Shown: piece after piece, positions 1 through 64,000 of the stretch | Layout: each line of letters opens with the position of its first letter | Position numbering within the stretch: the stretch's first letter is position 1 | Assembly: GCA_011109175.1 (NCBI GenBank) | Contig: RDEW01000019.1 | Location: 427,570 to 491,569 of the forward strand | Reading direction: 5' to 3' | DNA from: Dicyema japonicum | Lineage: Eukaryota > Dicyemida > Rhombozoa > Dicyemidae | Length of the DNA: 64,000 nt | Position numbers and translations under genes: made by a program | Notes under the pieces: generated by a model | Seen by the model: the letters and a program-made list of their open reading frames with translations, nothing else | Databases searched by the model: none | Told to the model about the DNA's origin: nothing

Positions 1-2784
1 ACCTCTTACAAACTTTCACCTAATAGTCACTTATTAATCCACCTTTCCACAGACCACTATGAAAAATGTGCCCCAATCTCCCATGTCTAACAATTACGCC
101 TCCTTGTTTGTATGATTCCTACACTAAAATGACCATTGATCTGTTCCAGCACCAGAAATCATCGAGTTTCTCTTTTTGACACCCTTGAAAAAAGGACACT
201 GACATATAATAAAAAATACCTCGACAGGAATTATAGCCGTGCAGAGGTTATGTTCTACTGTCCACTAATCATTTTGCTTTTGAAGACATTGATTCGTTAC
301 AAAGTCGAGTCCTCAATGCCTAACAATCTCATAAAACACTAACATTTGACTGTGGAAGTCATCGCACAGCTATATAGAATGGCCAGTTCATCGATCACAC
401 TTCCACTTCAAAAAACACAAGTCGTGTGCCCGATGAGTCCAAGATTTCCAAAGTTTCACCTATTCAATTAATAAACTCAGTACCTTTTATTATGAAAAAC
501 TCAATGTCTGACTATCCCTCGCGAATTAACTCTAACGTCTTTAAAGAAGTGTTGCGAATACATAAGGGAATATCAGCGAGATAAAGCAACTTGGCCAGCA
601 TGAAGAACACGCTGCAACAAATTTACTATGCAAATATTTATCAAATTTTAATAAATATAATTTTATTTATTTTTAAATTTAAATTAATGGTGATTCTTCT
701 AGGGACTCAGTTGAGAAACACTGCCGTAGAGCCAAGGGAGGTTTTTTGCTTGGGACTGAACATGCACGGACACTTATTACAAAATAGATTTAAAAAGATG
801 TTAAAAATCCACGTATAACCTAAAGAGAAGTTTAGCGTGCTTGAACCCGGTATCAAAGTTTATCTGGCTGATCAGGCGGCTTATATGAGTGAGCAAGGGA
901 GAGCCTAAATTGACAAGATGTCTACAGAAGATTTGGCTCGCGATCATGAGGGGTAACTCCATTAGGAACTAAATGCCTGAAAGGTCATAATGGAGATGTC
1001 TAATAATTGAATGAGACACAGCAGATTCCTTAATGCCACCTAAGATGATGATAAAAATCACAAAAACCTAAAATGTAAAACGGCAGTTTCCTTGGTCCAT
1101 TTTTATATGGAGTGCTTTCAACTATAATGTAGCTAAGAAATACTCCAAAGTATGAGCCCGATCAATATCAGACAGAAAACCTGACGATGCCAATTTATTA
1201 TTTTATTTGTTCTCTGATGGAGTCAAATTTTTGAATAAACAAATACAGAGAAGACAGAATTCCCTTCCTATTTGGTTTTCATACAGTATTTAGCCTGAAC
1301 GACTGCCATAAGGATCTAGCGAACCCAACTGCAAGCTGGACCCTTTTTAAACTGATGGAAGAATGACAAAAATCAACTTAATTTTATGGTCATTATAAGA
1401 CTCATGAATTTTTGTCCGTATATATAAAACAGGAAGACCGATTATTTGAATGAGGCTGCATCCTGAAGCTGAAAGCTATCAAAACAGCACCCCTCTCCAC
1501 ATTTGACCTGATTTAATACATTATGAGAATTTAATGGATCAACAGTTGAAATAACGACCAAGGTTATACTGAAGCAGTGTCTTTTACTCTCCGTTATTAT
1601 CTTAAAATTGACTGAACAAGAGGACTCCCAAAGAACATATTTTAAGATTTTTTCTTTTGATGTTTTATCGTCTTCCAACTGTCTTAAGTACTCCTTGTGG
1701 AACTTTGATTTTCATTATTGGGATGTACCATGCGGTTACTTGATTAAAGATTCTCTTTTTTCTAGTATCCACCAAACACTTCATCAGATCAACTTAACAC
1801 AGGAGACGCCCAATAGTCGTGCGAGAGTCAAAAAGGACCCATCTTTTCATTTCAAAAAAAGACTATTCCGTTATTCATTATGTTTTGAATCTATAGTTTG
1901 TCGAAAGAATTTAGGGAGGCAGAATTGGACCAACAAAGACTTGCATTGGATCAAATAATCAGTTTAACGATAAATAAACTAATGAAGAGTATCAGTTTAT
2001 TAGCACCAATCACACGTTCCTTAAATCGATACTTTCTCAAGTTAAATGAGAACCTGGCAATTTGAACTTGAAGACTTTGAACATCCGACATTTTTTAGTT
2101 CAAAACTTATTGTATCTAAGTCTTCAGAGACCACAATTTAAGCGATGAGACCTTCACACGTCATGAGATACATATTCATATCCTGTTATTAAGTTAAGTC
2201 ACCACCAATACACTTTCACAATGGAACTGTCATGCAAAAGCGTTGCAACCTGACAAATAGAAAGCAGTGTACCTTCCATTACTGTCCTTCTTATAGTCCA
2301 TCTAATCGTTTCCCCCTCTGAGACAACTCCAAATCAATGTCTCCGTAGAATGATCCGTGGTTGTCAGGCAACATTGGTAAAAACTTAACTACCAGACTAA
2401 AAATCACCGAATTTAAATATGGAAGCAAATATAACAAAAACATAAAAAACTAATCGTCATTTAACAAAAACTCCAGATTCTCAATACAATTTTCAAGGTC
2501 CCTTATATTATCATTATTATCGATGAGTTCAAGCGACAATGACAACCTGAGAGGATCTTTTCACCAACTCATTTACTTCATTGTCAGAAGGGTTGCATTC
2601 TCTTGTATATTTGTCGCCTTCTTTATCACACGGGAGCGTCACGTGGTGGGGATCTTAAAAATTGACGAAATTAAGTCCTTGAGTGAGACAGAATGGTACA
2701 AATGATCGAAAAATAAAGCCGTCCGTAGACTCAATAGATTTGTTGTAGGCATTCTCGATAAAGTCAGTCCAGTCCTTCTCGGAT
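1..2784. other. Region without a recognisable gene
   Basis: I see only short open frames here, the longest being about 116 codons at 1608-1958 (+) with a 78-codon frame opposite. Neither resembles a family I know. Any tiny-intron gene in this stretch was not resolved by eye. Confidence 0.5.
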
Positions 2785-4626
2785 ATGGTCTTATTCGGTT
2801 ACTTAGTAAGTACCTCGTTTCTAACTGGGAGTAAGTTATTTTTAAGGTTATCGAGTTCTTCCATCGTTATTTTAACAACTATGAGGGGAAGGGCTGAGGC
2901 TACAAAAATTGATATGAAGAATCCCTTTTTTTGGAAATGCTATCAGAAGATAATGTGTCCGAAGTCGGGTCCAGAAAAAATTATACTGGATAAACCAGAC
3001 GGGGGAGTATGCATAACGAAGGAAACACCTTCGATATTCAGGAATCAGCTCCAAAAAATTCAGGGTGTGGATCCGTGGAGTTTGATCCCTGATGACAAAA
3101 AAAGGTGTCTGCCGATATATTTGAACACTCCGACAAGAACTACCTATTGCTGATAGCTCTGTCAGCAACTTTGAAGTGATGACAGCTATCAGGGAATGCA
3201 AGGTCAATGCTCCAGGATATGGCCACATATCAATGAAACTTATCAAAGAGGGTCCGGATAGTTTGTTTGACTATCTGCGATGTTTTTATGATGGGTGTTT
3301 GCGACTTGGCCACTTGCCTTTAATATGGAAGATAGCTGTTGTGAGGATGATTCCAAAACCAGGGAAGCCAAAGAGAGATCCGACAAGCTACAGACAATTA
3401 GCTTAATATGTTCTTTCGCGAAAGTGATTGAACGTATCATTTTCAAAAGGCTAAGTAGACATATAGAAGAAAACAACATTCTGATTCCGGAGCAATGTGG
3501 TTTTCGTCCCGGAAGAGGCTGTACAGACTGTTTCTTTCTACTGAATTCTGAAATCATAAAAGCAAAGGATTCCAAGAGACAAATAAACTTATTATGTCTT
3601 GATATCTCGAAAACATTCGACAGTGTATGCCATGAAGCGTTGTTAAAGCAGCTTGTATCAGCATATGTTCCAAGATACCTATTTGTTTGGCTAAGAAATT
3701 ATCTTTAGGAAAGACAATCTTTTGTGAAGGTGTGTGGATATATATCTGATGCAATATCATTCAAAAGAGGAGTCCCTCAAGGTTCAGTATTGAGCCCTAT
3801 TTTGTTTAATATATTTATGGCGAGTTTTCCACGTCCGAGGAATATTAATACTAGTCTTTTTATTTATGCAGATGACGTAATCGTGGTGGACACATCTCTA
3901 AAATCTTCTATATCCGAAGGAAGAATCCGGGAGTATGTCGACCAGATTGAGCTTTGGTGCAACTTGAGAGGGCTAAAGGTCTCTGCTGAAAAATCTTGCG
4001 CACTCCGAATAAGCAGTTAGAAAAAGCACCTGAAACAAGAATACACACTGTGAGTAAACAATTCACACAGTCTGCGCTACCTGGGGGTCGACTATGGACA
4101 CGCAGGAGATTACATGGACAACATAAAGGAGAGGAGAAAGAGAGCCTTTCAGTCGCTCTTATGTACACGGAAGTTACACGTTATCCGTGACACTTACCTG
4201 TTTATCTTCAAGGGAGTTATTCTCCCTAGCCTACTTTATGGGTGCGAGGGGTGGTTCTTCTCTCCGAAAAGGGACAAGATCTTATCCCTCCTAGAGAAGA
4301 CTAGAAGAGCTGCAATTAAGCTCTCCTTAAAAAAGAAACTGAAAGACTGTCTAAACGAGGACGAAAACAAGCTCCTGGAACCGATTAGCAAGATTGTGGA
4401 GGATCGGATCAATGGTTTCAGGAGGAGATCAAAGGTCCAGGACACATACATAAAGCTGTGAAAATAAAGATTAAAAAGCTGGGAGAAACGTTCAGAAAAA
4501 GATTAATAATAAAAAAAGGAGGAAGGGTCCAGGTGTAGAGTCCAAGCCTTATGGTAGGACTCAGATGTAATACCCTACAGAAATCTCCTTAACTCTTTTG
4601 TCAATAAATCGTTGTTGTTGTTGTTG
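2785..4626 (+). mobile_element. CR1/Jockey-type LINE, reverse transcriptase region, degenerate
   Basis: This is the reverse transcriptase (RT) part of a non-LTR retrotransposon, the enzyme that copies the element's RNA at the target site. Visible motifs in order are an approach region (IPKPGKPKRDPTSYR), FRPGRGCTD, motif A-like LDISKTFDSV, motif B RGVPQGSVLSPILFN, motif C IYADDV and the thumb RYLGVDYG, then a conserved C-terminal region ending at about 4461. Frame shifts occur near 3145 and 3397. From 3397 to 4461 one frame is kept but is broken by TAG at 3706, TAG at 4018 and TGA at 4051. No endonuclease domain is visible upstream. The 3' untranslated part ends with AATAAA and a (GTT)n run at 4611-4626, like the microsatellite tails of CR1-type LINEs. 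The copy is dead. The Jockey versus CR1 assignment is inference. Confidence 0.85.
4611..4626 (+). repeat. (GTT)n microsatellite at LINE 3' end
   Basis: About five GTT units follow directly after AATAAATC. I read this as the 3' tail of the upstream LINE rather than an independent microsatellite. Confidence 0.7.
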
Positions 4627-4744
4627 CACTAGTTTGGTCAAATTATATATATTAATTTGATAAATTAAATCAAAAATTTTTTTTTGATTTTTTTCCAAGT
4701 CCACTAGTGTAACGCGTAGCGCTCGGTAAAGCGTTGCGCCTGTG

Positions 4745-5883
4745 ACATTATACAACATCGTCTAATGCCAAATGCCGAAATGATTCTACCGGATGTCCAA
4801 GCAGGATTCAGGAAGGGACGAGGCACACGTGACTTGACTATCGGAAAGCTTTTGATTCCGTTATACATGACAAGCTGTGGTCCGCTTTAAAAGAATTTGG
4901 ATTCGATGCCCATCTGATATTGCTTATCAAATCTCTTTATAAGGATCAAGAATCTACTATTAGAACAGTGTATGGAGATACCGATTGGTTTAAAATTAGT
5001 AAAAGAGTAAGACAAGGATGCTTATTATCTCCCATCCTATTCAATATTTATGCCGAAATGATCATGGCTAAATTGGATACTGTATCAAATAATGGGATTA
5101 AAATTGGAGGCAGCAACATCAATAATTTGCGCTATGTTATCGATACAACCTTACTGGCTGAAACAGAGAATGGCCTCAGGCAGTTGATTCTAAAATTCAG
5201 AGAATAGAGCGTCGTCTTTGGTTTATTGCTAAATATCAAGAAGAACAAAATTATGACTACTGCTATTAATGGAACTAAAAATTGGGAATAAGAAACAAGA
5301 GATTTGAGATAATTTTGTCTTTCTGGGATGTCTAATTAATCGGAATAATGACGGAGGCTTGTAAATCAAGAAAAGAATTGCCATGGGACGAGAAACCTTC
5401 CAGAGAATGAATAGAATTTGGAAAAGCAAAGATATTTGCTTAAGGACCAAATGCAGACTGGTTAATATAATTGTGTTCCTGGTTTTTCTATTCTGCGCAG
5501 AATCATGGATATGAAAAAGGTGGATAGACGAAAAATTGATGCTTTTGAGCTGTGGTACTGGAGGAGGTTACTAAGAATCCATTGACTTTTAAATTAACAA
5601 ACATCGATGTACTCAAACGGGTGGAAACGGACATTTCGCTAGAAGGAAGAATCGTAAAACACAGATTGGCGTTTATTGGGCATGTTGTCCGCTCTGATTC
5701 CCTTGAATGAACCATTATGCAGAGCAATATCACTCGGAAGAAAAGACCTGGCCGACCAAAGACTTGATAGCTATCCACGGTGGAGGAGGTCACGGGAATT
5801 CCTATATCAAGGCTACTCCAAATTGCAACGGATCGGGAGAGTTGAGGAAACTCGTTCATGCAATTTCCAAGGACACGACTTAA
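4745..5883 (+). mobile_element. RTE-clade (BovB-like) LINE fragment, RT to C-terminus
   Basis: The translated pieces match the RT and C-terminal half of RTE/BovB-type LINEs: QAGFRKGRGTRDLTI, KAFDSVIHDKLW, RVRQGCLLSPILFN, IKIGGSNINNLRY, KVDRRKIDAFELWCW, the IGHVVRSDSLE region and KRPGRPKT, ending near LVHAISKDTT at a stop at 5881-5883. The segment between the GFRKGRGT and KAFDSV blocks is missing, so the first catalytic aspartate region is deleted. The YADD box reads YVID, so catalysis is lost. Several frame shifts and stops follow after 5207. It lies directly downstream of the CR1-like copy, separated by AT-rich sequence. This is a dead, 5'-truncated insertion. Confidence 0.88.
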
Positions 5884-6295
5884 CTAAACAACACAAAATA
5901 TAATCATTATTTCAGAGTTGCTACCATCCATGTGGACCATAGTTCCAGGTATACCCATGTTCCTGAATTGCATAGCAATATTGGCATAACAAACATGTCG
6001 TATTGTCGAAAACGAAGTTTCAGTGAAGTGATTATAATTATGTCCTGACTAAGAAATTGTGATTTTAAGATGTACCTCTGTTTTTTTAGCACTAATTCAT
6101 GTTTTTCTTTACAAAAAGCCGTAGTTTTTGTTACCGTGCAAAATATAAGACTTTTCTTCGTCTAAATAAATTTTTAATAAAGTTTCTTAACATGAGGTAT
6201 GTCAAGTGGAGTAATGTCCATCTGTCAAGATTATTAATGATTTTCTTTATTTTCTTTAATTTTTCTTGAGTCAATCGCACTAGAAAAATTTATTT
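5884..6295. other. Unassigned spacer
   Basis: This is AT-rich sequence between two RTE fragments. A 61-codon minus-strand frame (5907-6092) has no family resemblance. Confidence 0.4.
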
Positions 6296-6710
6296 TTAAT
6301 TAAGCATTTCACGAGAGCCATGTACAGTAAAAACAATGTTAGATGTCTTCCTTTTCCATGCTCCTCTGTTTTTAGCCAAAGCTCTCATAGTGTCAAGGTT
6401 GTCGGCAGTTTTTAAATTTCTTTTAATTTTAACCAGGTTTTTTTTTTGTAAAACTGTTAGCATTGTTGTACTTGGTCTTCGACGATAGCGGCCTTCTTGA
6501 CTATCATAGTATGTTTCCATAGATTTGTTAGGTGGGGATGTTAATTCCATCCTCAGCACGTGTCCGAAAAGCTTCCTTCTGGATTCCAGTAATTCTAAAC
6601 TGATAGGTATAGTGCTACATCTCTTAAATAATGCATTTCTCTATTTCTCGTGGGCCAAGTAGTTCCTGTTTTTTTCTCAGCTGAACTTTGTGGAACAAGT
6701 CTAGTTTTAT
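6296..6710 (-). mobile_element. RTE-clade LINE 3' fragment
   Basis: Reading the minus strand gives the C-terminal block of RTE LINEs: KRCSTIPISLELLESRR, KLFGHVLRMELTSP, a decayed RRPSTTMLTVLQK (family RPRTTL) and LRxLAKNRGAW. It ends with the tail 'catggctctcgtgaaatgctt', which also ends the copies at 21.4 and 39.1 kb. It is joined head-on to the large duplicated unit that starts at about 6711. Frame shifts lie near 6610 and 6650. It is 5'-truncated and has no catalytic residues. Confidence 0.8.
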
Positions 6711-7020
6711 GATCCTCGGTGTCATAAACTGGATTCCAGCCAAATTTGTTGGAGAGTATTTTTAACATGTGAACGCCGCAGCAATGTTTCGACCTTTAGC
6801 GAATGGGAATATCGTTATCCCTTCGGGGTGTTGCCATCGCAAAGAAGAAACATTTTTTAATGTCAAGTTGTTACCTCATGTCGGGACCAGCTATAAATTT
6901 GCTTAAAGGATGATAACCATCGATTCAGTGTCCACAGATGCATTTTCATTAACACAAAATTAAGGTCAAAACGGATCGAGGCAGCTATTCTCACTGCCTC
7001 GTTGTCAGAAGGTTGCTAAT
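6711..7020 (-). mobile_element. R2-like REL-endonuclease LINE relic inside repeat copy 1
   Basis: In shifting frames the minus strand shows DNEAVRIAASIRFDLN (family: the stretch before the CCHC), a decayed GYHPLS, DMR..QLDIKN (family RHxxLNDIIK) and EGITIFPFAKGRN (family RPDGxTIFPFxxGKxLVW). The order matches the intact copy at 14.3 kb. It is heavily decayed, and the same relic is present in repeat copy 2, so it predates the duplication. Confidence 0.65.
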
Positions 7021-7942
7021 TTTACCACATTGATAAACATTCAAACAAGCATTTGTTAATTAATTTCTAGTCGTTTTGAAGCAAACCTCCAGTATCATAT
7101 TGCTCTCAATTAACTCTTTATTTTTCAAACATATCTTAATGTGATTTCATATTAATTCGGTCATTTAGCTCATAGAAAATGTCATCCTAATCGTCCACAG
7201 ATCCAGAAATAAGAGAAGTGGGAAAGTCAGAATAAACCAATGGCATCCACATTTAGTTGCGAATAATATTAAGGATACTAATAGCATCTATAGTCATCAA
7301 ATGTATAATTAAACTTACATTAACGATTGACCTAATTTTACGGTCAAAGAGAAATATGACCTATTTTTACTTTCAAGTAAAAAGATCATCGGAGATTAAA
7401 AATCTTTTAGTCCTGATAGATCAATGTGTAGCCAAAATTGCACAAAAAATTATTTTGTCGTCAAACGATTACCTGATTCGATTTTTTAATATTTCACATA
7501 AAATCAAATCGAGAGAGCGAATGTTGGTCATTTGTTACTTAGAACAATATCATTATTTGATTCTAAAGAAGGCAAAAAAATCTCCCATTATGCACAGACT
7601 AACTAGTTCATACAGCTTTGTATTAACTTCACGTCTAATCCTGTAAAATTAGACCAATTAAATTACTTACAGTACTCTTGTCTGAAAAAAAATAATTTCA
7701 TTTACCCTGCAGTACTCTTGTCTAAAAAGAATTAGATATCATCATACTTCTAAACCAAAATCGAGGTCATCCGCATATCTTAATTCCTAGATAAAAGTAG
7801 GACAATTTTTAGCTCTCAGATTACGAAGAGCAGCTTCCAGATAGACAACAAAAGGATTGGTTATTGTGAGTCAACTTCTGAAGTGTCAATTTGCGTAGCC
7901 TCTCTTCAGATTCACTTAAAATTTGATTTTTGCGCTAATTGA

Positions 7943-8085
7943 CATGTAATTAAACATTATTCAAAATGTATTAAACTTTTTGACACAATTTTTAAATTTT
8001 GATAAAGTTACTAAACATTAAGGCAAAGTTATTCGACATTTTAGACAAATTTATTAAATTTTATGGTAAAATTATTAAACAAATC
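7943..8085. repeat. Degenerate tandem array of about 24 bp units
   Basis: Units of the form 'aaagttattaaacatttt' with variable 'tgacaaa/ggcaaa' follow one another at least five times. The same array is at 34348-34495 in copy 2 of the large repeat. Confidence 0.6.
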
Positions 8086-9414
8086 GGAAAACCATGTAAA
8101 TTGTGTGAATTTAATTAAATTATTTTTTAATTTTATTTTTTTAATCCATTTATTTAATAAAATTATAATTAATTATGACGACTGTATTTCATGTAGTAAT
8201 TTTTATTTCTTGTGGTTATCGTATATTCATTATTTTGGTATTTAATCTATAGATGTTCTTTTCTCGTGTTAAACTTGTCATTCGATATTTTGACATCACA
8301 GAATTTATGCAAAAACGATTCAATAAGAAAAGGAGCTCTGTATTAAATATAAATTATTAAGATATTGGATTAATTGTACATATTCGATAACTGGCCTACC
8401 TGAATTTTATGTAGCTGTATTAATTGTTCAAAATATTGAATTTGAACCTGATGTCATTTTTCATTATTGGGAATGATGTTAGATGCTTGTAATTATTATT
8501 AAATATTCATAGTCATTGTGGTTATTATGATCAAAGTTTAAAAACTGTAGATAACAAAACATTCCCACCCACCATTAAGGACATGTTATATATATTTTTT
8601 AAATTTATAGAGATTTTATTCTGTATTCCCTCAATTCATATCGATCGAATTTGCGGAAAATTTATCAATGCTTTTCGAAATGTAGTTTTTTTGTAATTAA
8701 TCTAGATTTTTCCTCTAGGAATAAATGTTATTCAAGTTTTTAAACTTATTCCAATTTGTTTTTTTAAATGAGTATTTTTAATATAATATAGTGTTATCGT
8801 TTGCATCGATTCATTCGATAATCTAGATGCGTATGATATTATATTTAGTATAGATATGAAAGAATAACTAATAGACAATTAGCTATCATAGATAATAAAT
8901 TGTATATGTTAGAAAATAATATATTTAGAAAAACGGCAGGCCGACAAGTGAATATTTCAGTCTAATTAATCTGCAGTTCCATTAAAAACAAGTATAATGT
9001 ACTTGGAATTGAGGAGTTCAATTAAACATTTAACTAACTTAATCGTTCATTTTTCTGGAATATAAAATTGGTGTTAATTAATTCAAATTTATTATGATTT
9101 AATTATTATCCTGGTTGGATAACAGAATCACACAGCTATACTTTGTCTCTAAAAGAATAATTTCACTTAAACGATTACAGAAGGAATCGACTCTGATAGG
9201 TGTTAAAGAACGGACGGTTTTTTTCAGATTTATGCAGAACAGCGTATGCATTATCTAATTAATCATATAAGGAATTAAACAACTAGCTTTACTCACACAC
9301 GATTACTCTCAATGAAGAGGAATATTTTCAAACAGTTGTGAACGATGATGGGAGTATTGACTAAATAAGGAGCACTGTCATTTTACTGCGAATACTGCAA
9401 TATAAACCAAAATG

Positions 9415-9545
9415 GTGACATATAATGAAACATTTAGACCAAGTGGGTTAATACAACTCTCTTTGAAAGACTCCGAAACTGATCAAAACACTCCATGAAG
9501 ACGAGACGTTTATCTTCCCTACCCATAAAAACACAGTAAAACGAA
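9415..9545. repeat. Dispersed repeat, copy 1 (about 130 bp)
   Basis: This aligns with 15815-15945. Shared words include 'acacagtaaaac' at the right end and 'gatcaaaa' in the middle. The class is unknown. The 'cacagtaaaac' end resembles pogo-like terminal repeats, but no partner end was seen. Confidence 0.55.
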
Positions 9546-9578
9546 GCACAAAATTAATAAAAAAACCCATACCCCCTT

Positions 9579-9716
9579 NNNNNNNNNNNNNNNNNNNNNN
9601 NNNNNNNNNNNNNNNNNNNNNNNNNNNNNNNNNNNNNNNNNNNNNNNNNNNNNNNNNNNNNNNNNNNNNNNNNNNNNNNNNNNNNNNNNNNNNNNNNNNN
9701 NNNNNNNNNNNNNNNN
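9579..9716. other. Assembly gap (138 N)
   Basis: This is a run of N. Open frames that cross it are artefacts. Confidence 1.
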
Positions 9717-11679
9717 CACAACATCTACGCTACGAGCTCCAGCATCATTGAAGGTCCTTCTTACACGAACCTGGATCAAATCGTAACTAAAGCGGAGTTC
9801 AGCATGCATTTCAGCGGGGAGGTTCTCAGAGAAATAATCTTTGAGAAATTATTTTGAATAATCAACTCCAGGTTGTTTTTCAATCAAATCTTTGAAATCT
9901 AGTATAAAAAAGACACTCCTTGCGGCTAGGCTTGACAAGTGACGCCGTCATCAGTGGAGATTTACTCTGGAACTGTTAGTCAAAAGGACATACACACAAG
10001 AAAAAGAAAAAGCAAAGTAAGAGCATTCCTTAGATCTCCCTTTACTAATAGTTATAATAACTATTCTATACTTAAATAAAGTGTGTGTTTTGCACGAGCG
10101 AAACCCTAGGCATCTTACGTGCTTATGGAAACGCGGTAGTGTTAATTATTATTGCGGCTAGTCACGAAGGAAGCTTTATTTATACATTCTACCTAACATA
10201 GTTTCACTAGTGATTGTGCTATTTTTATCTAAAGTGTTGTTATAACAAAGTGGCCATTTTATATTTGGATTTTATTTGAGGTTACTAATTTTTCTACACT
10301 TTTCTCTATTAAAATAGCAAAAACCATGTTCATGCCTCAAATAATGCAAGTTTCCAAATAAAAAAAGAGAAACCTTAGGTTTAGAGAAGAATCGGCTTGT
10401 GGAAAAATAACCTTAGGGAAGACTTTATTGTACCAAAATGAACCTAATAGTAGGAATATTGTATTTGAAGGGGAGGCCATGATGCGTACAACATGGAAAA
10501 AATGCAAATCATTTTAAAATACTGCTATGACGCATGCTACTAGGAGAAACATGAAAATCTTCGTTCTCATAGATTGTCAATCCCGACATTGTAGACGAAC
10601 GTTGTGCTAATTCATGACATTCAAGTAGGTGATTCGTTGTCAACACGTAGAGGTTCTTTGCAGTCGCTTATGAGTTGAATGCGTTCTGGGCCTGTTGGAA
10701 CTGATTTTGGCTGACGATTGCTTAGAATTCCTACTGACAAAGCGAATTTGGGTTGATTGATGGGAAACATAGGTTATTCGATTTCCTTTAAAGTCTGTGT
10801 CACGTTGCTTCCGCGCTGTTTAGATTTTTGTCGAGTCTTCCTATAATGTCATAAAGATGTGAAAGGGCAGTCAAGAGACCACGTTGGTGGGTTCTTGGTT
10901 TTGACATGTTATATTATCGTTAAAATGTGATTTGGAAATTAATTCGACGATATGAGTCATAAAAGCCAAAAACTCTAATGCTTGATGAAAGTTAATATTG
11001 TTTACGGTCGGTTGATCGTGAAACGCCTTATGATTTCTGCCGAAAAGTTGATATGTACTTTATTCACCTCAGACCGGTAACAAGGACTTTCTCACTTCTT
11101 GGATTAATGTACTACAGACTGTTGAATTTCTACTCCCATTCGAAGCAAATCTTCACCAAAGGCCACCAGAAGAATAATTCCTCCGCGTCTGTGATGAAGA
11201 TAGAAACCCAGTTCGCCTGTCTATATCAAAGGCAAAAAACTGATTTGTACAAAAATTCCTTACTCCAATCCGATTCCTCTTCATGAATGAGAAAAGGCTC
11301 TTTCATGCAGTAGTAGAGACGATGGAAGACCACATGGTTTGGATGGTTCATTTGATTGCGGAACTGCGATCACTAAAATATACTTTCGTGTTTTAAAACT
11401 ATTCTATAATGGCCAGACATCTCAACGTAGATATGCTGGAAAACTAACGGGTTTACAATGCCGTGGATTCCTTGTTCTTGCAGAACCGGAGTAACCCGCA
11501 GCCATTCCTTCGTATTGACGGCTACGACAGTTGAGTTACAAGAGTAGAATCTGTTTGACTCAGTATAAAAGCTTAGTCCTTTCTCGTATGGAGGTAATTT
11601 TGTCTAGGAACGACGCTAAGATTACGTACTTACATAAAGCAAAGGGATCTTAGAATGTGATTTTTCACATATGTTAGCA
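9717..11679. other. Region without a recognisable gene
   Basis: I see no family resemblance. Near 10090-10150 a block ('gtgcttatggaaacgcggtag' then 'gttaattattatt') resembles the RTE 3' tail and the tail at 61070-61140, so an old retroelement end probably lies here. The words at 9925-9960 ('gacgccgtcatca') recur near 19660. Confidence 0.45.
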
Positions 11680-12010
11680 TATTGTCATGCGGTTCTCCTA
11701 ATTTGGGGGCACTCGGTGCCAATGGGCATGAAGAAAAACTATTCTCTTTGGCAAACAATTTTTGGATGTCAGCCGAAAATTGGATTGAAAAATTTTTCAA
11801 AAAAGGATTTTTTTCACTCCAAGTTAACCTAATAAACAAGACGTCAGAATTTTGTATTGGGCACCTCAATTGCCGGATTTAAAACCAACTGTATTCTAAA
11901 AAGGAATTGAAAAAAAATCCATGCAAAAATCTTATTGAAGTGAACAGCAACATTATAGATTATTGGTAAAAGAAATTGGGAACAATTGCCCGCAAATTGT
12001 CTTCTATTCT
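11680..12010 (+). pseudogene. Tc1/mariner-type transposase relic
   Basis: Near 11850-11880 the reading ILYWAPQLPDLKP corresponds to the C-terminal catalytic block of Tc1/mariner transposases (family form VLxWPxQSPDLNPIE), which acts in cut-and-paste transposition. Upstream, WIEKFFKKG fits the stretch before that block. The motif glutamate region is replaced by a stop and frame break. No other catalytic aspartate or terminal repeat could be placed. This is an old, partial copy. The call rests on one motif. Confidence 0.5.
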
Positions 12011-12389
12011 TTTAAATTTGTCTGGACGTCCTCAAAGTGGACGAGAGAGTGAGAAAGCGTATATGCAGACACTCATGCTGTGAATTCTTTAGAGAGCATA
12101 GAAGTTAAGCCGAGAAACAGATTATTGATTTAGAAAAGCCTCAGCGAATATCTACGGAAAAACTTGATCAAGGCATCTTTCTTTAAGACCGATCGGTATT
12201 CCTCTGCATAAGCAATTTTTATTTTAAGTGAGTTTCCTGCTTCTTCGCAGAAACCACTGAAAAACACGTGGATGCCTATCTTATTGTTTCCGTATTACAG
12301 TAACGTAAAATGCTAATATAAACAATCACAGCAATAATAGTAAAAATTGTGACAGTTTTGATTCAACTTCCGTAGTCATGCCTCCCCTC

Positions 12390-12620
12390 ACTTTATTCTC
12401 AACTTCCATAGTTTAATCGATCCTTCAACGTCTAAAGTAGCTACTTGATCTCTAATTTTTATTACAATTAAAAAACAAATATGAGGACACCTTGACGAAT
12501 GAAATGGGACGTCTATGCGTAAGAGTTTCGCAAGAATCAGGAGAGCTTCTCCAAATGAGAAAAGTACAACTGATCCATTGCTTAAGCGCGGTATGCTCAA
12601 ATATGTTTCAATGGTAACAA
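12390..12620 (-). mobile_element. R2-like REL-endonuclease LINE relic (CCHC region)
   Basis: A minus-strand frame of 80 codons reads LSNGSVVLFSFGEAL followed by a segment with SSRCPHICF. The copy at 14.3 kb has IPNGTLGTFLSDNEC then VPHPCRCG in the same order. This is the segment just before and including the first cysteines of the CCHC motif. The endonuclease part downstream is not visible. Similarity is low, so the call is tentative. Confidence 0.5.
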
Positions 12621-12639
12621 TCTCTCTCAAGTCGACAAG

Positions 12640-13070
12640 TTAGACATGGTCATAGTGCCTTAAAAACTAAAAAATTATTTTATGGAGGTTACATAATCTA
12701 AATTTACCACGTGAACAGGTTGAAACGAAAAATGGATTAATTCTACAATGAAGTTACTAATGTGATTCGAATTTTTACTTTTGTCTATCCTCCAATCTTC
12801 TCTAAAATTGATAAATATCTCAACTATCAATGGAAGATTTGAAATCCCAGCTTATCCTCATTATGTCCCCAAATGAGGTCCTACACAACAGTTCATAATC
12901 AAAATAGATCATGCGTGTGAGATCGCAGTTTATGTACTGTCCAATATCAATTCTATAAAATTTTTACTAAAATGGAAAATTTAGATAAAAAAGTTAATTC
13001 TCAGTCAAGTAGACAGGCCATAAAATGATGATTAAATCTTCATTAAGTCACCTAACGTGAATTTAACAAA
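12640..13070. other. Unassigned AT-rich spacer
   Basis: I see nothing recognisable here. Confidence 0.4.
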
Positions 13071-13388
13071 TACAGTAAACTAGAGATTCTCTTTTTATAG
13101 CATCTCGTCTGACATGAAGTTATTTATTGGTTTATTTATAACTCAATATTTCCACTTTTTGAGCAATTGAAAGTCTAGTGTAGGCTCCAACAGAAACATT
13201 CCGACCAATGCTTGTTTTAAATTATTTAAATTATTAAAAATATTTAAAAAAATAAAAATAATTTTTAAAAATGTTGGCAAATTTCAGAATTGGCAAATAT
13301 CATTGAAAAATATTAAAAAATCGATAAAAAATGGCAAATTTCAGAATTGGCAAATTTAAGAGTGGCATATTTGAGAGAGTTTACTGTA
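13071..13388. mobile_element. TA-flanked MITE, pogo/Tc1-like, copy 1
   Basis: The left end 'tacagtaaac' (13071) and the right end 'gtttactgta' (to 13388) form inverted repeats beginning CAGTAAAC and flanked by TA on both sides, as in Tc1/mariner and pogo derivatives. The interior has no coding frame. It contains two near-copies of 'ggcaaatttcagaattggcaa' separated by an A-rich spacer. The right 130 bp recur inverted at 37911-38046. It is probably a non-autonomous element. The autonomous partner is not in the window. Confidence 0.65.
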
Positions 13389-14284
13389 CTACAATTTTAT
13401 CACGTGGATTTCTCATGGCTATAAATATCAATTACATATTTAAAACGGCCCTGTGATTCGCATAAAACTGTAGTCACATAAATTGTAAAATTTTCGTCCA
13501 GCAAAGAACAGATTACAGCTTTGCCTAAGATCGATTCAAATGCTAATTCAACCAGAATAACACAGTAGCAAAAGACCTGTTATTTTGATGAAATGTTGAG
13601 GTAGATCCAAAAGAATTCAGTTTTAGACAATGTCGACACTAATTAGCTGAGGGTTTGTATTCTGTCGCCACATTCCAAGCTCTGACCTTACTTTTATGAG
13701 TGCAAAATCCTTCATGAAACGTTTTGCAGAGTCTATCTACTAAAAGCCACAAAATCAAGTTGCTGCTATCAGGAAACCTGGAGTGTTTTTCACAACACGT
13801 TGAAAAAGTAATTATTAAGTGTGAGAAAAGGTAACCTTCTAAGGCCTCTCAGGATTGTGGAGGGTCAGAAACCATCCAGTCATAAATTCAGTCCACAAAA
13901 CAGTACATAGAACCATATCCTAGAAGTCTCCAAATTTTTAACATTACTAATTAAGAAATTATTGCTTAATTACACCTTATTAAATTAGCTGGGGAGTAAA
14001 TTACATAGTAATTTATGCTTTGACTTTTGGCCAGTCTTTCAGTTTGAAGTAAATATGCTATCCTCAGAGACTGATTTCTTTGGGAGGATGAATCATTATG
14101 TTTTCCATCCGTGTTTGTCGGTTTAGAATTTTGATAAAACTTCCTGAATCCTCCGTGAAACGTCTTGGAATGCTTAAGAGAATTCTTGAATTCGCCATAA
14201 AATGGCTTCCACGTTTTTTTTCAGAAATTATGATTATTGTTGTTATTTTTTTAATTGTTTGATAGATAAATAGGAAATTTTATA
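13389..14284. other. Region without a recognisable gene
   Basis: I see nothing that can be supported. Confidence 0.4.
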
Positions 14285-15488
14285 TGTCCTCCTTGAAAAA
14301 AACAACTCTATGCGAATCTCTGGACAGATTGCAGCTTCTTGACACACTCAGCACTATTCCTCATGAAAAAAAGTCTTAACATTCAGAGAATCGCCTATTT
14401 ACTCAGGACAGACCCGTATTATTCCCACTTGGAGCAGCTTGAGCACTTTGATTTGTTTTTCCTCAGCTCGACGGAGCAAATATTTAATGTCAAATTCGAC
14501 TATGCTACATGGAAGCAAGCTACACTCCCAGTTAGATTTGGGGGTCTTAGAATCCGTCGTACTTGGACGTCTCACTTCCTGCACATCTGTCTTCACTCAC
14601 GGTTTGCGAATCTTTGGTCAGGATGATTCTACACTCCCTACCCGAATTCTCAATTGACCAAGACATAATCAACTCACGAGAAGCCTGGAATGCCACCAAC
14701 CTCCTTCTGCATCTTTCACAAGACTGCCAGCAAATCCTGGACAATTTATTGTGCTGGAAATCATTTGGACTCCTACTGGAATCGGCTAATCAGCACCGAC
14801 GCGCTTGTTTGCTTTCGCGGCTTCCCTGAGAGCGGATATTGGCTAAACGCCATCCCAAATGGAACTCTGGGCACTTTTCTGATAATGAATGCGCTAGAAG
14901 TGGTATCTCTCTGCGGCGGGGACTGAAAGTATGTGTACCTCACCCGTGCCGATGTGGTGTCCTGATAGACTGCTATGACCTGCACCCTCTCGCCTGCAAG
15001 AGGAGCCCTGGAAGATCTCCAAGGCACAAGGATCTAAATGAAATTGTCAAGCGGGCTATGGATTTTGATGGATATTCGGCCATTCTTGAACCAGTAGGGT
15101 TATGCAGAAGTGACGGGAAACGACCGGACGGGATGACCATATTTCCTTTTGGAGCCGGAAAACCACTTGTTTGGGACGTGATATGTACAGACATGTTCGT
15201 TCCGAACAATCTTCACGAGTGCGCTTCAAGAGCCTGATCTGCAGCCGTCAAAGCTGAGAAATCCAAACTCGAAGAATACGGCATCCTTCTCAATAATGTC
15301 CAATTTGTTCCCCTTGCAATGGAGACTTCCGGTCCTACTCCCCCTCTACATTAGAGTTTTTCGAACCTCTTGGAAACCGGATCACCTCATGCACTGGAAA
15401 TCTCCGCGAACGCCGCTGGCTGTTTGAGCGAATTTCGCTCGCAATTCTAAAAGAAAACAGCCACGCAATGAGGGCGGCAGCTAACTAA
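14285..15488 (+). mobile_element. R2-like LINE, RT thumb through CCHC and REL endonuclease (best copy)
   Basis: This 3' part of a non-LTR retrotransposon encodes the region after the RT palm, a CCHC motif and a restriction-enzyme-like endonuclease that nicks target DNA. Landmarks are IPHEKKSLNIQRIAYLLR, LPVRFGGLRIRR, DVSLPAHLSSLT, WLNAIPNGTLG, CVPHPCRCG with H and C downstream (CCHC), GRSPRH, LEPVGLCRSDGKRPDG, TIFPFGAGKPLVWDVICTD (PD-(D/E)XK type), METSGP and a C-terminus near WLFERISLAIL, with stop TAA at 15486-15488. Frames change near 14560, 14830 and 15340, and TGA replaces a conserved glycine codon at 15235. The endonuclease motifs are intact. It is 5'-truncated and serves as the reference for the other relics. 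Confidence 0.88.
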
Positions 15489-15814
15489 TGTTTGACATTA
15501 TTCATTTTATTAATAACATTAAAAAATTATATTAAAATCATCAAGGAAAAACGAAATTTTTAATTTTGTCTAAAAACGTGATTTGTGTTGTAAGGGACAA
15601 AAAAGCGACCTTGGCATCGTTGCCCCTTTACGGAAAAAACAAAATTTTATTTTTTTGTAAAAATGATTGTCGTGCATAGGTTACAGGTGTTGTTATAATT
15701 CCCACTAAGCGCTTTTAGTATTCTCTAAACAATTATAAAAATAATAATTTTTTTAATTATAAAAATTTTGACTTGAACACGGCGACAGATGAATTTAATA
15801 ACGTTGGACTCATA

Positions 15815-15945
15815 TAATAAAATGTTTTGACACAAGAGTTCATGCAACTCATTTGGAAGAATTCAAAACGGATCAAAAAACACCCGAAGAAAGAGGAACG
15901 TTTTATTCCTAACCATAAAGAACACAGTAAAACCTCCCTAATAAC
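15815..15945. repeat. Dispersed repeat, copy 2 (about 130 bp)
   Basis: This aligns with 9415-9545, sharing 'aaccataaagaacacagtaaaac' in diverged form. It lies about 330 bp after the stop of the preceding LINE copy. Confidence 0.55.
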
Positions 15946-17074
15946 TTATCAACCACTATGTATTGATAAATTACGAAAACCGCCAAAAATCATATAGGAT
16001 CAATACCCCCAATTACTGACCAATGCCAGTTCCCAATATTACTTTGTTCAATCACGCCAGAACTGTAATTGAATACTCTTTGCACATTGTGTCCAACCGA
16101 ACTGGGAATATATAAAAATTAAAAATAGTCATGGATATTGACATTGTAAAATCTTTAAGAGTAATTTTACCAGGCGCAAGTTAATCTATTTTACAGAATT
16201 ATAGGAAACTCACAATATTCCAGCTTTCAACGCGGAACCTGAAAGTCTAGACTGGGATTAGGTGTCGCTGCAGTACTCATCCTAAATCAATAAAAAGATT
16301 CTGATAATCGTCTGCAATGTATTTTGTGTTTTATTGTTGAGATTTTATTTGACTAAGAATATTCACGAGTTTTCATATTTGTTTCTGTGAAATCAGCCGA
16401 ATTGTTCCATATTTTTCTTTGATGTTCCCCAAGTACATGCGTTGAACATAAGAACTGGTCGGCTTCCTTAATAAACAAAATAAAAATTTTATAGATTTAA
16501 GCAAACTCCCTTATCGTTAAATAAAAATCAGATAAGGTTAATGATGATTACATTTGGTTAATGGCCAACATCAGTAAACATTTTTCGAGTTGTTTTTCGA
16601 AGTAGCCTTTTTTACAGTTCCGATTAGTTTATCAACATAAAAAAGTAATTTAAATGAAAATGAGAACTCCATTATGGTATGCAGACATTGAGCACGGCAT
16701 GGAATTTTAAGAGCAATTGGGCCTTTTCGGGAACTCCCTTCAGCAGTACAGCAAGATACCGAATCAAACTGATAAAATTTACGTTCTAAGGCCAAGCACG
16801 CCATATTTCTTAAAAAAGATCGGCTGGTTCCCCAATTCTAAGGTACATTAACTAATCGGGTAGAACAAAAATGTGAAAAGATCAATATGAAGACCTTAAA
16901 AAAAATTAGTGTAAAACTTAAATGTAAGGGATAATTCGAAAAACTTGTATCTAAAAAATAATAAACATATTGGAGAAAAATGGAAAGCAATATTCACGTC
17001 AATGAGGGAAAGTAAATGTGTTAAAAAGCTATGTGGATAATATTTAGGAATTTTTACAAAAATCTAAAGAACTA
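15946..17074. other. Region without a recognisable gene
   Basis: A 77-codon minus-strand frame at 16571-16804 has no recognisable domain. Nothing else can be supported. Confidence 0.4.
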
Positions 17075-17184
17075 GCATACTTGGCCGTAAGCAGCCGTTA
17101 TCAGCCGACCACGGAAGTTAAGCAGTTATAGGATGTGTAAGTATTGGCTTGGTGTTTGGGAACTCATAGTGTCGTACTTTTTTT
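17075..17184 (+). rRNA. Divergent 5S rRNA-like sequence (gene, pseudogene or 5S-derived SINE head)
   Basis: The 3' half follows the eukaryotic 5S pattern: 'ccgaccacggaagttaagcag' (family: CCGATCACCGAAGTTAAGCA, including the A box), 'gtaagtattggcttgg' (family: GTTAGTACTTGGATGG) and 'tgggaactcatagtgtcgtac' (family: TGGGAATACCGxGTGCxGTAxxC). A run of seven T follows at 17178-17184, as expected for RNA polymerase III termination. The length of about 103 nt is short of the usual 120. A stretch of about 7 nt is missing in the third domain, and the terminal stem pairs poorly. Only one copy is visible, so a pseudogene or SINE head is as likely as a working gene. Confidence 0.6.
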
Positions 17185-17218
17185 AGTATAAATTAACTCT
17201 TGAGGAAAAAGCTTGATT

Positions 17219-17890
17219 TTAACCGACATCTTTGTCAAGACCGACGGTTCCAGAATGCAAGTATACCCGGCGTCTTCTATAGCTCTCATGACTGTCAAGT
17301 TTAACATGGTATGACGAGGGAATCTCTTGGAGCTCCATCTGGATGACAGCAGGTGAGTCCTTTCCTGTCAAAATTCGCAGCACATTAACATCGATGTTAA
17401 AGGAAGGTTTAGCCAAAGAGCAGCTCCAACACAGATTGTATTCCCGCCAAACAGAGCACCAACTGCCAGTACATATAAGGAATTGAGCCAGGACTTTGAA
17501 TTCTCAGCAGACGCTGCATTCAGACATGTGCGACAAAGTGTCCCTGCTGGCCTTCCAAGTTCATCTAGCTTTTTTTAAACAAGGATTTCATCCCAGTTCT
17601 TTTGAGAGATAAAGTTCTTCGGGACACCAAAACCGTTTGCAGTCCACTGCTGGACAACCGCTTCAAGTACAGGTGCTAGACTCAATCCGTGGCAGAAACA
17701 TAAAATTGAGTTGGATAAGACACGGCAGCTTGCGAAGGACGAGAAGTAGTATGGAATGGTTAAATTGGCAAAAGACCTCGACCAATTCTCCCAAATTTTA
17801 TGTTTAGCTTTCCTTGGTACCTGACCTTCAGTCGTCTGTTTGATAAGATCCTCCTGAGATTTAAGAGAATCAGACTCATGGAAACAAGTG
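17219..17890 (-). mobile_element. R2-like REL-endonuclease LINE fragment, second subfamily
   Basis: The minus strand gives SNSILCFCHGLSLAP, WTANGFGVPKNFISQKNWDE, KKLDELGRPAG, ENSKSWLNSLYVLAVGAL, ALWLNLPLTS, a decayed cysteine region, then LLSSRWSSKRFPRHTMLN, VMRAIEDAGYTCILEPS and stop. These match the segment from the RT thumb to the start of the endonuclease in this family. Only a few stops interrupt it. The CxC pair is damaged, and the copy ends before the RPDG motif. The longer conserved text before WLN is not visible in the 14.3 kb copy, so it may be a separate subfamily. It lies about 35 bp from the 5S-like sequence. Confidence 0.75.
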
Positions 17891-18439
17891 GAAGAAGATA
17901 AAATTAATCACAAAATTTATTAAAAATTAAAAAATAGTCATAAATTAGCATATATATTTGAAAATTAATTTGAATAAGGTCAACGATTAAAATAAATGAA
18001 ATTATTAAACATTTTTAAAAATGAAAAAAATTAACCTCGATTTACTACAAGCTGACGTTAAATTAAATTATCCAGTTTCGCTAACATATAAGAAACTGGG
18101 AACCTGATGTTCATAAATATTATTATTTTTATAATATATTTTCTAATATTAAAATTATAACATTTTTTTATTGGCGAACAAAACTAAATGATACGATATA
18201 ACATCACAATTATGTTAGTAAGTGCTCATTCACCTGAATGACGGAAGAGGAGAAAGAACTGAGAAAATCGATAATGATATATAGGTTTGGTTCATAACAA
18301 CAGCCCAGTTTCTCCTTCCAGTTTGTTTGAAGCGTTAAAAAATAGGACACGTTAACCTTTAAATTTGTTATTAATTATATGAATTCATTTGTGTACACGT
18401 GTCTCTTATGTAATGTTATATAATCATCGCTAATTGGTT
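17891..18439. other. Unassigned AT-rich spacer
   Basis: I see nothing recognisable. Confidence 0.4.
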
Positions 18440-18966
18440 TCCTTCTCGAAGGGGACGCTTTCCGTAATGGATATTTACCCGTCTCGGGATTGACCAGTGC
18501 CAGCCTCATCCATGCCGTTGTATGTTTGTTGTGGACCACAAAAGACTTCACCCGTTTTTAAGCCGTCTCAGCAGTTGCCGGTTCTCGAGGCATGACTCTA
18601 TCAATGGGGTTGTGTTGCTCTCTCTTGAGGTGGCTGGATTCACGTTATCTCTGGAACCGGTGGGATTAGATCGTGGAGATGGAAAGCGCCCGGACGGGGT
18701 AATTGTCTTCCCCTTTTACTGAGAAATGCTCTATTTAGGATGGGACCTGCACCGAAACTTTTTCCCAGTCGAGATTTACCGGTTCCAAGTTGAAAGCTGG
18801 AAAGACTGCTTGGACTTTCAAGAATTTCAAGATAAAAAATGCGACAGTCTCGCCACCAGATTCCATGTACAACCCGTTGTCGTAGAGACGAGCGGAGTCT
18901 TTGGGTACAAGACGGTCTCTTTTCTAAGATCGCTTGGGTCAATGATATCGAAAGTGACTAATGAGT
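18440..18966 (+). mobile_element. R2-like REL-endonuclease LINE fragment
   Basis: One frame runs from about 18492 to 18968, broken only by TGA at 18720-18722. It shows DQCQPHPCRC then VVDHKRLHPFLS (CCHC with the last cysteine changed to serine), RFSRHDSIN, LEPVGLDRGDGKRPDG, VIVFPFY, then a decayed WDLHRN (family WDxTCxD), HVQPVVVETSGVFG and FLRSLGSMIS. Upstream, in another frame, DAFRNG fits the start of this block. The conserved C-terminal end is missing here and is supplied by the next, separate tail. Confidence 0.82.
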
Positions 18967-19345
18967 AAGGCAACTTTTTCCATATAATGCCATTTTCATT
19001 ACCAACTCGAGAGACAAAGGTCATTTTTATTAATGAGACATAGGTCGCCCATCCATCATTGTCGGGAGCGCAGTAGACACACTGTATGCCGCGGAAAAAA
19101 CAATGAAAGCAAAAGAGAAAAATATGAAGCATTGCACGATCGGTTTACTTTCTATCCCATTGTGGTCGAGACAACTGGAGAAATACGTGTAAAATCGCTT
19201 CGCTTCTTAAAAAACGCTAAACAGAATCGGATCGCGAAAATGACAACTGATAAGAGAAAGGAGCTGGCTTATTGAACGCATTTCCTTCCAATCGTCATGG
19301 GAAATAGCTTAATAATGAGTGCAGTCAGAAGTATTAACTTCGATG
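18967..19345 (+). mobile_element. Second REL-LINE C-terminal tail, adjacent to the previous copy
   Basis: The frame at 19033-19275 reads ESKREKYEALHDRFTFYP, IVVETTGEI and FLKNAKQNRIAKMTTD, then LIERISF and, in another frame, VMGNSLIMSAV, which is the family C-terminus. The VETxG block is already present in the preceding fragment, so this is an independent partial copy inserted or duplicated in tandem. It has no RPDG motif. Confidence 0.72.
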
Positions 19346-20905
19346 CACAGAGAAGTTTTCACTTCTATACGAGTAATTGGCAAAGGAAGACGTGTTACGT
19401 TACGCAAAGGACATGAATTTCTAGCTTTCCCGTTTGATGACGGCTACGCGCTCATCGAGAGAGATCAAAGCTAATGAACATTTTTGAATGGGCCAAAAGT
19501 TCAATAAATAATCAAAATTGCAATTATTACTATCAGCAGTTCTAAAGTATAGCGCAGTTTAATAGATTCAGGACCAAAATATAGAGGTTCTGCGTTAGAA
19601 TCTCGCTGCTATCTATTCGATTGAAGGTTCCACGCATCTACGATCTTCTGGGTCGACGAGTGGCGCCGTCATCATTAAAGGCACGTTTGTTATGATAAAT
19701 ATTTTCAATTTAGGGTTTCAAATTAATATCCAATAAATCTACAACATTTCCGTCTCCTAAAAATGTTCTTCATGAGATCTCTACACATTTAGCCCTTTCT
19801 GGAACGGGGTAAGCAGGCTACCATCACGTCTTTTTACTTAGTAAGTCCCCAGTAATAAGATAGTAGGGTCAATTATGAGTTTTAAGTCTTGAAACTTGTA
19901 AAGCATACGTTTATCAGATAAGCACGTAGATCGAGACCATACTATTGATCCCGTTTTCTTTTTCTTTTGGTATGATGGTATTTTCAAGGAAGCTTAGGAA
20001 AAAATGGAATACGTCACCAGTGAGTTGTCTCTAGGCAGTGAAGCGAGAATGGTCCTATTTCTAAGTACATTGGAGGCCTTCTGACGATACCATAACTTAG
20101 AGCATGTGAATTATATTATTAATGAACTTTCGCTATGTCACGTTCATGGCAAAGCACTTGTGAACAGAGAAACTAACAGCAGCAATTCCTCCTCCAGTTG
20201 CTCTAGTCGCAAGTAATCCACTTGCTACATGCAGGCAGTATTGCAGATGAATAAATCATTCGCTTGGCAGAATATAGCAAGTATGTTTCCTGGTATGTTG
20301 TTTCTCCCTTACCTTCCTTCCTATGAAGGTTTTCTCCACGCAATCCGAGTACGACTTTGACATTAAGAAATACAGGAATAAATACTAAGAAATGTATCCG
20401 ATCTCGACTTTATATTTCTTTAGTTTTTATCTTCCAAATTTTTTTATAGTCATCTAACATTGAACGTAAGGACATTAATGCTAGTTGCAGCTAGTTTCTT
20501 GGGTTTTACAGACATTTTTATTATCCACGTCACTAGCTCAACCAAAAAAATAAACTACCACCTAAAATTAAAATTTTGTAACAACATTGTCAGAAAATAT
20601 ATTTGATTCATTTTAATAAAAAACACAGAATTCAATAAAAAATGATTTTAATTTAAAACCGTAAAAATAAAACAGGGTTATTCTAGAATTATTAATAATT
20701 TAGTGGAAATTACTATTCTAAATATTTCAGTAATTTTTAAAAATTAAGATATGACTATTTTCAGTTATTGGATGAGGTGGTGACGTCCCTCAATTTGATG
20801 TATTTGTAAAAACACACCCATGAGAAATCGTATTTATCAAAAAACAAGACCTATACACAGTTTGTAAATCGAAGCACATAGATAAAATTATCACTAAGAC
20901 CATTG
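19346..20905. other. Region without a recognisable gene
   Basis: The word 'gtggcgccgtcatcat' near 19660 recurs in diverged form near 9940 and 24945, which suggests a dispersed repeat I could not bound. Nothing else is supported. Confidence 0.4.
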
Positions 20906-21115
20906 GGATTTTTGGGCACATATTATGGATGAATCATCCCTGCTTACGATGTTATGCAATCATATATCTGCTCGGGATACCACGAACAATGAAAATCGAT
21001 CTAAAACAAGTTAAAATGATATTAGAAGACGCAAATGATCTAGACAGCTCGAGAGCATAGAGAAGTCTAACAGAGCGAATCATCTGGGAGTGGCACAAGC
21101 GATGGCAGGGTATAA
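20906..21115 (+). mobile_element. RTE-clade LINE C-terminal relic
   Basis: The reading IGIFGHILWMNHP, GIPRTMKIDLKQVKMILED, ANDLDSSRA and ERIIWEW matches the GHxLRM, RPRTTL, DLDxLRxLAxDRxxW sequence of RTE C-termini. One stop and several substitutions are present, and it is truncated at both ends. It is followed by the microsatellite-tailed minus-strand RTE copy. Confidence 0.7.
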
Positions 21116-21334
21116 CTGTTTATTGCGAATGTTAATTGCTTAGAAAGTTGAGATGGTGACGTACCTTGATTTCACAGAATGTCTAATAGCTTCATGACTG
21201 ATAAATGGCATTGTCTTCCTCCTCATCAGAATAGATAAAGAAACGAACCCAGAGGACATCAAAATCCAATGTCCGACCAACATTATGTTCAAATGATGAT
21301 AGACATAGAATATGGAATCCCTGACTGAGTAAAC

Positions 21335-21352
21335 TTATTATTATTATTATTA
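21335..21352. repeat. (TTA)6 microsatellite, RTE 3' tail
   Basis: Six TTA units directly abut the 3' end of the minus-strand RTE fragment that begins at 21353. This fits the simple-repeat tails of RTE elements. Confidence 0.75.
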
Positions 21353-22040
21353 GCACTTTCATGAGAGCCATAATATTTTTAGCCCCGCATGTGCATCAAA
21401 AAATATAAGAAAATTAGTTAGGTTTGCTCCAAGCTCTTCTGCTCTTTGCTAGGTCCTTCAGTGAGTCCAGATCGTCGCCAGATGCCAATGTTTTCTTCAC
21501 GGCTTTCAGATCGTTTTGTAGAACGACCAGGAGGGTAGTTCTCGGTCTTCCACAAAAGCGTTTTACATTGGAGGAGTAGTAATCTTCCATTGCGATATTC
21601 GGAGAGGATATCGGGTCCAACCTCAGGACGTGTCCAAAAAGTCTTCAACGAGAGCAAATGATCTCGTGGCTTAATGGTGTACAGTCACACTTATGTACAG
21701 TCTATTCCTTGAGATCTTGGATGGCCAGGACATTCCAGTTATGCTTCTTAGATTATTCCTGTGAAATGACTCTAGCCTCTTCAATTCCTCTTTAGAGGTG
21801 GCCCAGGTCTTAGAGTTGATTCCTCTTTAGAGGTGGCCCAGGTCTTAGAGTTGTATAGTAGGATTGGTTTGATGAAGTTGTCGTATAACATTATCCTCTG
21901 TTTTATGATATACCCTTTTCGTTTTAGCTAAAGATTTTTCAGCCTGTGTAATGCCGCATTTGTTTTTTCCGTATGATATATTCGCTATCTCCTAGTAGAG
22001 AGCCAAGTTTCTTTATGTGTTTCCATTTCTCTTCAAGTGA
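21353..22040 (-). mobile_element. RTE-clade LINE fragment with 3' tail
   Basis: On the minus strand: KKLGSLLGDSE, FIKPILLYNSKTWATSKEE, RLESFHRNNLRSITGMSWP, MDPISSPNIAMEDYYSS, CGRPRTTLLVVLQNDLKAV, GDDLDSLKDLAKSRRAW, then the shared end 'atggctctcatgaaagtgct' and (TAA)n. It covers the C-terminal third of an RTE ORF. Frame shifts lie near 21655 and 21780. Inside it, 35 bp are exactly duplicated (21784-21853). It is 5'-truncated, as usual for LINEs. Confidence 0.85.
21784..21853. repeat. Perfect 2 x 35 bp tandem duplication
   Basis: 21784-21818 and 21819-21853 are identical. The duplication lies inside the RTE relic and inserts extra codons into the SKTWATSKEE region. Perfect identity in an otherwise decayed element implies a recent event or an assembly artefact. 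Confidence 0.95.
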
Positions 22041-22949
22041 GCTGAGTAAACTTGCAAAATATATTTTTTTAATAATGATCAAAATTATAATTACATTACT
22101 TTGTTGGTTGACGTTGCAAACCTATAACGCACTTTATTATCAAATTGATGATCAATGTCTCAAATTCATACTAGCGAATTTTTTCTTGCAAGGAAGGCCT
22201 TTCAGGTGTCATCGAATGACTGTGTCTTCCCTATATGAATTTATTATGAACAGATTTTCTATTCAGTGTCGTGGATCCTGTTTGGAATCCAATACTTAAA
22301 GTCCTTAAAAACTTGTACAAATAAGAGTACTAGCTTTCTCTTACTGAATTCTGGTACTATGCTCATAGTAAACCTGAACCCAAACACACCAGCTTTGGAT
22401 GTAGAAAAAACCAACCAGGATGGATGTTTCTGAACGCCCTTTCAAATGATATTGGATTTTAAGTCTTTAAATCTAATGAGTCTAACCACATCAGTGGTGA
22501 CGAACTTGGACTCTTGACATCCCTAGAACGTCGGTAACTCAGATCGATATTGCAAACGACCACAAATCATATAGAATAAATTTCAATCTAGAGACTTTAA
22601 GACTATTAGCGTTTTCTTCGGTTTTAATTTGGAACATGTAGATTGGTATCACTTTCGGTTATTTCAGTTTGAGTTGACAGTTCTAGAACTTAAAAAACCA
22701 TCCACATCAACAACTTGATTAGAGGAATCATTAGTCTTGTAAGGTCCTATATTCGTAACTCAGAAAAAATAAAGAACAGACTCCAAGACAAAATGAGGCA
22801 CAGTGTTGATTACATGGATTATAGAAGCTTTTCAAAACAAATTCAGGAAAAACACAGTCTATTCCAAAAATCTTACGAAAATGAAAAATGATAAACCGGA
22901 CAGTAGGAATTTAACCTTATAAAAATTTACTGATAAATTATTAACAAAG
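22041..22949. other. Region without a recognisable gene
   Basis: Near 22400-22500 a reading WMFLNALSNDIGF faintly recalls the WLNAxPxxxxG block of the REL LINE, but it is too weak to call. Confidence 0.35.
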
Positions 22950-23170
22950 GAAACAAATCAATTAGATAAAGCCACGAATAACTTTTTGTTGAATCCGATG
23001 GTATTTTTCGAAATTATTTGCACATTTGGAAACACTAGTTTGTGATAAAATGTTACTTTGGTAAAATTGACTTAATTATTCTTCTTGAAAGGAACTGACA
23101 ACAGTACGAAGGTTTCCATTAAATGAAAAAATAATTCTCCGTTAAAAAGAATATTTTTTTAGAAAATAAA
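22950..23170 (-). mobile_element. Partial second copy of the GIN/Gypsy-type integrase element
   Basis: The nucleotide sequence aligns with 32590-32735 in the same orientation, for example 'ttgcacat.ttggaaacac', 'acagtacgaaggtttccatt' and the A-rich stretch that follows. It covers the stretch before and at the zinc-binding N-terminus of the integrase. No catalytic part is present. Confidence 0.65.
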
Positions 23171-24059
23171 TTATTTTTGAAAAAAAAGTAGTTACAGTCG
23201 ACCTTAGCAAATTAGCCACATTTTAAAAAATGTTAATCATTTAAGACAGACACTATTTTTTTGTTTGCGATATTCTCATCCAAACTCAACGAACAAAATT
23301 CAATAAGACGGAGAACTGCATGTTAACATCCAATACAATTACAACCCTCCTTCCCCATCCTCCTTTTATAAGAATCCACGAGGAATCGTTGTGTGGTTTC
23401 CTTTGTTTCAGCAAAGAAACAGATGCGATCGTTCGAGTAGAGGAAACTCAGATCGAGTTTTTTTAGCCTTTTATGGAGGTTCTATAGTTGAGACATAAAA
23501 AGACCATATAAGCGGTACCCGGTGAATTAATAAAAGCTGGGATTATTTAATTAGTATTTTTAACATCTTTTTAGGTGATCTTGGAGTATTAAATAAATTA
23601 TTTATGATATCCTTTTATTTGAATAAAACACAAATTGACATGGCAATTTTTAATTTCTCACATCCGCAGTCCATATGACTTCAGTCCTACAAAATTGTGT
23701 AAGAAGTAGAGAAAGAAGTGATTTTAATAACTCTGGGTATTTTCGAAAGAGGTATATTCAGTTCGCAAAATCTTACGGGACTTATGCTTTTCCAGCATAA
23801 CGGTATCTATATTCGCCATTATGGGAACACCTCTATAGAGTAGGGATGAGAAGGACCTTTTTAGCTAGGCACTGGATCTCCTGAGTTAGGTGGATCTCAC
23901 GACACCTCTAAAGAAATGAAAAAAAGTATAGTAGAAAGTATTCTTTTGACCAAGTAGGTTATCACAATGCGAATCTAACCGACAGTTATCGAGACGAGAG
24001 CAACAGTCTAACGAGTAGTACATATTTATTACCCCAACACGTACATTCTTAGGTAAACG
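23171..24059. other. Region without a recognisable gene
   Basis: I see nothing that can be supported. An LTR belonging to the adjacent integrase fragment was looked for and not found. Confidence 0.35.
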
Positions 24060-24546
24060 CTCTCTCCTGCCGGAGGAGTGCTGGAAAAATTCCTAGACAC
24101 GCCGCAATCAATGAAGCTATTGCTTGGGAACTTTAGGCTGCCGGATTTCCTGTCCAATTGGAGCCGCTTAGACTTGCTCAAGCTAACCGAAGACCGGACG
24201 GTACTACTCTCTTTCCATGAAGAGTGGTAAAAACCTTGCCTGGACGCGATAGCCTCTCTCCCTCCAACCTCTCAACGACAGCAACTGACCCAGGGTCAGC
24301 TTCGGAGAAGGCTGAGACCCTAAAAATAAAAAATTCGCATGTCTTGGATGACAATTCATCTTCGAACCAGTGGGAGTCGAAACGACAGGAATAATAAAAA
24401 GCAGGTCACTGACCCTGCTAAACAGGATCGGCTCGCTCATCACGAAGAAGAAAAACGATAGGAGAGAAAGGAGCTGTAGAGCACATTTCCTTGCAAATCG
24501 TAAAGGGAAATGCGCTTTCAATTATGAGAGCAGCCAACAGTTGCTA
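24060..24546 (+). mobile_element. R2-like REL-endonuclease LINE fragment, divergent subfamily
   Basis: The frames give CRRSAGKIPRHAAINEAI, WEL.AAGFPVQLEP, ANRRPDGTTLFP, a decayed WKSGKNLAW region, VETTGIIKSRSLTLLNRIG, and then EHISLQIVKGNALSIMRA ending in a stop at about 24546. The order is the same as at 14.3 kb, but the text between RH and RPDG differs clearly. The 3' end of the 40.8 kb copy is closest to it. Frame breaks occur near 24220 and 24360. The CxC pair lies upstream of the preserved part. Confidence 0.78.
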
Positions 24547-25399
24547 ACTGTTAGTTTTTTTTGACACATATTTACTTAAGAAACTGTTATTAAAGTGTAA
24601 TCTGCTGATAATTGAGCGCATACTTGGTATCTTCATGGTCGAAGGATTTCTTTCCTCTTTATCATCTTGAATTCTTAAAATGAGTAATGGACTCTGGAGA
24701 CAACCAGTGCCTTGCCGGCGTCTAAAAAAGATTCCTTCTTTAATACTTAAAGGGATTCAATTCCTATACTCTTTAAGGTCTAAGTTTTAAAGATTTAATG
24801 TAACAGTCCAATTAATTAATTATCGACGAAAGTAAATTGAATTAAAAATATGAATTTCATAAATTTTTTATTGGATATTAAAATGTGTCTATAAATTTTA
24901 ATAATTAATCGATAAAATTAATTTTCCTTCCCTCTGGCGGCGTCATTGTATCCACCTACTGAGGAGACGCCCAATGCCTGGCCGACATCAAGAGGATCCA
25001 ACTATTTTTACCCAGGGACAATGTCGTTCTGGAACGCTGGAACGAGTCAGGATCAAGTAGTTAGTTAGTTTGGTTACCCTTGGTCTTTGGAATAACTTTA
25101 ATTTAATTAATTTAATAAAATTCTTTGGAATAATTTTATTAATTAATAACGTGAACAAATGCTTCTAGTGCGTAAACCAGGAAAAATTAAAGAAATTATG
25201 AAAATCAGTAATAATCTTGACCTTTGAGGAGACATTATCCACTCGACAGGTTTCATCTTAAGGAACTCTCTAAAAAATTATATTCGATAAGGAAAAGGTC
25301 TATATTTTACATGGTAGTAAAAATACGGTTTTTTGTGAAGATGAACAGGAATTAATGCTATAAACAATAGAGGTATACCTTAAAGTCACAATTTATTAG
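24547..25399. other. Spacer, possibly containing 5' exons of the next gene
   Basis: AT-rich. A GT-AG stretch at 25373-25399 could be a 27 nt intron of the downstream gene, but the exon before it carries a stop in the needed frame, so it is unresolved. Confidence 0.3.
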
Positions 25400-25758
25400 T
25401 CAGAATATAATTACTTTTGTAGAGATCCGGATTGGTAGAGATCTGATTGGGACAGTTATCTCAAATTGTGTATTTTGTCAGGTATTTTTTTGCTTTTTAT
25501 TTCCACAGGCAAAGAAATTACTGAACACGTAACACCGATCTTAGCTATAAGGACAAGGGATCTCCATATTATGATTTAATAGACCTAAGGAGAGAGTCAG
25601 AAATGAATGATGGATATTCTTTGGTATGATTTCTAATATTAAAGATTTTGGTTGTTTGGACTCCTTCTCTAATTGTTATGAATGAGCTGGCTAAAAATAA
25701 ACGAACAGTGAAATTGTATCGCTCTTTCAAAATATGTTTTTTTGTGTCTTTAATGTGA
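25400..25758 (+). CDS. Unknown host-type gene with four tiny introns (3' part)
   Basis: Removing four GT-AG segments leaves one open frame: introns 25435-25455 (21 nt), 25482-25508 (27 nt, ending TTTCCACAG), 25529-25551 (23 nt) and 25624-25644 (21 nt). Exons are 25400-25434, 25456-25481, 25509-25528, 25552-25623 and 25645-25758 (stop TGA). The predicted protein includes YNYFCRDPDC, YLKLCILSGKEITEH, DKGSPYYDLIDLRRESEM and a hydrophobic segment near ILVVWTPSLIVM, so a membrane span is possible. I do not recognise the family. The start codon and upstream exons are not resolved. Every intron keeps the frame, which would be unlikely by chance. The genomic sequence unspliced has stops in all frames. 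Confidence 0.6.
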
Positions 25759-26087
25759 ATTTTTCAATTTTTTAATGTACAATTTATGCATAAAATACTC
25801 CATAAAACATGTCCCAAGTAGGCCACGAGTCCCCTTGATTCAAGGTAAATTGTAAGTTATAATTTTGTGATTAATCAAAGTATTAAACGTTGGATGTCTT
25901 CGGAATCCTCGTCTAGAGGTTGTTTTGGAAAGTATTCTACGCTTCATTCATCAACAAAAAAATACCTTTCTATATTTTTGTGGTTGTGGAGGGTAATAGA
26001 GAATACAAAGCTGAACAATTAACCGAAGAATATCGGAAGAGGAACTAATAATAGCGAGAAACACAGCTTTCGAAAACCTGTTGAATT

Positions 26088-26294
26088 TTGCCGAAATTGG
26101 GAATTAACGACTCAGTCATTGATATCGGAGATGAAGTGATTTCAAGGTTGCGTACAAATACTAATTTTAGACAAGAAAATGATACAAATAACCCCCTGTA
26201 TACATTATATGATGGACTGGATTATGATAAATACTGCGTGGTTGAACAAGATGGACTCAAAATGGGAGAACATAAAGAAAGAGTTAAACTATAA
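26088..26294 (+). CDS. Hypothetical 68-codon open frame
   Basis: A frame from ATG to TAA encodes an acidic, soluble-looking peptide (IDIGDEVISRL, NNPLYTLYDGLDYDKYC, EHKERVKL). Upstream sequence at 25990-26060 also looks coding in the same frame (EYKAEQLTEEYRKR), broken by three stops. GT-AG alternatives of 19-22 nt can be drawn, so a tiny-intron gene is plausible but not fixed. I do not recognise the family. Confidence 0.35.
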   Translation: MPKLGINDSVIDIGDEVISRLRTNTNFRQENDTNNPLYTLYDGLDYDKYCVVEQDGLKMGEHKERVKL

Positions 26295-26439
26295 TTCTAA
26301 ATATAACTTAAAAAAATTATTTTTTTTTCATTTGTGATATTTGGACTAATATTAATTTTATTTAAGAACAGCGAGAAGTAGCTAAAGAAGAAATAATTTT
26401 TTAATCTGCCCAACCTATTTTTAAATAGATTTTGATAAT

Positions 26440-27277
26440 AGCATTATTCCTCTTGAAAAACAGTCTCAACGTACAGAGGCTCATATGTCCTGAGGACTGC
26501 TGCCTATTTCACCCAGTGTGATTAACTCGAAAAGTATCTTCAACTTTCGGTTCGAGGATTACTCATGGAATTAAGCCACGCTGCCAGTGAGACTCTGAGC
26601 ACTTGGAATTCGAAACCCTGTGGACCTTTCTCTCCCTTCATACCTATCATCGCTAGTGGCCTGTAATTCCCATTTCAAGAGGATTTTACACTCTCTACCT
26701 GAATTCTCTATTGATAAGGAAGTAGGACATGCTCGTGAGGCCTGGAGCCGCACTTATTAGCTTTCCTTGCCTTCCTCGTTTTCTCAGCGGGGCTTGGAAA
26801 ATACTATATGCTGAAATTCTTTTGAAGATGTGCTAGTGACATCTAGCCAACACCGCCGGACACCCCTTCATGGTCGAACCTGTCGGTCTTTGCAGTCAGG
26901 ACTGGAAACGATCAGATGGGATGACAATCTTTCCTTTTGAAGCCGGGAAAACTCTTGTCTGGGACGTTATTTGCACCGACACATTTGTTTCTTGCAAACT
27001 ACTCCAGAGTGCCTCTGGAGCCTGTTCTGCCGCTGAGAAGGCCGAGAAGATGAAACGGGAAAAGTACGTGGTCTTATCCAAGAATTTTTTGTTTGCTCCA
27101 CTAAACGTTGAGACGTCTGGTTCCCTTGCGCCTGCGACGCTGGAATTTTTGAGTCGTCTAGGGAATCAAATCGCTACACGAACAGGGGACCCTCGTGAGC
27201 GCTGCTGGTTATTTGAGCGAATCTCGCTCGCCATCTTGAAAGGGAATAGCCACGCAGTCAGGGCAGCCGCTATATAA
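26440..27277 (+). mobile_element. R2-like REL-endonuclease LINE with internal deletion
   Basis: The first part (ALFLLKNSLNVQRL) is the segment after the RT palm, as at 14.3 kb. The text then jumps near 26860 from the region before WLN to the endonuclease, losing the CCHC and RH motifs. From 26870 an uninterrupted frame of 135 codons gives MVEPVGLCSQDWKRSDG, TIFPFEAGKTLVWDVICTD, CSAAEKAEKMKREKY, VETSGSLAP, FLSRLGNQIATRTGDPRER and a C-terminus ending RAAAI with stop TAA at 27275-27277. The first motif reads RSDG instead of RPDG. It is the best preserved C-terminus in the window. Confidence 0.87.
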
Positions 27278-28630
27278 CCGTTTACTCTTTTTTCTCTTTG
27301 TTTTTGATAAAATGAGAAAAAAATTAAGTTAGGTTGGTTTTCTGAGGAATATAAAATCTGAATTTATTTTATATTTTTTTCTGAAAATCAAAAAAAAAGG
27401 TTATACATAATATTTTTGTGTTATTTAGAATTTAATTAAAAACAAAAATTTTTAAAAATTAATTTATTCGCGGATTAATTAATAGGACTGTGACATTTAA
27501 TAATTTTACTGTTGGTGAGGAATTGATAACTTAATCTGGTCGAGTGACCTTGATTACTGCCATAAGTAACAAAACGTGATTTTACATGTACCTCGCTCGT
27601 ATGATCTTGGCTACCAATCCCTTTCACCCTCCACGGCTCGATGCTAGATTCAGATGAACTTCATCGATTTCTCTATCAGAGTGAACTTGATAGAAAACAC
27701 CTAAGATAACCTTTACAGCTTTTCCCACCAGAGTAAGCTTAATATAATAAAATCTATTTTCAATAAGTTTTTTGTGGCAAATAACTCAAAAATAAGCAAA
27801 ATTGCATTTTTGCGACGAGTAATAAAAAATCGACACATTTTTATTAAAAAATAAATTTTACATTACCGGTCATTTATAAAATGCATTGTTTTTGACTACA
27901 ATAATACTTGAACAACTAAGTTTGTTAAGAGTTATAATAATGCTAGACACCAGACTACAAAAAATCCTTTTGTCCGTTTTGGGGACAATATATCCGCGTA
28001 CTATCTCAGATGATAAAAATGAGTTACTTTGTTGTGTGGCGACTACGACTTATTTTTGTGTGTAACAAAGCAAATCAACGGAAATATGACGAAAATGATA
28101 TTAAAATAAATAATTATGTCGTTTTGGTATACCTTATAAATTTATTAAACTTGTAGAACAATGATGCATAAATGATGGTCTGATATCGTGAATGCCGTGT
28201 AGTTTTAGAAAATGGAGAAAACACACAATGCATGGAACGTATAAATGCCGAAATTATTGAAAGAATACATATTACCAAACTAATTCTAATAAATTATTTT
28301 TATACTTGTATCGGTTGATAACTTTAAACGCATTATTTTTGACGTTAAATAAATCAATTTAAGAAAGTAGATAAAAATTTTTAATTTGCTCAAAACAACA
28401 ACTTAAATAATATTATTAAAGCACTGAACATAGAATCATATAGAATATAATCCTATACGTTCCATGCTTAGGTGATCATAGTTATTAGCCTTTTCCAGCC
28501 TCCTTTATTCGACGCCAAGCTGCTCACAACATTTAGTCTTCGCCGTCCCTTCTTGATTTCTTTACCAGATCGTCGTTAAATATTTTGAAAGAGAATCATA
28601 ATTTATTCCGTTATCTGCGGAAAATTATAG
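27278..28630. other. AT-rich region without a recognisable gene
   Basis: Long A/T runs and no coding signal. It ends at the gap before the SPAG1-like locus, whose upstream part may lie in the gap. Confidence 0.45.
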
Positions 28631-28945
28631 NNNNNNNNNNNNNNNNNNNNNNNNNNNNNNNNNNNNNNNNNNNNNNNNNNNNNNNNNNNNNNNNNNNNNN
28701 NNNNNNNNNNNNNNNNNNNNNNNNNNNNNNNNNNNNNNNNNNNNNNNNNNNNNNNNNNNNNNNNNNNNNNNNNNNNNNNNNNNNNNNNNNNNNNNNNNNN
28801 NNNNNNNNNNNNNNNNNNNNNNNNNNNNNNNNNNNNNNNNNNNNNNNNNNNNNNNNNNNNNNNNNNNNNNNNNNNNNNNNNNNNNNNNNNNNNNNNNNNN
28901 NNNNNNNNNNNNNNNNNNNNNNNNNNNNNNNNNNNNNNNNNNNNN
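28631..28945. other. Assembly gap (315 N)
   Basis: This is a run of N. Frames that span it are artefacts. Confidence 1.
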
Positions 28946-28985
28946 GGCTGCTAACAAAATTAAATATTAAAACCTTAGCAACGTA

Positions 28986-29620
28986 ATGTTTGACGACATT
29001 CTGATTGAACATTTTGACTTTAAATATGTAGAAAGCTGTGGTGACCTCAAAGAATTGGAAAAAATATATAAAATACTAAAGTACGTTCAAGTCTCAACCA
29101 AAATCCCCCGCTCAAGGATATTACGTAGCTCTTGAAAACTGCTGCGAAAAAAAAATAAAACTTTTGAACCCCAAAAGGCAGTTTCCTTGTTTATTGCTTA
29201 GCAAAATTTTAATAAGGGACAAACCCCCAGGAAACAGATGCTCACTGGATAAATCGGAGTTACAAGAAATAAATGATGAATTTGAGGTTACAGTGTAATT
29301 TATCTTAGCTGAGGAAACGAGACAGGGAAAGTAGAGCTTCCGAGTATTCGGGTCCAATCAGAGAATCTGTAAAAGTTGTGAGAATAATTAGAAAAAATTC
29401 GATTTATCAAAGAAGGAGACGAGATCGTCAAAGTTAAAGTTCAATACAAAGTCACTTACAAGATCACAAATAGTAGGGAAAGCACAGGATTACAAAGAAA
29501 AGGGAAATAGGGTTAAAATGTGGCCGAATCAGAGGCATATCGATGTGAAGAATGGGAGGAGGCGTTGGAGTATTACTCACTAAGCTTGTCCACCAATTGG
29601 ACTGAGGCTGCAGCCAACAG
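28986..29620 (+). pseudogene. SPAG1-like gene fragment with tiny introns, truncated after the first TPR
   Basis: SPAG1 is a TPR cochaperone for cytoplasmic assembly of dynein arms and other complexes. The start MFDDILIEHFDFKYVESCGD, then KELEKIYKILK, matches the conserved SPAG1 N-terminus. GYYVALENCCEKKIKLLNP and RDKPPGN follow, and then KAQDYKEKGNRAYRCEEWEE and ALEYYSLSLS, the first TPR helix pair. Continuity needs GT-AG introns at 29287-29308 (22 nt), 29369-29391 (23 nt) and 29512-29534 (23 nt), each of which restores the frame. Near 29091-29116 a 26 nt candidate intron leaves a one-base mismatch. Similarity stops near AAANRRN at about 29615, exactly where an RBM28-like segment begins on the other strand. 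It is therefore a truncated relic or a misjoin. Confidence 0.72.
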
Positions 29621-30780
29621 AAGAAACGGAGAGCGGATAGCGCAAAAGAATGTTCATGGAATTCCACAAAAGCATACCACATTGACTTTTCATCCTCCTT
29701 TTTCATGATACACCACACTGAACTGACATTAACAAATACCGTCAACTAAAATTTCATGCACTTCTTGACGTTCTTCAAAATCGAAAACCTCAACTTCTTA
29801 ATGGTTATATGACCTCCCAAATTGTGAAAGGTCAGTCTCGTAGGGGATACATAGTGCTTGTCGTCCATTAATTTCACCCTCTGTGTAGCTTCCAACTGAA
29901 ATGGTGGGGAAAAATTATTTTGTGCCACTTATTTATATCCCGATCAGGAACACTCTCAGTCATTTTAGTCCCTTAGTCCTAGTCTGATCACCCCCAGTTA
30001 ACTTAAAACTAACATCCTTCCCTCACTAAGAACAGATTCCTTTTATCCAATCTCTCAGTCTCCATTGATTTCTTGCCAAAATCTTCCAATTTGTCTCTGT
30101 TAACAGCCAAATCCGCGAAATTAACACGATCCTCGAACGACAACTGGCCAGAGTGAAGAATTACATGGGTACCGACCTTTGCCAAGTATAAACACTTTTC
30201 AACAGCTTCTTTCCGCCTAAATTTCAGAATGCAGTTCCTTGGCATGACCCATCCTTTACGACAAACACCACGTCCCCCATATATTAGACTAATACCTCTT
30301 TCAACTTCTCCTCATTCACGTCAAATCCCAAGTTTCTGCAATAATAACATCACAGATCTCAGAAACACAGTCCATTCTCTCCATGTGGGTACTTGCTCAC
30401 TTTAGGGACTGATTCGTCCACAGAACAGACAGAATTCTCTTCGGACAGCGAATTATTAGTGTTCTTGTACTTATCTTGAAGCACTGAATAATCAACAGCC
30501 ACAACTCTCCCAGGAAACAGTCACGTTAATCATGTATCCATTATTTTTCGACCATTTAGTCTTTCAATGGCCAGTTCAGCCTCATTGGGGTCCGTGAACT
30601 GCAAAAAACCAAACCCAGCAGATGTGGTACCTTAAAGTAAGAACTCCATGATACCATTCCGCGGAATTACAATCTTCACAATATCCCCGCACGTGCTAAA
30701 CACTTTGGAGAGGTCCTTTACACTTATTGAAAACGGAAGAATATGAATTATGAGTCTGAAACTCTTCAGACACCTTAAGT
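29610..30780 (-). pseudogene. RBM28/Nop4-like RNA-binding protein fragment with tiny introns
   Basis: RBM28/Nop4 proteins carry several RRM domains and act in nucleolar ribosome biogenesis. Reading the minus strand: an RRM with FRLIIHILPFSIS, KDLSKVFSTCGDIVKI, AGFGFLQF and AIERLNGRKI, then RVVAVDYSVLQDKYK, which matches the RBM28 second RRM and its tail. Next is TVFLRNLGFDVNEEKLKEV, then LKFRRKEAVEKCLYLA, DLAVNRDKL and DKRNLFLVREG (third RRM and tail). After that come KHYVSPTRLTFHNL and MWYAFVEFHEHSFALSALR (fourth RRM). Candidate introns are 30631-30654 (24 nt), 30336-30357 (22 nt, AT-AG ends) and 29746-29769 (24 nt). A stop near 30283, stops near 30520 and a one-base loss near 30230 remain. 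The first RRM and the C-terminus are missing. Confidence 0.75.
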
Positions 30781-31244
30781 TGCTGTACAATCAGTATTTA
30801 GAGTATAAGTCATCCTTCATTCCGTAAATCAATAATATTCCAGCGTACCCCCAGTTACCCGTGACATATTCTGTATCGCGGATAATATGTCCTTAAAGGG
30901 GAAAAGGGGACATGACCACTGTTGAAGATCACTTTGCACTCTTCAAAGATCTCCAGATTGTAGATTCTCGATATTATCAAATATTTCCTAGCAGTTGCAG
31001 AGGAACTCGAAGGGAATTTAAGTCTGAATGACTTCCAGCAGGAGAAATTGTGACTTTTTTCCGTCAATCTCTCGCATGTGCTTATACATTCAAGACCGAC
31101 AAGTACCAAGTGAGCATTGGCCCAGGACCCTGTTGAAGATGGTGTATCGGTTTCTAAATTTAACTCACCGTTTCTGGACCCTAAAAAATGAGCCATCAAA
31201 ATGGAAAAAGAATATAATTGGAAAAATTTAAAAATAGAAATCAT
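30781..31244 (-). other. Unassigned open frame upstream of the RBM28-like locus
   Basis: A 129-codon frame (30855-31244) has no RRM signature and no family I recognise. It lies where the first RRM of RBM28 would be expected. It may contain unresolved tiny introns or be unrelated. Confidence 0.3.
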
Positions 31245-31639
31245 TTCTTTGGTAACTAAAAAGTTTTTTATGCTAACTAAAAGTTTCTTTTAAAAGAGTT
31301 AGAGTGATACACCACGCAGAGTTCAAGATTGTCTTGATTGTACTTACTTGGGATGGCCTAGTGACTACACATTCGTGAAGTTTGCCAGATCTTTGAATAT
31401 AAGAGAAAGAACGTATGCTAACGAATAAGAATGGCTCTAACAGAATCAATGGAACCTTTATATGGACCCGAAATGGAACCGTATTGAATGATCATAACAA
31501 AATTTAACAACTTTTAATATAAAAACGATTTAAAAAAATCAAAATCTTCTTTACTATCAGACAAATAAACTGTATTTAAAGACTAATTAATTCTTTTAAT
31601 TCTTGATTTTGAAACTTTTTTTGATTCGTCTGTGGAAAC
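31245..31639. other. Unassigned spacer
   Basis: I see nothing recognisable. Confidence 0.4.
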
Positions 31640-32740
31640 TCCCTTAACATAAAATGTAAATGTTCCTCTATAACAACATAATGTTCCTTTCAAAAAAACT
31701 GTCCAAGGCATGTTTTTTTGTTTTCAGGTTGTTATCTAAATCTGATTTGATGAAAACAGATCGCTATTTTAACATGATTTGTTTGAAAATTTTTATTCGC
31801 GTTTTCTTTTACTTTTCTTTTATAATTTTCAAAATGTTCTGATGTTTGATGATGTAATTGGATTTCAGAAAGAGAACAAGTTTCTTGAATTTCATCATCT
31901 GAAAAATGTTTGTTCTTTGGGCTGGTAATTCGATCACTTTATTATCAGACCCAGAAACAATATTAAATCCCGAAGTTCCAAATAATAGTCTAAAAATAAA
32001 TTCATAAAGGTAACTTAAAAGGTGACTTTCCAGTAGCGCATGAATAGAAATGTTATATTTATAAACAGTAGTTTTCAATATGTCAATCCAATTATTAGAT
32101 TTAGATTGAAATAGAGTTTTCGCTAACCAACGCTTTAGCGTTTGAATATAGCGTTCCACCTGCCCTTGTGATTGAGGGTGTCTTGGTCTACCATGAATTG
32201 CCGTTATCCCCCAATCACATAATAATAGTGAAACTTCAGAGTTACAAAACTCTTTTCCATTGTCCGTGTGCAATGTTTCTAGTGGCCCAACTGATAAAAA
32301 CATGTCTTCAAAAGAATTTTTTATATTTTGAGAAGTTTTACTAATTAAAGGAAATGACAAGCGAATTTTGAGTAACAGTCAATTATAATAAGAATCAATT
32401 TATATTCTTTATTATAGGAAGAATATTTACGAAGATCTATACAATCAGCCATAAATCTTTCGAATTTATGTGAAACGGTATTCATTTGAATATCTTCACA
32501 AGTCTTTAGACTGTTGAAATGATTGCAGGAATCACAAGTAGATACAAAATGGCGAATAATTTGTTGATTGATGCCAATGTACTTTTCGCAAAATAATTGC
32601 ACATCTTGGAAACACCAGGATGTCCAATAGAATGTTCCTTAGCTAAAATTGAGTTAATTCTAGCTTCTTGAAATGAACAAATAACAGTACGAAGATTTCC
32701 ATTAAATCCATAAAATAATTATCCATTCAACAGTTTTAAA
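31640..32740 (-). mobile_element. GIN/Gypsy-type integrase (KRBA2/SCAND3-like), frameshifted
   Basis: This is a DDE integrase, which inserts element DNA into the genome. In order: zinc-binding N-terminus (AKEHSIGHPGVSKMCNYF, then STCDSCN, giving an HHCC set), MADCIDLRKYSSYNKEYKL (first Asp), IIIDCYSKFACHF, LETLHTDNGKEFCNSE (second Asp), HGRPRHPQSQGQVERYIQTL (Glu) and SNNWIDILKT. All three catalytic acids are present. A one-base frame break near 32350 divides the protein after CHF. The C-terminal part below 31900 has decayed spacing. No RT, protease or LTR was found nearby, so it may be a GIN-type or Gypsy remnant. A shorter copy is at 22950-23170. Confidence 0.85.
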
Positions 32741-33097
32741 TTCTGACATCTGCGTAATGTCCGCTTTTGATTTTCATTAAATCCATCAGAAAAGTGTTTA
32801 TACTCGAGCTTCGACCTTTTCTATTTACGACCCTTTTCACGCTTAATTGCTTTATTGACTCAAAATAAAATTTTTTGTATTTTGAGGTAACAAGGGACAG
32901 ATCTTTCGAAGCAAAACTTAGTGGTTGTTAATGTTTTCAAGTGATAAATTTGTCTTATCAACCCTGACAGTATCAACAGCCCGGACGCTATCATATACGA
33001 CAATTATTATATTGAGCGACTTCAATGGCCAGGTATTTTACCTTACAAAATACGATCTCGAAACAATCAGTCCCACGAGATCCTAGGCGATATTAAT
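32741..33097. other. Unassigned spacer
   Basis: Sequence between the integrase and repeat copy 2. Nothing recognisable. Confidence 0.4.
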
Positions 33098-33430
33098 GAT
33101 CTTCGTCGTCATAAACTGAATATCAGCCAAATTTGTTGAAGAGTGTTTTTTAACACGTGTAACGCACCAAACCATGTTTCCACCATTATAGAATGGGAAT
33201 ATTGTTATTCTTTGGGGCGTTGCCATCGCAAAGAAGAAACTAGTTGTGGCCAGCATAGAAAATGCATTTTTAATGTCAAGTTGCGACATCATGTAGAAGA
33301 ACAGCCATAAATCAGATTAAAAGATGATAATCATCGATCCACCGTCCTCGAGGAAATTTTCATTTAACACAAAGTTAAGGTCAAGACGGAGCGAGGCAGC
33401 TATTCTCACTGCCTCGTAGTCAGAAGGTTG
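33098..33430 (-). mobile_element. R2-like REL-endonuclease LINE relic inside repeat copy 2
   Basis: The minus strand reads DYEAVRIAASLRLDLNF, then SQLDIKNAFSMLATTS, FFFAMATPQRITIFPF, YNGGNMVWCVT and STNLADIQF. Relative to the 14.3 kb copy these are the pre-CCHC block, RHxxLNDIIKxA, RPDGxTIFPF and GKxLVWDVTC. The DIKNAF text could be mistaken for RT motif A, but the flanking order shows that it is the LNDIIKNA segment. The CCHC itself has decayed. Confidence 0.7.
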
Positions 33431-34347
33431 CTAATTTTATCACATGGATAAACATTCAAATAAGCATTTGTTGAATAATTTCTAGTCATCTTGAAGCAGA
33501 CCTTCTAGCATCATATTGCTCTCAAGAAACTCTTTCTTTTACAAAAACACATCGTAATGCGATTTCAGATTAATTCGGTCATTTAGATCATTAAGGAAAT
33601 ATCCTCCTTAACGTCCACAGATCCAGAAATAAGAGTGAGGGGTAAGGTCAGTATAAACCATGGCATCCACATTTGGTTGCGAATCATAGTAAGGATACTA
33701 ATAGCATATATAGTCATCAAATATAGTTAAAATTACTTTAACGGTTGACCTAATTTTACTGTCAATGAGAAATATGACCTATTTTTACTTTAAATAGAAA
33801 AGAACATCGGATGTTGAAAATCTTTTGGTCCTGATAGATCAATCTGTAGCCAAAATCGCACAGAAAAATAATTTTGTCATCAAGCGATCACTTTTAATAT
33901 TTCACATAAAATCAATTCGAGAGAGCGAATGTTGGTCATTCGTTACTTAGAACAATATCATCTATTTGATTCTAATGGAGGCAAAAGATTCTCCCTTCAT
34001 ACTCAGACTAACTACTTCATACTGCTTTGTGTTAACTTTACGTATAATCCTCCAAAATTAGACCAACTAAATTACCTTGCAGTACTCGTCTGAAAAAATA
34101 ATTTCAATTGCCCTGCAGTACTCTTGTCTTGAAAAAATTAGATATCATCATACTTCAAAACCAAAATCCAGGTCATCTGCATATTTAATTCTTAGATAGA
34201 AGTAGGACAATTTTTAGCTCTCAGATTACGAAGAGCAGCTTCCAGATAGACAACAAGAAGATTGGTTATTGTGAGTCACCTTCTGAAGTGTCAATGTGTG
34301 TAGTCTCTTTCAGATTCACTTAAAATTTGATTTTCGCGCAAATTGAC

Positions 34348-34495
34348 CTGTAATTAAACATTATTCAAAAGGTATTAAACTTTTGACACAATTTCTAGAC
34401 ATTTTGATAAAGCTATTAAACATTGTGGCAAAGTTATTAGACATTTTTGACAAATTTATTAAATTTTATGGTAAAATTATTAAACAAATCGGAAA
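34348..34495. repeat. Degenerate tandem array, second copy
   Basis: This is the counterpart of 7943-8085, with the same unit type and order. Confidence 0.6.
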
Positions 34496-35690
34496 ACCAT
34501 GTTAATTGTGTAAATTTAATTAAATTATTTTTTAATTTTATTTATTTAACCCAACACTTTATTTAATAAAATTAAAATTAATTATGACGACTGTAAATCA
34601 TGTAATAATTTTAATTTCTTGTGGTTACTAGTATATTCATCATTTTGGTATTTAATCCTTTAGATGTTTAATTTCATCATCTTATACCTTCCATTTGGCA
34701 TTTTGACACAGAAAAATTGTCAAGAAATAAATCAGGTGCAATCTCTGTATTATATATTAATTATTAAGATATTTGATTAATTGTACATTTTCTGGCCTAC
34801 AAGTTGATTCTAAAGTAATAGATTTACTAATTCAATACATCACATTTGAACATGGTTTCAATTTTTCTATTATACGATCGAAAGTGGCGTATTTGTATTA
34901 AATATTACTTATTATAGTTACTGTTCGGAAGAAAGTTTAAAATATGTAACCAATAATACTTTTCCATCTACTATTTATCACTTGTTATATATATTATTAA
35001 ATTAATAGGTATTTAAAACGATGCAATTCCCTCTTATACATCGCAATTGATTTTGCAGAAGATTTATCAGTACTTACAATATGTAAATTTTTTTAATTAA
35101 TGTAGTTTCTTTCCACAGAGAATAGAAGTTATTCAAGAATTTAGAGTTGGTTCCAATATGCTGAATTAAATAAGTATTTTTAATAATAATTAGTGTGACT
35201 GTTTGCAGGGATTCATTCGGTGATGCAGAGGCGTATGATATTATATTTATCATAGGTATGCAGTAGATATACATGATCAAACATGATTCTCCAAACTAAT
35301 TACTTGTATAGGTTAGAAAGTAATAAATTTAGAGCAAACAGCAAGCAGACAAGTGAAACATGTAATTAATAATGTTATTTCAGACTGCAGTGCCATTGCG
35401 AACAAGTACAATGTACTTGGCTTTTGCGGAGTTACTAACATTTTACTAACTTAATTGGTTCTTTTATCGGGAATAAAAATTGATGTTAATTAATTCAAAT
35501 TTATTATGACTTAAATAATTTCCTGGTTGGCCAACTGAATCACACATCTTTACTTTTGACTCGGAAAGAATAATTTTATTTTAAAAAAACGAGAAGGAAA
35601 TGAATCGATTATGATTGGTTTTAAGAACGGATAGGCTTCCTTAGATTTATGAATGACGTGAGCATTATCCCAATTAATTTATTTAGTTTT

Positions 35691-37910
35691 GATCCCTGTC
35701 GACATAATTTTCGCTGTGTTCTTTCTCAAGATATTCAAGGAGATCAATTATATGAACACAATTGCCTTTAAGAGAGTCAAGCGTACAAATTTCTGAAAAT
35801 ATTCCTCGTCGGAGTATTTAAATGTTTGACATGCATATACCACCGTCTGGTTTATTTTATATAATCTTCGGACACTTTATCTTCCAATAGTCTTTCCAAA
35901 AATAGGGATTTTTACATAAATCTTAGCACCCTCAGCCTTTCATATACGGTCCGTTTATTATTTCCATTATTAGACATGAAAACCCTATAGTAACTCTAAT
36001 CTAAATGAGATATGTTGAACCTCAAGAAAACTAGAGTTTTGGACATTTCCAAATAGACAAATAGAGTAGGCGATACTAGAAATACTCCGGGTTTGTTCTC
36101 AACATAATAATAAAAATGATTTGGGTCATTGATGTAAAAATTAGAAAGCCACGTGAATCAGACAATAATTATAAACGCCGTCCATCCTGATTTGTCTTCG
36201 AAAACCAGAACTACTATTCTTCGAATCAAGGTTGCTATTAAGAAGGTATATGGATTCTTGTTCTAGAACTCAGAGATATCTGGAGAACAAATTTCAAGAT
36301 TCTTGTAGTATAGACCTCCAACAGTAATCCATGTTCGTGCGAAACAAACGTCCATGCTTACAAAATCACACAATAAACGACAAAGGACTTTTTGGATTAC
36401 GAATTCTGAGGCATTCGCGGTAGAAAATATCCGTTCCCCTGCAGAAACTGCTCAAGCCTTCTATAAAACGTCCACGGAATTGTATCCCGTCAATTTATTA
36501 CACTCTGATTTCTTTATTTCATCTCATTGACCACCAAGATGTCGATCTGGGTCCCCTAGAAAGTAATGCTAGTTCATTATGCCTTTTACTTTGGGATCAA
36601 GCATTCACTAGCACTATTTTTTATCCTTGTTTCAACAATTTGGTTACCTTGCTTCATCTGCTTCTTCAAAACCACCATTACTATCTCTATTAAATCCACC
36701 TGTGCATTCGCGGACAGATAGTTAAGCTGTGACATAATCTTTGATATTTCAGAATAGATGTCCATACCTTGAAGTTTTTAAAACCCTTCCAAAACAGAGG
36801 GAGAAATCAAATGATTCTATTTTGTGCCAGCCTGGCATGGGATCCAAGTAATAACATGACGCCAATAGAATTGGAGGAGAAGGAAAAGACAAAACAACAA
36901 AAAACATGTAATTTCGTTTGACCATTTTCCGTCTTCTATCTCCAGATCAACTATGCCATATGGAGAGGTATACTGCAGACTCTTCACCCGATCTCTGACG
37001 ATTACGATGGGAGTCGAAGATTAATTTTATCAACAACTGTCAGGAGTTCAAAGAGGTTATATATACTGCTCACTTTCTTGACTCTAAAATATTTTAATTA
37101 ATATTTATTACTTTAGCAAATCACGAAAAACAGAGGAGTCTAAAACAGAGATAGGCCCAAGCATTTGCAGGACTTGCGGCATGAGGCCAACTAACTCCCT
37201 CTGTAACATTCCTAGCTAATAAAGATGTTAAAGTTAAATTATTATAGGAGTTGAGTTTTCCTGTTCAATTTTAGCATTCATAGTTTCAAGCAATCCGACT
37301 CATTTCAATCAGTCGTATACACGAGAATGTCTAAGAATTATTAGCAACAATAGAGTACACGGAGTGTGTCTTGAGTATTTAAGTCTTCTTCAATTCTATA
37401 TTGACGACACAGGTATAAATGTATGCATTTAACCACCTTATCTTTCCAGGTAGTCGCCGTTTAACATATAGTCACACTTTTCCGTAAAGTTTCAAACAAC
37501 CCAATTAAAGCATGTTCATTTACGGCCGAGTCCAATCTTGTATTCCCCACGGGTGTCGATCATTTTTTACACCATCATATTTTGATTTCAATTGGTTTTC
37601 AAAAAATGTTCCATTTTTATCCTCTAACAAACAAAGGAATGAGTTCCATCAATTTTTTAAGTAACTAGCTTCAGATCCCAAGGATAAGCACATTATTAAA
37701 TGATTTTTGACGTTTCCTTAAGTTCCGGCAACTTCAAAAAAATTAAAAAAAAGTGGAGTCACCATGCAGTATCCCTTTTTACATCATGATTTTTTTTCTT
37801 GTCAGCTAAAGTTTCCATTTCGTGACCAAATATTTAATTCACAAAGCTAGAATCATGAAAGGGAGTGCAAGCTTATCGAGCAATAAGGAATGATTGGTGA
37901 TTCAAAAAAA
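35691..37910. other. Region without a recognisable gene
   Basis: No frame above background and no family resemblance. Tiny-intron genes cannot be excluded by eye. Confidence 0.4.
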
Positions 37911-38046
37911 AGTAAACTCTCTAAAGTGTGCCACTCTTAAATTTGTCAATTCTGAAATTTGCCATTTTTATTGATTTTTTCTATTTTTCAATGATATTTG
38001 CCAATTCTGAAATTTGCTAACATTTAAAAAAAATTATTTTTGAATT
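37911..38046 (-). mobile_element. MITE, inverted partial copy
   Basis: The reverse complement matches the right part of the 13071-13388 MITE: 'agtaaactctct' end, then 'gccactcttaaatttg' and two 'aattctgaaatttgcca' blocks, more than 90% alike by eye. The left half of the element is absent. Confidence 0.72.
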
Positions 38047-38284
38047 AAGATACCAGTAAAGAGTACAAGCCATATAGAATGATTTTAATAAAAGTCCCCA
38101 TTTTTACTTTTCATCTTATTTATTCCGGCTTTAAAGCATAAAATATAGGGTTTCCAGAGCATTAACGTAACTTTTTCAATCAATAGCGTAACTATTTTTA
38201 AGGATAAAAAACAAAAAAATTATTTACTGAACCACCGAAGCACTTTACTGAAAAATTCAGAACAATCATTTTAGTTAATACTTT

Positions 38285-38462
38285 CCATGTTCAGCCCATT
38301 GCTCTTGAGACAAGTGGAGTCTTCGGGTCTAGACGGTCACTTTTCTTAGATCGCTTGGGTCTGTGATCTCTATAGTCAGCAACAAATGTTGTTCCAAAGG
38401 ATTTCTCTGGCAGATGTCAGGACGAACAGCAAATCCATTATTACAGCTGGATTAATTTGATT
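38285..38462 (+). mobile_element. R2-like REL-LINE C-terminal tail
   Basis: The reading FHVQPIALETSGVFGSR and FLRSLGSVISIVSN follows the 18.86 kb copy almost residue for residue. A second frame then gives RISLADVRTNSKSIITAG, the family C-terminus. It is only the last 60 or so codons. Confidence 0.75.
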
Positions 38463-39085
38463 GTCTTGCTTTCGTAATAATTTTTTTAGCATTTAATTTT
38501 TTTTAATTAGTCAATAATTTTTTTCATTTTCATCCACTCCTCTGGAAATATAATTTTTCCATGTGCTGAATACATTCTTAATTGTATTGAGAAATGATGA
38601 GTAAATATAAACATTTAGGTTTTCTGTTTCTATAAATTCTTTAATATCCATATAATGATGAATTCTGGCATTACCAAAAATCTAAATTACTATAAAATTC
38701 AGAACTAAGATTTTTTAAGAACTCCAGAAAATCTTAAAATCCTCTCCGTTAACAGGTCTTTAGTTTTATATGGTAAGTTAAGTATACCATATTTAGTCAT
38801 TGATGCAAAATGACTGAAATTTCTGTTTCTGATGGTCCCTTCAAGAATGTAGGCAGAGATCCTGAAACATCTCTTAAACGTCCAGGCCTTAATTATTATT
38901 CGAATTCATCAATAAATACGAATATGTTGTTTCGACTCTGTGGTTAGTTTGGTCCTACTGTCACCCCTGCAAGAAGTTGCTGTGAATACACCCTGTTTTG
39001 TAAATTTTAAAACAATTGTTTTTGAAATATTAACATACGTGAAATGGTTGCATTGTCACAATTGTAATTGACTTTATTATAATTA
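38463..39085. other. Unassigned AT-rich spacer
   Basis: I see nothing recognisable. Confidence 0.4.
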
Positions 39086-39200
39086 GCACTTTTACGAGAG
39101 CCATAACATTTATATCTCCTAATGTGCAGCAAAAATAAAAGAGAAAGATTTAGCTTGTTCCAGGCTTTTCCTGACTTTATTGACATCAAAAATTCAAAAT
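39086..39200 (-). mobile_element. RTE-clade LINE 3' end
   Basis: The plus strand 'agcacttttacgagagccataacattt' with the downstream 'gcttgttccaggcttttcctgac' aligns with 21352-21440, the 3' end of the RTE copy. Only the last codons and the tail remain. Confidence 0.65.
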
Positions 39201-40464
39201 TTTGACATTGAAACAAGTTTTGTAAACTTTACTGTTCAACTTATGCAAGGAAAATCATATTCGACTAAGCTGTAGTGAAATAGTGACCTTATCGATTCTA
39301 GAGTCGGTAGATGGAGTGTGAAAATATATTTTACAGTGAAACACTATTAAAAATAGACACGTTAGTAATTTATTCAAATACTATAAAAATTAATAATTAA
39401 AAATCAATATAAATTTTATTTTTTTATTTTTAAACAATTTTAAATAACATGTCAATTTTTGACTTTATTGACAAAAATCTATCATTGTGATAGATAGGGT
39501 GATTGTGATAGACGTTAGTTTAGCCTTTTTTATTTACTCCACATAAATTATGTTCTTCGATTTAATCTTGAAGACTTTGTGGATTGAAAACATCCTTTCA
39601 AAGTTCAATCGGTTCTTTGTGATTGCTGCCGAATAGGCACCTGGCTTCTCTTGGGAGGAATGGCTACATGAAACCTCCTAGGAGTTTAAGAAGCTATGAG
39701 ATGAACTATTAAATGAATATAGTAAATGTAGTTAACATATTAGCCGACATATATATGTTAGTGCATTAATTTGTTATCCGACGAATAAAGGCTCTGAATC
39801 ATAGTCATAGTATGATCTTTTCCTTTCTTTAAATCCAATTTGATTATGTTCATGTGTGTCACCTTGTTTGTCAATTTGCTCGAACTTATATAATTAAAAT
39901 ATGTACAACCGCCTGTAATGAAAATTTGGCTAATAAAAATAAACAAAAAAGTATCAAATAAATCATCATTAATTATCCACAAATCGTTCAAATTTATATT
40001 ACAATTAACAACACCTGTTTTATCCCATTTGTCATCTAATTACTGGTGACCTTAAATCACTACACTTGTCGCGAAGAACATAATACTTATAGCTCCCCAT
40101 GTTCATCATTTATAACCTAGAAATTCGTGCTTTGAGTCATCATCAATAAATATATAACCCCCAGTCATGCGTTTGATAATTAAAAGTAAGAGATTTCATT
40201 AATCAACGATAAATCGAAATAAATAAGCATGTTTCAATCGAATTTGAATTTGATGTTTCCTTATTATAGACTAGGTGAGCAGTGCGTTTCACTCACAGCT
40301 ATCTAACTCCTGAAAGGGGTTTACTTTTCGCTTTACTTACTGTCATCTAATTCTAATGGAAAAAGCTTAATTTTATTTAATTTTATAGGAATATGTTTTG
40401 TTTGCTGTCAACACAGAGTTTTAGTATGTAGATCAAAATTAGTATTTTATTATATAGATAATAT
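39201..40464. other. Region without a recognisable gene
   Basis: A 77-codon minus-strand frame at 39758-39991 starts with a hydrophobic stretch (LFIFISQIFI) but matches no family. Otherwise AT-rich. Confidence 0.35.
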
Positions 40465-40885
40465 AATTAGTCAGGAAGATTCTACACTGCACTACCCGAA
40501 TTCTCAATTGACCAAAACATAATCCACGTACGAGTAGCCTGGAATGCCAACAACCTCCCCTGCCTACTTCACAAGACTGCCAGCGAATTCTGTACAATTT
40601 ATTGTGCTGGAAATCATTTGGACTCCTACTGGAAATCGGCCAATCAGCACCGAGGCGTTTGTTTCCCCTGAAAGCGGAGTTTGGCTAAACGCTATCCCCA
40701 ATGGAGTTCTGGACACATTAGGTTATGAGAAGTGACGGGAAACGACCGGACGGGATAACCAATATGAATATTTTTATTATGTTTCTTTATTTTGATTATT
40801 ACAGATGGCTTATTGGGCGCATTTCCTTAAAAATCATCAGGGGAAACGCGTTTTCAATTCTAAGAGCGATAAATATTTACTGAAA
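40465..40885 (+). mobile_element. R2-like REL-LINE, double internal deletion
   Basis: 40470-40720 follows 14617-14880 closely at nucleotide level (including 'ttattgtgctggaaatcatttggactcctactgg', interrupted here). It then jumps to 'gaagtgacgggaaacgaccgg', which corresponds to about 15107. After AT-rich sequence the C-terminus LIGRISLKIIRGNAFSILRA ends with a stop at about 40880 and resembles the 24.5 kb subfamily. The CCHC and most of the endonuclease are deleted. Confidence 0.8.
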
Positions 40886-43800
40886 AAAACTTTTTGTGCT
40901 TGTTAAGTTTTTTTGTTGTAAATAAATAACTTTGCTAATTTATTTGTGTAAAATACAAAAATAATGAGCTGGATATTACATTTTAAATGAATAACTAATC
41001 AGAACCAGCAAAATAATTTTTCTTCCGATTCTGCCAAGAACAAGGGAATCCACGATGTTCATCTTTGACATTATCAGAAAATGAACGACCTATTATCAGA
41101 CATCCGTCCACCATAAACCTGTGCATGTAGAAGATCAGACACTTTAGCAAATCAGTGTGGGTACCTAAATGAGCACATGATGATAATGATGATAAGGAAA
41201 CCTGGATCACCTAATTAATAGTCCTGATGAGGAAAGAATAATCTTCGTTATGTTTCTCAATTATCCAATAAGTTTTGTTACTAACTAATTAATTCTATCC
41301 AGTTTCCATTACGCTCCCAGAGATCATTCAGATTCACCTAGCGTGGATTAGAAATCGTAACGGAGCTGGACAGGTTCAGAAAACAAAAATGAAAATACCA
41401 CCAAGCTCCAATTTAAATTTTTAAATAAATTTTATTAAAAATATTTTAAAATAATTTAAATGAATTAATTATTGAATAATTTAAAATAAATTCAAATGTA
41501 AATCATTTCACAATTTGAATAAATTGTGCTTAAATGATTTACTTTTTAATTTTCCTAATAATTTATTTTTCATTCCGACGGAAAGACTTGAGACTACAGC
41601 CTTCATCAGAAAGCCCTTTCCTTGTAACCCATCTTTCAGAAGAGTCAACAAAAAACAACGAAATCGATTTCCATTGTTTCTGCTATATACTGCGAACTAA
41701 GTTGGAAAGGAAGTTGCTCATGCTGAGGAATGTCGAACGTCTCTGCCGAAGAACACCTTAAAAAGAGTATTTGCAGAAGTTGGGAAAGGTGACTGGTATA
41801 CCAGTCATAAAGTCTGTAAATTATTAAAAGACTATGTCAACTAATTAACTCTGGTGGTGGTCTTGGGTGTTAAATAAATTCTTTTTTTCAAATATTTTGA
41901 TTTGTTCAATCATGTTAATTACACAAAATGGAGATTACAGGTCAACTAACAGTAGTACATATCCAAATTGGGAGTCACTTTAAATAAGTTTCTATTAGTG
42001 TGAATATTATTATATCGACAATTAAGTACTATTTGACCTATTTGTATAATTTAAAATTAATACTCCATAATCCTCAGTTTTTACATTTTAAAGACATCTC
42101 GGTAATATTAACTTTCCAATAACCAACGGTTTTAATTTTTCACCTTTAATACTAACATAAAATGTCTAACATTTTTTATTACCGACAATTTTCATCTTTA
42201 GTGACGAATTGGTATTTTTTGAATTCTTTTTAAAAGGCAAGCTTCATCACAATTAAAAAAAATTTTCATATTAAACAAGTTCCAAAATTTGTCATAGTTT
42301 TTGTAAATTTTTTTTATTGAATTTTAGTTGCTGGAATTCTTTTAACCAGAAATTGTTTTAAAAGATAATTCACGACGGTTCTTAAAACGGTCGAGCCAAT
42401 CATTTGAGTTTTTGAAATTTTTAAAATTAATCCGAGTTTTGATATTTCTGTAAATGTTTTCAATTAAATATCTGGAAACTGAATCAAATCTTTGTCTAAT
42501 CTCCATTTTATTCTAGATGCTGTTCCTTACCAAACTTACATCTTAGATATTTCCTTTTCGGACATTCAACAGGAATATTACTGACCCCACAAAAACCTGT
42601 TAAATCTAAAACCCTTGTATATTTCTGTGCCAGATATCAAGTTCGGCAGACAAATACTCATCGCCGACTCAAAGTTGTTTTAGACACGGGAGATCAACTG
42701 TTGATCTCGTTTGGAGTCATCGTTGACTTACGGCTAAATGTTAAGGCGCAGAAAAGTGATGTACATTTTGGAAGTTGATGATAATTAAAAATTAACAATG
42801 AAAAAACTGATCTGACATCGATGCTTGATGAAAAATGGAGATTCATTTAAAAAATTCGGCTTGCTTCTGGAAAATGCTGAGGATATCGTTCGCAGAAAAA
42901 TATTTGTGGGAAAATGAAAACAGCGGACAATCTCGATAAATTTCTGAAGCGTGAGGATTTACTAACAAAAATCATTTTGTCCTGATGATATCTTTCATGA
43001 GGTTGAAAATATAGAAAGCAGATGAAGATCGTATAAAAAGTCATATTTATTATTTATAGACAAAAATAAAATTATTTGATATTTTTAAGTTTGGAAAAAT
43101 CGATCAAGGCCAACCAATGGACCGTGACATATTATAAAGCCTTTTCACCAGAGACATACTATTTATAGCTCAGCATAGAAAGACACATACTTTTAGAGTA
43201 AAAAACAATTATGCTAACAAATCGTTGAAAGAGAGGAGGGAACAAGAAATGTTCTAACTTCATTTTTTCCTTTTTGTAAGACCTAGAAGTTCCGTAGTGA
43301 AACATTCACTGATGACATTGTCACTTGCTAAACCAAGGCAATATATAATTTTGAAAAGGAGTATACACCATCGAGATTCAAATCCAGGACTATCAGAGAT
43401 TTGTTAAGCACATATGAGACTGCTATCCCGAGTGAGACAAATAAATGATAAATACATTACATTATTCACATAGTCTCGCAGTTAATAATGGCCTTCGCTC
43501 CCATTAAGATTGATTTTTTTACTATGCCGGTGAATCAAATCGATTTGTTCTGCCGAATTGAATCTTTTCTGAAATTAATAAGCAAATTAACTATCTCATC
43601 CAAAAACACAAGAGAAAAAATTCGCTTTTAATTTATATTCAACCCTCAGAAAGATTCACTCAAGACAGATGTTCTCACCAGTCTGCGATACCACTGGTCT
43701 CTCTTAGAACACATATGTGATGTGCCTACGAGACTAAGCTAACTTACGTTTCACTATGAAAAGATCGACCGTCTTCTTATTACCTAAAGGCCTCCGCTCT

Positions 43801-44123
43801 TAAGTCGGCAACTTCTTTAGTAATCTACAATCCATAAATGCAAACTTGTCCTAACTGACTAAGGAAATCCCGTTTCGGGTAAAGACGGCTACTTTCTTTC
43901 CTTTATGACCGTCATGGACTATTATGTCTACACACTCAAATTACAGACACCTACCTAATGACTTTCCCCAATTACCTAATGTATACTCAAGACTATTAAT
44001 TTTAACAATTATCACATTGAAACTGACAATTCTAATTGTAAGTGAAAAACCAAAGTCGATGTTTCTAAGTTGTTTCTTTGAATATGGAAAACATATTTGT
44101 ACTTAATATTATTCTAATTTTTT
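40886..44123. other. Region without a recognisable gene, a few weak frames
   Basis: Frames at 40995-41210 (-, 71 codons) and 41534-41761 (+, 75 codons) look moderately coding but match nothing. At about 42650-42774 (+) a reading RLKVVLDTGDQLLISFG contains the DTG triad of retroviral-type aspartic proteases. It is too short to call. Confidence 0.35.
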
Positions 44124-44354
44124 TTATAAAAGACAATTATTTGACACAGAAACAAATGATAATTGAGGAAGCCTGCTGCGTGGATCGCGAACGAATTCTC
44201 TCGGAGTATGGTCATTCAAATCTTTTGTCTCATCGAGAACCATTCTAGTTGATCTCTTTTTTCTGGAAAGCATTCCTTCGAGCTCGCGCAAAATTCTAAT
44301 TAGAAAAAAATCGAATTCCACAGATAAGTTTATTGTTTTCGACATACTCATCAT
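44124..44354 (-). CDS. Hypothetical 76-codon open frame
   Basis: A charged peptide (RILRELEGMLSRKKRST, LDETKDLNDHTPREF) lies just beyond the 3' end of the adjacent LINE on the same strand. I do not recognise it. It may be host sequence at the insertion site or an unrelated relic. Confidence 0.3.
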   Translation of the reverse strand: MMSMSKTINLSVEFDFFLIRILRELEGMLSRKKRSTRMVLDETKDLNDHTPREFVRDPRSRLPQLSFVSVSNNCLL

Positions 44355-44374
44355 TGTATTTGTTTCTGCTGGGA

Positions 44375-44901
44375 CACAACTGGGAAAAGCTTCTTTAAAT
44401 TAAATTTATTGAACCAGAAAACCACCGTCATATTTCTAAAATAAACAAAATTCAGGTGATCCCTGCCTCTCTCAACAGTCTTTGCATCTTTTCTAAGAGT
44501 TTCGACTGCGTTTTTGCGCATTTCCGACATGAACGGGGTCCGCATACTCGAGTCGCCTCTATCATATTTTCAAGGTTACTGGGAAGAATTTCCACATGGA
44601 AAGATTTCCTTAGTAGGTTTGCTGTCTTCACTTGAATGTTGCAGATCTTGTCTAAATTCGTTGCGGCAAGGTTAGATCCCCAGACATTACATGCGTATGT
44701 TATTGGACAGTCGATGAAATGTTTGTATATGAATCCAGTCCACTTAGATTTTTTTTGTCTCCTAGGTTTTTTCAAGAACGCCTTCAGGAAGTTGATTTTC
44801 TTCGTACAAGTCAATAACATATTTTCGACATGTTTTGTAAAAGTTAAGAAGGTGTCAAAGGTAACTCTTAGGATTTTCTGGAATTTGTTTTGCGGGATCA
44901 A
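44375..44901 (-). mobile_element. Jockey/CR1/Ingi-type LINE C-terminus and 3' UTR
   Basis: The 150-codon frame contains KILRVTFDTFLTFTKHVE (family LGVTFDxxLTFxxH), KKINFLKAFL, YKHFIDCPITYACNVWGSN, the end of the RT thumb/connection, and a short basic cysteine-containing C-terminus that ends MQRLLREAGIT. The 3' UTR that follows ('gggatcacctgaattttg' to 'ggttcaataaatttaattt') is also found at the 3' ends of the SINE-like repeats at 54.0 and 60.7 kb. No RT palm is present, so the copy is 5'-truncated. Its upstream neighbour is the R2/R4-like element. Confidence 0.83.
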
Positions 44902-44914
44902 ACCAGCGTGTCAA

Positions 44915-47134
44915 ATTCGTATGGTTCAATATTAATTAATCCTATATAATAGTTAGGGACATTGCGTATTCATTTATTGCGCGAAATAAGTTCACAATTT
45001 AACTTTGTTTTTGAAAGCATGGTCATTCTCTTCTTAACATTTTCAAGTATGGACTCCATAACTTTGCTTTTAAGAACATTACTTCCCTCATCTTCAAAAA
45101 CACACAAATATCGATATCTACTGACTCCTTCCAGAGTCTCACAACATGATAACGATTAACATTAGAAAGTGACTTTTCCGAATTCATCTCCAAGCCGGCA
45201 ACATAAAAGAAATCGCGAACAACTTTCATCATTTTAATAACAGTATCTTCTTTTAGCCCAAATATCTTTAGGTCATCAATGAATAACAAATGATTTGTAG
45301 AATAAGTCAGTGTATTAGGATCCTCCTGATTAATTTGGAGTCTTGGGAACATAAAGTTAAGGGTCCTGCTCAAGGGTTCCATTACCATAACAAATAGTTG
45401 AGGGGATAATGAATCTCCTTGCAAAATTCCCCGTCCCAGTTTTACAGAACCAATTCTTCTTCCATCTAAGTGGAGATTTACAGTCCACTTCTTGACTATG
45501 GTCTTTACAAAGTTTACAATCCAACGGGGTATTCCTGAGCAGTCCAATACATGAAAATAAAAATTCATGGTCAACAGAATCAAAGGCCTTCTTCACATCC
45601 ACCCAAGCAGAATAAAGGGCGTTTCCATACTCCTTATTTAAGCATTGATTAATAAAGGCCTGTTCCTTAGCGCCCTGACAATGTTTCTTCGTTCCCAGCT
45701 GATTGTCAGATAATAGCCCAAACTAATCCACAAAATCTGAGAGTTTGGAATTAACACATTTGGTAATAAGTTTATATAAAGTTGGCATAACACGTGATAG
45801 GACGTAAGTCATTAGGAGTTTCACAATCATCCTTTTTAGGAATTAAATAGGTTACTCCAGTATAAAACCAACTTTCAGGCATATATTCCCCATTAATAAT
45901 TCGGTTAATCTCAAGTACATAAAAAGCCATGTAAAGATTACATTTTCTTAATAAAGAAGTTATATTGAGCCATCGCATCCACACGCCTTCCAATCAGGGA
46001 GCCATTTAATAACATCCAGGATAAACTCATTTGTGAACTCTGGCAACATGCCTTCAATACCAGTATTTACTTTACCCACACTGTCATATGGCACGTTCAT
46101 CTCTTTTCTTTTTAGACCACACTTTTTCCCAAACGCAACCTCCCCCTTTTGGGCCCTTTTGTATCCATAGGCACAAAGAACATCCATAACCTTTTGTTTT
46201 TCATACACAGGGAGAGCTTGTCTGGAAAAGCTATTGACAAGTTCTAGTTCTCCCATCAGCTTTGAGTTTTTCTTTTAAGTGTTCTCCAACCACGTACTTT
46301 GCGGTTTAACCTTCGCAGTTAAAGTCATATAAGCACACTGTGCAGCATATAGAATATCAGTAATTTGATTGATATCTTGAGGCGGATTATCTTTCGTAAT
46401 ATAATATATTGCAGAATTTAGTCCCGACAAAACATTAACTCTGACATACTTTCTCTGAATTTTGGGTGTTGGTTTTCGAGTATCCCTCGGAATTGACTTG
46501 ATTTTCTCAATTTGTACTTTTAGTTCCTCAAGGCAATTTCTGAAGGTGGAAATTTCCACATTAGTATTATTTTGCACTTTGAAACAGTCGCCTCCTTTTA
46601 CATTGTTATTCCGATTTTCAGGTTTCAGCATCTTTTTTAGTTGACATAGACTGGAACTCTTGGAGTACTTTTCATTGAACTTTTTGAGTACGAGGTTCCA
46701 GCCACCTCTAGGTATCCTTCCAAATCTTTGTTTCGTGGCAAGAAAAAATCTGAGATACCCACTCAGCTTCAGAGACACAGTGGACCTCTTCAATAATGGC
46801 AGATAATGAATGCAAGTTGGTTTTGGCACAATATTCCCAGCGATGTTGATATTAGTTCTTGTGACATTATCCAGCCCCACAGACGACGGTCCTGCTTCTA
46901 CTAAACTATCTTCTTTATTTGATTTTGCCGGAAGGCCCATAGGATTCGATTTCTCGTATGATTAGAAACGGACATGTTAACACCACAACAAATTAATAAA
47001 TTATTTGGAACAATATTCAATTGTTTTTTATTTGTGGATATATTTATTCGTGAAGAGTGTTTCCCTGTGTTTGTTCACAAAAAATTGTTTCTTGCAGGTT
47101 ACGGGTAACTCACATAATTTACACAAAAGCATTC
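44915..47134 (-). mobile_element. R2/R4-like LINE: zinc finger, Myb-like domain and RT, degenerate
   Basis: From the 5' side: a CxxC zinc finger (LLCKLCELPVTCKKQF then NKHRETLF) at about 47055-47135; a Myb-like DNA-binding helix (RGGWNLVLKKFNEKYSKSSS) at about 46710-46640; the RT approach WFYTGVTYLIPKKDD and RPITCYANF; motif A WVDVKKAFDSVDHEF; motif B GILQGDSLSPQLF; motif C FIDDLKIF; GLEMNSEKS; and NYYIGLINIEPYEF near 44960. The frame from 46940 to 45960 is kept across one stop at 46275. Frame shifts follow near 45990, 45750-45600 and 45583. The catalytic DD is intact. No C-terminal endonuclease is visible before the next element begins at about 44910. Confidence 0.85.
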
Positions 47135-47645
47135 NGGAAGTATCACGCCGTGTTACAAAGGAACAGTCTCGGAGAAGTGTATAAGGACAGATTTCTGATC
47201 CCTCAAGCGTGGCTTCCCATGCAATTTGATTCGTCCCGCTTTTCCTTACTTTGGAATTCAAGTCTCCAGTTATAAAGAGCATGTATGAGCTAGACAGGGA
47301 AGAGTAAGCAGATTATAAGGACGAGTAGAAATTTTCAAATTTTACTGTGGTCGATGTATATCGATGGAGTAATATTACGGTTGGTTCCGTGGGGTAGTTA
47401 AAGATGGCAATCCTGTCGCGTCCATGCATATAGCGAACTCCATCCAATCATTTCGGCAGCCTGACGACGATAGGAGCAGTCGATACACGTTCACAACTTT
47501 AGTCTCCTGGAGACAGCATACAAATATTCCGAATTGTTGGAGGTCAGGAAAAAGTGTTGTCTTTTTACGTATGATGTGACTCCTCTCACATTTAATGATC
47601 CAATGTAAAATAGGGAAGATTGAGTGCATGAAAAAGACATTTGTG
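47135..47645 (-). mobile_element. AP-endonuclease fragment of another LINE
   Basis: The minus strand shows IGSLNVRGV, then FGIFVCCLQETKVV (QETK catalytic block), a long decayed middle with FAICMDATGLPSLTTP, and FITGDLNSKVRK (family GDxNAKVG). These are ordered blocks of the EEP endonuclease that nicks target DNA in RTE/CR1-type LINEs. The SDH end is missing. The boundary with the R2/R4-like element coincides with the single N at 47135, so the junction should be treated with care. Confidence 0.7.
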
Positions 47646-48074
47646 CAAGAGAGACACGTCACCACCAAAACCAAATGATGATATCTTCAGTAACAAAGCC
47701 ATTTATTGCATCCATCCTTGAAATCCATTCAAAAAGTGAATTATCAAGTTGATGATATTTACCACCTGGCTGTCTAGACATGTAAATCAGTGTTCATATT
47801 TTTCCCATTTTTGAGGATTTTTAAGAATTTCTAAAAAAAAACAAGTAAAGATTTTTTTGGTCGAGAATGGCGAAAAGGATGGCTGTAAAGCATGGCTCAA
47901 GTGAACCCCTTTTAGGGCTACGCGAAGAAGCTTTTAACTAACTAAGAATTTTTATTTAGAAGCTTTGAAGCTGATAATTTCGCTTCAATCATTGATCAGG
48001 AAATGGGAGAATACCAAACTGGATGACATGTTTGATTATCACATTATGGATATGTTAATACTTAATAGTTACCC
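47646..48074. other. Unassigned spacer
   Basis: I see nothing recognisable. Confidence 0.4.
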
Positions 48075-48957
48075 TTAGGTCAGCATTGTTAGAACCTCTT
48101 TGTGGTCTAAAAACCAGAGATGTATCTTCCCCATTAGATAATTTGACAAGAGGGAAAAGCTGGAGCCCTCTTCCAACATGTTTCCATAATTTTATCTCTT
48201 CTGAGAGAATTGAATGCATTCGTTATGTCCAACTTGATTCCAATGCATTCTTTTGCCACATTTTTATGTGTGAAGAAACGCCTTGCTGTATGAACCGTAG
48301 CCTCACATCCGTGCTGGATACTAACACCCATTTGTTTAGGAAAAAACTCTTTTCCAAGTTGTAGGCTCAACAGGGTTGATTCTAGCTTTGCTGCAAGTCT
48401 TCTGAAATAGTTTCCGACCGCAATGGGGCGGATTCCTCCATTGAGTTTTTTGAAAGCAAGTAGCCTTGCGGAGAAGAGCAATTCTATGGCATACTCTGAG
48501 ATGTCTCCGTTAACCATTTTTCTGATTAGACCCGTAATTGATTTGACAAGACAGCGTCCAGCATCCAAGGTGTAAGAAGACGTAACGTCCTTAATATGGC
48601 CAGGACGTAACCCTTCCAAGCCTCCATTGCTGCTAGCGGCAAATGAAGTTATTCGGTGGCGCACTTCAGATTCTGTAATGATAATCTCCGAGGATCCTAC
48701 GAGATTCAAAAACTTTTCATAGTCAGTCGGTGCTTCAGTATTAAGGTATTTAGGACCTCGGGGGTACAAGACAATACTGTATCATCGGACGTGACAACCC
48801 GTACGGCTGCCCGCACGTCGCCCTCCAGAAGTTTCCGGTTTACTCTCTCCTTTAGTTTATTTGGAGCATCTTTTGTGTATGCTCCTATGGTTTTGAGCTC
48901 ATTGACAATAAATGGCTGTTCAAGTATTGCGTGTATGTTATGATAGCTAAAATTCAT
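48075..48957 (-). mobile_element. R2-like LINE, RT N-terminal half (NAFNS type)
   Basis: This is the RT part of the same kind of element whose REL endonuclease pieces are scattered over the window. It shows RKLLEGDVRAAVRVVTSDD, NGGLEGLRPGHIKDVTS, GGIRPIAVGNYFRRLAAK, GVSIQHGCEATVHTARRF, IGIKLDITNAFNSLRRDKI (motif A) and, in another frame near 48100, LSNGEDTSLVFRPQRGSNN (approach to motif B). Frame breaks lie near 48750 and 48150. Motifs B and C are missing. The 5' end at about 48957 is a truncation or an insertion boundary. Confidence 0.85.
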
Positions 48958-49379
48958 TATGTTTCGATTCAGTTTCCCGGATTAGTTGAGTATTGAATTT
49001 GTTTCATATTACTCATGAATGCGGTCCCATAAATACTGTGAGCTATCCTTTACGATTATGCTAGGACACGAGGGAGGAACACTGGCATATATGAAATCAC
49101 TGTTGGAACGCATCGTGATCACTTTATAATTAGTTAGGTTTTACTGATGTTTTGAGTTGTTAAATAAATATTATTCCCCATATTTTTAATATTTAATAGA
49201 AAAATCTTCATGGTTGAGTAAAGATATACAAATTACAGCATTTCTATGTACTTTTTAGTGAACATGGATACAAAGCCATCCTACTTATATAACATCAGGC
49301 GAAATTACTAGGATATATCTGGGAAACAGATCGAATGTTTGCAAGGCAGACTCTTCCTTTCTGGCCTTAAAAATTAAAC
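48958..49379. other. Unassigned spacer
   Basis: I see nothing recognisable. Confidence 0.4.
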
Positions 49380-49580
49380 GACCAGATTTAAATTTCCGTC
49401 TAAAGTTTTCGAAGTAAGATCCTTCCTAGGAACGGAGTCGAAAGTTTTGCTGATGTCAACTGTGGAAAATAGTCTACTGCGTCTAGACTTGTGAGAAAGC
49501 CAATGCGAGTAAATTCTCTCAGATAGAAAACTCGTAGTCGACCAATCATTTTTTGTTTAAAATTTTAGGGATAATAAGTC
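49380..49580 (-). mobile_element. LINE RT motif A fragment
   Basis: The minus strand reads LFSTVDISKTFDSVPRKDL, the first catalytic aspartate block of a non-LTR RT, with LREFTRIGFL upstream in a neighbouring frame. It is about 65 codons long, broken by frame shifts. The clade cannot be fixed. It is the fifth minus-strand LINE piece in a row. Confidence 0.6.
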
Positions 49581-50168
49581 TATTGTTGAGAACAATCTAT
49601 TTTTAAGCCCAATGCTGTAGATCCCAGTGCCAGGCCGGCACGAAAAATAACCATTTGCTCTCCCACACTCCACTGGATGGGTGTCCATAACTGCAAGATG
49701 GACGTCTTTTAACCTTTATATTGATTCCTGGTGGACTCTGTTTTTTTAGACGTAGAAATTAAATGCACTTAATTATTTGTTTACCATAACTTCTTTCTAT
49801 GTGTATCTGGGTTTAATAAATAAATAAATGATATTATTAATAAATTGACCACTCAATATGAATTAATTTTACCGCCAATTAATATAATTCTAAATTATAA
49901 AAATAACAACATTGTAATGTGTTTGAAACTTTTCAGCATAATAATGGATCTCTTTCATATTGGATAGTAAACAGATATTCTCTATTTTCATAACAATGTT
50001 ATGAGAAATAAACGTGTCAATCCAATTCATGTGCTATTATAAAAATAAGGATTAACGATATATCAATGCAATATTAGCGCATTCCCACACAGCCCAGAGC
50101 CAAATTCGTTCATCTGTGATCGCATTCAATAAATTTATCGTTGGCTTCATTGACCTTAATATAGAAAA
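49581..50168. other. AT-rich spacer downstream of the leucine-rich gene
   Basis: I see nothing recognisable. It could contain the 3' UTR of the gene at 50169-52160. Confidence 0.4.
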
Positions 50169-52160
50169 TTAAAAATAATACATATCGAAATCAAAGTCGT
50201 ACTCAAAATCATGATATTTAATAAACTGAAATATTTTTTCTAGAATGGGTTCGTATGGATTCAAATCGCTAAAATCTGAATTCATAAAAATAGGGAAAAT
50301 ATCATTTGGATCAATTAATATCTGGCATAGACAACTTAAAATAGAATAGCCGAAAAATTAGGATAGTTAGAGTAGTCCATATTTCTTTTCAATAAAACAA
50401 AAATTTTACAATATAAAATTTATTAGACCATAGCTGATATTAAATATCTGGTGTTTAAGCTATAGCTATATTCTCGACAATTTTAATTACGGCAACTAAT
50501 ATATATTTGAAATGACATTGAGATACATTATATCTTTCGAAAAAATAATAAATATAATGAATTCCATTATAATCGAGAAACAAATTCATATTCTTTTCAT
50601 TTTCGTCTAAATAAAATATATTTTAAATACTATAAGAAAATTCAACAAAAAAAATTTGCCTGTAATACTTTGATCTCCTGTTTTAAGATGTTCAAGACAT
50701 AACTAAAATTATATTGTCATATGAACTTCGACAAGTCTTTCAGAATAGGCAATATAGGCTAGAAGGTCTGTACTCTTATTTTTTATGATTAATTTAATTT
50801 CATGTGAATTAAAGGTATACCAGCATTTAAGATTTATCAATATAATTGATAGTGCAGGTAACTAAAATAAGAATTAACTAACAAAAGATATTTTCTGCGG
50901 TTTAAATTTTAGTACATGCTTAATACAATTGTATATATCAGATATCAATATATTGTATAATTCATTGTCATTGGATATAATATCAAGAAAAACATCTAAA
51001 ATAAAGCTATGGATGATTTTTACTAATACCAACTAGTACCATATGAAATAGAATTTTGTCTGATTATTTTGAATATAATAATCTTGAAAAATCTATTAAC
51101 ATACAGGTACCGATAAATCAACTAAATTTATATTTTAAAATACTTTCAACAATGGTTTTACTAAATTATTTCCAATTTCCATTTCACTATGAATAATCTT
51201 TCGAATAGCATAGGACAAAAGGTTGAATTTATTATGCAAGTGTTGAGTAAACGAGGCTAAGTTATTTATAATTGATTGCAGATCAATCTATATTCTTTTA
51301 TAAAATATACAGAATTGCTTATACTTTTACTGAAATCTAAAACTTTGCTATGGTGAAATTTTACAAATCCTTTTTTTCTTATTCGTCTAAATTTATTAAA
51401 ATCATAACTTTGATAACTTTTTTAATACTTTTCCTTTAATAAAATATCCAGTTAAATTTACGCAAGTTAGATTATTGGCTTTTTTGAATATAGAAAAGAA
51501 ATTAAAGTCATATCCTTTCAAATTCCTATCACTTGTATGAATGAAATATCTAAATTTAATGTAAATAAACCTTAAAGAGTCTGGATTGTTAAAGCTTTCT
51601 GTAAATTCCTCAAAATCAGTAATTAAGACATTGTGAAAATTTATGCGTTCCAGTTTTTCAATTATTTTTAGTGTATTTCTATAAATAGTCGTACCGCTAT
51701 TGAGTCCAAGTAGGTTGAGAATCCTTATTTTTCTAAAACCAGTCATAAATAGCTGATGTAGCAAATCTGGGTCATCATACTCCAATAGTGTAAATGATTT
51801 GATCTCATTCGGAAAAAATGGAAGAAAAAGATTCTTTTCTGATGAAATAATCCTTCTTATTGTAATATTTGATAAGTTTGGATAAAATTGAATCATCTTA
51901 ACAACGTCCATAACTTCAACATCTTCACGAGTCAATTCAAGGCAAAAAATGTCTTTCTGTACTTCTTCTGGAATCCTATAAAAATTTGAAAATGTAAAAG
52001 ATTGATCTTTCTCAGCACGTGAATTCAAATATTTAAGTTCATTGAGGATTCGATTGGAAAACATTTTTTTAGATTTGTTGTTTAATTTTATATATTTTTG
52101 TCCATTAAAGTGTCTTCGAATATTATTAATGCAAAATGCATATAATGATGGTGTATCCAT
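50169..52160 (-). CDS. Leucine-rich protein of about 592 residues with nine tiny introns
   Basis: The first exon (52160-51409) starts with ATG and encodes MDTPSLYAFCINNIRRHF and repeated Leu/Ile blocks (NLSNITIRRI, FRKIRILNLLGL, LERINFHNVLI, NLTCVNLTGYF) that resemble leucine-rich-repeat strands. GT-AG introns at 51387-51408, 51288-51310, 51122-51143, 51007-51029, 50862-50882, 50703-50726, 50607-50630, 50460-50490 and 50385-50409 (22, 23, 22, 23, 21, 24, 24, 31 and 25 nt) each remove an in-frame stop. Later exons read LVELCLEHLKTGD, NMNLFLDYNGIHY and MNSDFSDLNPYEPIL, ending at TAA 50169-50171. Two single T additions, in T runs at about 50649-50656 and 50354, are needed to keep the frame. No signal peptide or membrane span is seen. 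The function is unknown; an F-box/LRR or other solenoid scaffold role is only a guess. Confidence 0.75.
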
Positions 52161-52427
52161 TTAACAACTTGAATATATTTTGATGACCTTAATATAAATT
52201 TTATTATTTTATATTTGAATTTCATAAAATTTTATTATTTTTTATGATCAATGATACATTTTTCGAATTTCTCAAAGAAAGCATCCATAAGGAAATTAAA
52301 CACCTACCGAACATTAGGACTAGTTGATGTAATTTCTTTTGCAACTTCATTCTCAAAATTCAGATCAATTCATTATATTTCTTGAATAGGTAGCATGTAC
52401 ATAAACGGATGGTATCCGATGATTGAT

Positions 52428-52773
52428 TTACATAGAAATTACGAGATTATATATAAGATAGACATGTGCCTCAGTATCCTATGTAAGTTATACATTCGTA
52501 TGAATAGATTTCATCCTTTTTGTGTCAGTCAGCATAATTTCGAACTCATTTTCAATACAACGTATTGAATTAAGGACTCGTTGCTCCTTCATCAGATAAT
52601 GATCCATAAACCTTTTGAAAAAAATCTTCACAAGAAGCGTGCTCATAGAGGCTTTTAGCTACGAAGAGCATTTTAAATCCTCGTGAGGAGGACTGTGAGC
52701 TTTGGGTGGACATGAGGTTATTCCATACCATATAAGTTTTATCTTTGAAGTATGAATTATCTCCATTCGACAT
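52428..52773 (-). CDS. Small unknown protein (about 98 residues) with one or two tiny introns
   Basis: Exon 1 (52773-52612) starts with MSNGDNSYFKDKTYMVWNN. A 25 nt GT-AG intron (52587-52611) joins it in frame to KEQRVLNSIRCIENEFE and LTDTKRMKSIH. A second possible intron (52470-52493, 24 nt) leads to a short last exon with stop at 52428-52430. Without it the stop is at 52488-52490. The protein is hydrophilic and Ser/Gln-rich near residues 22-31. I do not recognise it. It lies about 410 bp upstream of the leucine-rich gene on the same strand. Confidence 0.55.
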
Positions 52774-53997
52774 TTTTGTAGTTTGTGATTAAATTAGACA
52801 TTTTTTGATGGACTATTTTCTCTGAAAGTTATGAAATTCAGATTATGGTTAGTTGTAGTGTCTTAGAACACTGTCCAATTGATTTAGCGGCAATTTTAAA
52901 GGAAACAAGCGTAAGTTTTGAGCGAAGAAGTGCTCTCACAAACTCTTGTATTGAATATAGCGTTTTTAATTCAGTTCTCTATTCCAACAAGTTAGTGATA
53001 AAGTGGACATACAGCGGTAATAATCTAAATCATTTGGGAAGGAACTGGGAGGGGGTACAAACATTCTCAATACATTGTAGTATCAATTTTTGCTAAAATT
53101 GAAATTATAATGTATTCAGAGTGATAGGGAAAGCGCATATGTACTTTTTCATTAAGGGAATACACATTGTATTTCAAAATTTGAAATAGTAATCAGATTA
53201 ATAGAGTCATTTGAATGAGACTCGAATAACACGCACAATAAATTAATTAAGAAAAAAATAATAAATTTTTATTTTTCAACATGAATAAAAATAATTTTAT
53301 CTATTTTTAAGTTTAAATTTCATGGGAGCTTATAGATTAACGTGGGACTTGTTAAATTGGCTTTTCTAATAGCAATTAACTTTTCCGACTTAAAGGTAAC
53401 TTATACAAGGTACTTTCTTACCTCATTTTGGTAGATATCGTGTCTACCTATAAACTGAGTTCATATAATTCTCAGGATATTTTTTGATAAGTCTTAAACT
53501 TTTCAGTGAACCTTCTTGATCAAACACGGCTTTGTAGTAGTAACAATTTATCTTTTTTATTTAAACACAAAAATTACCAAGAAAGAAAAGTTAAACCCAC
53601 TAATTGGGTAATTCCAGTCTCCAAAATCTCCCTAGTTCTTCTTGAATGTTTCACCTGCGACTGCCCTCCGAAGTTTTTTTTTTTGTCTGCAGAGGAATTC
53701 TATTGGGGAACACTTTTTATGGTAGATCAGAATTCTTCTGGATGAGCCACCATTTCTCTGAAAGGTTTCCTAACTCCTTACAGAATCAAAAGAATCCCTG
53801 CCCAATTCTCAGCGTCCCTTTTTAGAAAGAGACTGGTGATGGATGAACTGTCTGCTTGCATGAGCCATAAAAATTAACAAATATTTTATTTAAAAATTCT
53901 AAGCATTAAAAATAAAAATTAATAAAAATTTTGACTTTATCGACCTCAAAATTAAATATTAACGGAACTTTACACTACAAAATTTTTTGATTTTTTA
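52774..53997. other. Region without a recognisable gene
   Basis: Plus-strand frames at 52845-53096 (83 codons) and 53506-53745 (79 codons) have no family resemblance. A good-looking donor (gtaagt) at 52911 could not be joined to a sensible exon. Confidence 0.35.
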
Positions 53998-54032
53998 CCA
54001 CATAGCACCAGAGTTAGTGTGATGCTATGTGG
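53998..54032. repeat. Perfect 10 bp inverted repeat at the SINE head
   Basis: 'ccacatagca' (53998-54007) and 'tgctatgtgg' (54023-54032) form a hairpin with a 15 nt loop at the start of the repeat that follows. Confidence 0.85.
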
Positions 54033-54320
54033 CTACATGAATTAAAGATTACTTGTTTGATTCTTCTGTTCCTCCTCTTTTCCATTGGCTCCAGGTAGCT
54101 TCAATTGCTATCGTGAGTCATGTGGTTCACCATCTCTGGTGTCGCCAGATTTCCATAAATAACCATTAGTCAACAACCACCTAAAGGAGTTCTCCCTGCA
54201 CGGGATCTTCCTCAAGTCCGAGCATGCAAAGACTGCTGAGGGAGACCGGGATCACCTGAATTTTTTATTCTGGCTATGACACTGTTTTTTGGTTTAATAA
54301 CTTGATCATAAAAATTTCAA
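54006..54320 (+). mobile_element. SINE-like repeat with LINE-derived 3' tail, copy 1
   Basis: The head ('gctatgtggctac', then 'ttcttctgttcc' and 'ggctccagg') and the middle ('catgtggttcaccatct', 'ttagtcaacaaccacc') are shared with 60668-60990. The end ('gcaaagactgctgaggga', 'gggatcacctgaatttt', 'ggtttaataa') matches the last codons and 3' UTR of the LINE at 44375-44901. A non-coding head plus a LINE 3' end is the layout of SINEs moved by that LINE. 'ggttcacca' resembles a polymerase III B box. No convincing A box was found, so an internally deleted LINE is an alternative. Confidence 0.65.
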
Positions 54321-54519
54321 TTTTAATTTTATTTTTGACTAAAAATCACAATTTTAGAAGTTTTAAATAATTTAGTCAACATATGAATTTTTAAATTCAT
54401 AAGAAAAAATCTCCCTACTCATAGACTTATCCATGTTGTTTATATGCATGATTAGAACGTTACCATGAGGCAATTCAATTCATAACAGGTGAAAAAGTCC
54501 ATCATTTTAGTTGTGTGAG

Positions 54520-54708
54520 CCTCTCCAGTGTAGTGAAGAAATCCTTTTTTTTGCCATTCTGGAACTGAGTGCCACCAGAGACAGGTAGATCACACGATGC
54601 AATTCTATTAAAAGGAAAAGGAGCAACAGAAGAAACAAACAAAAATCTTTAATCAAGTAGCCACATAGCACACCACTAACGTTTGCGTCATGAGGCTACA
54701 GCTGTTGA
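54520..54708 (-). mobile_element. SINE-like repeat, inverted head fragment
   Basis: The reverse complement gives 'gacgcaaacgttagtggtg', 'tgctatgtggctacttga', 'tttgtttgtttcttctgttg' as in the 60.7 kb copy, then diverges after about 110 bp. The LINE-derived tail is absent. Confidence 0.65.
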
Positions 54709-54829
54709 TATCTGTAGAAGCAGCGTGGAATACTAGCTAATTAGAAATTAAAAGAATAAAATAAACTTTGGCTACTTCAGTTGATCTTTGAATTTCTATA
54801 AGCAGAAGGGCTGAGAGTGTCGGCATTTG

Positions 54830-55100
54830 GAAACAGTTACTTAGAAGAAAGATGGATTGCGCATAACAAGCTTTATGCGGGCGTCAGACATAACACTCGA
54901 AGTAAGATCCTTGATGTGACAGGGACGGATTCTACCGCTGCTGGGGCTAAAAGTATAAATGGAACAATTGACTTTATATTCCATTACACAAAATTCAGTT
55001 TGTGGTGTGGCACAAAATGCCATAGGTCCTCTGGTGCACTTTGGCGTTTCACCCTTATAGATGGAAAATATCCAAGGAGGGAGCGGCAACAGTAGCAGGA
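54830..55100 (-). mobile_element. R2-like LINE, RT N-terminal fragment
   Basis: The 82-codon frame reads TEFCVMEYKVNCSIYTFSP, SSGRIRPCHIKDLTSSV and MSDARIKLV. The 48.1 kb copy has EIIITESEVRHRITSF, SNGGLEGLRPGHIKDVTSS and LDAGRCLV in the same order. It covers only the segment before the GIRPIAVG block. RPGH is changed to RPCH. Confidence 0.72.
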
Positions 55101-56908
55101 AAAGTCGAAGGGCATCCCTCGTATATCACTCCAAGTGTTACATGAGATCAGTGTCCTGAGACATGCGATCAGTGTAGGACGAAAACCAAGGTTTGGCTAA
55201 GCTGAGAAAAAAATAAATCCGAAATTACAACCCCTGTAACACAACAACAGGCAAAGTTTAATTTTATATTTTTATTTATTCACTTCCAACTGCATTCAAA
55301 TGAAGGAAACCAGTTGGTTAAAAAGCGTGACTACCAATTACGGACGTTTCCAGAGATCCCAAAAGTTGATCCCATGGGGGAAGTACCAAAAGGCGGGACA
55401 GGACACGAGAAAAGGTGATCAGTCAGTGGATATCATGTTTACATAAAAGGAAAGTAGCGACTTTGCCTTCCAGCTCTTGACGGGTTGGCGTTGAAACTCA
55501 CGTGATGACAAATGCGGAAGTATGTCAGGTTTATATGAATATCAAAAGGAAAAGAAGATTAACAAGATATCGATACAGGTGGATGGCGACCAAGAACTTA
55601 AACTCAAGTCTTCAGATCGCATTCTTAGACGCCCAGTCGTGTAATAAAAAAGGAGTTTTATCAAGAGTATTGGTTCCAGGTTAAACTGACGACGGTCAGT
55701 TGTAAACATAAGAATTTAATAGATTATGGTATTCAAGTGTTCTTGAAAGAATGAGAAGCAATGGTGATATGATGACGTGACGTAGTAATGTAATCTCGTT
55801 AGTCCGCAACTTGACAAATATAGGTTAAAAAGTGCCGAGAGAGAACTGAGCCTTAATGAATTCCATCATGTAGGAGGCATCCGTAACGTGAGTTAGATGA
55901 AATCATGATGGAACGTCCAAGACGGTCAGATAGGAACGTGAACAACCACGACTTTATCCGATAAGGAATCTCTGTGTCGAGGATCTTGTTTGTCAATACG
56001 TAATATTATGTTCTGTCGAAAACTTTATCTGCAGAATTATGAACATATTATCTCTTACAATGAAATCCTTTTATAGTAGGGAGCTGGCATATCTTCGCAT
56101 GACCATTAATAGGTTGGCCTCGGAAAAATAACACAACTGAGAGACCAGTTGAGTGAGATTCACCTGAAACTGCTGACCTTGGTAACCTGATGTTGTTATT
56201 GCTTTAGGAAGGTACATCGTGCCAAGAGGAAAATTCTCTTTGAAACATATTCCGAATAGCAGCTCCAAAAACTGCGAATGTTTTCTGCGAGAAGCATTTA
56301 CCACGTTGTATTGACGATAAAAAGGAAATTGAGATTTCATCAAGTGATGTGTCTAATATCACTAAAGTAAACATTTAACGGAAGACCATTGGATAAACGG
56401 GCAAGTTATAGCATCTATTGACGGTCTGGGATATATTTTGTATAACGTAAGTGCTATTGTGGATTTTTTTTATAATTAATATTACCTTTCGATATAACGG
56501 AAGTCGAAAGAGCACTTTCAAAACCAATTCTCTTGATCGCCAAAACTGATGGAAACAAAAGTTCAGGTCTAAAACTTAGCAAGTTTAAAAAAACATTCAT
56601 TTTGTGGTCTCAGCGATATGGTATTACAAAAATAAGAGTCAATAAAAAGTGTGAAACATAATCAGGCCGACCCCCAACATTACTTTTAGTAATCGTACAA
56701 ATTTTCATCCAACATTTTAATAATAACGGATTCAACGGTGGTTTAAACTCACTCAATAGGAACATAAAAATGTCGAAAAGTGACTAAGCAATACCCCCAA
56801 AGTATAAAAGCAGGAACACATTTCTTCAATGTGCTATTCATCTTCATAATCAGCAATGAAATGGCACTAAATACAACCAAACGGTCTACAAGTGCTAAAA
56901 AGTATCTT
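55101..56908. other. Region without a recognisable gene
   Basis: Frames at 55502-55684 (+) and 56071-56343 (-, 90 codons) match nothing I know. Confidence 0.35.
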
Positions 56909-57115
56909 TCAGTTATTCTCTACTTTTAAATTTTCAATCCTCCCGGACAAATTCTGTGACTCCAATTTCCTGACACGGTTCAGTTTCTGTGTATATATAG
57001 TTGTCAAATTTTGAATAACAGTCAAGTGCCTAATGATGTACTCGTTGTTTAAATCTTTGATCTTCTTGTTCATTTCCTTGTTCTCTTCGTCGGCATTTTT
57101 ATTATAATCTTTCAT
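56909..57115 (-). CDS. Hypothetical coiled-coil peptide (68 codons)
   Basis: The frame is rich in Lys, Glu, Asn and Leu with heptad-like spacing (ADEENKEMNKKIKDLNNEY, LNRVRKLESQNL, IENLKVENN). It may continue through short GT-AG segments below 56940. The family is unknown. It runs away from the LINE at 57290, about 260 bp off. Confidence 0.4.
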   Translation of the reverse strand: MKDYNKNADEENKEMNKKIKDLNNEYIIRHLTVIQNLTTIYTQKLNRVRKLESQNLSGRIENLKVENN

Positions 57116-57289
57116 GGAAAATTAAAGTCGCGCAAACTATCATTAAATGTGAATTATTAATTTAAAAAAATGTAATAAAATAATAAAATTTTAAATTTGA
57201 ATTTTATTTTAAAAACTGTGTTATTCTCATTGGGCTTTTTAAAGTAAGAAAAGAATAACCTTGTAGTAGGCCCTAGTGACATACATGTA

Positions 57290-59470
57290 TTGGATACCAG
57301 TGTCAAACTGGCAACTAATAGAACCACTACTATTCTTCTGTCGACCTTTTCAACGACCTCTGGGAAGTCGGACTGAATGAAGGCGGCTATTGAGCGGGCG
57401 CGTAGCTTTCGCTCCCAAAGATCGGATTGGCTACTCCTAATCATAGCTGGGGACATCGAACAGAACCTCGGGCTCCATAAAAACGTGAAATTTTTTAATA
57501 TCATGCAATTCAACATAAACGGCCTTATACACAAATCAAATGAACTGTTTTCATTTCTAACTTCCCACAAAATTGATATTGCCATGCTACAGGAATCGAA
57601 ACTATCAAGAAAGTCAACGCTTCCACACTACAAAGACTACTCAATTGTCTGCCATGATCGACCGAATTCAACCAGAGGAGGCGGTGTTCTCATATCATAC
57701 ACAAATCTATTCCATTCCCCGATATTCCGCTCAGACACAAGCTGTTTGAAGATAACGATCACATCGAACTTACTTCTGTCTTAGTGAAAATAAACCACAC
57801 AAGGTATACATTTGTAAATATTTACATCCCGCCACCAAGTCCCAGTATGAAACATTACTCCCCAAAACTCCGAATTGCAATAGATTGAAAATGTGATAAT
57901 CTGCGGAGACCTAAATGCAAAAGACCCTATCCGGCTAATCGGCCAAAAGAGTAATGAGAGGGGGTTTCAGGTCCTCTCTCAACTAGAACAATTAGTTATC
58001 CTCAATGACAGGAAATCACACACTCGAACAGCTTCCAGACCTGGAGACTCTAATACATCACCCGACCTCACACTATGTTCTCCATCACTATTTTTGGCGA
58101 CATCTTGGAGAATTGCAAATGACCTACACTCGGACCATAATCCAATTTACTGTCAATCGAACTACTCTCGCCTATTGAATAACGAATTACAAACGTGCAA
58201 AATGGGATTCATTCAGAGAAGAAATAGAAAAATTTATATCCGACTTTTCGTTGAGAATTTCAAATCGCTTTACGCCGCAATGAAATTTTTTAATGAGGTC
58301 ATTCTCAGTACCGACAAGAAGTACATTCCAAGAGGACTCATTGCAGACTATAATCCTAATTTCACTAAGGAAATTATCGAATAGATTCATAAAAGACGTC
58401 GACTCAAAAAATCAAGAATTTATACGGCCGAACTATCCAATCTTAATGGCGAAATTACAGAATTAATCAACAAGAGGAAATTTGACGTTGGAACACAAAA
58501 ATCAACCAACGAACAAAACTAAAGGATTTTTGGGGTACTCTACGTGGAATTCAGTCGAAACAAAATAGAATGGAGACAACCCACGCCACCAGTATTGACA
58601 AGAATCAAACACCACGTGATTTCACTCATCAGGCAGATGTCATAATGGACCACTACGCAAAAGTGAGTCACATAAATATGAACAAATGCTCTCGTCCATG
58701 CAAATTAAAAAACGTTTAAACTTCTCAAGGAAAACCGATTATAATCAGTACGTCGGATGTCGAAAAACTCATCAAAACGCCAAAAATTTTCCTACCAAAG
58801 GGCTTGATGGAATCTGCATTTTAAGCACCTGGGAATGAAAGGACTCAAAGTAATAACAGACATAATTTATGTGTCCATCAACATGCAGAATTCTGCACAA
58901 TGGAAAAAATTCAAAATAATCCCAATCTTGAGCCCAAGAAGGATCCTTCAGATCCGGGATCTTCAGACCAATTTCACTACTATCTGTAGTATCGAAAATT
59001 TTTGATTGTGTTGTACTGAAACTAATATCGAAGTATCTTCCTGATTTTCAACATGGCTTTCGTCACAATACACAACATTAACACATCTCTCTACCCTAAC
59101 TCAATATATCACTGATGGTTTCAACAATCATAATCCTCCCAAACGGAATATCCTGTATCGATAAAATTCTTGTATCTGGAATTCCTCCATGTCTACAGAA
59201 TTGGTTAACAAATTTCCTTTCTGGAAAAATTGGTCGGTGAAATTACGTCATCTCTATCTCAATAAAGACTTTTTCCAAGTGGAGTTCCCCAAGGCTCCGT
59301 TTTATCACACACCTTATTCAACTTACATTTAAGCGACATTCCAATCAGAAATCCAAAAAAATATTAAATTGAAAGTTCGACTGCCAGGACTACTAATATT
59401 GGATGCTTAATTTTAATTCATGAGATAAAAAATAGGAAAACCATTCACAGATGGTGAACACATCAAATCC
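57290..59470 (+). mobile_element. CR1/Jockey-type LINE with 2A-like leader, AP endonuclease and decayed RT
   Basis: A Thr/Ser-rich leader and ERARSFRSQRSDW precede a 2A-like motif (57449-57475). The EEP endonuclease follows: IMQFNINGLIHKSNEL, DIAMLQESKL, RGGGVLISY, TFVNIYIPPPS, VIICGDLNAK, SPDLTLCSPSL and DLHSDHNPI. All main catalytic blocks are recognisable, with a frame break near 57780 and a stop at about 57886. After 58384 the RT is heavily broken but readable: FRPISLLSVVSKIFD, DFQHGFRHN, ILVSGIPPCLQNWL and SGVPQGSVLSHTLFNLHLSD. The YADD box is lost. It is the most complete 5' part of a LINE in the window. Confidence 0.85.
57449..57475 (+). other. Degenerate 2A-like peptide motif (GDIEQNLGL)
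   Basis: 2A peptides end in D-x-E-x-N-P-G-P and make ribosomes skip a peptide bond; they are known in some LINE N-termini. Here WLLLIIAGDIEQNLGL sits directly before the endonuclease, the usual place. Both prolines are leucine, each one C-to-T change from a proline codon, so it is unlikely to be active. Confidence 0.7.
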
Positions 59471-59914
59471 TGTTTTCTAAAATTGTCACAACTTTTCCAA
59501 AATTTTTTACAAATAAAACAGAGATTTTAATCAAATTAAAATTATACCGTTATCCTCAAAAAACTGCGAATAGAACGAATAAAATGTCTTGCAATGTGAC
59601 GATGCAATAAGATGACCTAAAATAGCTTCTGCAATTTTGGCAAAGGCAATCCAGGGTCAATTATCTCATTAATTACATTAATTATAATTTTGTTATTCTT
59701 TATTATTTAAAAAAGGTGGCTCTTCAATTTTTTAATTGCCAAAAAGCAAGCAAAAATTGGCTCTTTGGCTTAAAAGGTTGCCGACTGGACTACGCGATCA
59801 GCGTATTCCTTTTATTTAGACTTTTGCAGTTTATAAAGACTAATCTTGGCAATCGAGGAAGTCGAAGACGTTTGTATTGAGTCAAAACAGATTTTGCTCG
59901 ATTAAATGTCATAT
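59471..59914. other. Unassigned spacer between two LINE pieces
   Basis: Short in-frame bits could be decayed LINE sequence of either strand. Nothing can be fixed. Confidence 0.35.
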
Positions 59915-60340
59915 ATGACCTTCCATGTTGGCGAGGTTATATGAGGAGAGAATGATATCTGTTGAGGTAGGAGATTTGATTATCCGTTCGGACTCCTGAT
60001 GTGACTTTTTGAATTATTAAGGATGTATATGTTTCCAGATTATCTCCAATGAATTTTCCAGATTTATTTGACCTTTGAACCACAAAGGTTATAAGAAGGA
60101 GGAAGTTTGGTTCAATGAAGGCAGTGATATCCATATTGTTCGAATTCATAATGGCGGTATTTCACTTAATTTGTTTGGTAGGCTGTTGACATTAAGTTTT
60201 AGAATTGTTAGGATAGAAGAGGATGGCCCTGGACTTTCTTCATTACTTCCAGATTTGATAAGGAGGAGTGGGAGAGTTATAAGTAGCCAACTCTTTAGTC
60301 CATCATCATTGGGTTTAGAAAAAAGCTAGATTCTTTTCGC
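59915..60340 (-). mobile_element. Second 2A/AP-endonuclease LINE fragment, inverted
   Basis: The minus strand reads SWLLITLPLLLIKSG, SNEESPGP (2A-like, 60224-60250), ILKLNVNSLPNKLSEI, then NMDITAFIEPNF and, after a deletion, SPTSTDIILSSYNLANM. These correspond to LLLIIAGDIEQN, IMQFNINGLIHKSNEL, KIDIAMLQESKL and NTSPDLTLCSPSLFL of the 57.3 kb copy, so it belongs to a related family. In this copy the PGP end is kept but the Asp and Asn of the motif are changed. The middle of the endonuclease is deleted. Confidence 0.7.
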
Positions 60341-60667
60341 AATTTACTTTCAAATGTTTAATCGCCATCACTTGGAGATGGTCCACGTGACATTTATTAT
60401 TACCCCCAGGCTTAAAATCTTTAATAAGCCCCGCACCAACAGTCACAACTAATTAATCCAAGGAAGGAACGTCTTTTGTGCCGACCAAATCCATCCTCCA
60501 GTAGTCCATTACAGACTTCGATTTCTTAGAAGAAATGGAGAAGTAGCTCCACTCCCTTCCATTTTCCTTCCTTCGTGGACATCACTTCATTCTTAGTCAG
60601 AAGATTTTTATAATGGTAATCTTAACCAGTGTTTTGGTCTGGAAAAAGGTAGGAAGATCTCTTTCCC
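60341..60667. other. Unassigned spacer
   Basis: I see nothing recognisable. Confidence 0.4.
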
Positions 60668-60990
60668 GTGGCGCAAACGTTAATACACTGCTATGTGGCT
60701 ACTTTAATTGAAGATTTTTTGTTTGTTTCTTCTGTTTCCCCTCTTCCCTTTGGCTCCAGGAAGATTGAATTGTTAGTGTGCGTCATGTGGTTCACCAGCT
60801 TTAGTGACGCCAGATATAATTCTAAAATATATCTAAAAAGAACCATTAGTCAACAACCATCCAGAGGAGTTCCCTTTGGAGTTCCTTCAAGACCGAGTAT
60901 TCGAAGGAGGACTGGATCACCTGAATTTTTCATTCTGGCTATGACGATTTTTTTCTGGTTCAATAAATTTAAATTTAATTTAACTACTGT
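60668..60990 (+). mobile_element. SINE-like repeat with LINE-derived 3' tail, copy 2
   Basis: Direct-orientation match to 54006-54320 over the full unit, ending 'ggatcacctgaatttttcattctgg' (interrupted) and 'ctggttcaataaattt', as in the LINE at 44.4 kb. Its head is more complete at the left ('gcgcaaacgtta'). Confidence 0.68.
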
Positions 60991-61059
60991 GTTGTGCCAG
61001 ATGACTCGTCACCTCACGGTGTATCTATTTGACGACGAAAAAAGTTGGATGGAATGAGT

Positions 61060-61140
61060 TAGTAAGGGTACGGCACTACTAAACCCTAAATATTCATATG
61101 CTTATGGAAGACACGACAGTGTTTTAATTAAAATTAATTT
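61060..61140 (+). repeat. Short dispersed tail-like repeat
   Basis: 'aaaccctaaatattc', 'atgcttatggaagacacgac' and 'agtgttttaatta' match 10105-10155 in diverged form and resemble RTE 3' tails. No coding part is attached. Confidence 0.45.
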
Positions 61141-61319
61141 AATCCCTCTTGGAAAGACATTTTACTAAGGAGTCATCAAGTTCCTCCTTTAGTGGTGAAA
61201 TTGTATACACAGAAAAAAACCGTTCGACTTGTCACACTTCCCACTCGATATTTCCATATTTTCCTTATTTTAATATTAATTTAAAAAAAATTTTTACAAC
61301 GAAAGATTTTGTGTTGAAG

Positions 61320-61720
61320 GTTAGGATAGTCAGGTCACTAAATTGTTCTGAATCCTTTGCAGACATAGATGCAAGAGGCACGTCACCACCTCAACCAAAA
61401 TACAAGAGATGTTGCACGAATCCACTGAGTCTCGAAATTGCTGATATGCGCTGGAGGCTATTTGGACATATCTTGCGTATGGACTTGAGCGCTCCAGCAA
61501 ACATAGCAATGGAGGAATACTTTATGAGACAGGATCGTGCTTTCGTGGACGCCGACGTATTACACTACCTGAAACACTTGACGGAGATCTAAAGCTCGTG
61601 AAAAAACGTCTAAGAAGTGGGGACTGATTGGACGAATCGAGGAAACTCTCTTACGGTCGAGGAGGTTGGAAGAAGTTTGTTCGAAGGATTGTTTTGAATG
61701 CTGCACGAGTGAAATTATAA
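61320..61720 (+). mobile_element. RTE-clade LINE C-terminal fragment
   Basis: The frames give RCCTNPLSLEIADMRWRLF, GHILRMDLSAPANIAMEEY, then after a frame shift near 61555 RGRRRITLPETLDGDLKLV, KKRLRSGD, LDESRKLSYGRGGWKKFV and VLNAARVKL with stop near 61718, followed by a short TAA/TTA-rich tail. It is the clearest RTE C-terminus in the window. One stop replaces the second Asp of GDDLD. It is 5'-truncated. Confidence 0.83.
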
Positions 61721-63379
61721 TTATTATGATTTTAAAACTATTATGTTGCTTATAATAATAAAGATTTTGTGTTAGAATTCCCAATAACAGCATGAAGTCG
61801 CGGAGAATTCGAAATTTTGTCTAACTTCATAGAAACTATATGATCTATTGATCTCCCATAGTAATCATCCGCTTGGTTCCTCGGTTTAAATTTGGAGATT
61901 GAAGAAGTGACCTGACCAGTGAGCCTAGTGGCCAATTTGTTGAATGGTTGAGCCACTGACGTAGTTCTTGTTCATCGTAGCACAGTTCTACACTTAATGT
62001 CTTCATCTCAATATTGTTGTAAGTCTCGTTCCCCTTCTCGAGATATCGAATATGCTAATTCTTGTAAACAAAGAAGCATCGGATGTCAATCTAGACGAAA
62101 TTCGAGGACCTTGGATAAGTCTGATGAAGAACAGGATAAATATTAGTTAGTACAACGAGAGATATCTCCGAATAAGAAAGTTTAGAAAATCCGGCGATTT
62201 GTTCCCAGAACAGACATCATCGAGCAAGGGAATGTGAAATTTAAGATAAAAAACAAGCAATTGGAAAAAAGTTAAACAATCCTTATTAATAGCCACATAC
62301 AGCATTAAAAGATCGTAATTTTCTTTATAATACACATGACTGGGATTCGAATTCAAATCAGTAGGGATCGAGTCGATTGAGATGAATTGTGTTCTTCATT
62401 CAGTCCATACACGTTAGAAAAGATCAAGATGACTGGTTGAGAATTATAATAGGGCTTTCCTCCTTTATGTGACTCATCAATTTTTATCGCTTTAAAATTC
62501 TTAGTTCATAAAGTCGGTTAGCATTCAATATAAGTTTTAAGGTTTGTCTTATTTATGCAGGATTACCGCTTTAGAGAAAAAAAAATCTTCAAGTGAGCCA
62601 ATTCTCAAGGTCAGTGTTAGACTCATAAATTACAATCATCACAGCCATCCGTATTCGACATTGTGGGAACCCTTTTTTCTTTAGCAAAACTTGCTATCGG
62701 TTTCGACTGCTATCCGTGCAGGTAGTGTAGGATCTGACAAATGAGATTGGTAGCAGCGTTGATGGAAGAAAGAAACGGTCATTTCAAGAGGTGAACTAAT
62801 ATTGATTTTTCAAAAATGAAACGGTAAGTTTGTCAAAAGAAATGTTCAATAATTTCTCAATAGACCTTAATCTCTCGTTAATTGTCTTCAAGAGGTCCGT
62901 ATTTGTAAACACTAAACAGTCTTAGAGACAAAAGGTAAGGAAGCGTTCTATGGAAATTCAGTAGGATGCAAAGTTAAGTATGCCTGTCAAGAATGATGAG
63001 ATTGTTGAAAAAACAGCTCGGAGTCATTCTTTGTTTATAAGAAAGTTGATATTTTCCTGTGTGGTAGAGTGGAGCCAAAAAGTATGGCATCTTCACCAAC
63101 GATGTTAATTTTCTGGCGAGAAAAGCAGATATCGCTAATAGCGCTTGAGAAATGTTGTCATTGAAGCATGTCACATTTATGATCTTGCAATTGCAAGGAT
63201 TTAGTATTCAAAGTCCAGAAGGTTAAGCTAACCTCTGTCGTCACAGTATGCCAATCTCGTCCAATCATTTGTACTATAAATAAAGAACTGTCCAGATTAC
63301 GGAAGACTGGAACTTACTCCACAGGGTGAATAGTGAAGGTCCTAACCGGTCTACTTGATGAACATAGCTAGGGGATACC
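61721..63379. other. Region without a firmly recognisable gene
   Basis: Apart from the small RS-containing frame at 61997, only unassigned frames of 65-70 codons are present (minus strand, 61750-61956, 62147-62356, 62974-63174). Confidence 0.4.
61997..62146 (+). CDS. Small Arg/Ser-rich open frame (49 codons)
   Basis: ATG to TAG, reading MSSSQYCCKSRSPSRD, then CQSRRNSRTLDKSDEEQD. RS dipeptides and an acidic end recall SR-type splicing factors, but there is no RRM and the frame is short. The same frame looks partly coding beyond the stop (QREISPNKK), so it may be one exon of a tiny-intron gene. Function not assigned. Confidence 0.3.
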   Translation: MSSSQYCCKSRSPSRDIEYANSCKQRSIGCQSRRNSRTLDKSDEEQDKY

Positions 63380-63485
63380 AAAGTGTTCACCATCTGTGAA
63401 TGGTTTTCCTATTTTTTATCTCATGAATTAAAATTAAGCATCCAATATGGCAGACGAACTTTCAATTTTAATATTTTTTGGATTT
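63380..63485 (-). mobile_element. Inverted fragment of the 57-59 kb LINE family
   Basis: The reverse complement matches 59345-59465: 'ttgaaagttcg.ctgcca', 'attggatgcttaattttaattc', then 'aaccattcacagatggtgaac'. This is the stretch just after RT motif B. No frame remains. Confidence 0.75.
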
Positions 63486-63894
63486 CTTGTACTGCTAGTT
63501 TTCGTACATCGCTAATTAGATATTTTCTTAAAAAATACTTTTAAAGTTTCTCTCAAATTTGACTTTATTTTTTGGTTGAATGTTTTCTGGCAAAGGAGAC
63601 TTTTGGTAGGTGATCTGAGCTTTATATTATGGCTAAAGTCTCAGTCCATTGAGGTTGAAAAAACGTTTTCTATCCGTCTTATTTATAGACATAATTGAAG
63701 AGCCACAAACAGAAAATGATTAAGCGAGTAAGATTTTTAAAATTAAAATATTAAAAATATGTAATAATTCAAATAAAAATTTAATTTAATATAACATCTA
63801 ACAAATTTTGATAGTTTGTGTAAACGTGGTCTCTGGTGTTATTATTATCATTGATAAGGCTATTAATGTTCTCAATAATGTATTGTTTTGGTCT
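63486..63894. other. Unassigned AT-rich spacer
   Basis: I see nothing recognisable. Confidence 0.4.
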
Positions 63895-64000
63895 CCTAGT
63901 ACTAACGTGATTATTTACGCGGACGATATACTGAAATCAGACGTCTCAAAAAGTCCGATGGTGTCAGATCGAAGATTATGTGAATTTTTGGGAGATATTC
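63895..64000 (+). mobile_element. LINE RT motif C fragment at the window edge
   Basis: The reading PSTNVIIYADDILKSDVS and RRLCEFLGDI contains the catalytic YADD box. Spacing to the following residues resembles the 3.85-3.95 kb copy (IYADDVIVVDTSLKSS). The element continues beyond the window. Confidence 0.65.

Follow-up and report, generated by a model that had tools for sequence, protein, structure and literature searches.

Ordinary spliceosomal introns of 21-28 nt in a probable dicyemid genome, with uneven evidence among five candidate loci

Analysis of a 64,000-nt stretch of DNA (the window), together with further stretches and genes of the same genome, indicates that short spliceosomal introns are real and general in this genome, and we consider it very probable that this is a dicyemid genome, presumably of Dicyema japonicum or a near relative, whose ordinary spliceosomal introns, reduced to 21-28 nt, are excised by the U2-type (major) spliceosome. 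An earlier note on the window had proposed spliceosomal introns of about 21-27 nt, a claim borne out genome-wide and at the best locus by anchored introns of 21-28 nt, an excess of segments at 21-26 nt, snRNA genes and U2AF65. Introns this short are already known from dicyemids, which live as parasites in octopus kidneys, with published means of about 25-27 nt. Removal in RNA is what we infer from lengths, ends and paralog positions, together with the U2/U6 genes and the exons of U2AF65, all of them read from the DNA.

Anchored introns and the count of segment lengths

The homology-anchored introns (n=44 in nine genes) are 21-28 nt long with a mean of 23.9; 43 of the 44 are GT-AG and one is GC-AG, none has AT-AG ends, their interiors are T-rich, and no in-frame TAA, TAG or TGA occurs in the anchored frames. 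In ALDH2, a 440-aa piece matches a PDB chain with E 5.8e-194 over 423 aligned residues with zero gaps, and this alignment spans 10 introns of 21-28 nt, the removal of which joins conserved coding sequence in frame. With its introns correctly placed, MetAP2 aligned to the human protein at 439 bits instead of 325 (+114; E 1.1e-130), with no gap at 5 junctions and one 3-residue gap elsewhere, while NHE, PRCP and BCAT matched PDB chains at 9.4e-100, 7.6e-94 and 4.3e-55, respectively. Two PRCP (carboxypeptidase) paralogs, identical at 183 of 457 residues, have six of seven introns at identical column and phase; the seventh is equal in phase and displaced by 4 columns, next to a gap of 4 residues, and length is unequal in six of the seven intron pairs. 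A Pax6-like gene, its identity and the exact intron position judged by eye, carries a 25-nt phase-0 intron in the paired domain, agreeing in phase with paired-domain intron a of Dicyema Pax6 (PMC2222250). Reading by eye also revealed 1-nt indels in these clearly conserved genes (one in MetAP2, two in ALDH2, one in the Pax6-like gene); loss of a G as the constant cause was rejected, as the base could not be assigned and in the Pax6-like gene a base is gained instead. The C1GALT1-like, Pax6-like and NHE genes we take to be of animal type. With its long contigs, the genome supports the view that a multicellular animal is able to splice introns near the lower size limit, and the small intron set may be used to train gene finders.

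A count of GT-AG lengths was made in 314 kb, comprising the window and 25 stretches picked by place. Taken together, frame-joining GT-AG segments of 21-26 nt were in excess (333 observed vs. 254.9 expected, z 4.9), with z of -1.7 at 12-20 nt, -0.4 at 27-30 nt and 0.7 at 31-60 nt; beyond the block, some single lengths were also high (46 nt, z 2.6; 60 nt, z 2.0; 48 nt, z 1.9). For AT-AG, no clear excess was found at 12-60 nt in the same sample, the top z being 1.9, at 35 nt. This excess, the ungapped ALDH2 alignment over 10 introns, the gain of MetAP2 on correct splicing and the intron positions common to the PRCP paralogs all argue against the reading that the segments are chance GT..AG picks joining frames in DNA that is rich in AT and in decayed transposons. 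That reading draws its support from the loci of the earlier note, where GT-AG does no better than other dinucleotide pairs and control pairs give equally long chains; we regard it as very improbable, refuted for the genome and possible for the loci at 25.4 and 52.4 kb.

Still less credible is the proposal that the inserts are sequences eliminated at the DNA level, similar to the internal eliminated sequences (IES) of ciliates, or pseudogene indels, even though dicyemid somatic cells have been reported to eliminate DNA and the RBM28-like copy described below has inserts without a GT start. The boundary of ciliate IES is TA, and none of the 44 anchored inserts starts with TA; their almost uniform GT-AG ends, the T-rich interiors and the presence of spliceosomal RNA genes likewise favor splicing.

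Splicing signals and the spliceosome

U2 and U6 RNA genes are present, with canonical branch-pairing and ACAGAGA segments in one copy read of each. Between the exon matches to U2AF65 (residues 308-352, 353-431 and 432-510) lie stretches of 22 and 23 nt, and PRP18 is encoded in the genome. The U12 and U6atac RNA genes score above the cut-off; the U12-type intron motif pair was found 39 times vs. 37 in the reversed control, i.e. without excess. Consensus in the donor past GT is almost nil; T, A, G or C follows, and positions +3 to +6 exceed intron composition by about 0.09 bits. Of the 44 anchored introns, 37 have an A 7-8 nt upstream of their 3' terminus (21.8 expected); among the 14 introns added last, 10 have it (7.1 expected, p 0.07), and an A at -7 taken by itself falls short of significance in these 14 (6 vs. 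4.2). The signal could partly mirror a T-run of constant length ahead of the AG.

We surmise that the introns would be recognized via a narrow length window, T-richness and a T/CAG end, with a donor of almost only GT, and that the adenosine at -7/-8 may serve as the branch point; because of this placement, the lariat loop would be only about 15-21 nt. Tentatively, and at slightly below even chances in our judgment, the major spliceosome may read 21-28 nt introns nearly without sequence signals, the branch A being set by position, with the minor spliceosome also kept. An A at -7/-8 offers a testable rule for how an ordinary U2/U6 spliceosome may work in so little room.

The five loci of the window

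The earlier note had listed five loci where removal of GT-AG segments restores long frames. The segments are present, but restoration alone was not above control pairs: with a single maximum-open-frame program, GT-AG (20-28 nt) ranked, among 256 dinucleotide pairs, 9th at 50.1-52.2 kb (reverse strand), 9th at 29.55-30.85 kb (reverse), 15th at 28.95-29.72 kb (forward), 86th (forward) and 29th (reverse) at 25.3-25.85 kb, and at 52.4-52.8 kb 64th (forward) and first, tied with other pairs (reverse). In real genes, the same program placed GT-AG 2nd, 2nd, 3rd and 3rd, and 31st in one with indels. Control pairs also give equally long frame-joining chains; frames restored by eye are no proof, and frame-restoration scoring as sole proof was rejected as non-specific. 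Segmentation by codon usage, with introns heavily penalized, was dropped for lack of power. The percentiles below give the rank of a segment's intron-likeness score among the GT..AG segments of the window; by these and by the independent evidence given for each locus, short introns are strongly indicated at 50.6-52.16 kb and partly at the SPAG1-like and RBM28-like loci, with 25.4 and 52.4 kb not above control.

The best locus lies at 50.6-52.16 kb (all reverse strand):

50587..52160: protein-coding, member of an expanded gene family; open first exon of 252 aa (51402-52160), later exons split by short introns
51387..51408: intron, 22 nt, GT-AG, percentile 99.2
51288..51310: intron, 23 nt, GT-AG, percentile 92.6
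51122..51143: intron, 22 nt, GT-AG, percentile 98.5
51007..51029: intron, 23 nt, GT-AG, percentile 74.2
50862..50882: intron, 21 nt, GT-AG, percentile 99.7
50703..50726: intron, 24 nt, GT-AG, percentile 95.2
50607..50630: candidate intron, 24 nt, GT-AG, percentile 98.5; the following open exon is reached in frame only with a shift of 1 nt
50496..50526: candidate intron, 31 nt, GT-AG, percentile 93.8, no independent anchor
50155..50181: candidate intron, 27 nt, GT-AG, no independent anchor

Nine introns in phase had been claimed here; six consecutive introns and the seventh, with its frame change, were recovered, and nine were not reproduced, the 31-nt and 27-nt segments being unanchored. At the point of the seventh candidate, two relatives of the gene have no intron and read straight through. 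The spliced protein gave 93 match rows in the genome, self included, and the relatives extend 33-138 nt beyond coding length, partly not in multiples of 22-24. The protein had no significant match in Pfam (best E 0.022) or PDB (best E 0.16), and no homologue at E 0.001 among 7992 candidates scored from public proteins; a single-sequence fold of the first exon gave a mean pLDDT of 38.8 and was set aside. Our guess is that it is ZYG11/ZER1-like.

Two loci had been regarded as anchored by SPAG1 and RBM28. For the first (forward strand), the SPAG1 identity is presumed from resemblance, by eye, to the human sequence, and a run of 315 N (28631-28945) lies beside it:

28960..29707: SPAG1-like gene fragment, TPR match only E 0.085
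29287..29308: intron, 22 nt, GT-AG, percentile 95.3
29369..29391: intron, 23 nt, GT-AG, percentile 88.2
29512..29534: intron, 23 nt, GT-AG, within the TPR, percentile 33.0
29091..29116: weak candidate intron, 26 nt, percentile 0.4; the frame also needs a 1-nt change

The second is on the reverse strand (the last three features by eye):

29560..30830: disrupted RBM28-like gene copy with RRMs, one of multiple copies in the genome; reading through the stops, RRM_1 is matched at 6.4e-17
30631..30654: plausible intron, 24 nt, GT-AG, in the first RRM, percentile 80.9
30377..30400: weak candidate intron, 24 nt, percentile 7.5
30509..30538: insert of about 30 nt in the coding frame, start not GT
30336..30357: insert, 22 nt, AT..AG, between VFL and RNLGFDV
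30284..30286: in-frame TAA in an RRM

The RBM28-like copy matches the PDB RBM28 RRM at 3.1e-9, shows an additional 1-nt frameshift by eye, and belongs to a segment present in multiple copies at 83-91% identity; most probably it is a duplicate that is decaying or carries errors. Gene finders had been predicted to call such genes pseudogenes wrongly; here, since the breaks are unexplained by short GT-AG introns and the segment is multi-copy, the pseudogene label may be right. We think it unlikely, albeit not far-fetched, that both loci, RBM28-like and SPAG1-like, hold intact genes, their apparent breaks stemming from assembly errors and non-canonical AT-AG introns. Consistent with intactness are the 1-nt indels in the conserved MetAP2, ALDH2 and Pax6-like genes, the combination of PacBio RS II and Illumina data in the D. 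japonicum assembly, the adjoining N run and an A at -7 in the AT..AG insert; the in-frame TAA, the two inserts without GT, the lack of a clear AT-AG excess at 12-60 nt, the absence of AT-AG from the anchored introns, and multiple copies at an identity to be expected of decaying duplicates speak for the duplicate instead.

The remaining loci, neither with a significant Pfam match, comprise:

25435..25644, forward strand: four candidate introns (25435-25455, 25482-25508, 25529-25551, 25624-25644), percentiles 31, 98, 35 and 92
52587..52611, reverse strand: candidate intron, 25 nt, percentile 60.2, not above control

The frame at 25.4 kb is short, and two of its four candidates (98th and 92nd) are intron-like, the other two not.

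Comparison with known tiny introns

Introns of Dicyema acuticephalum are likewise very short and uniform (26.2 +/- 1.9 nt, n=16; PMC2222250), longer than the 23.5-nt mean of our first 30 introns (p 6e-5); a larger dicyemid set (n=41) is closer, at 24.93 nt with a spread of 2.51, the meaning of the column being inferred (PMC2483917). Dicyemid introns were reported to have the weakest donor score known and branch points without signature (PMC2483917), in contrast to the positional A at -7/-8 found here, a new detail that a search for sequence consensus could miss. In dicyemid genomes, the median intron is 27 bp and about two thirds are <30 bp, and the D. japonicum annotation gives a mean of 38.2 bp (PMC6543705, PMC6736024) vs. 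23.9 nt in our count, which covered short introns only, so that the full length distribution may agree with that annotation. Stentor coeruleus, a ciliate, also combines a weak branch consensus with a near-fixed branch A, but its introns are shorter (15-16 nt) and the A occupies one position in 90.9% (PMC9505925) vs. 23 of 44 here. Paramecium (20-35 bp, mean 24.8; PMC2222250) and the Bigelowiella nucleomorph have tiny introns too, but these lineages are unrelated and their donors are largely GT(A) (PMC2483917). We consider it very improbable that the genome belongs to another lineage with tiny introns (15-35 nt), be it a ciliate like Stentor or Paramecium or the nucleomorph of a chlorarachniophyte; against this stand its 64.67 Mb with anchored frames free of TAA, TAG and TGA, the C1GALT1-like, Pax6-like and NHE genes, and the 15-16 nt of Stentor introns.

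The genome examined here (64.67 Mb; GC 36.4% and N 3.5% across 314 kb) is similar in size, GC and gap rate to the published D. japonicum genome (67.5 Mb, GC 36.7%, gaps 4.1%; PMC6543705, PMC6736024). These figures fit a dicyemid, as do the Pax6-like gene and the intron lengths. A tRNA scan of the window at the bacterial setting found none. Frames for reverse transcriptase and endonuclease are present in the window. Dicyemid genomes are about half repeats with numerous LINE copies.

Frame restoration and its controls

The earlier note read GT-AG segments as spliceosomal introns because their removal restored open frames, an argument that proved weak, as open frames are readily joined once short segments may be cut out, and control dinucleotide pairs chain frames equally well. 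When chains were scored over 264 kb, allowing introns of 20-26 nt at a fixed penalty, the best chains of nine control pairs reached 1745-2258 points, four of the nine exceeding the 1935 points of GT-AG; on visual inspection, the longest three of the GT-AG chains were reverse-transcriptase frames. We also ranked GT-AG among all 256 dinucleotide pairs at each locus separately.

Rank of GT-AG among 256 dinucleotide pairs, by window locus
25.3-25.85 kb: 86th (plus strand), 29th (minus strand)
28.95-29.72 kb (SPAG1-like): 15th
29.55-30.85 kb (RBM28-like): 9th
50.1-52.2 kb: 9th
52.4-52.8 kb: tied first (minus strand), 64th (plus strand)

The rank test has little power in either direction, since even in real genes GT-AG ranked only 2nd (PRCP, MetAP2), 3rd (NHE, TTLL) or 31st (ALDH2).

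Tiny introns across the genome

For the genome, the claim that spliceosomal introns are this short is borne out by two lines of evidence, a pooled excess of GT-AG segments and 44 introns anchored by homology; tiny introns are real here and genome-wide, and in dicyemids they are already known (PMC2222250, PMC2483917, PMC6543705). The count covered 314 kb (GC 36.4%, 11003 N in 314000), comprising the window and 25 further 10-kb stretches picked by position, including both flanks of the window, from a genome of 64.67 Mb in 191 contigs (six of 1.1-2.5 Mb, others down to 13 kb); the published figures for D. japonicum are 67.5 Mb, 377 scaffolds, GC 36.7%, gaps 4.1% and N50 1.0 Mb (PMC6736024). Segments were counted if they linked two frames, each free of stops for 120 nt or more, and unspliced reading stopped within 60 nt, with the expectation for each dinucleotide pair taken as the product of its margins. 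Pooled over 21-26 nt, 333 GT-AG segments were observed vs. 254.9 expected (z 4.9).

GT-AG segments joining open frames, by length
21 nt: 44 observed, 23.8 expected
22 nt: 69 observed, 50.7 expected
23 nt: 65 observed, 52.8 expected
24 nt: 37 observed, 25.9 expected
25 nt: 54 observed, 49.4 expected
26 nt: 64 observed, 52.3 expected

In the same 314 kb there was no GT-AG excess at 12-20 nt (341 vs. 374.1 expected) or at 27-30 nt (151 vs. 155.8), and z for AT-AG segments never exceeded 1.9 at any length. GT-AG segments of 31-60 nt numbered 1376 vs. 1349.5 expected; single lengths were also high at 46 nt (68 vs. 49.4), 48 nt (49 vs. 37.2) and 60 nt (55 vs. 41.9), which may be chance or a second intron size class.

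Nine genes in the sampled 10-kb stretches could be read only after tiny introns were removed.

Homology-anchored genes, by stretch
L004: NHE
L006: ALDH2
L008: TTLL (anchored by Pfam alone)
L009: PRP18
L013:6182-7795, minus strand: PRCP, Pro-X carboxypeptidase-like
L015: MetAP2
L016: C1GALT1-like (enzyme match 3.6e-37)
L021:7296-8861, plus strand: second PRCP (anchored by alignment to the first)
L025: BCAT

These models contain 57 introns, of which 44 entered the count, the other 13 lying outside the aligned parts (NHE 2, TTLL 5, MetAP2 1, ALDH2 1, PRP18 3, C1GALT1 1); further unanchored spliced models and an extra 5' PRP18 intron were also set aside. Lengths averaged 23.9 nt (SD 1.7), with two introns of 21 nt, nine of 22, ten of 23, six of 24, seven of 25, eight of 26 and one each of 27 and 28. 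The ALDH2 and MetAP2 introns were set by eye and afterwards tested by alignment: across 10 introns, 423 residues of ALDH2 aligned gap-free to mitochondrial aldehyde dehydrogenase (PDB 5l13), and MetAP2 with five introns corrected scored 439 bits against human MetAP2 vs. 325 bits for a partly mis-spliced model, with a single 3-residue gap away from the junctions and an X at one frame break. Small gaps occurred in the BCAT, NHE and PRCP alignments. The PRCP paralogs, identical at 183 of 457 residues (40%), carry seven introns each, six of the seven with identical column and phase, the end of the fifth intron of the first paralog differing by 3 nt between two models; vitellogenic carboxypeptidase is among the expanded gene clusters described for D. 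japonicum (PMC6736024).

Some good genes are also broken by single-base indels, judged by eye: one in MetAP2 relative to homologs and, against what we take to be the homolog sequences, two in ALDH2 and one in a Pax6-like gene. The Pax6-like locus has a paired domain (PF00292, 2.5e-26) and, by eye, a homeodomain; like the C1GALT1-like enzyme, it indicates an animal genome. Since the assembly merged PacBio RS II and Illumina contigs (PMC6736024), residual assembly errors are a simple explanation of these indels, which might also be real mutations.

The window loci

The note claimed over fifteen GT-AG segments at five window loci, 21-27 nt long apart from one of 31 nt. These fared unevenly, with one locus strong and two partial, while the segments at 25.4 and 52.4 kb stay candidates. 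The best, at 50.6-52.16 kb on the minus strand, has six introns without frame trouble (22, 23, 22, 23, 21 and 24 nt); at the seventh a 1-nt frame change is needed to reach the next exon, and beyond it lie two candidate introns (31 and 27 nt). Three introns are usable at the SPAG1-like locus, and the RBM28-like locus has one good intron plus several coding-frame breaks.

Multi-copy genes at the window loci
50587-52160, minus strand: best-chain gene, at least 93 genome match rows, self and several rows per place included
29580-30820, minus strand: RBM28-like segment, multi-copy
C1:792286-793479, C1:2231519-2232726, C94:374779-375946 and C31:26373-27451: near-full RBM28-like copies on other contig stretches, 83-91% identity

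The gene at 50587-52160 belongs to a large family for which Pfam, PDB and the public protein set gave nothing significant, and many of its match rows are partial, with stops. In one relative, with 73% identity over residues 1-466, the span exceeds the coding length by 138 nt, and in another (81% over residues 1-357) by 66 nt, surpluses that would fit introns of 22-23 nt, six in the first and three in the second; other relatives have 33, 42, 54 or 69 nt, as judged from spans with alignment gaps ignored. The seventh intron is absent from two relatives, as both match residues 461/462-492 uninterrupted. Five copies of an RBM28-like segment, the window's and four more, are unusual for such a gene.

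Elsewhere in the window, integrase core, reverse transcriptase and endonuclease domains sit in broken frames (e.g. 31809-32378, 48134-48781 and 57377-57784), indicating decayed retroelements, and a 5S rRNA match at 17067-17180 (plus strand) scores 40.1 bits, barely above the gathering score of 38.

A positional adenine and the spliceosome RNA genes

Worth following, in our view, are a positional A within the introns and the retained RNA genes of the minor spliceosome. Among the 44 anchored introns, donor positions +3 to +6 hold 0.09 bits in total over intron composition (+3 being T in 19, A in 15, one of these after a GC donor, G in 6 and C in 4), and the interior is 74.5% AT. An A stands at -7 in 23 of 44 (12.8 expected with interior bases alone shuffled, p 0.0002) and at -7 or -8 in 37 (21.8 expected; none of 5000 shuffles reached 37), and the first A met on going upstream from the final three bases falls at -7 or -8 in 26, vs. 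about 8 in shuffles. The pattern was first spotted in 25 introns of this set; the 14 added last have it in 10 (7.1 expected, p 0.07), and at -7 alone in 6 (4.2 expected). A T-run of fixed length before the AG would give part of this pattern and, since it could thus partly mimic it, a branch-point function of the A at -7 or -8 is something that we infer.

The U12 and U6atac genes, each a sole match over its cut-off in the genome (G000), suggest that the minor spliceosome is probably kept.

Minor-spliceosome RNA genes
G000:C68:163471-163599, minus strand: U12 RNA gene, E 7.8e-16
G000:C34:237761-237858, minus strand: U6atac RNA gene, E 4.0e-6

The U12-intron motif pair showed no genome-wide excess (39 matches vs. 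37 in the control), and a few long T-rich matches terminate in TTCCTTAAC; a survey of minor introns omitted those below 30 bp (PMC10639083). For the major spliceosome, the genome contigs gave 25 U2 matches, 22 over cut-off, and 10 U6 matches, 9 over cut-off; GTAGTA is present in the one U2 copy read and ACAGAGA in the one U6 copy read, both among the conserved segments named in a Stentor paper (PMC9505925). U2AF65 had no match over the whole-protein cut-off in these contigs, as expected since its exons are scored separately, and its exon matches lie 22 and 23 nt apart. The U2 genes over cut-off occupy at least 22 places, six of them inside about 111 kb of contig C115 (C115:851074-962467).
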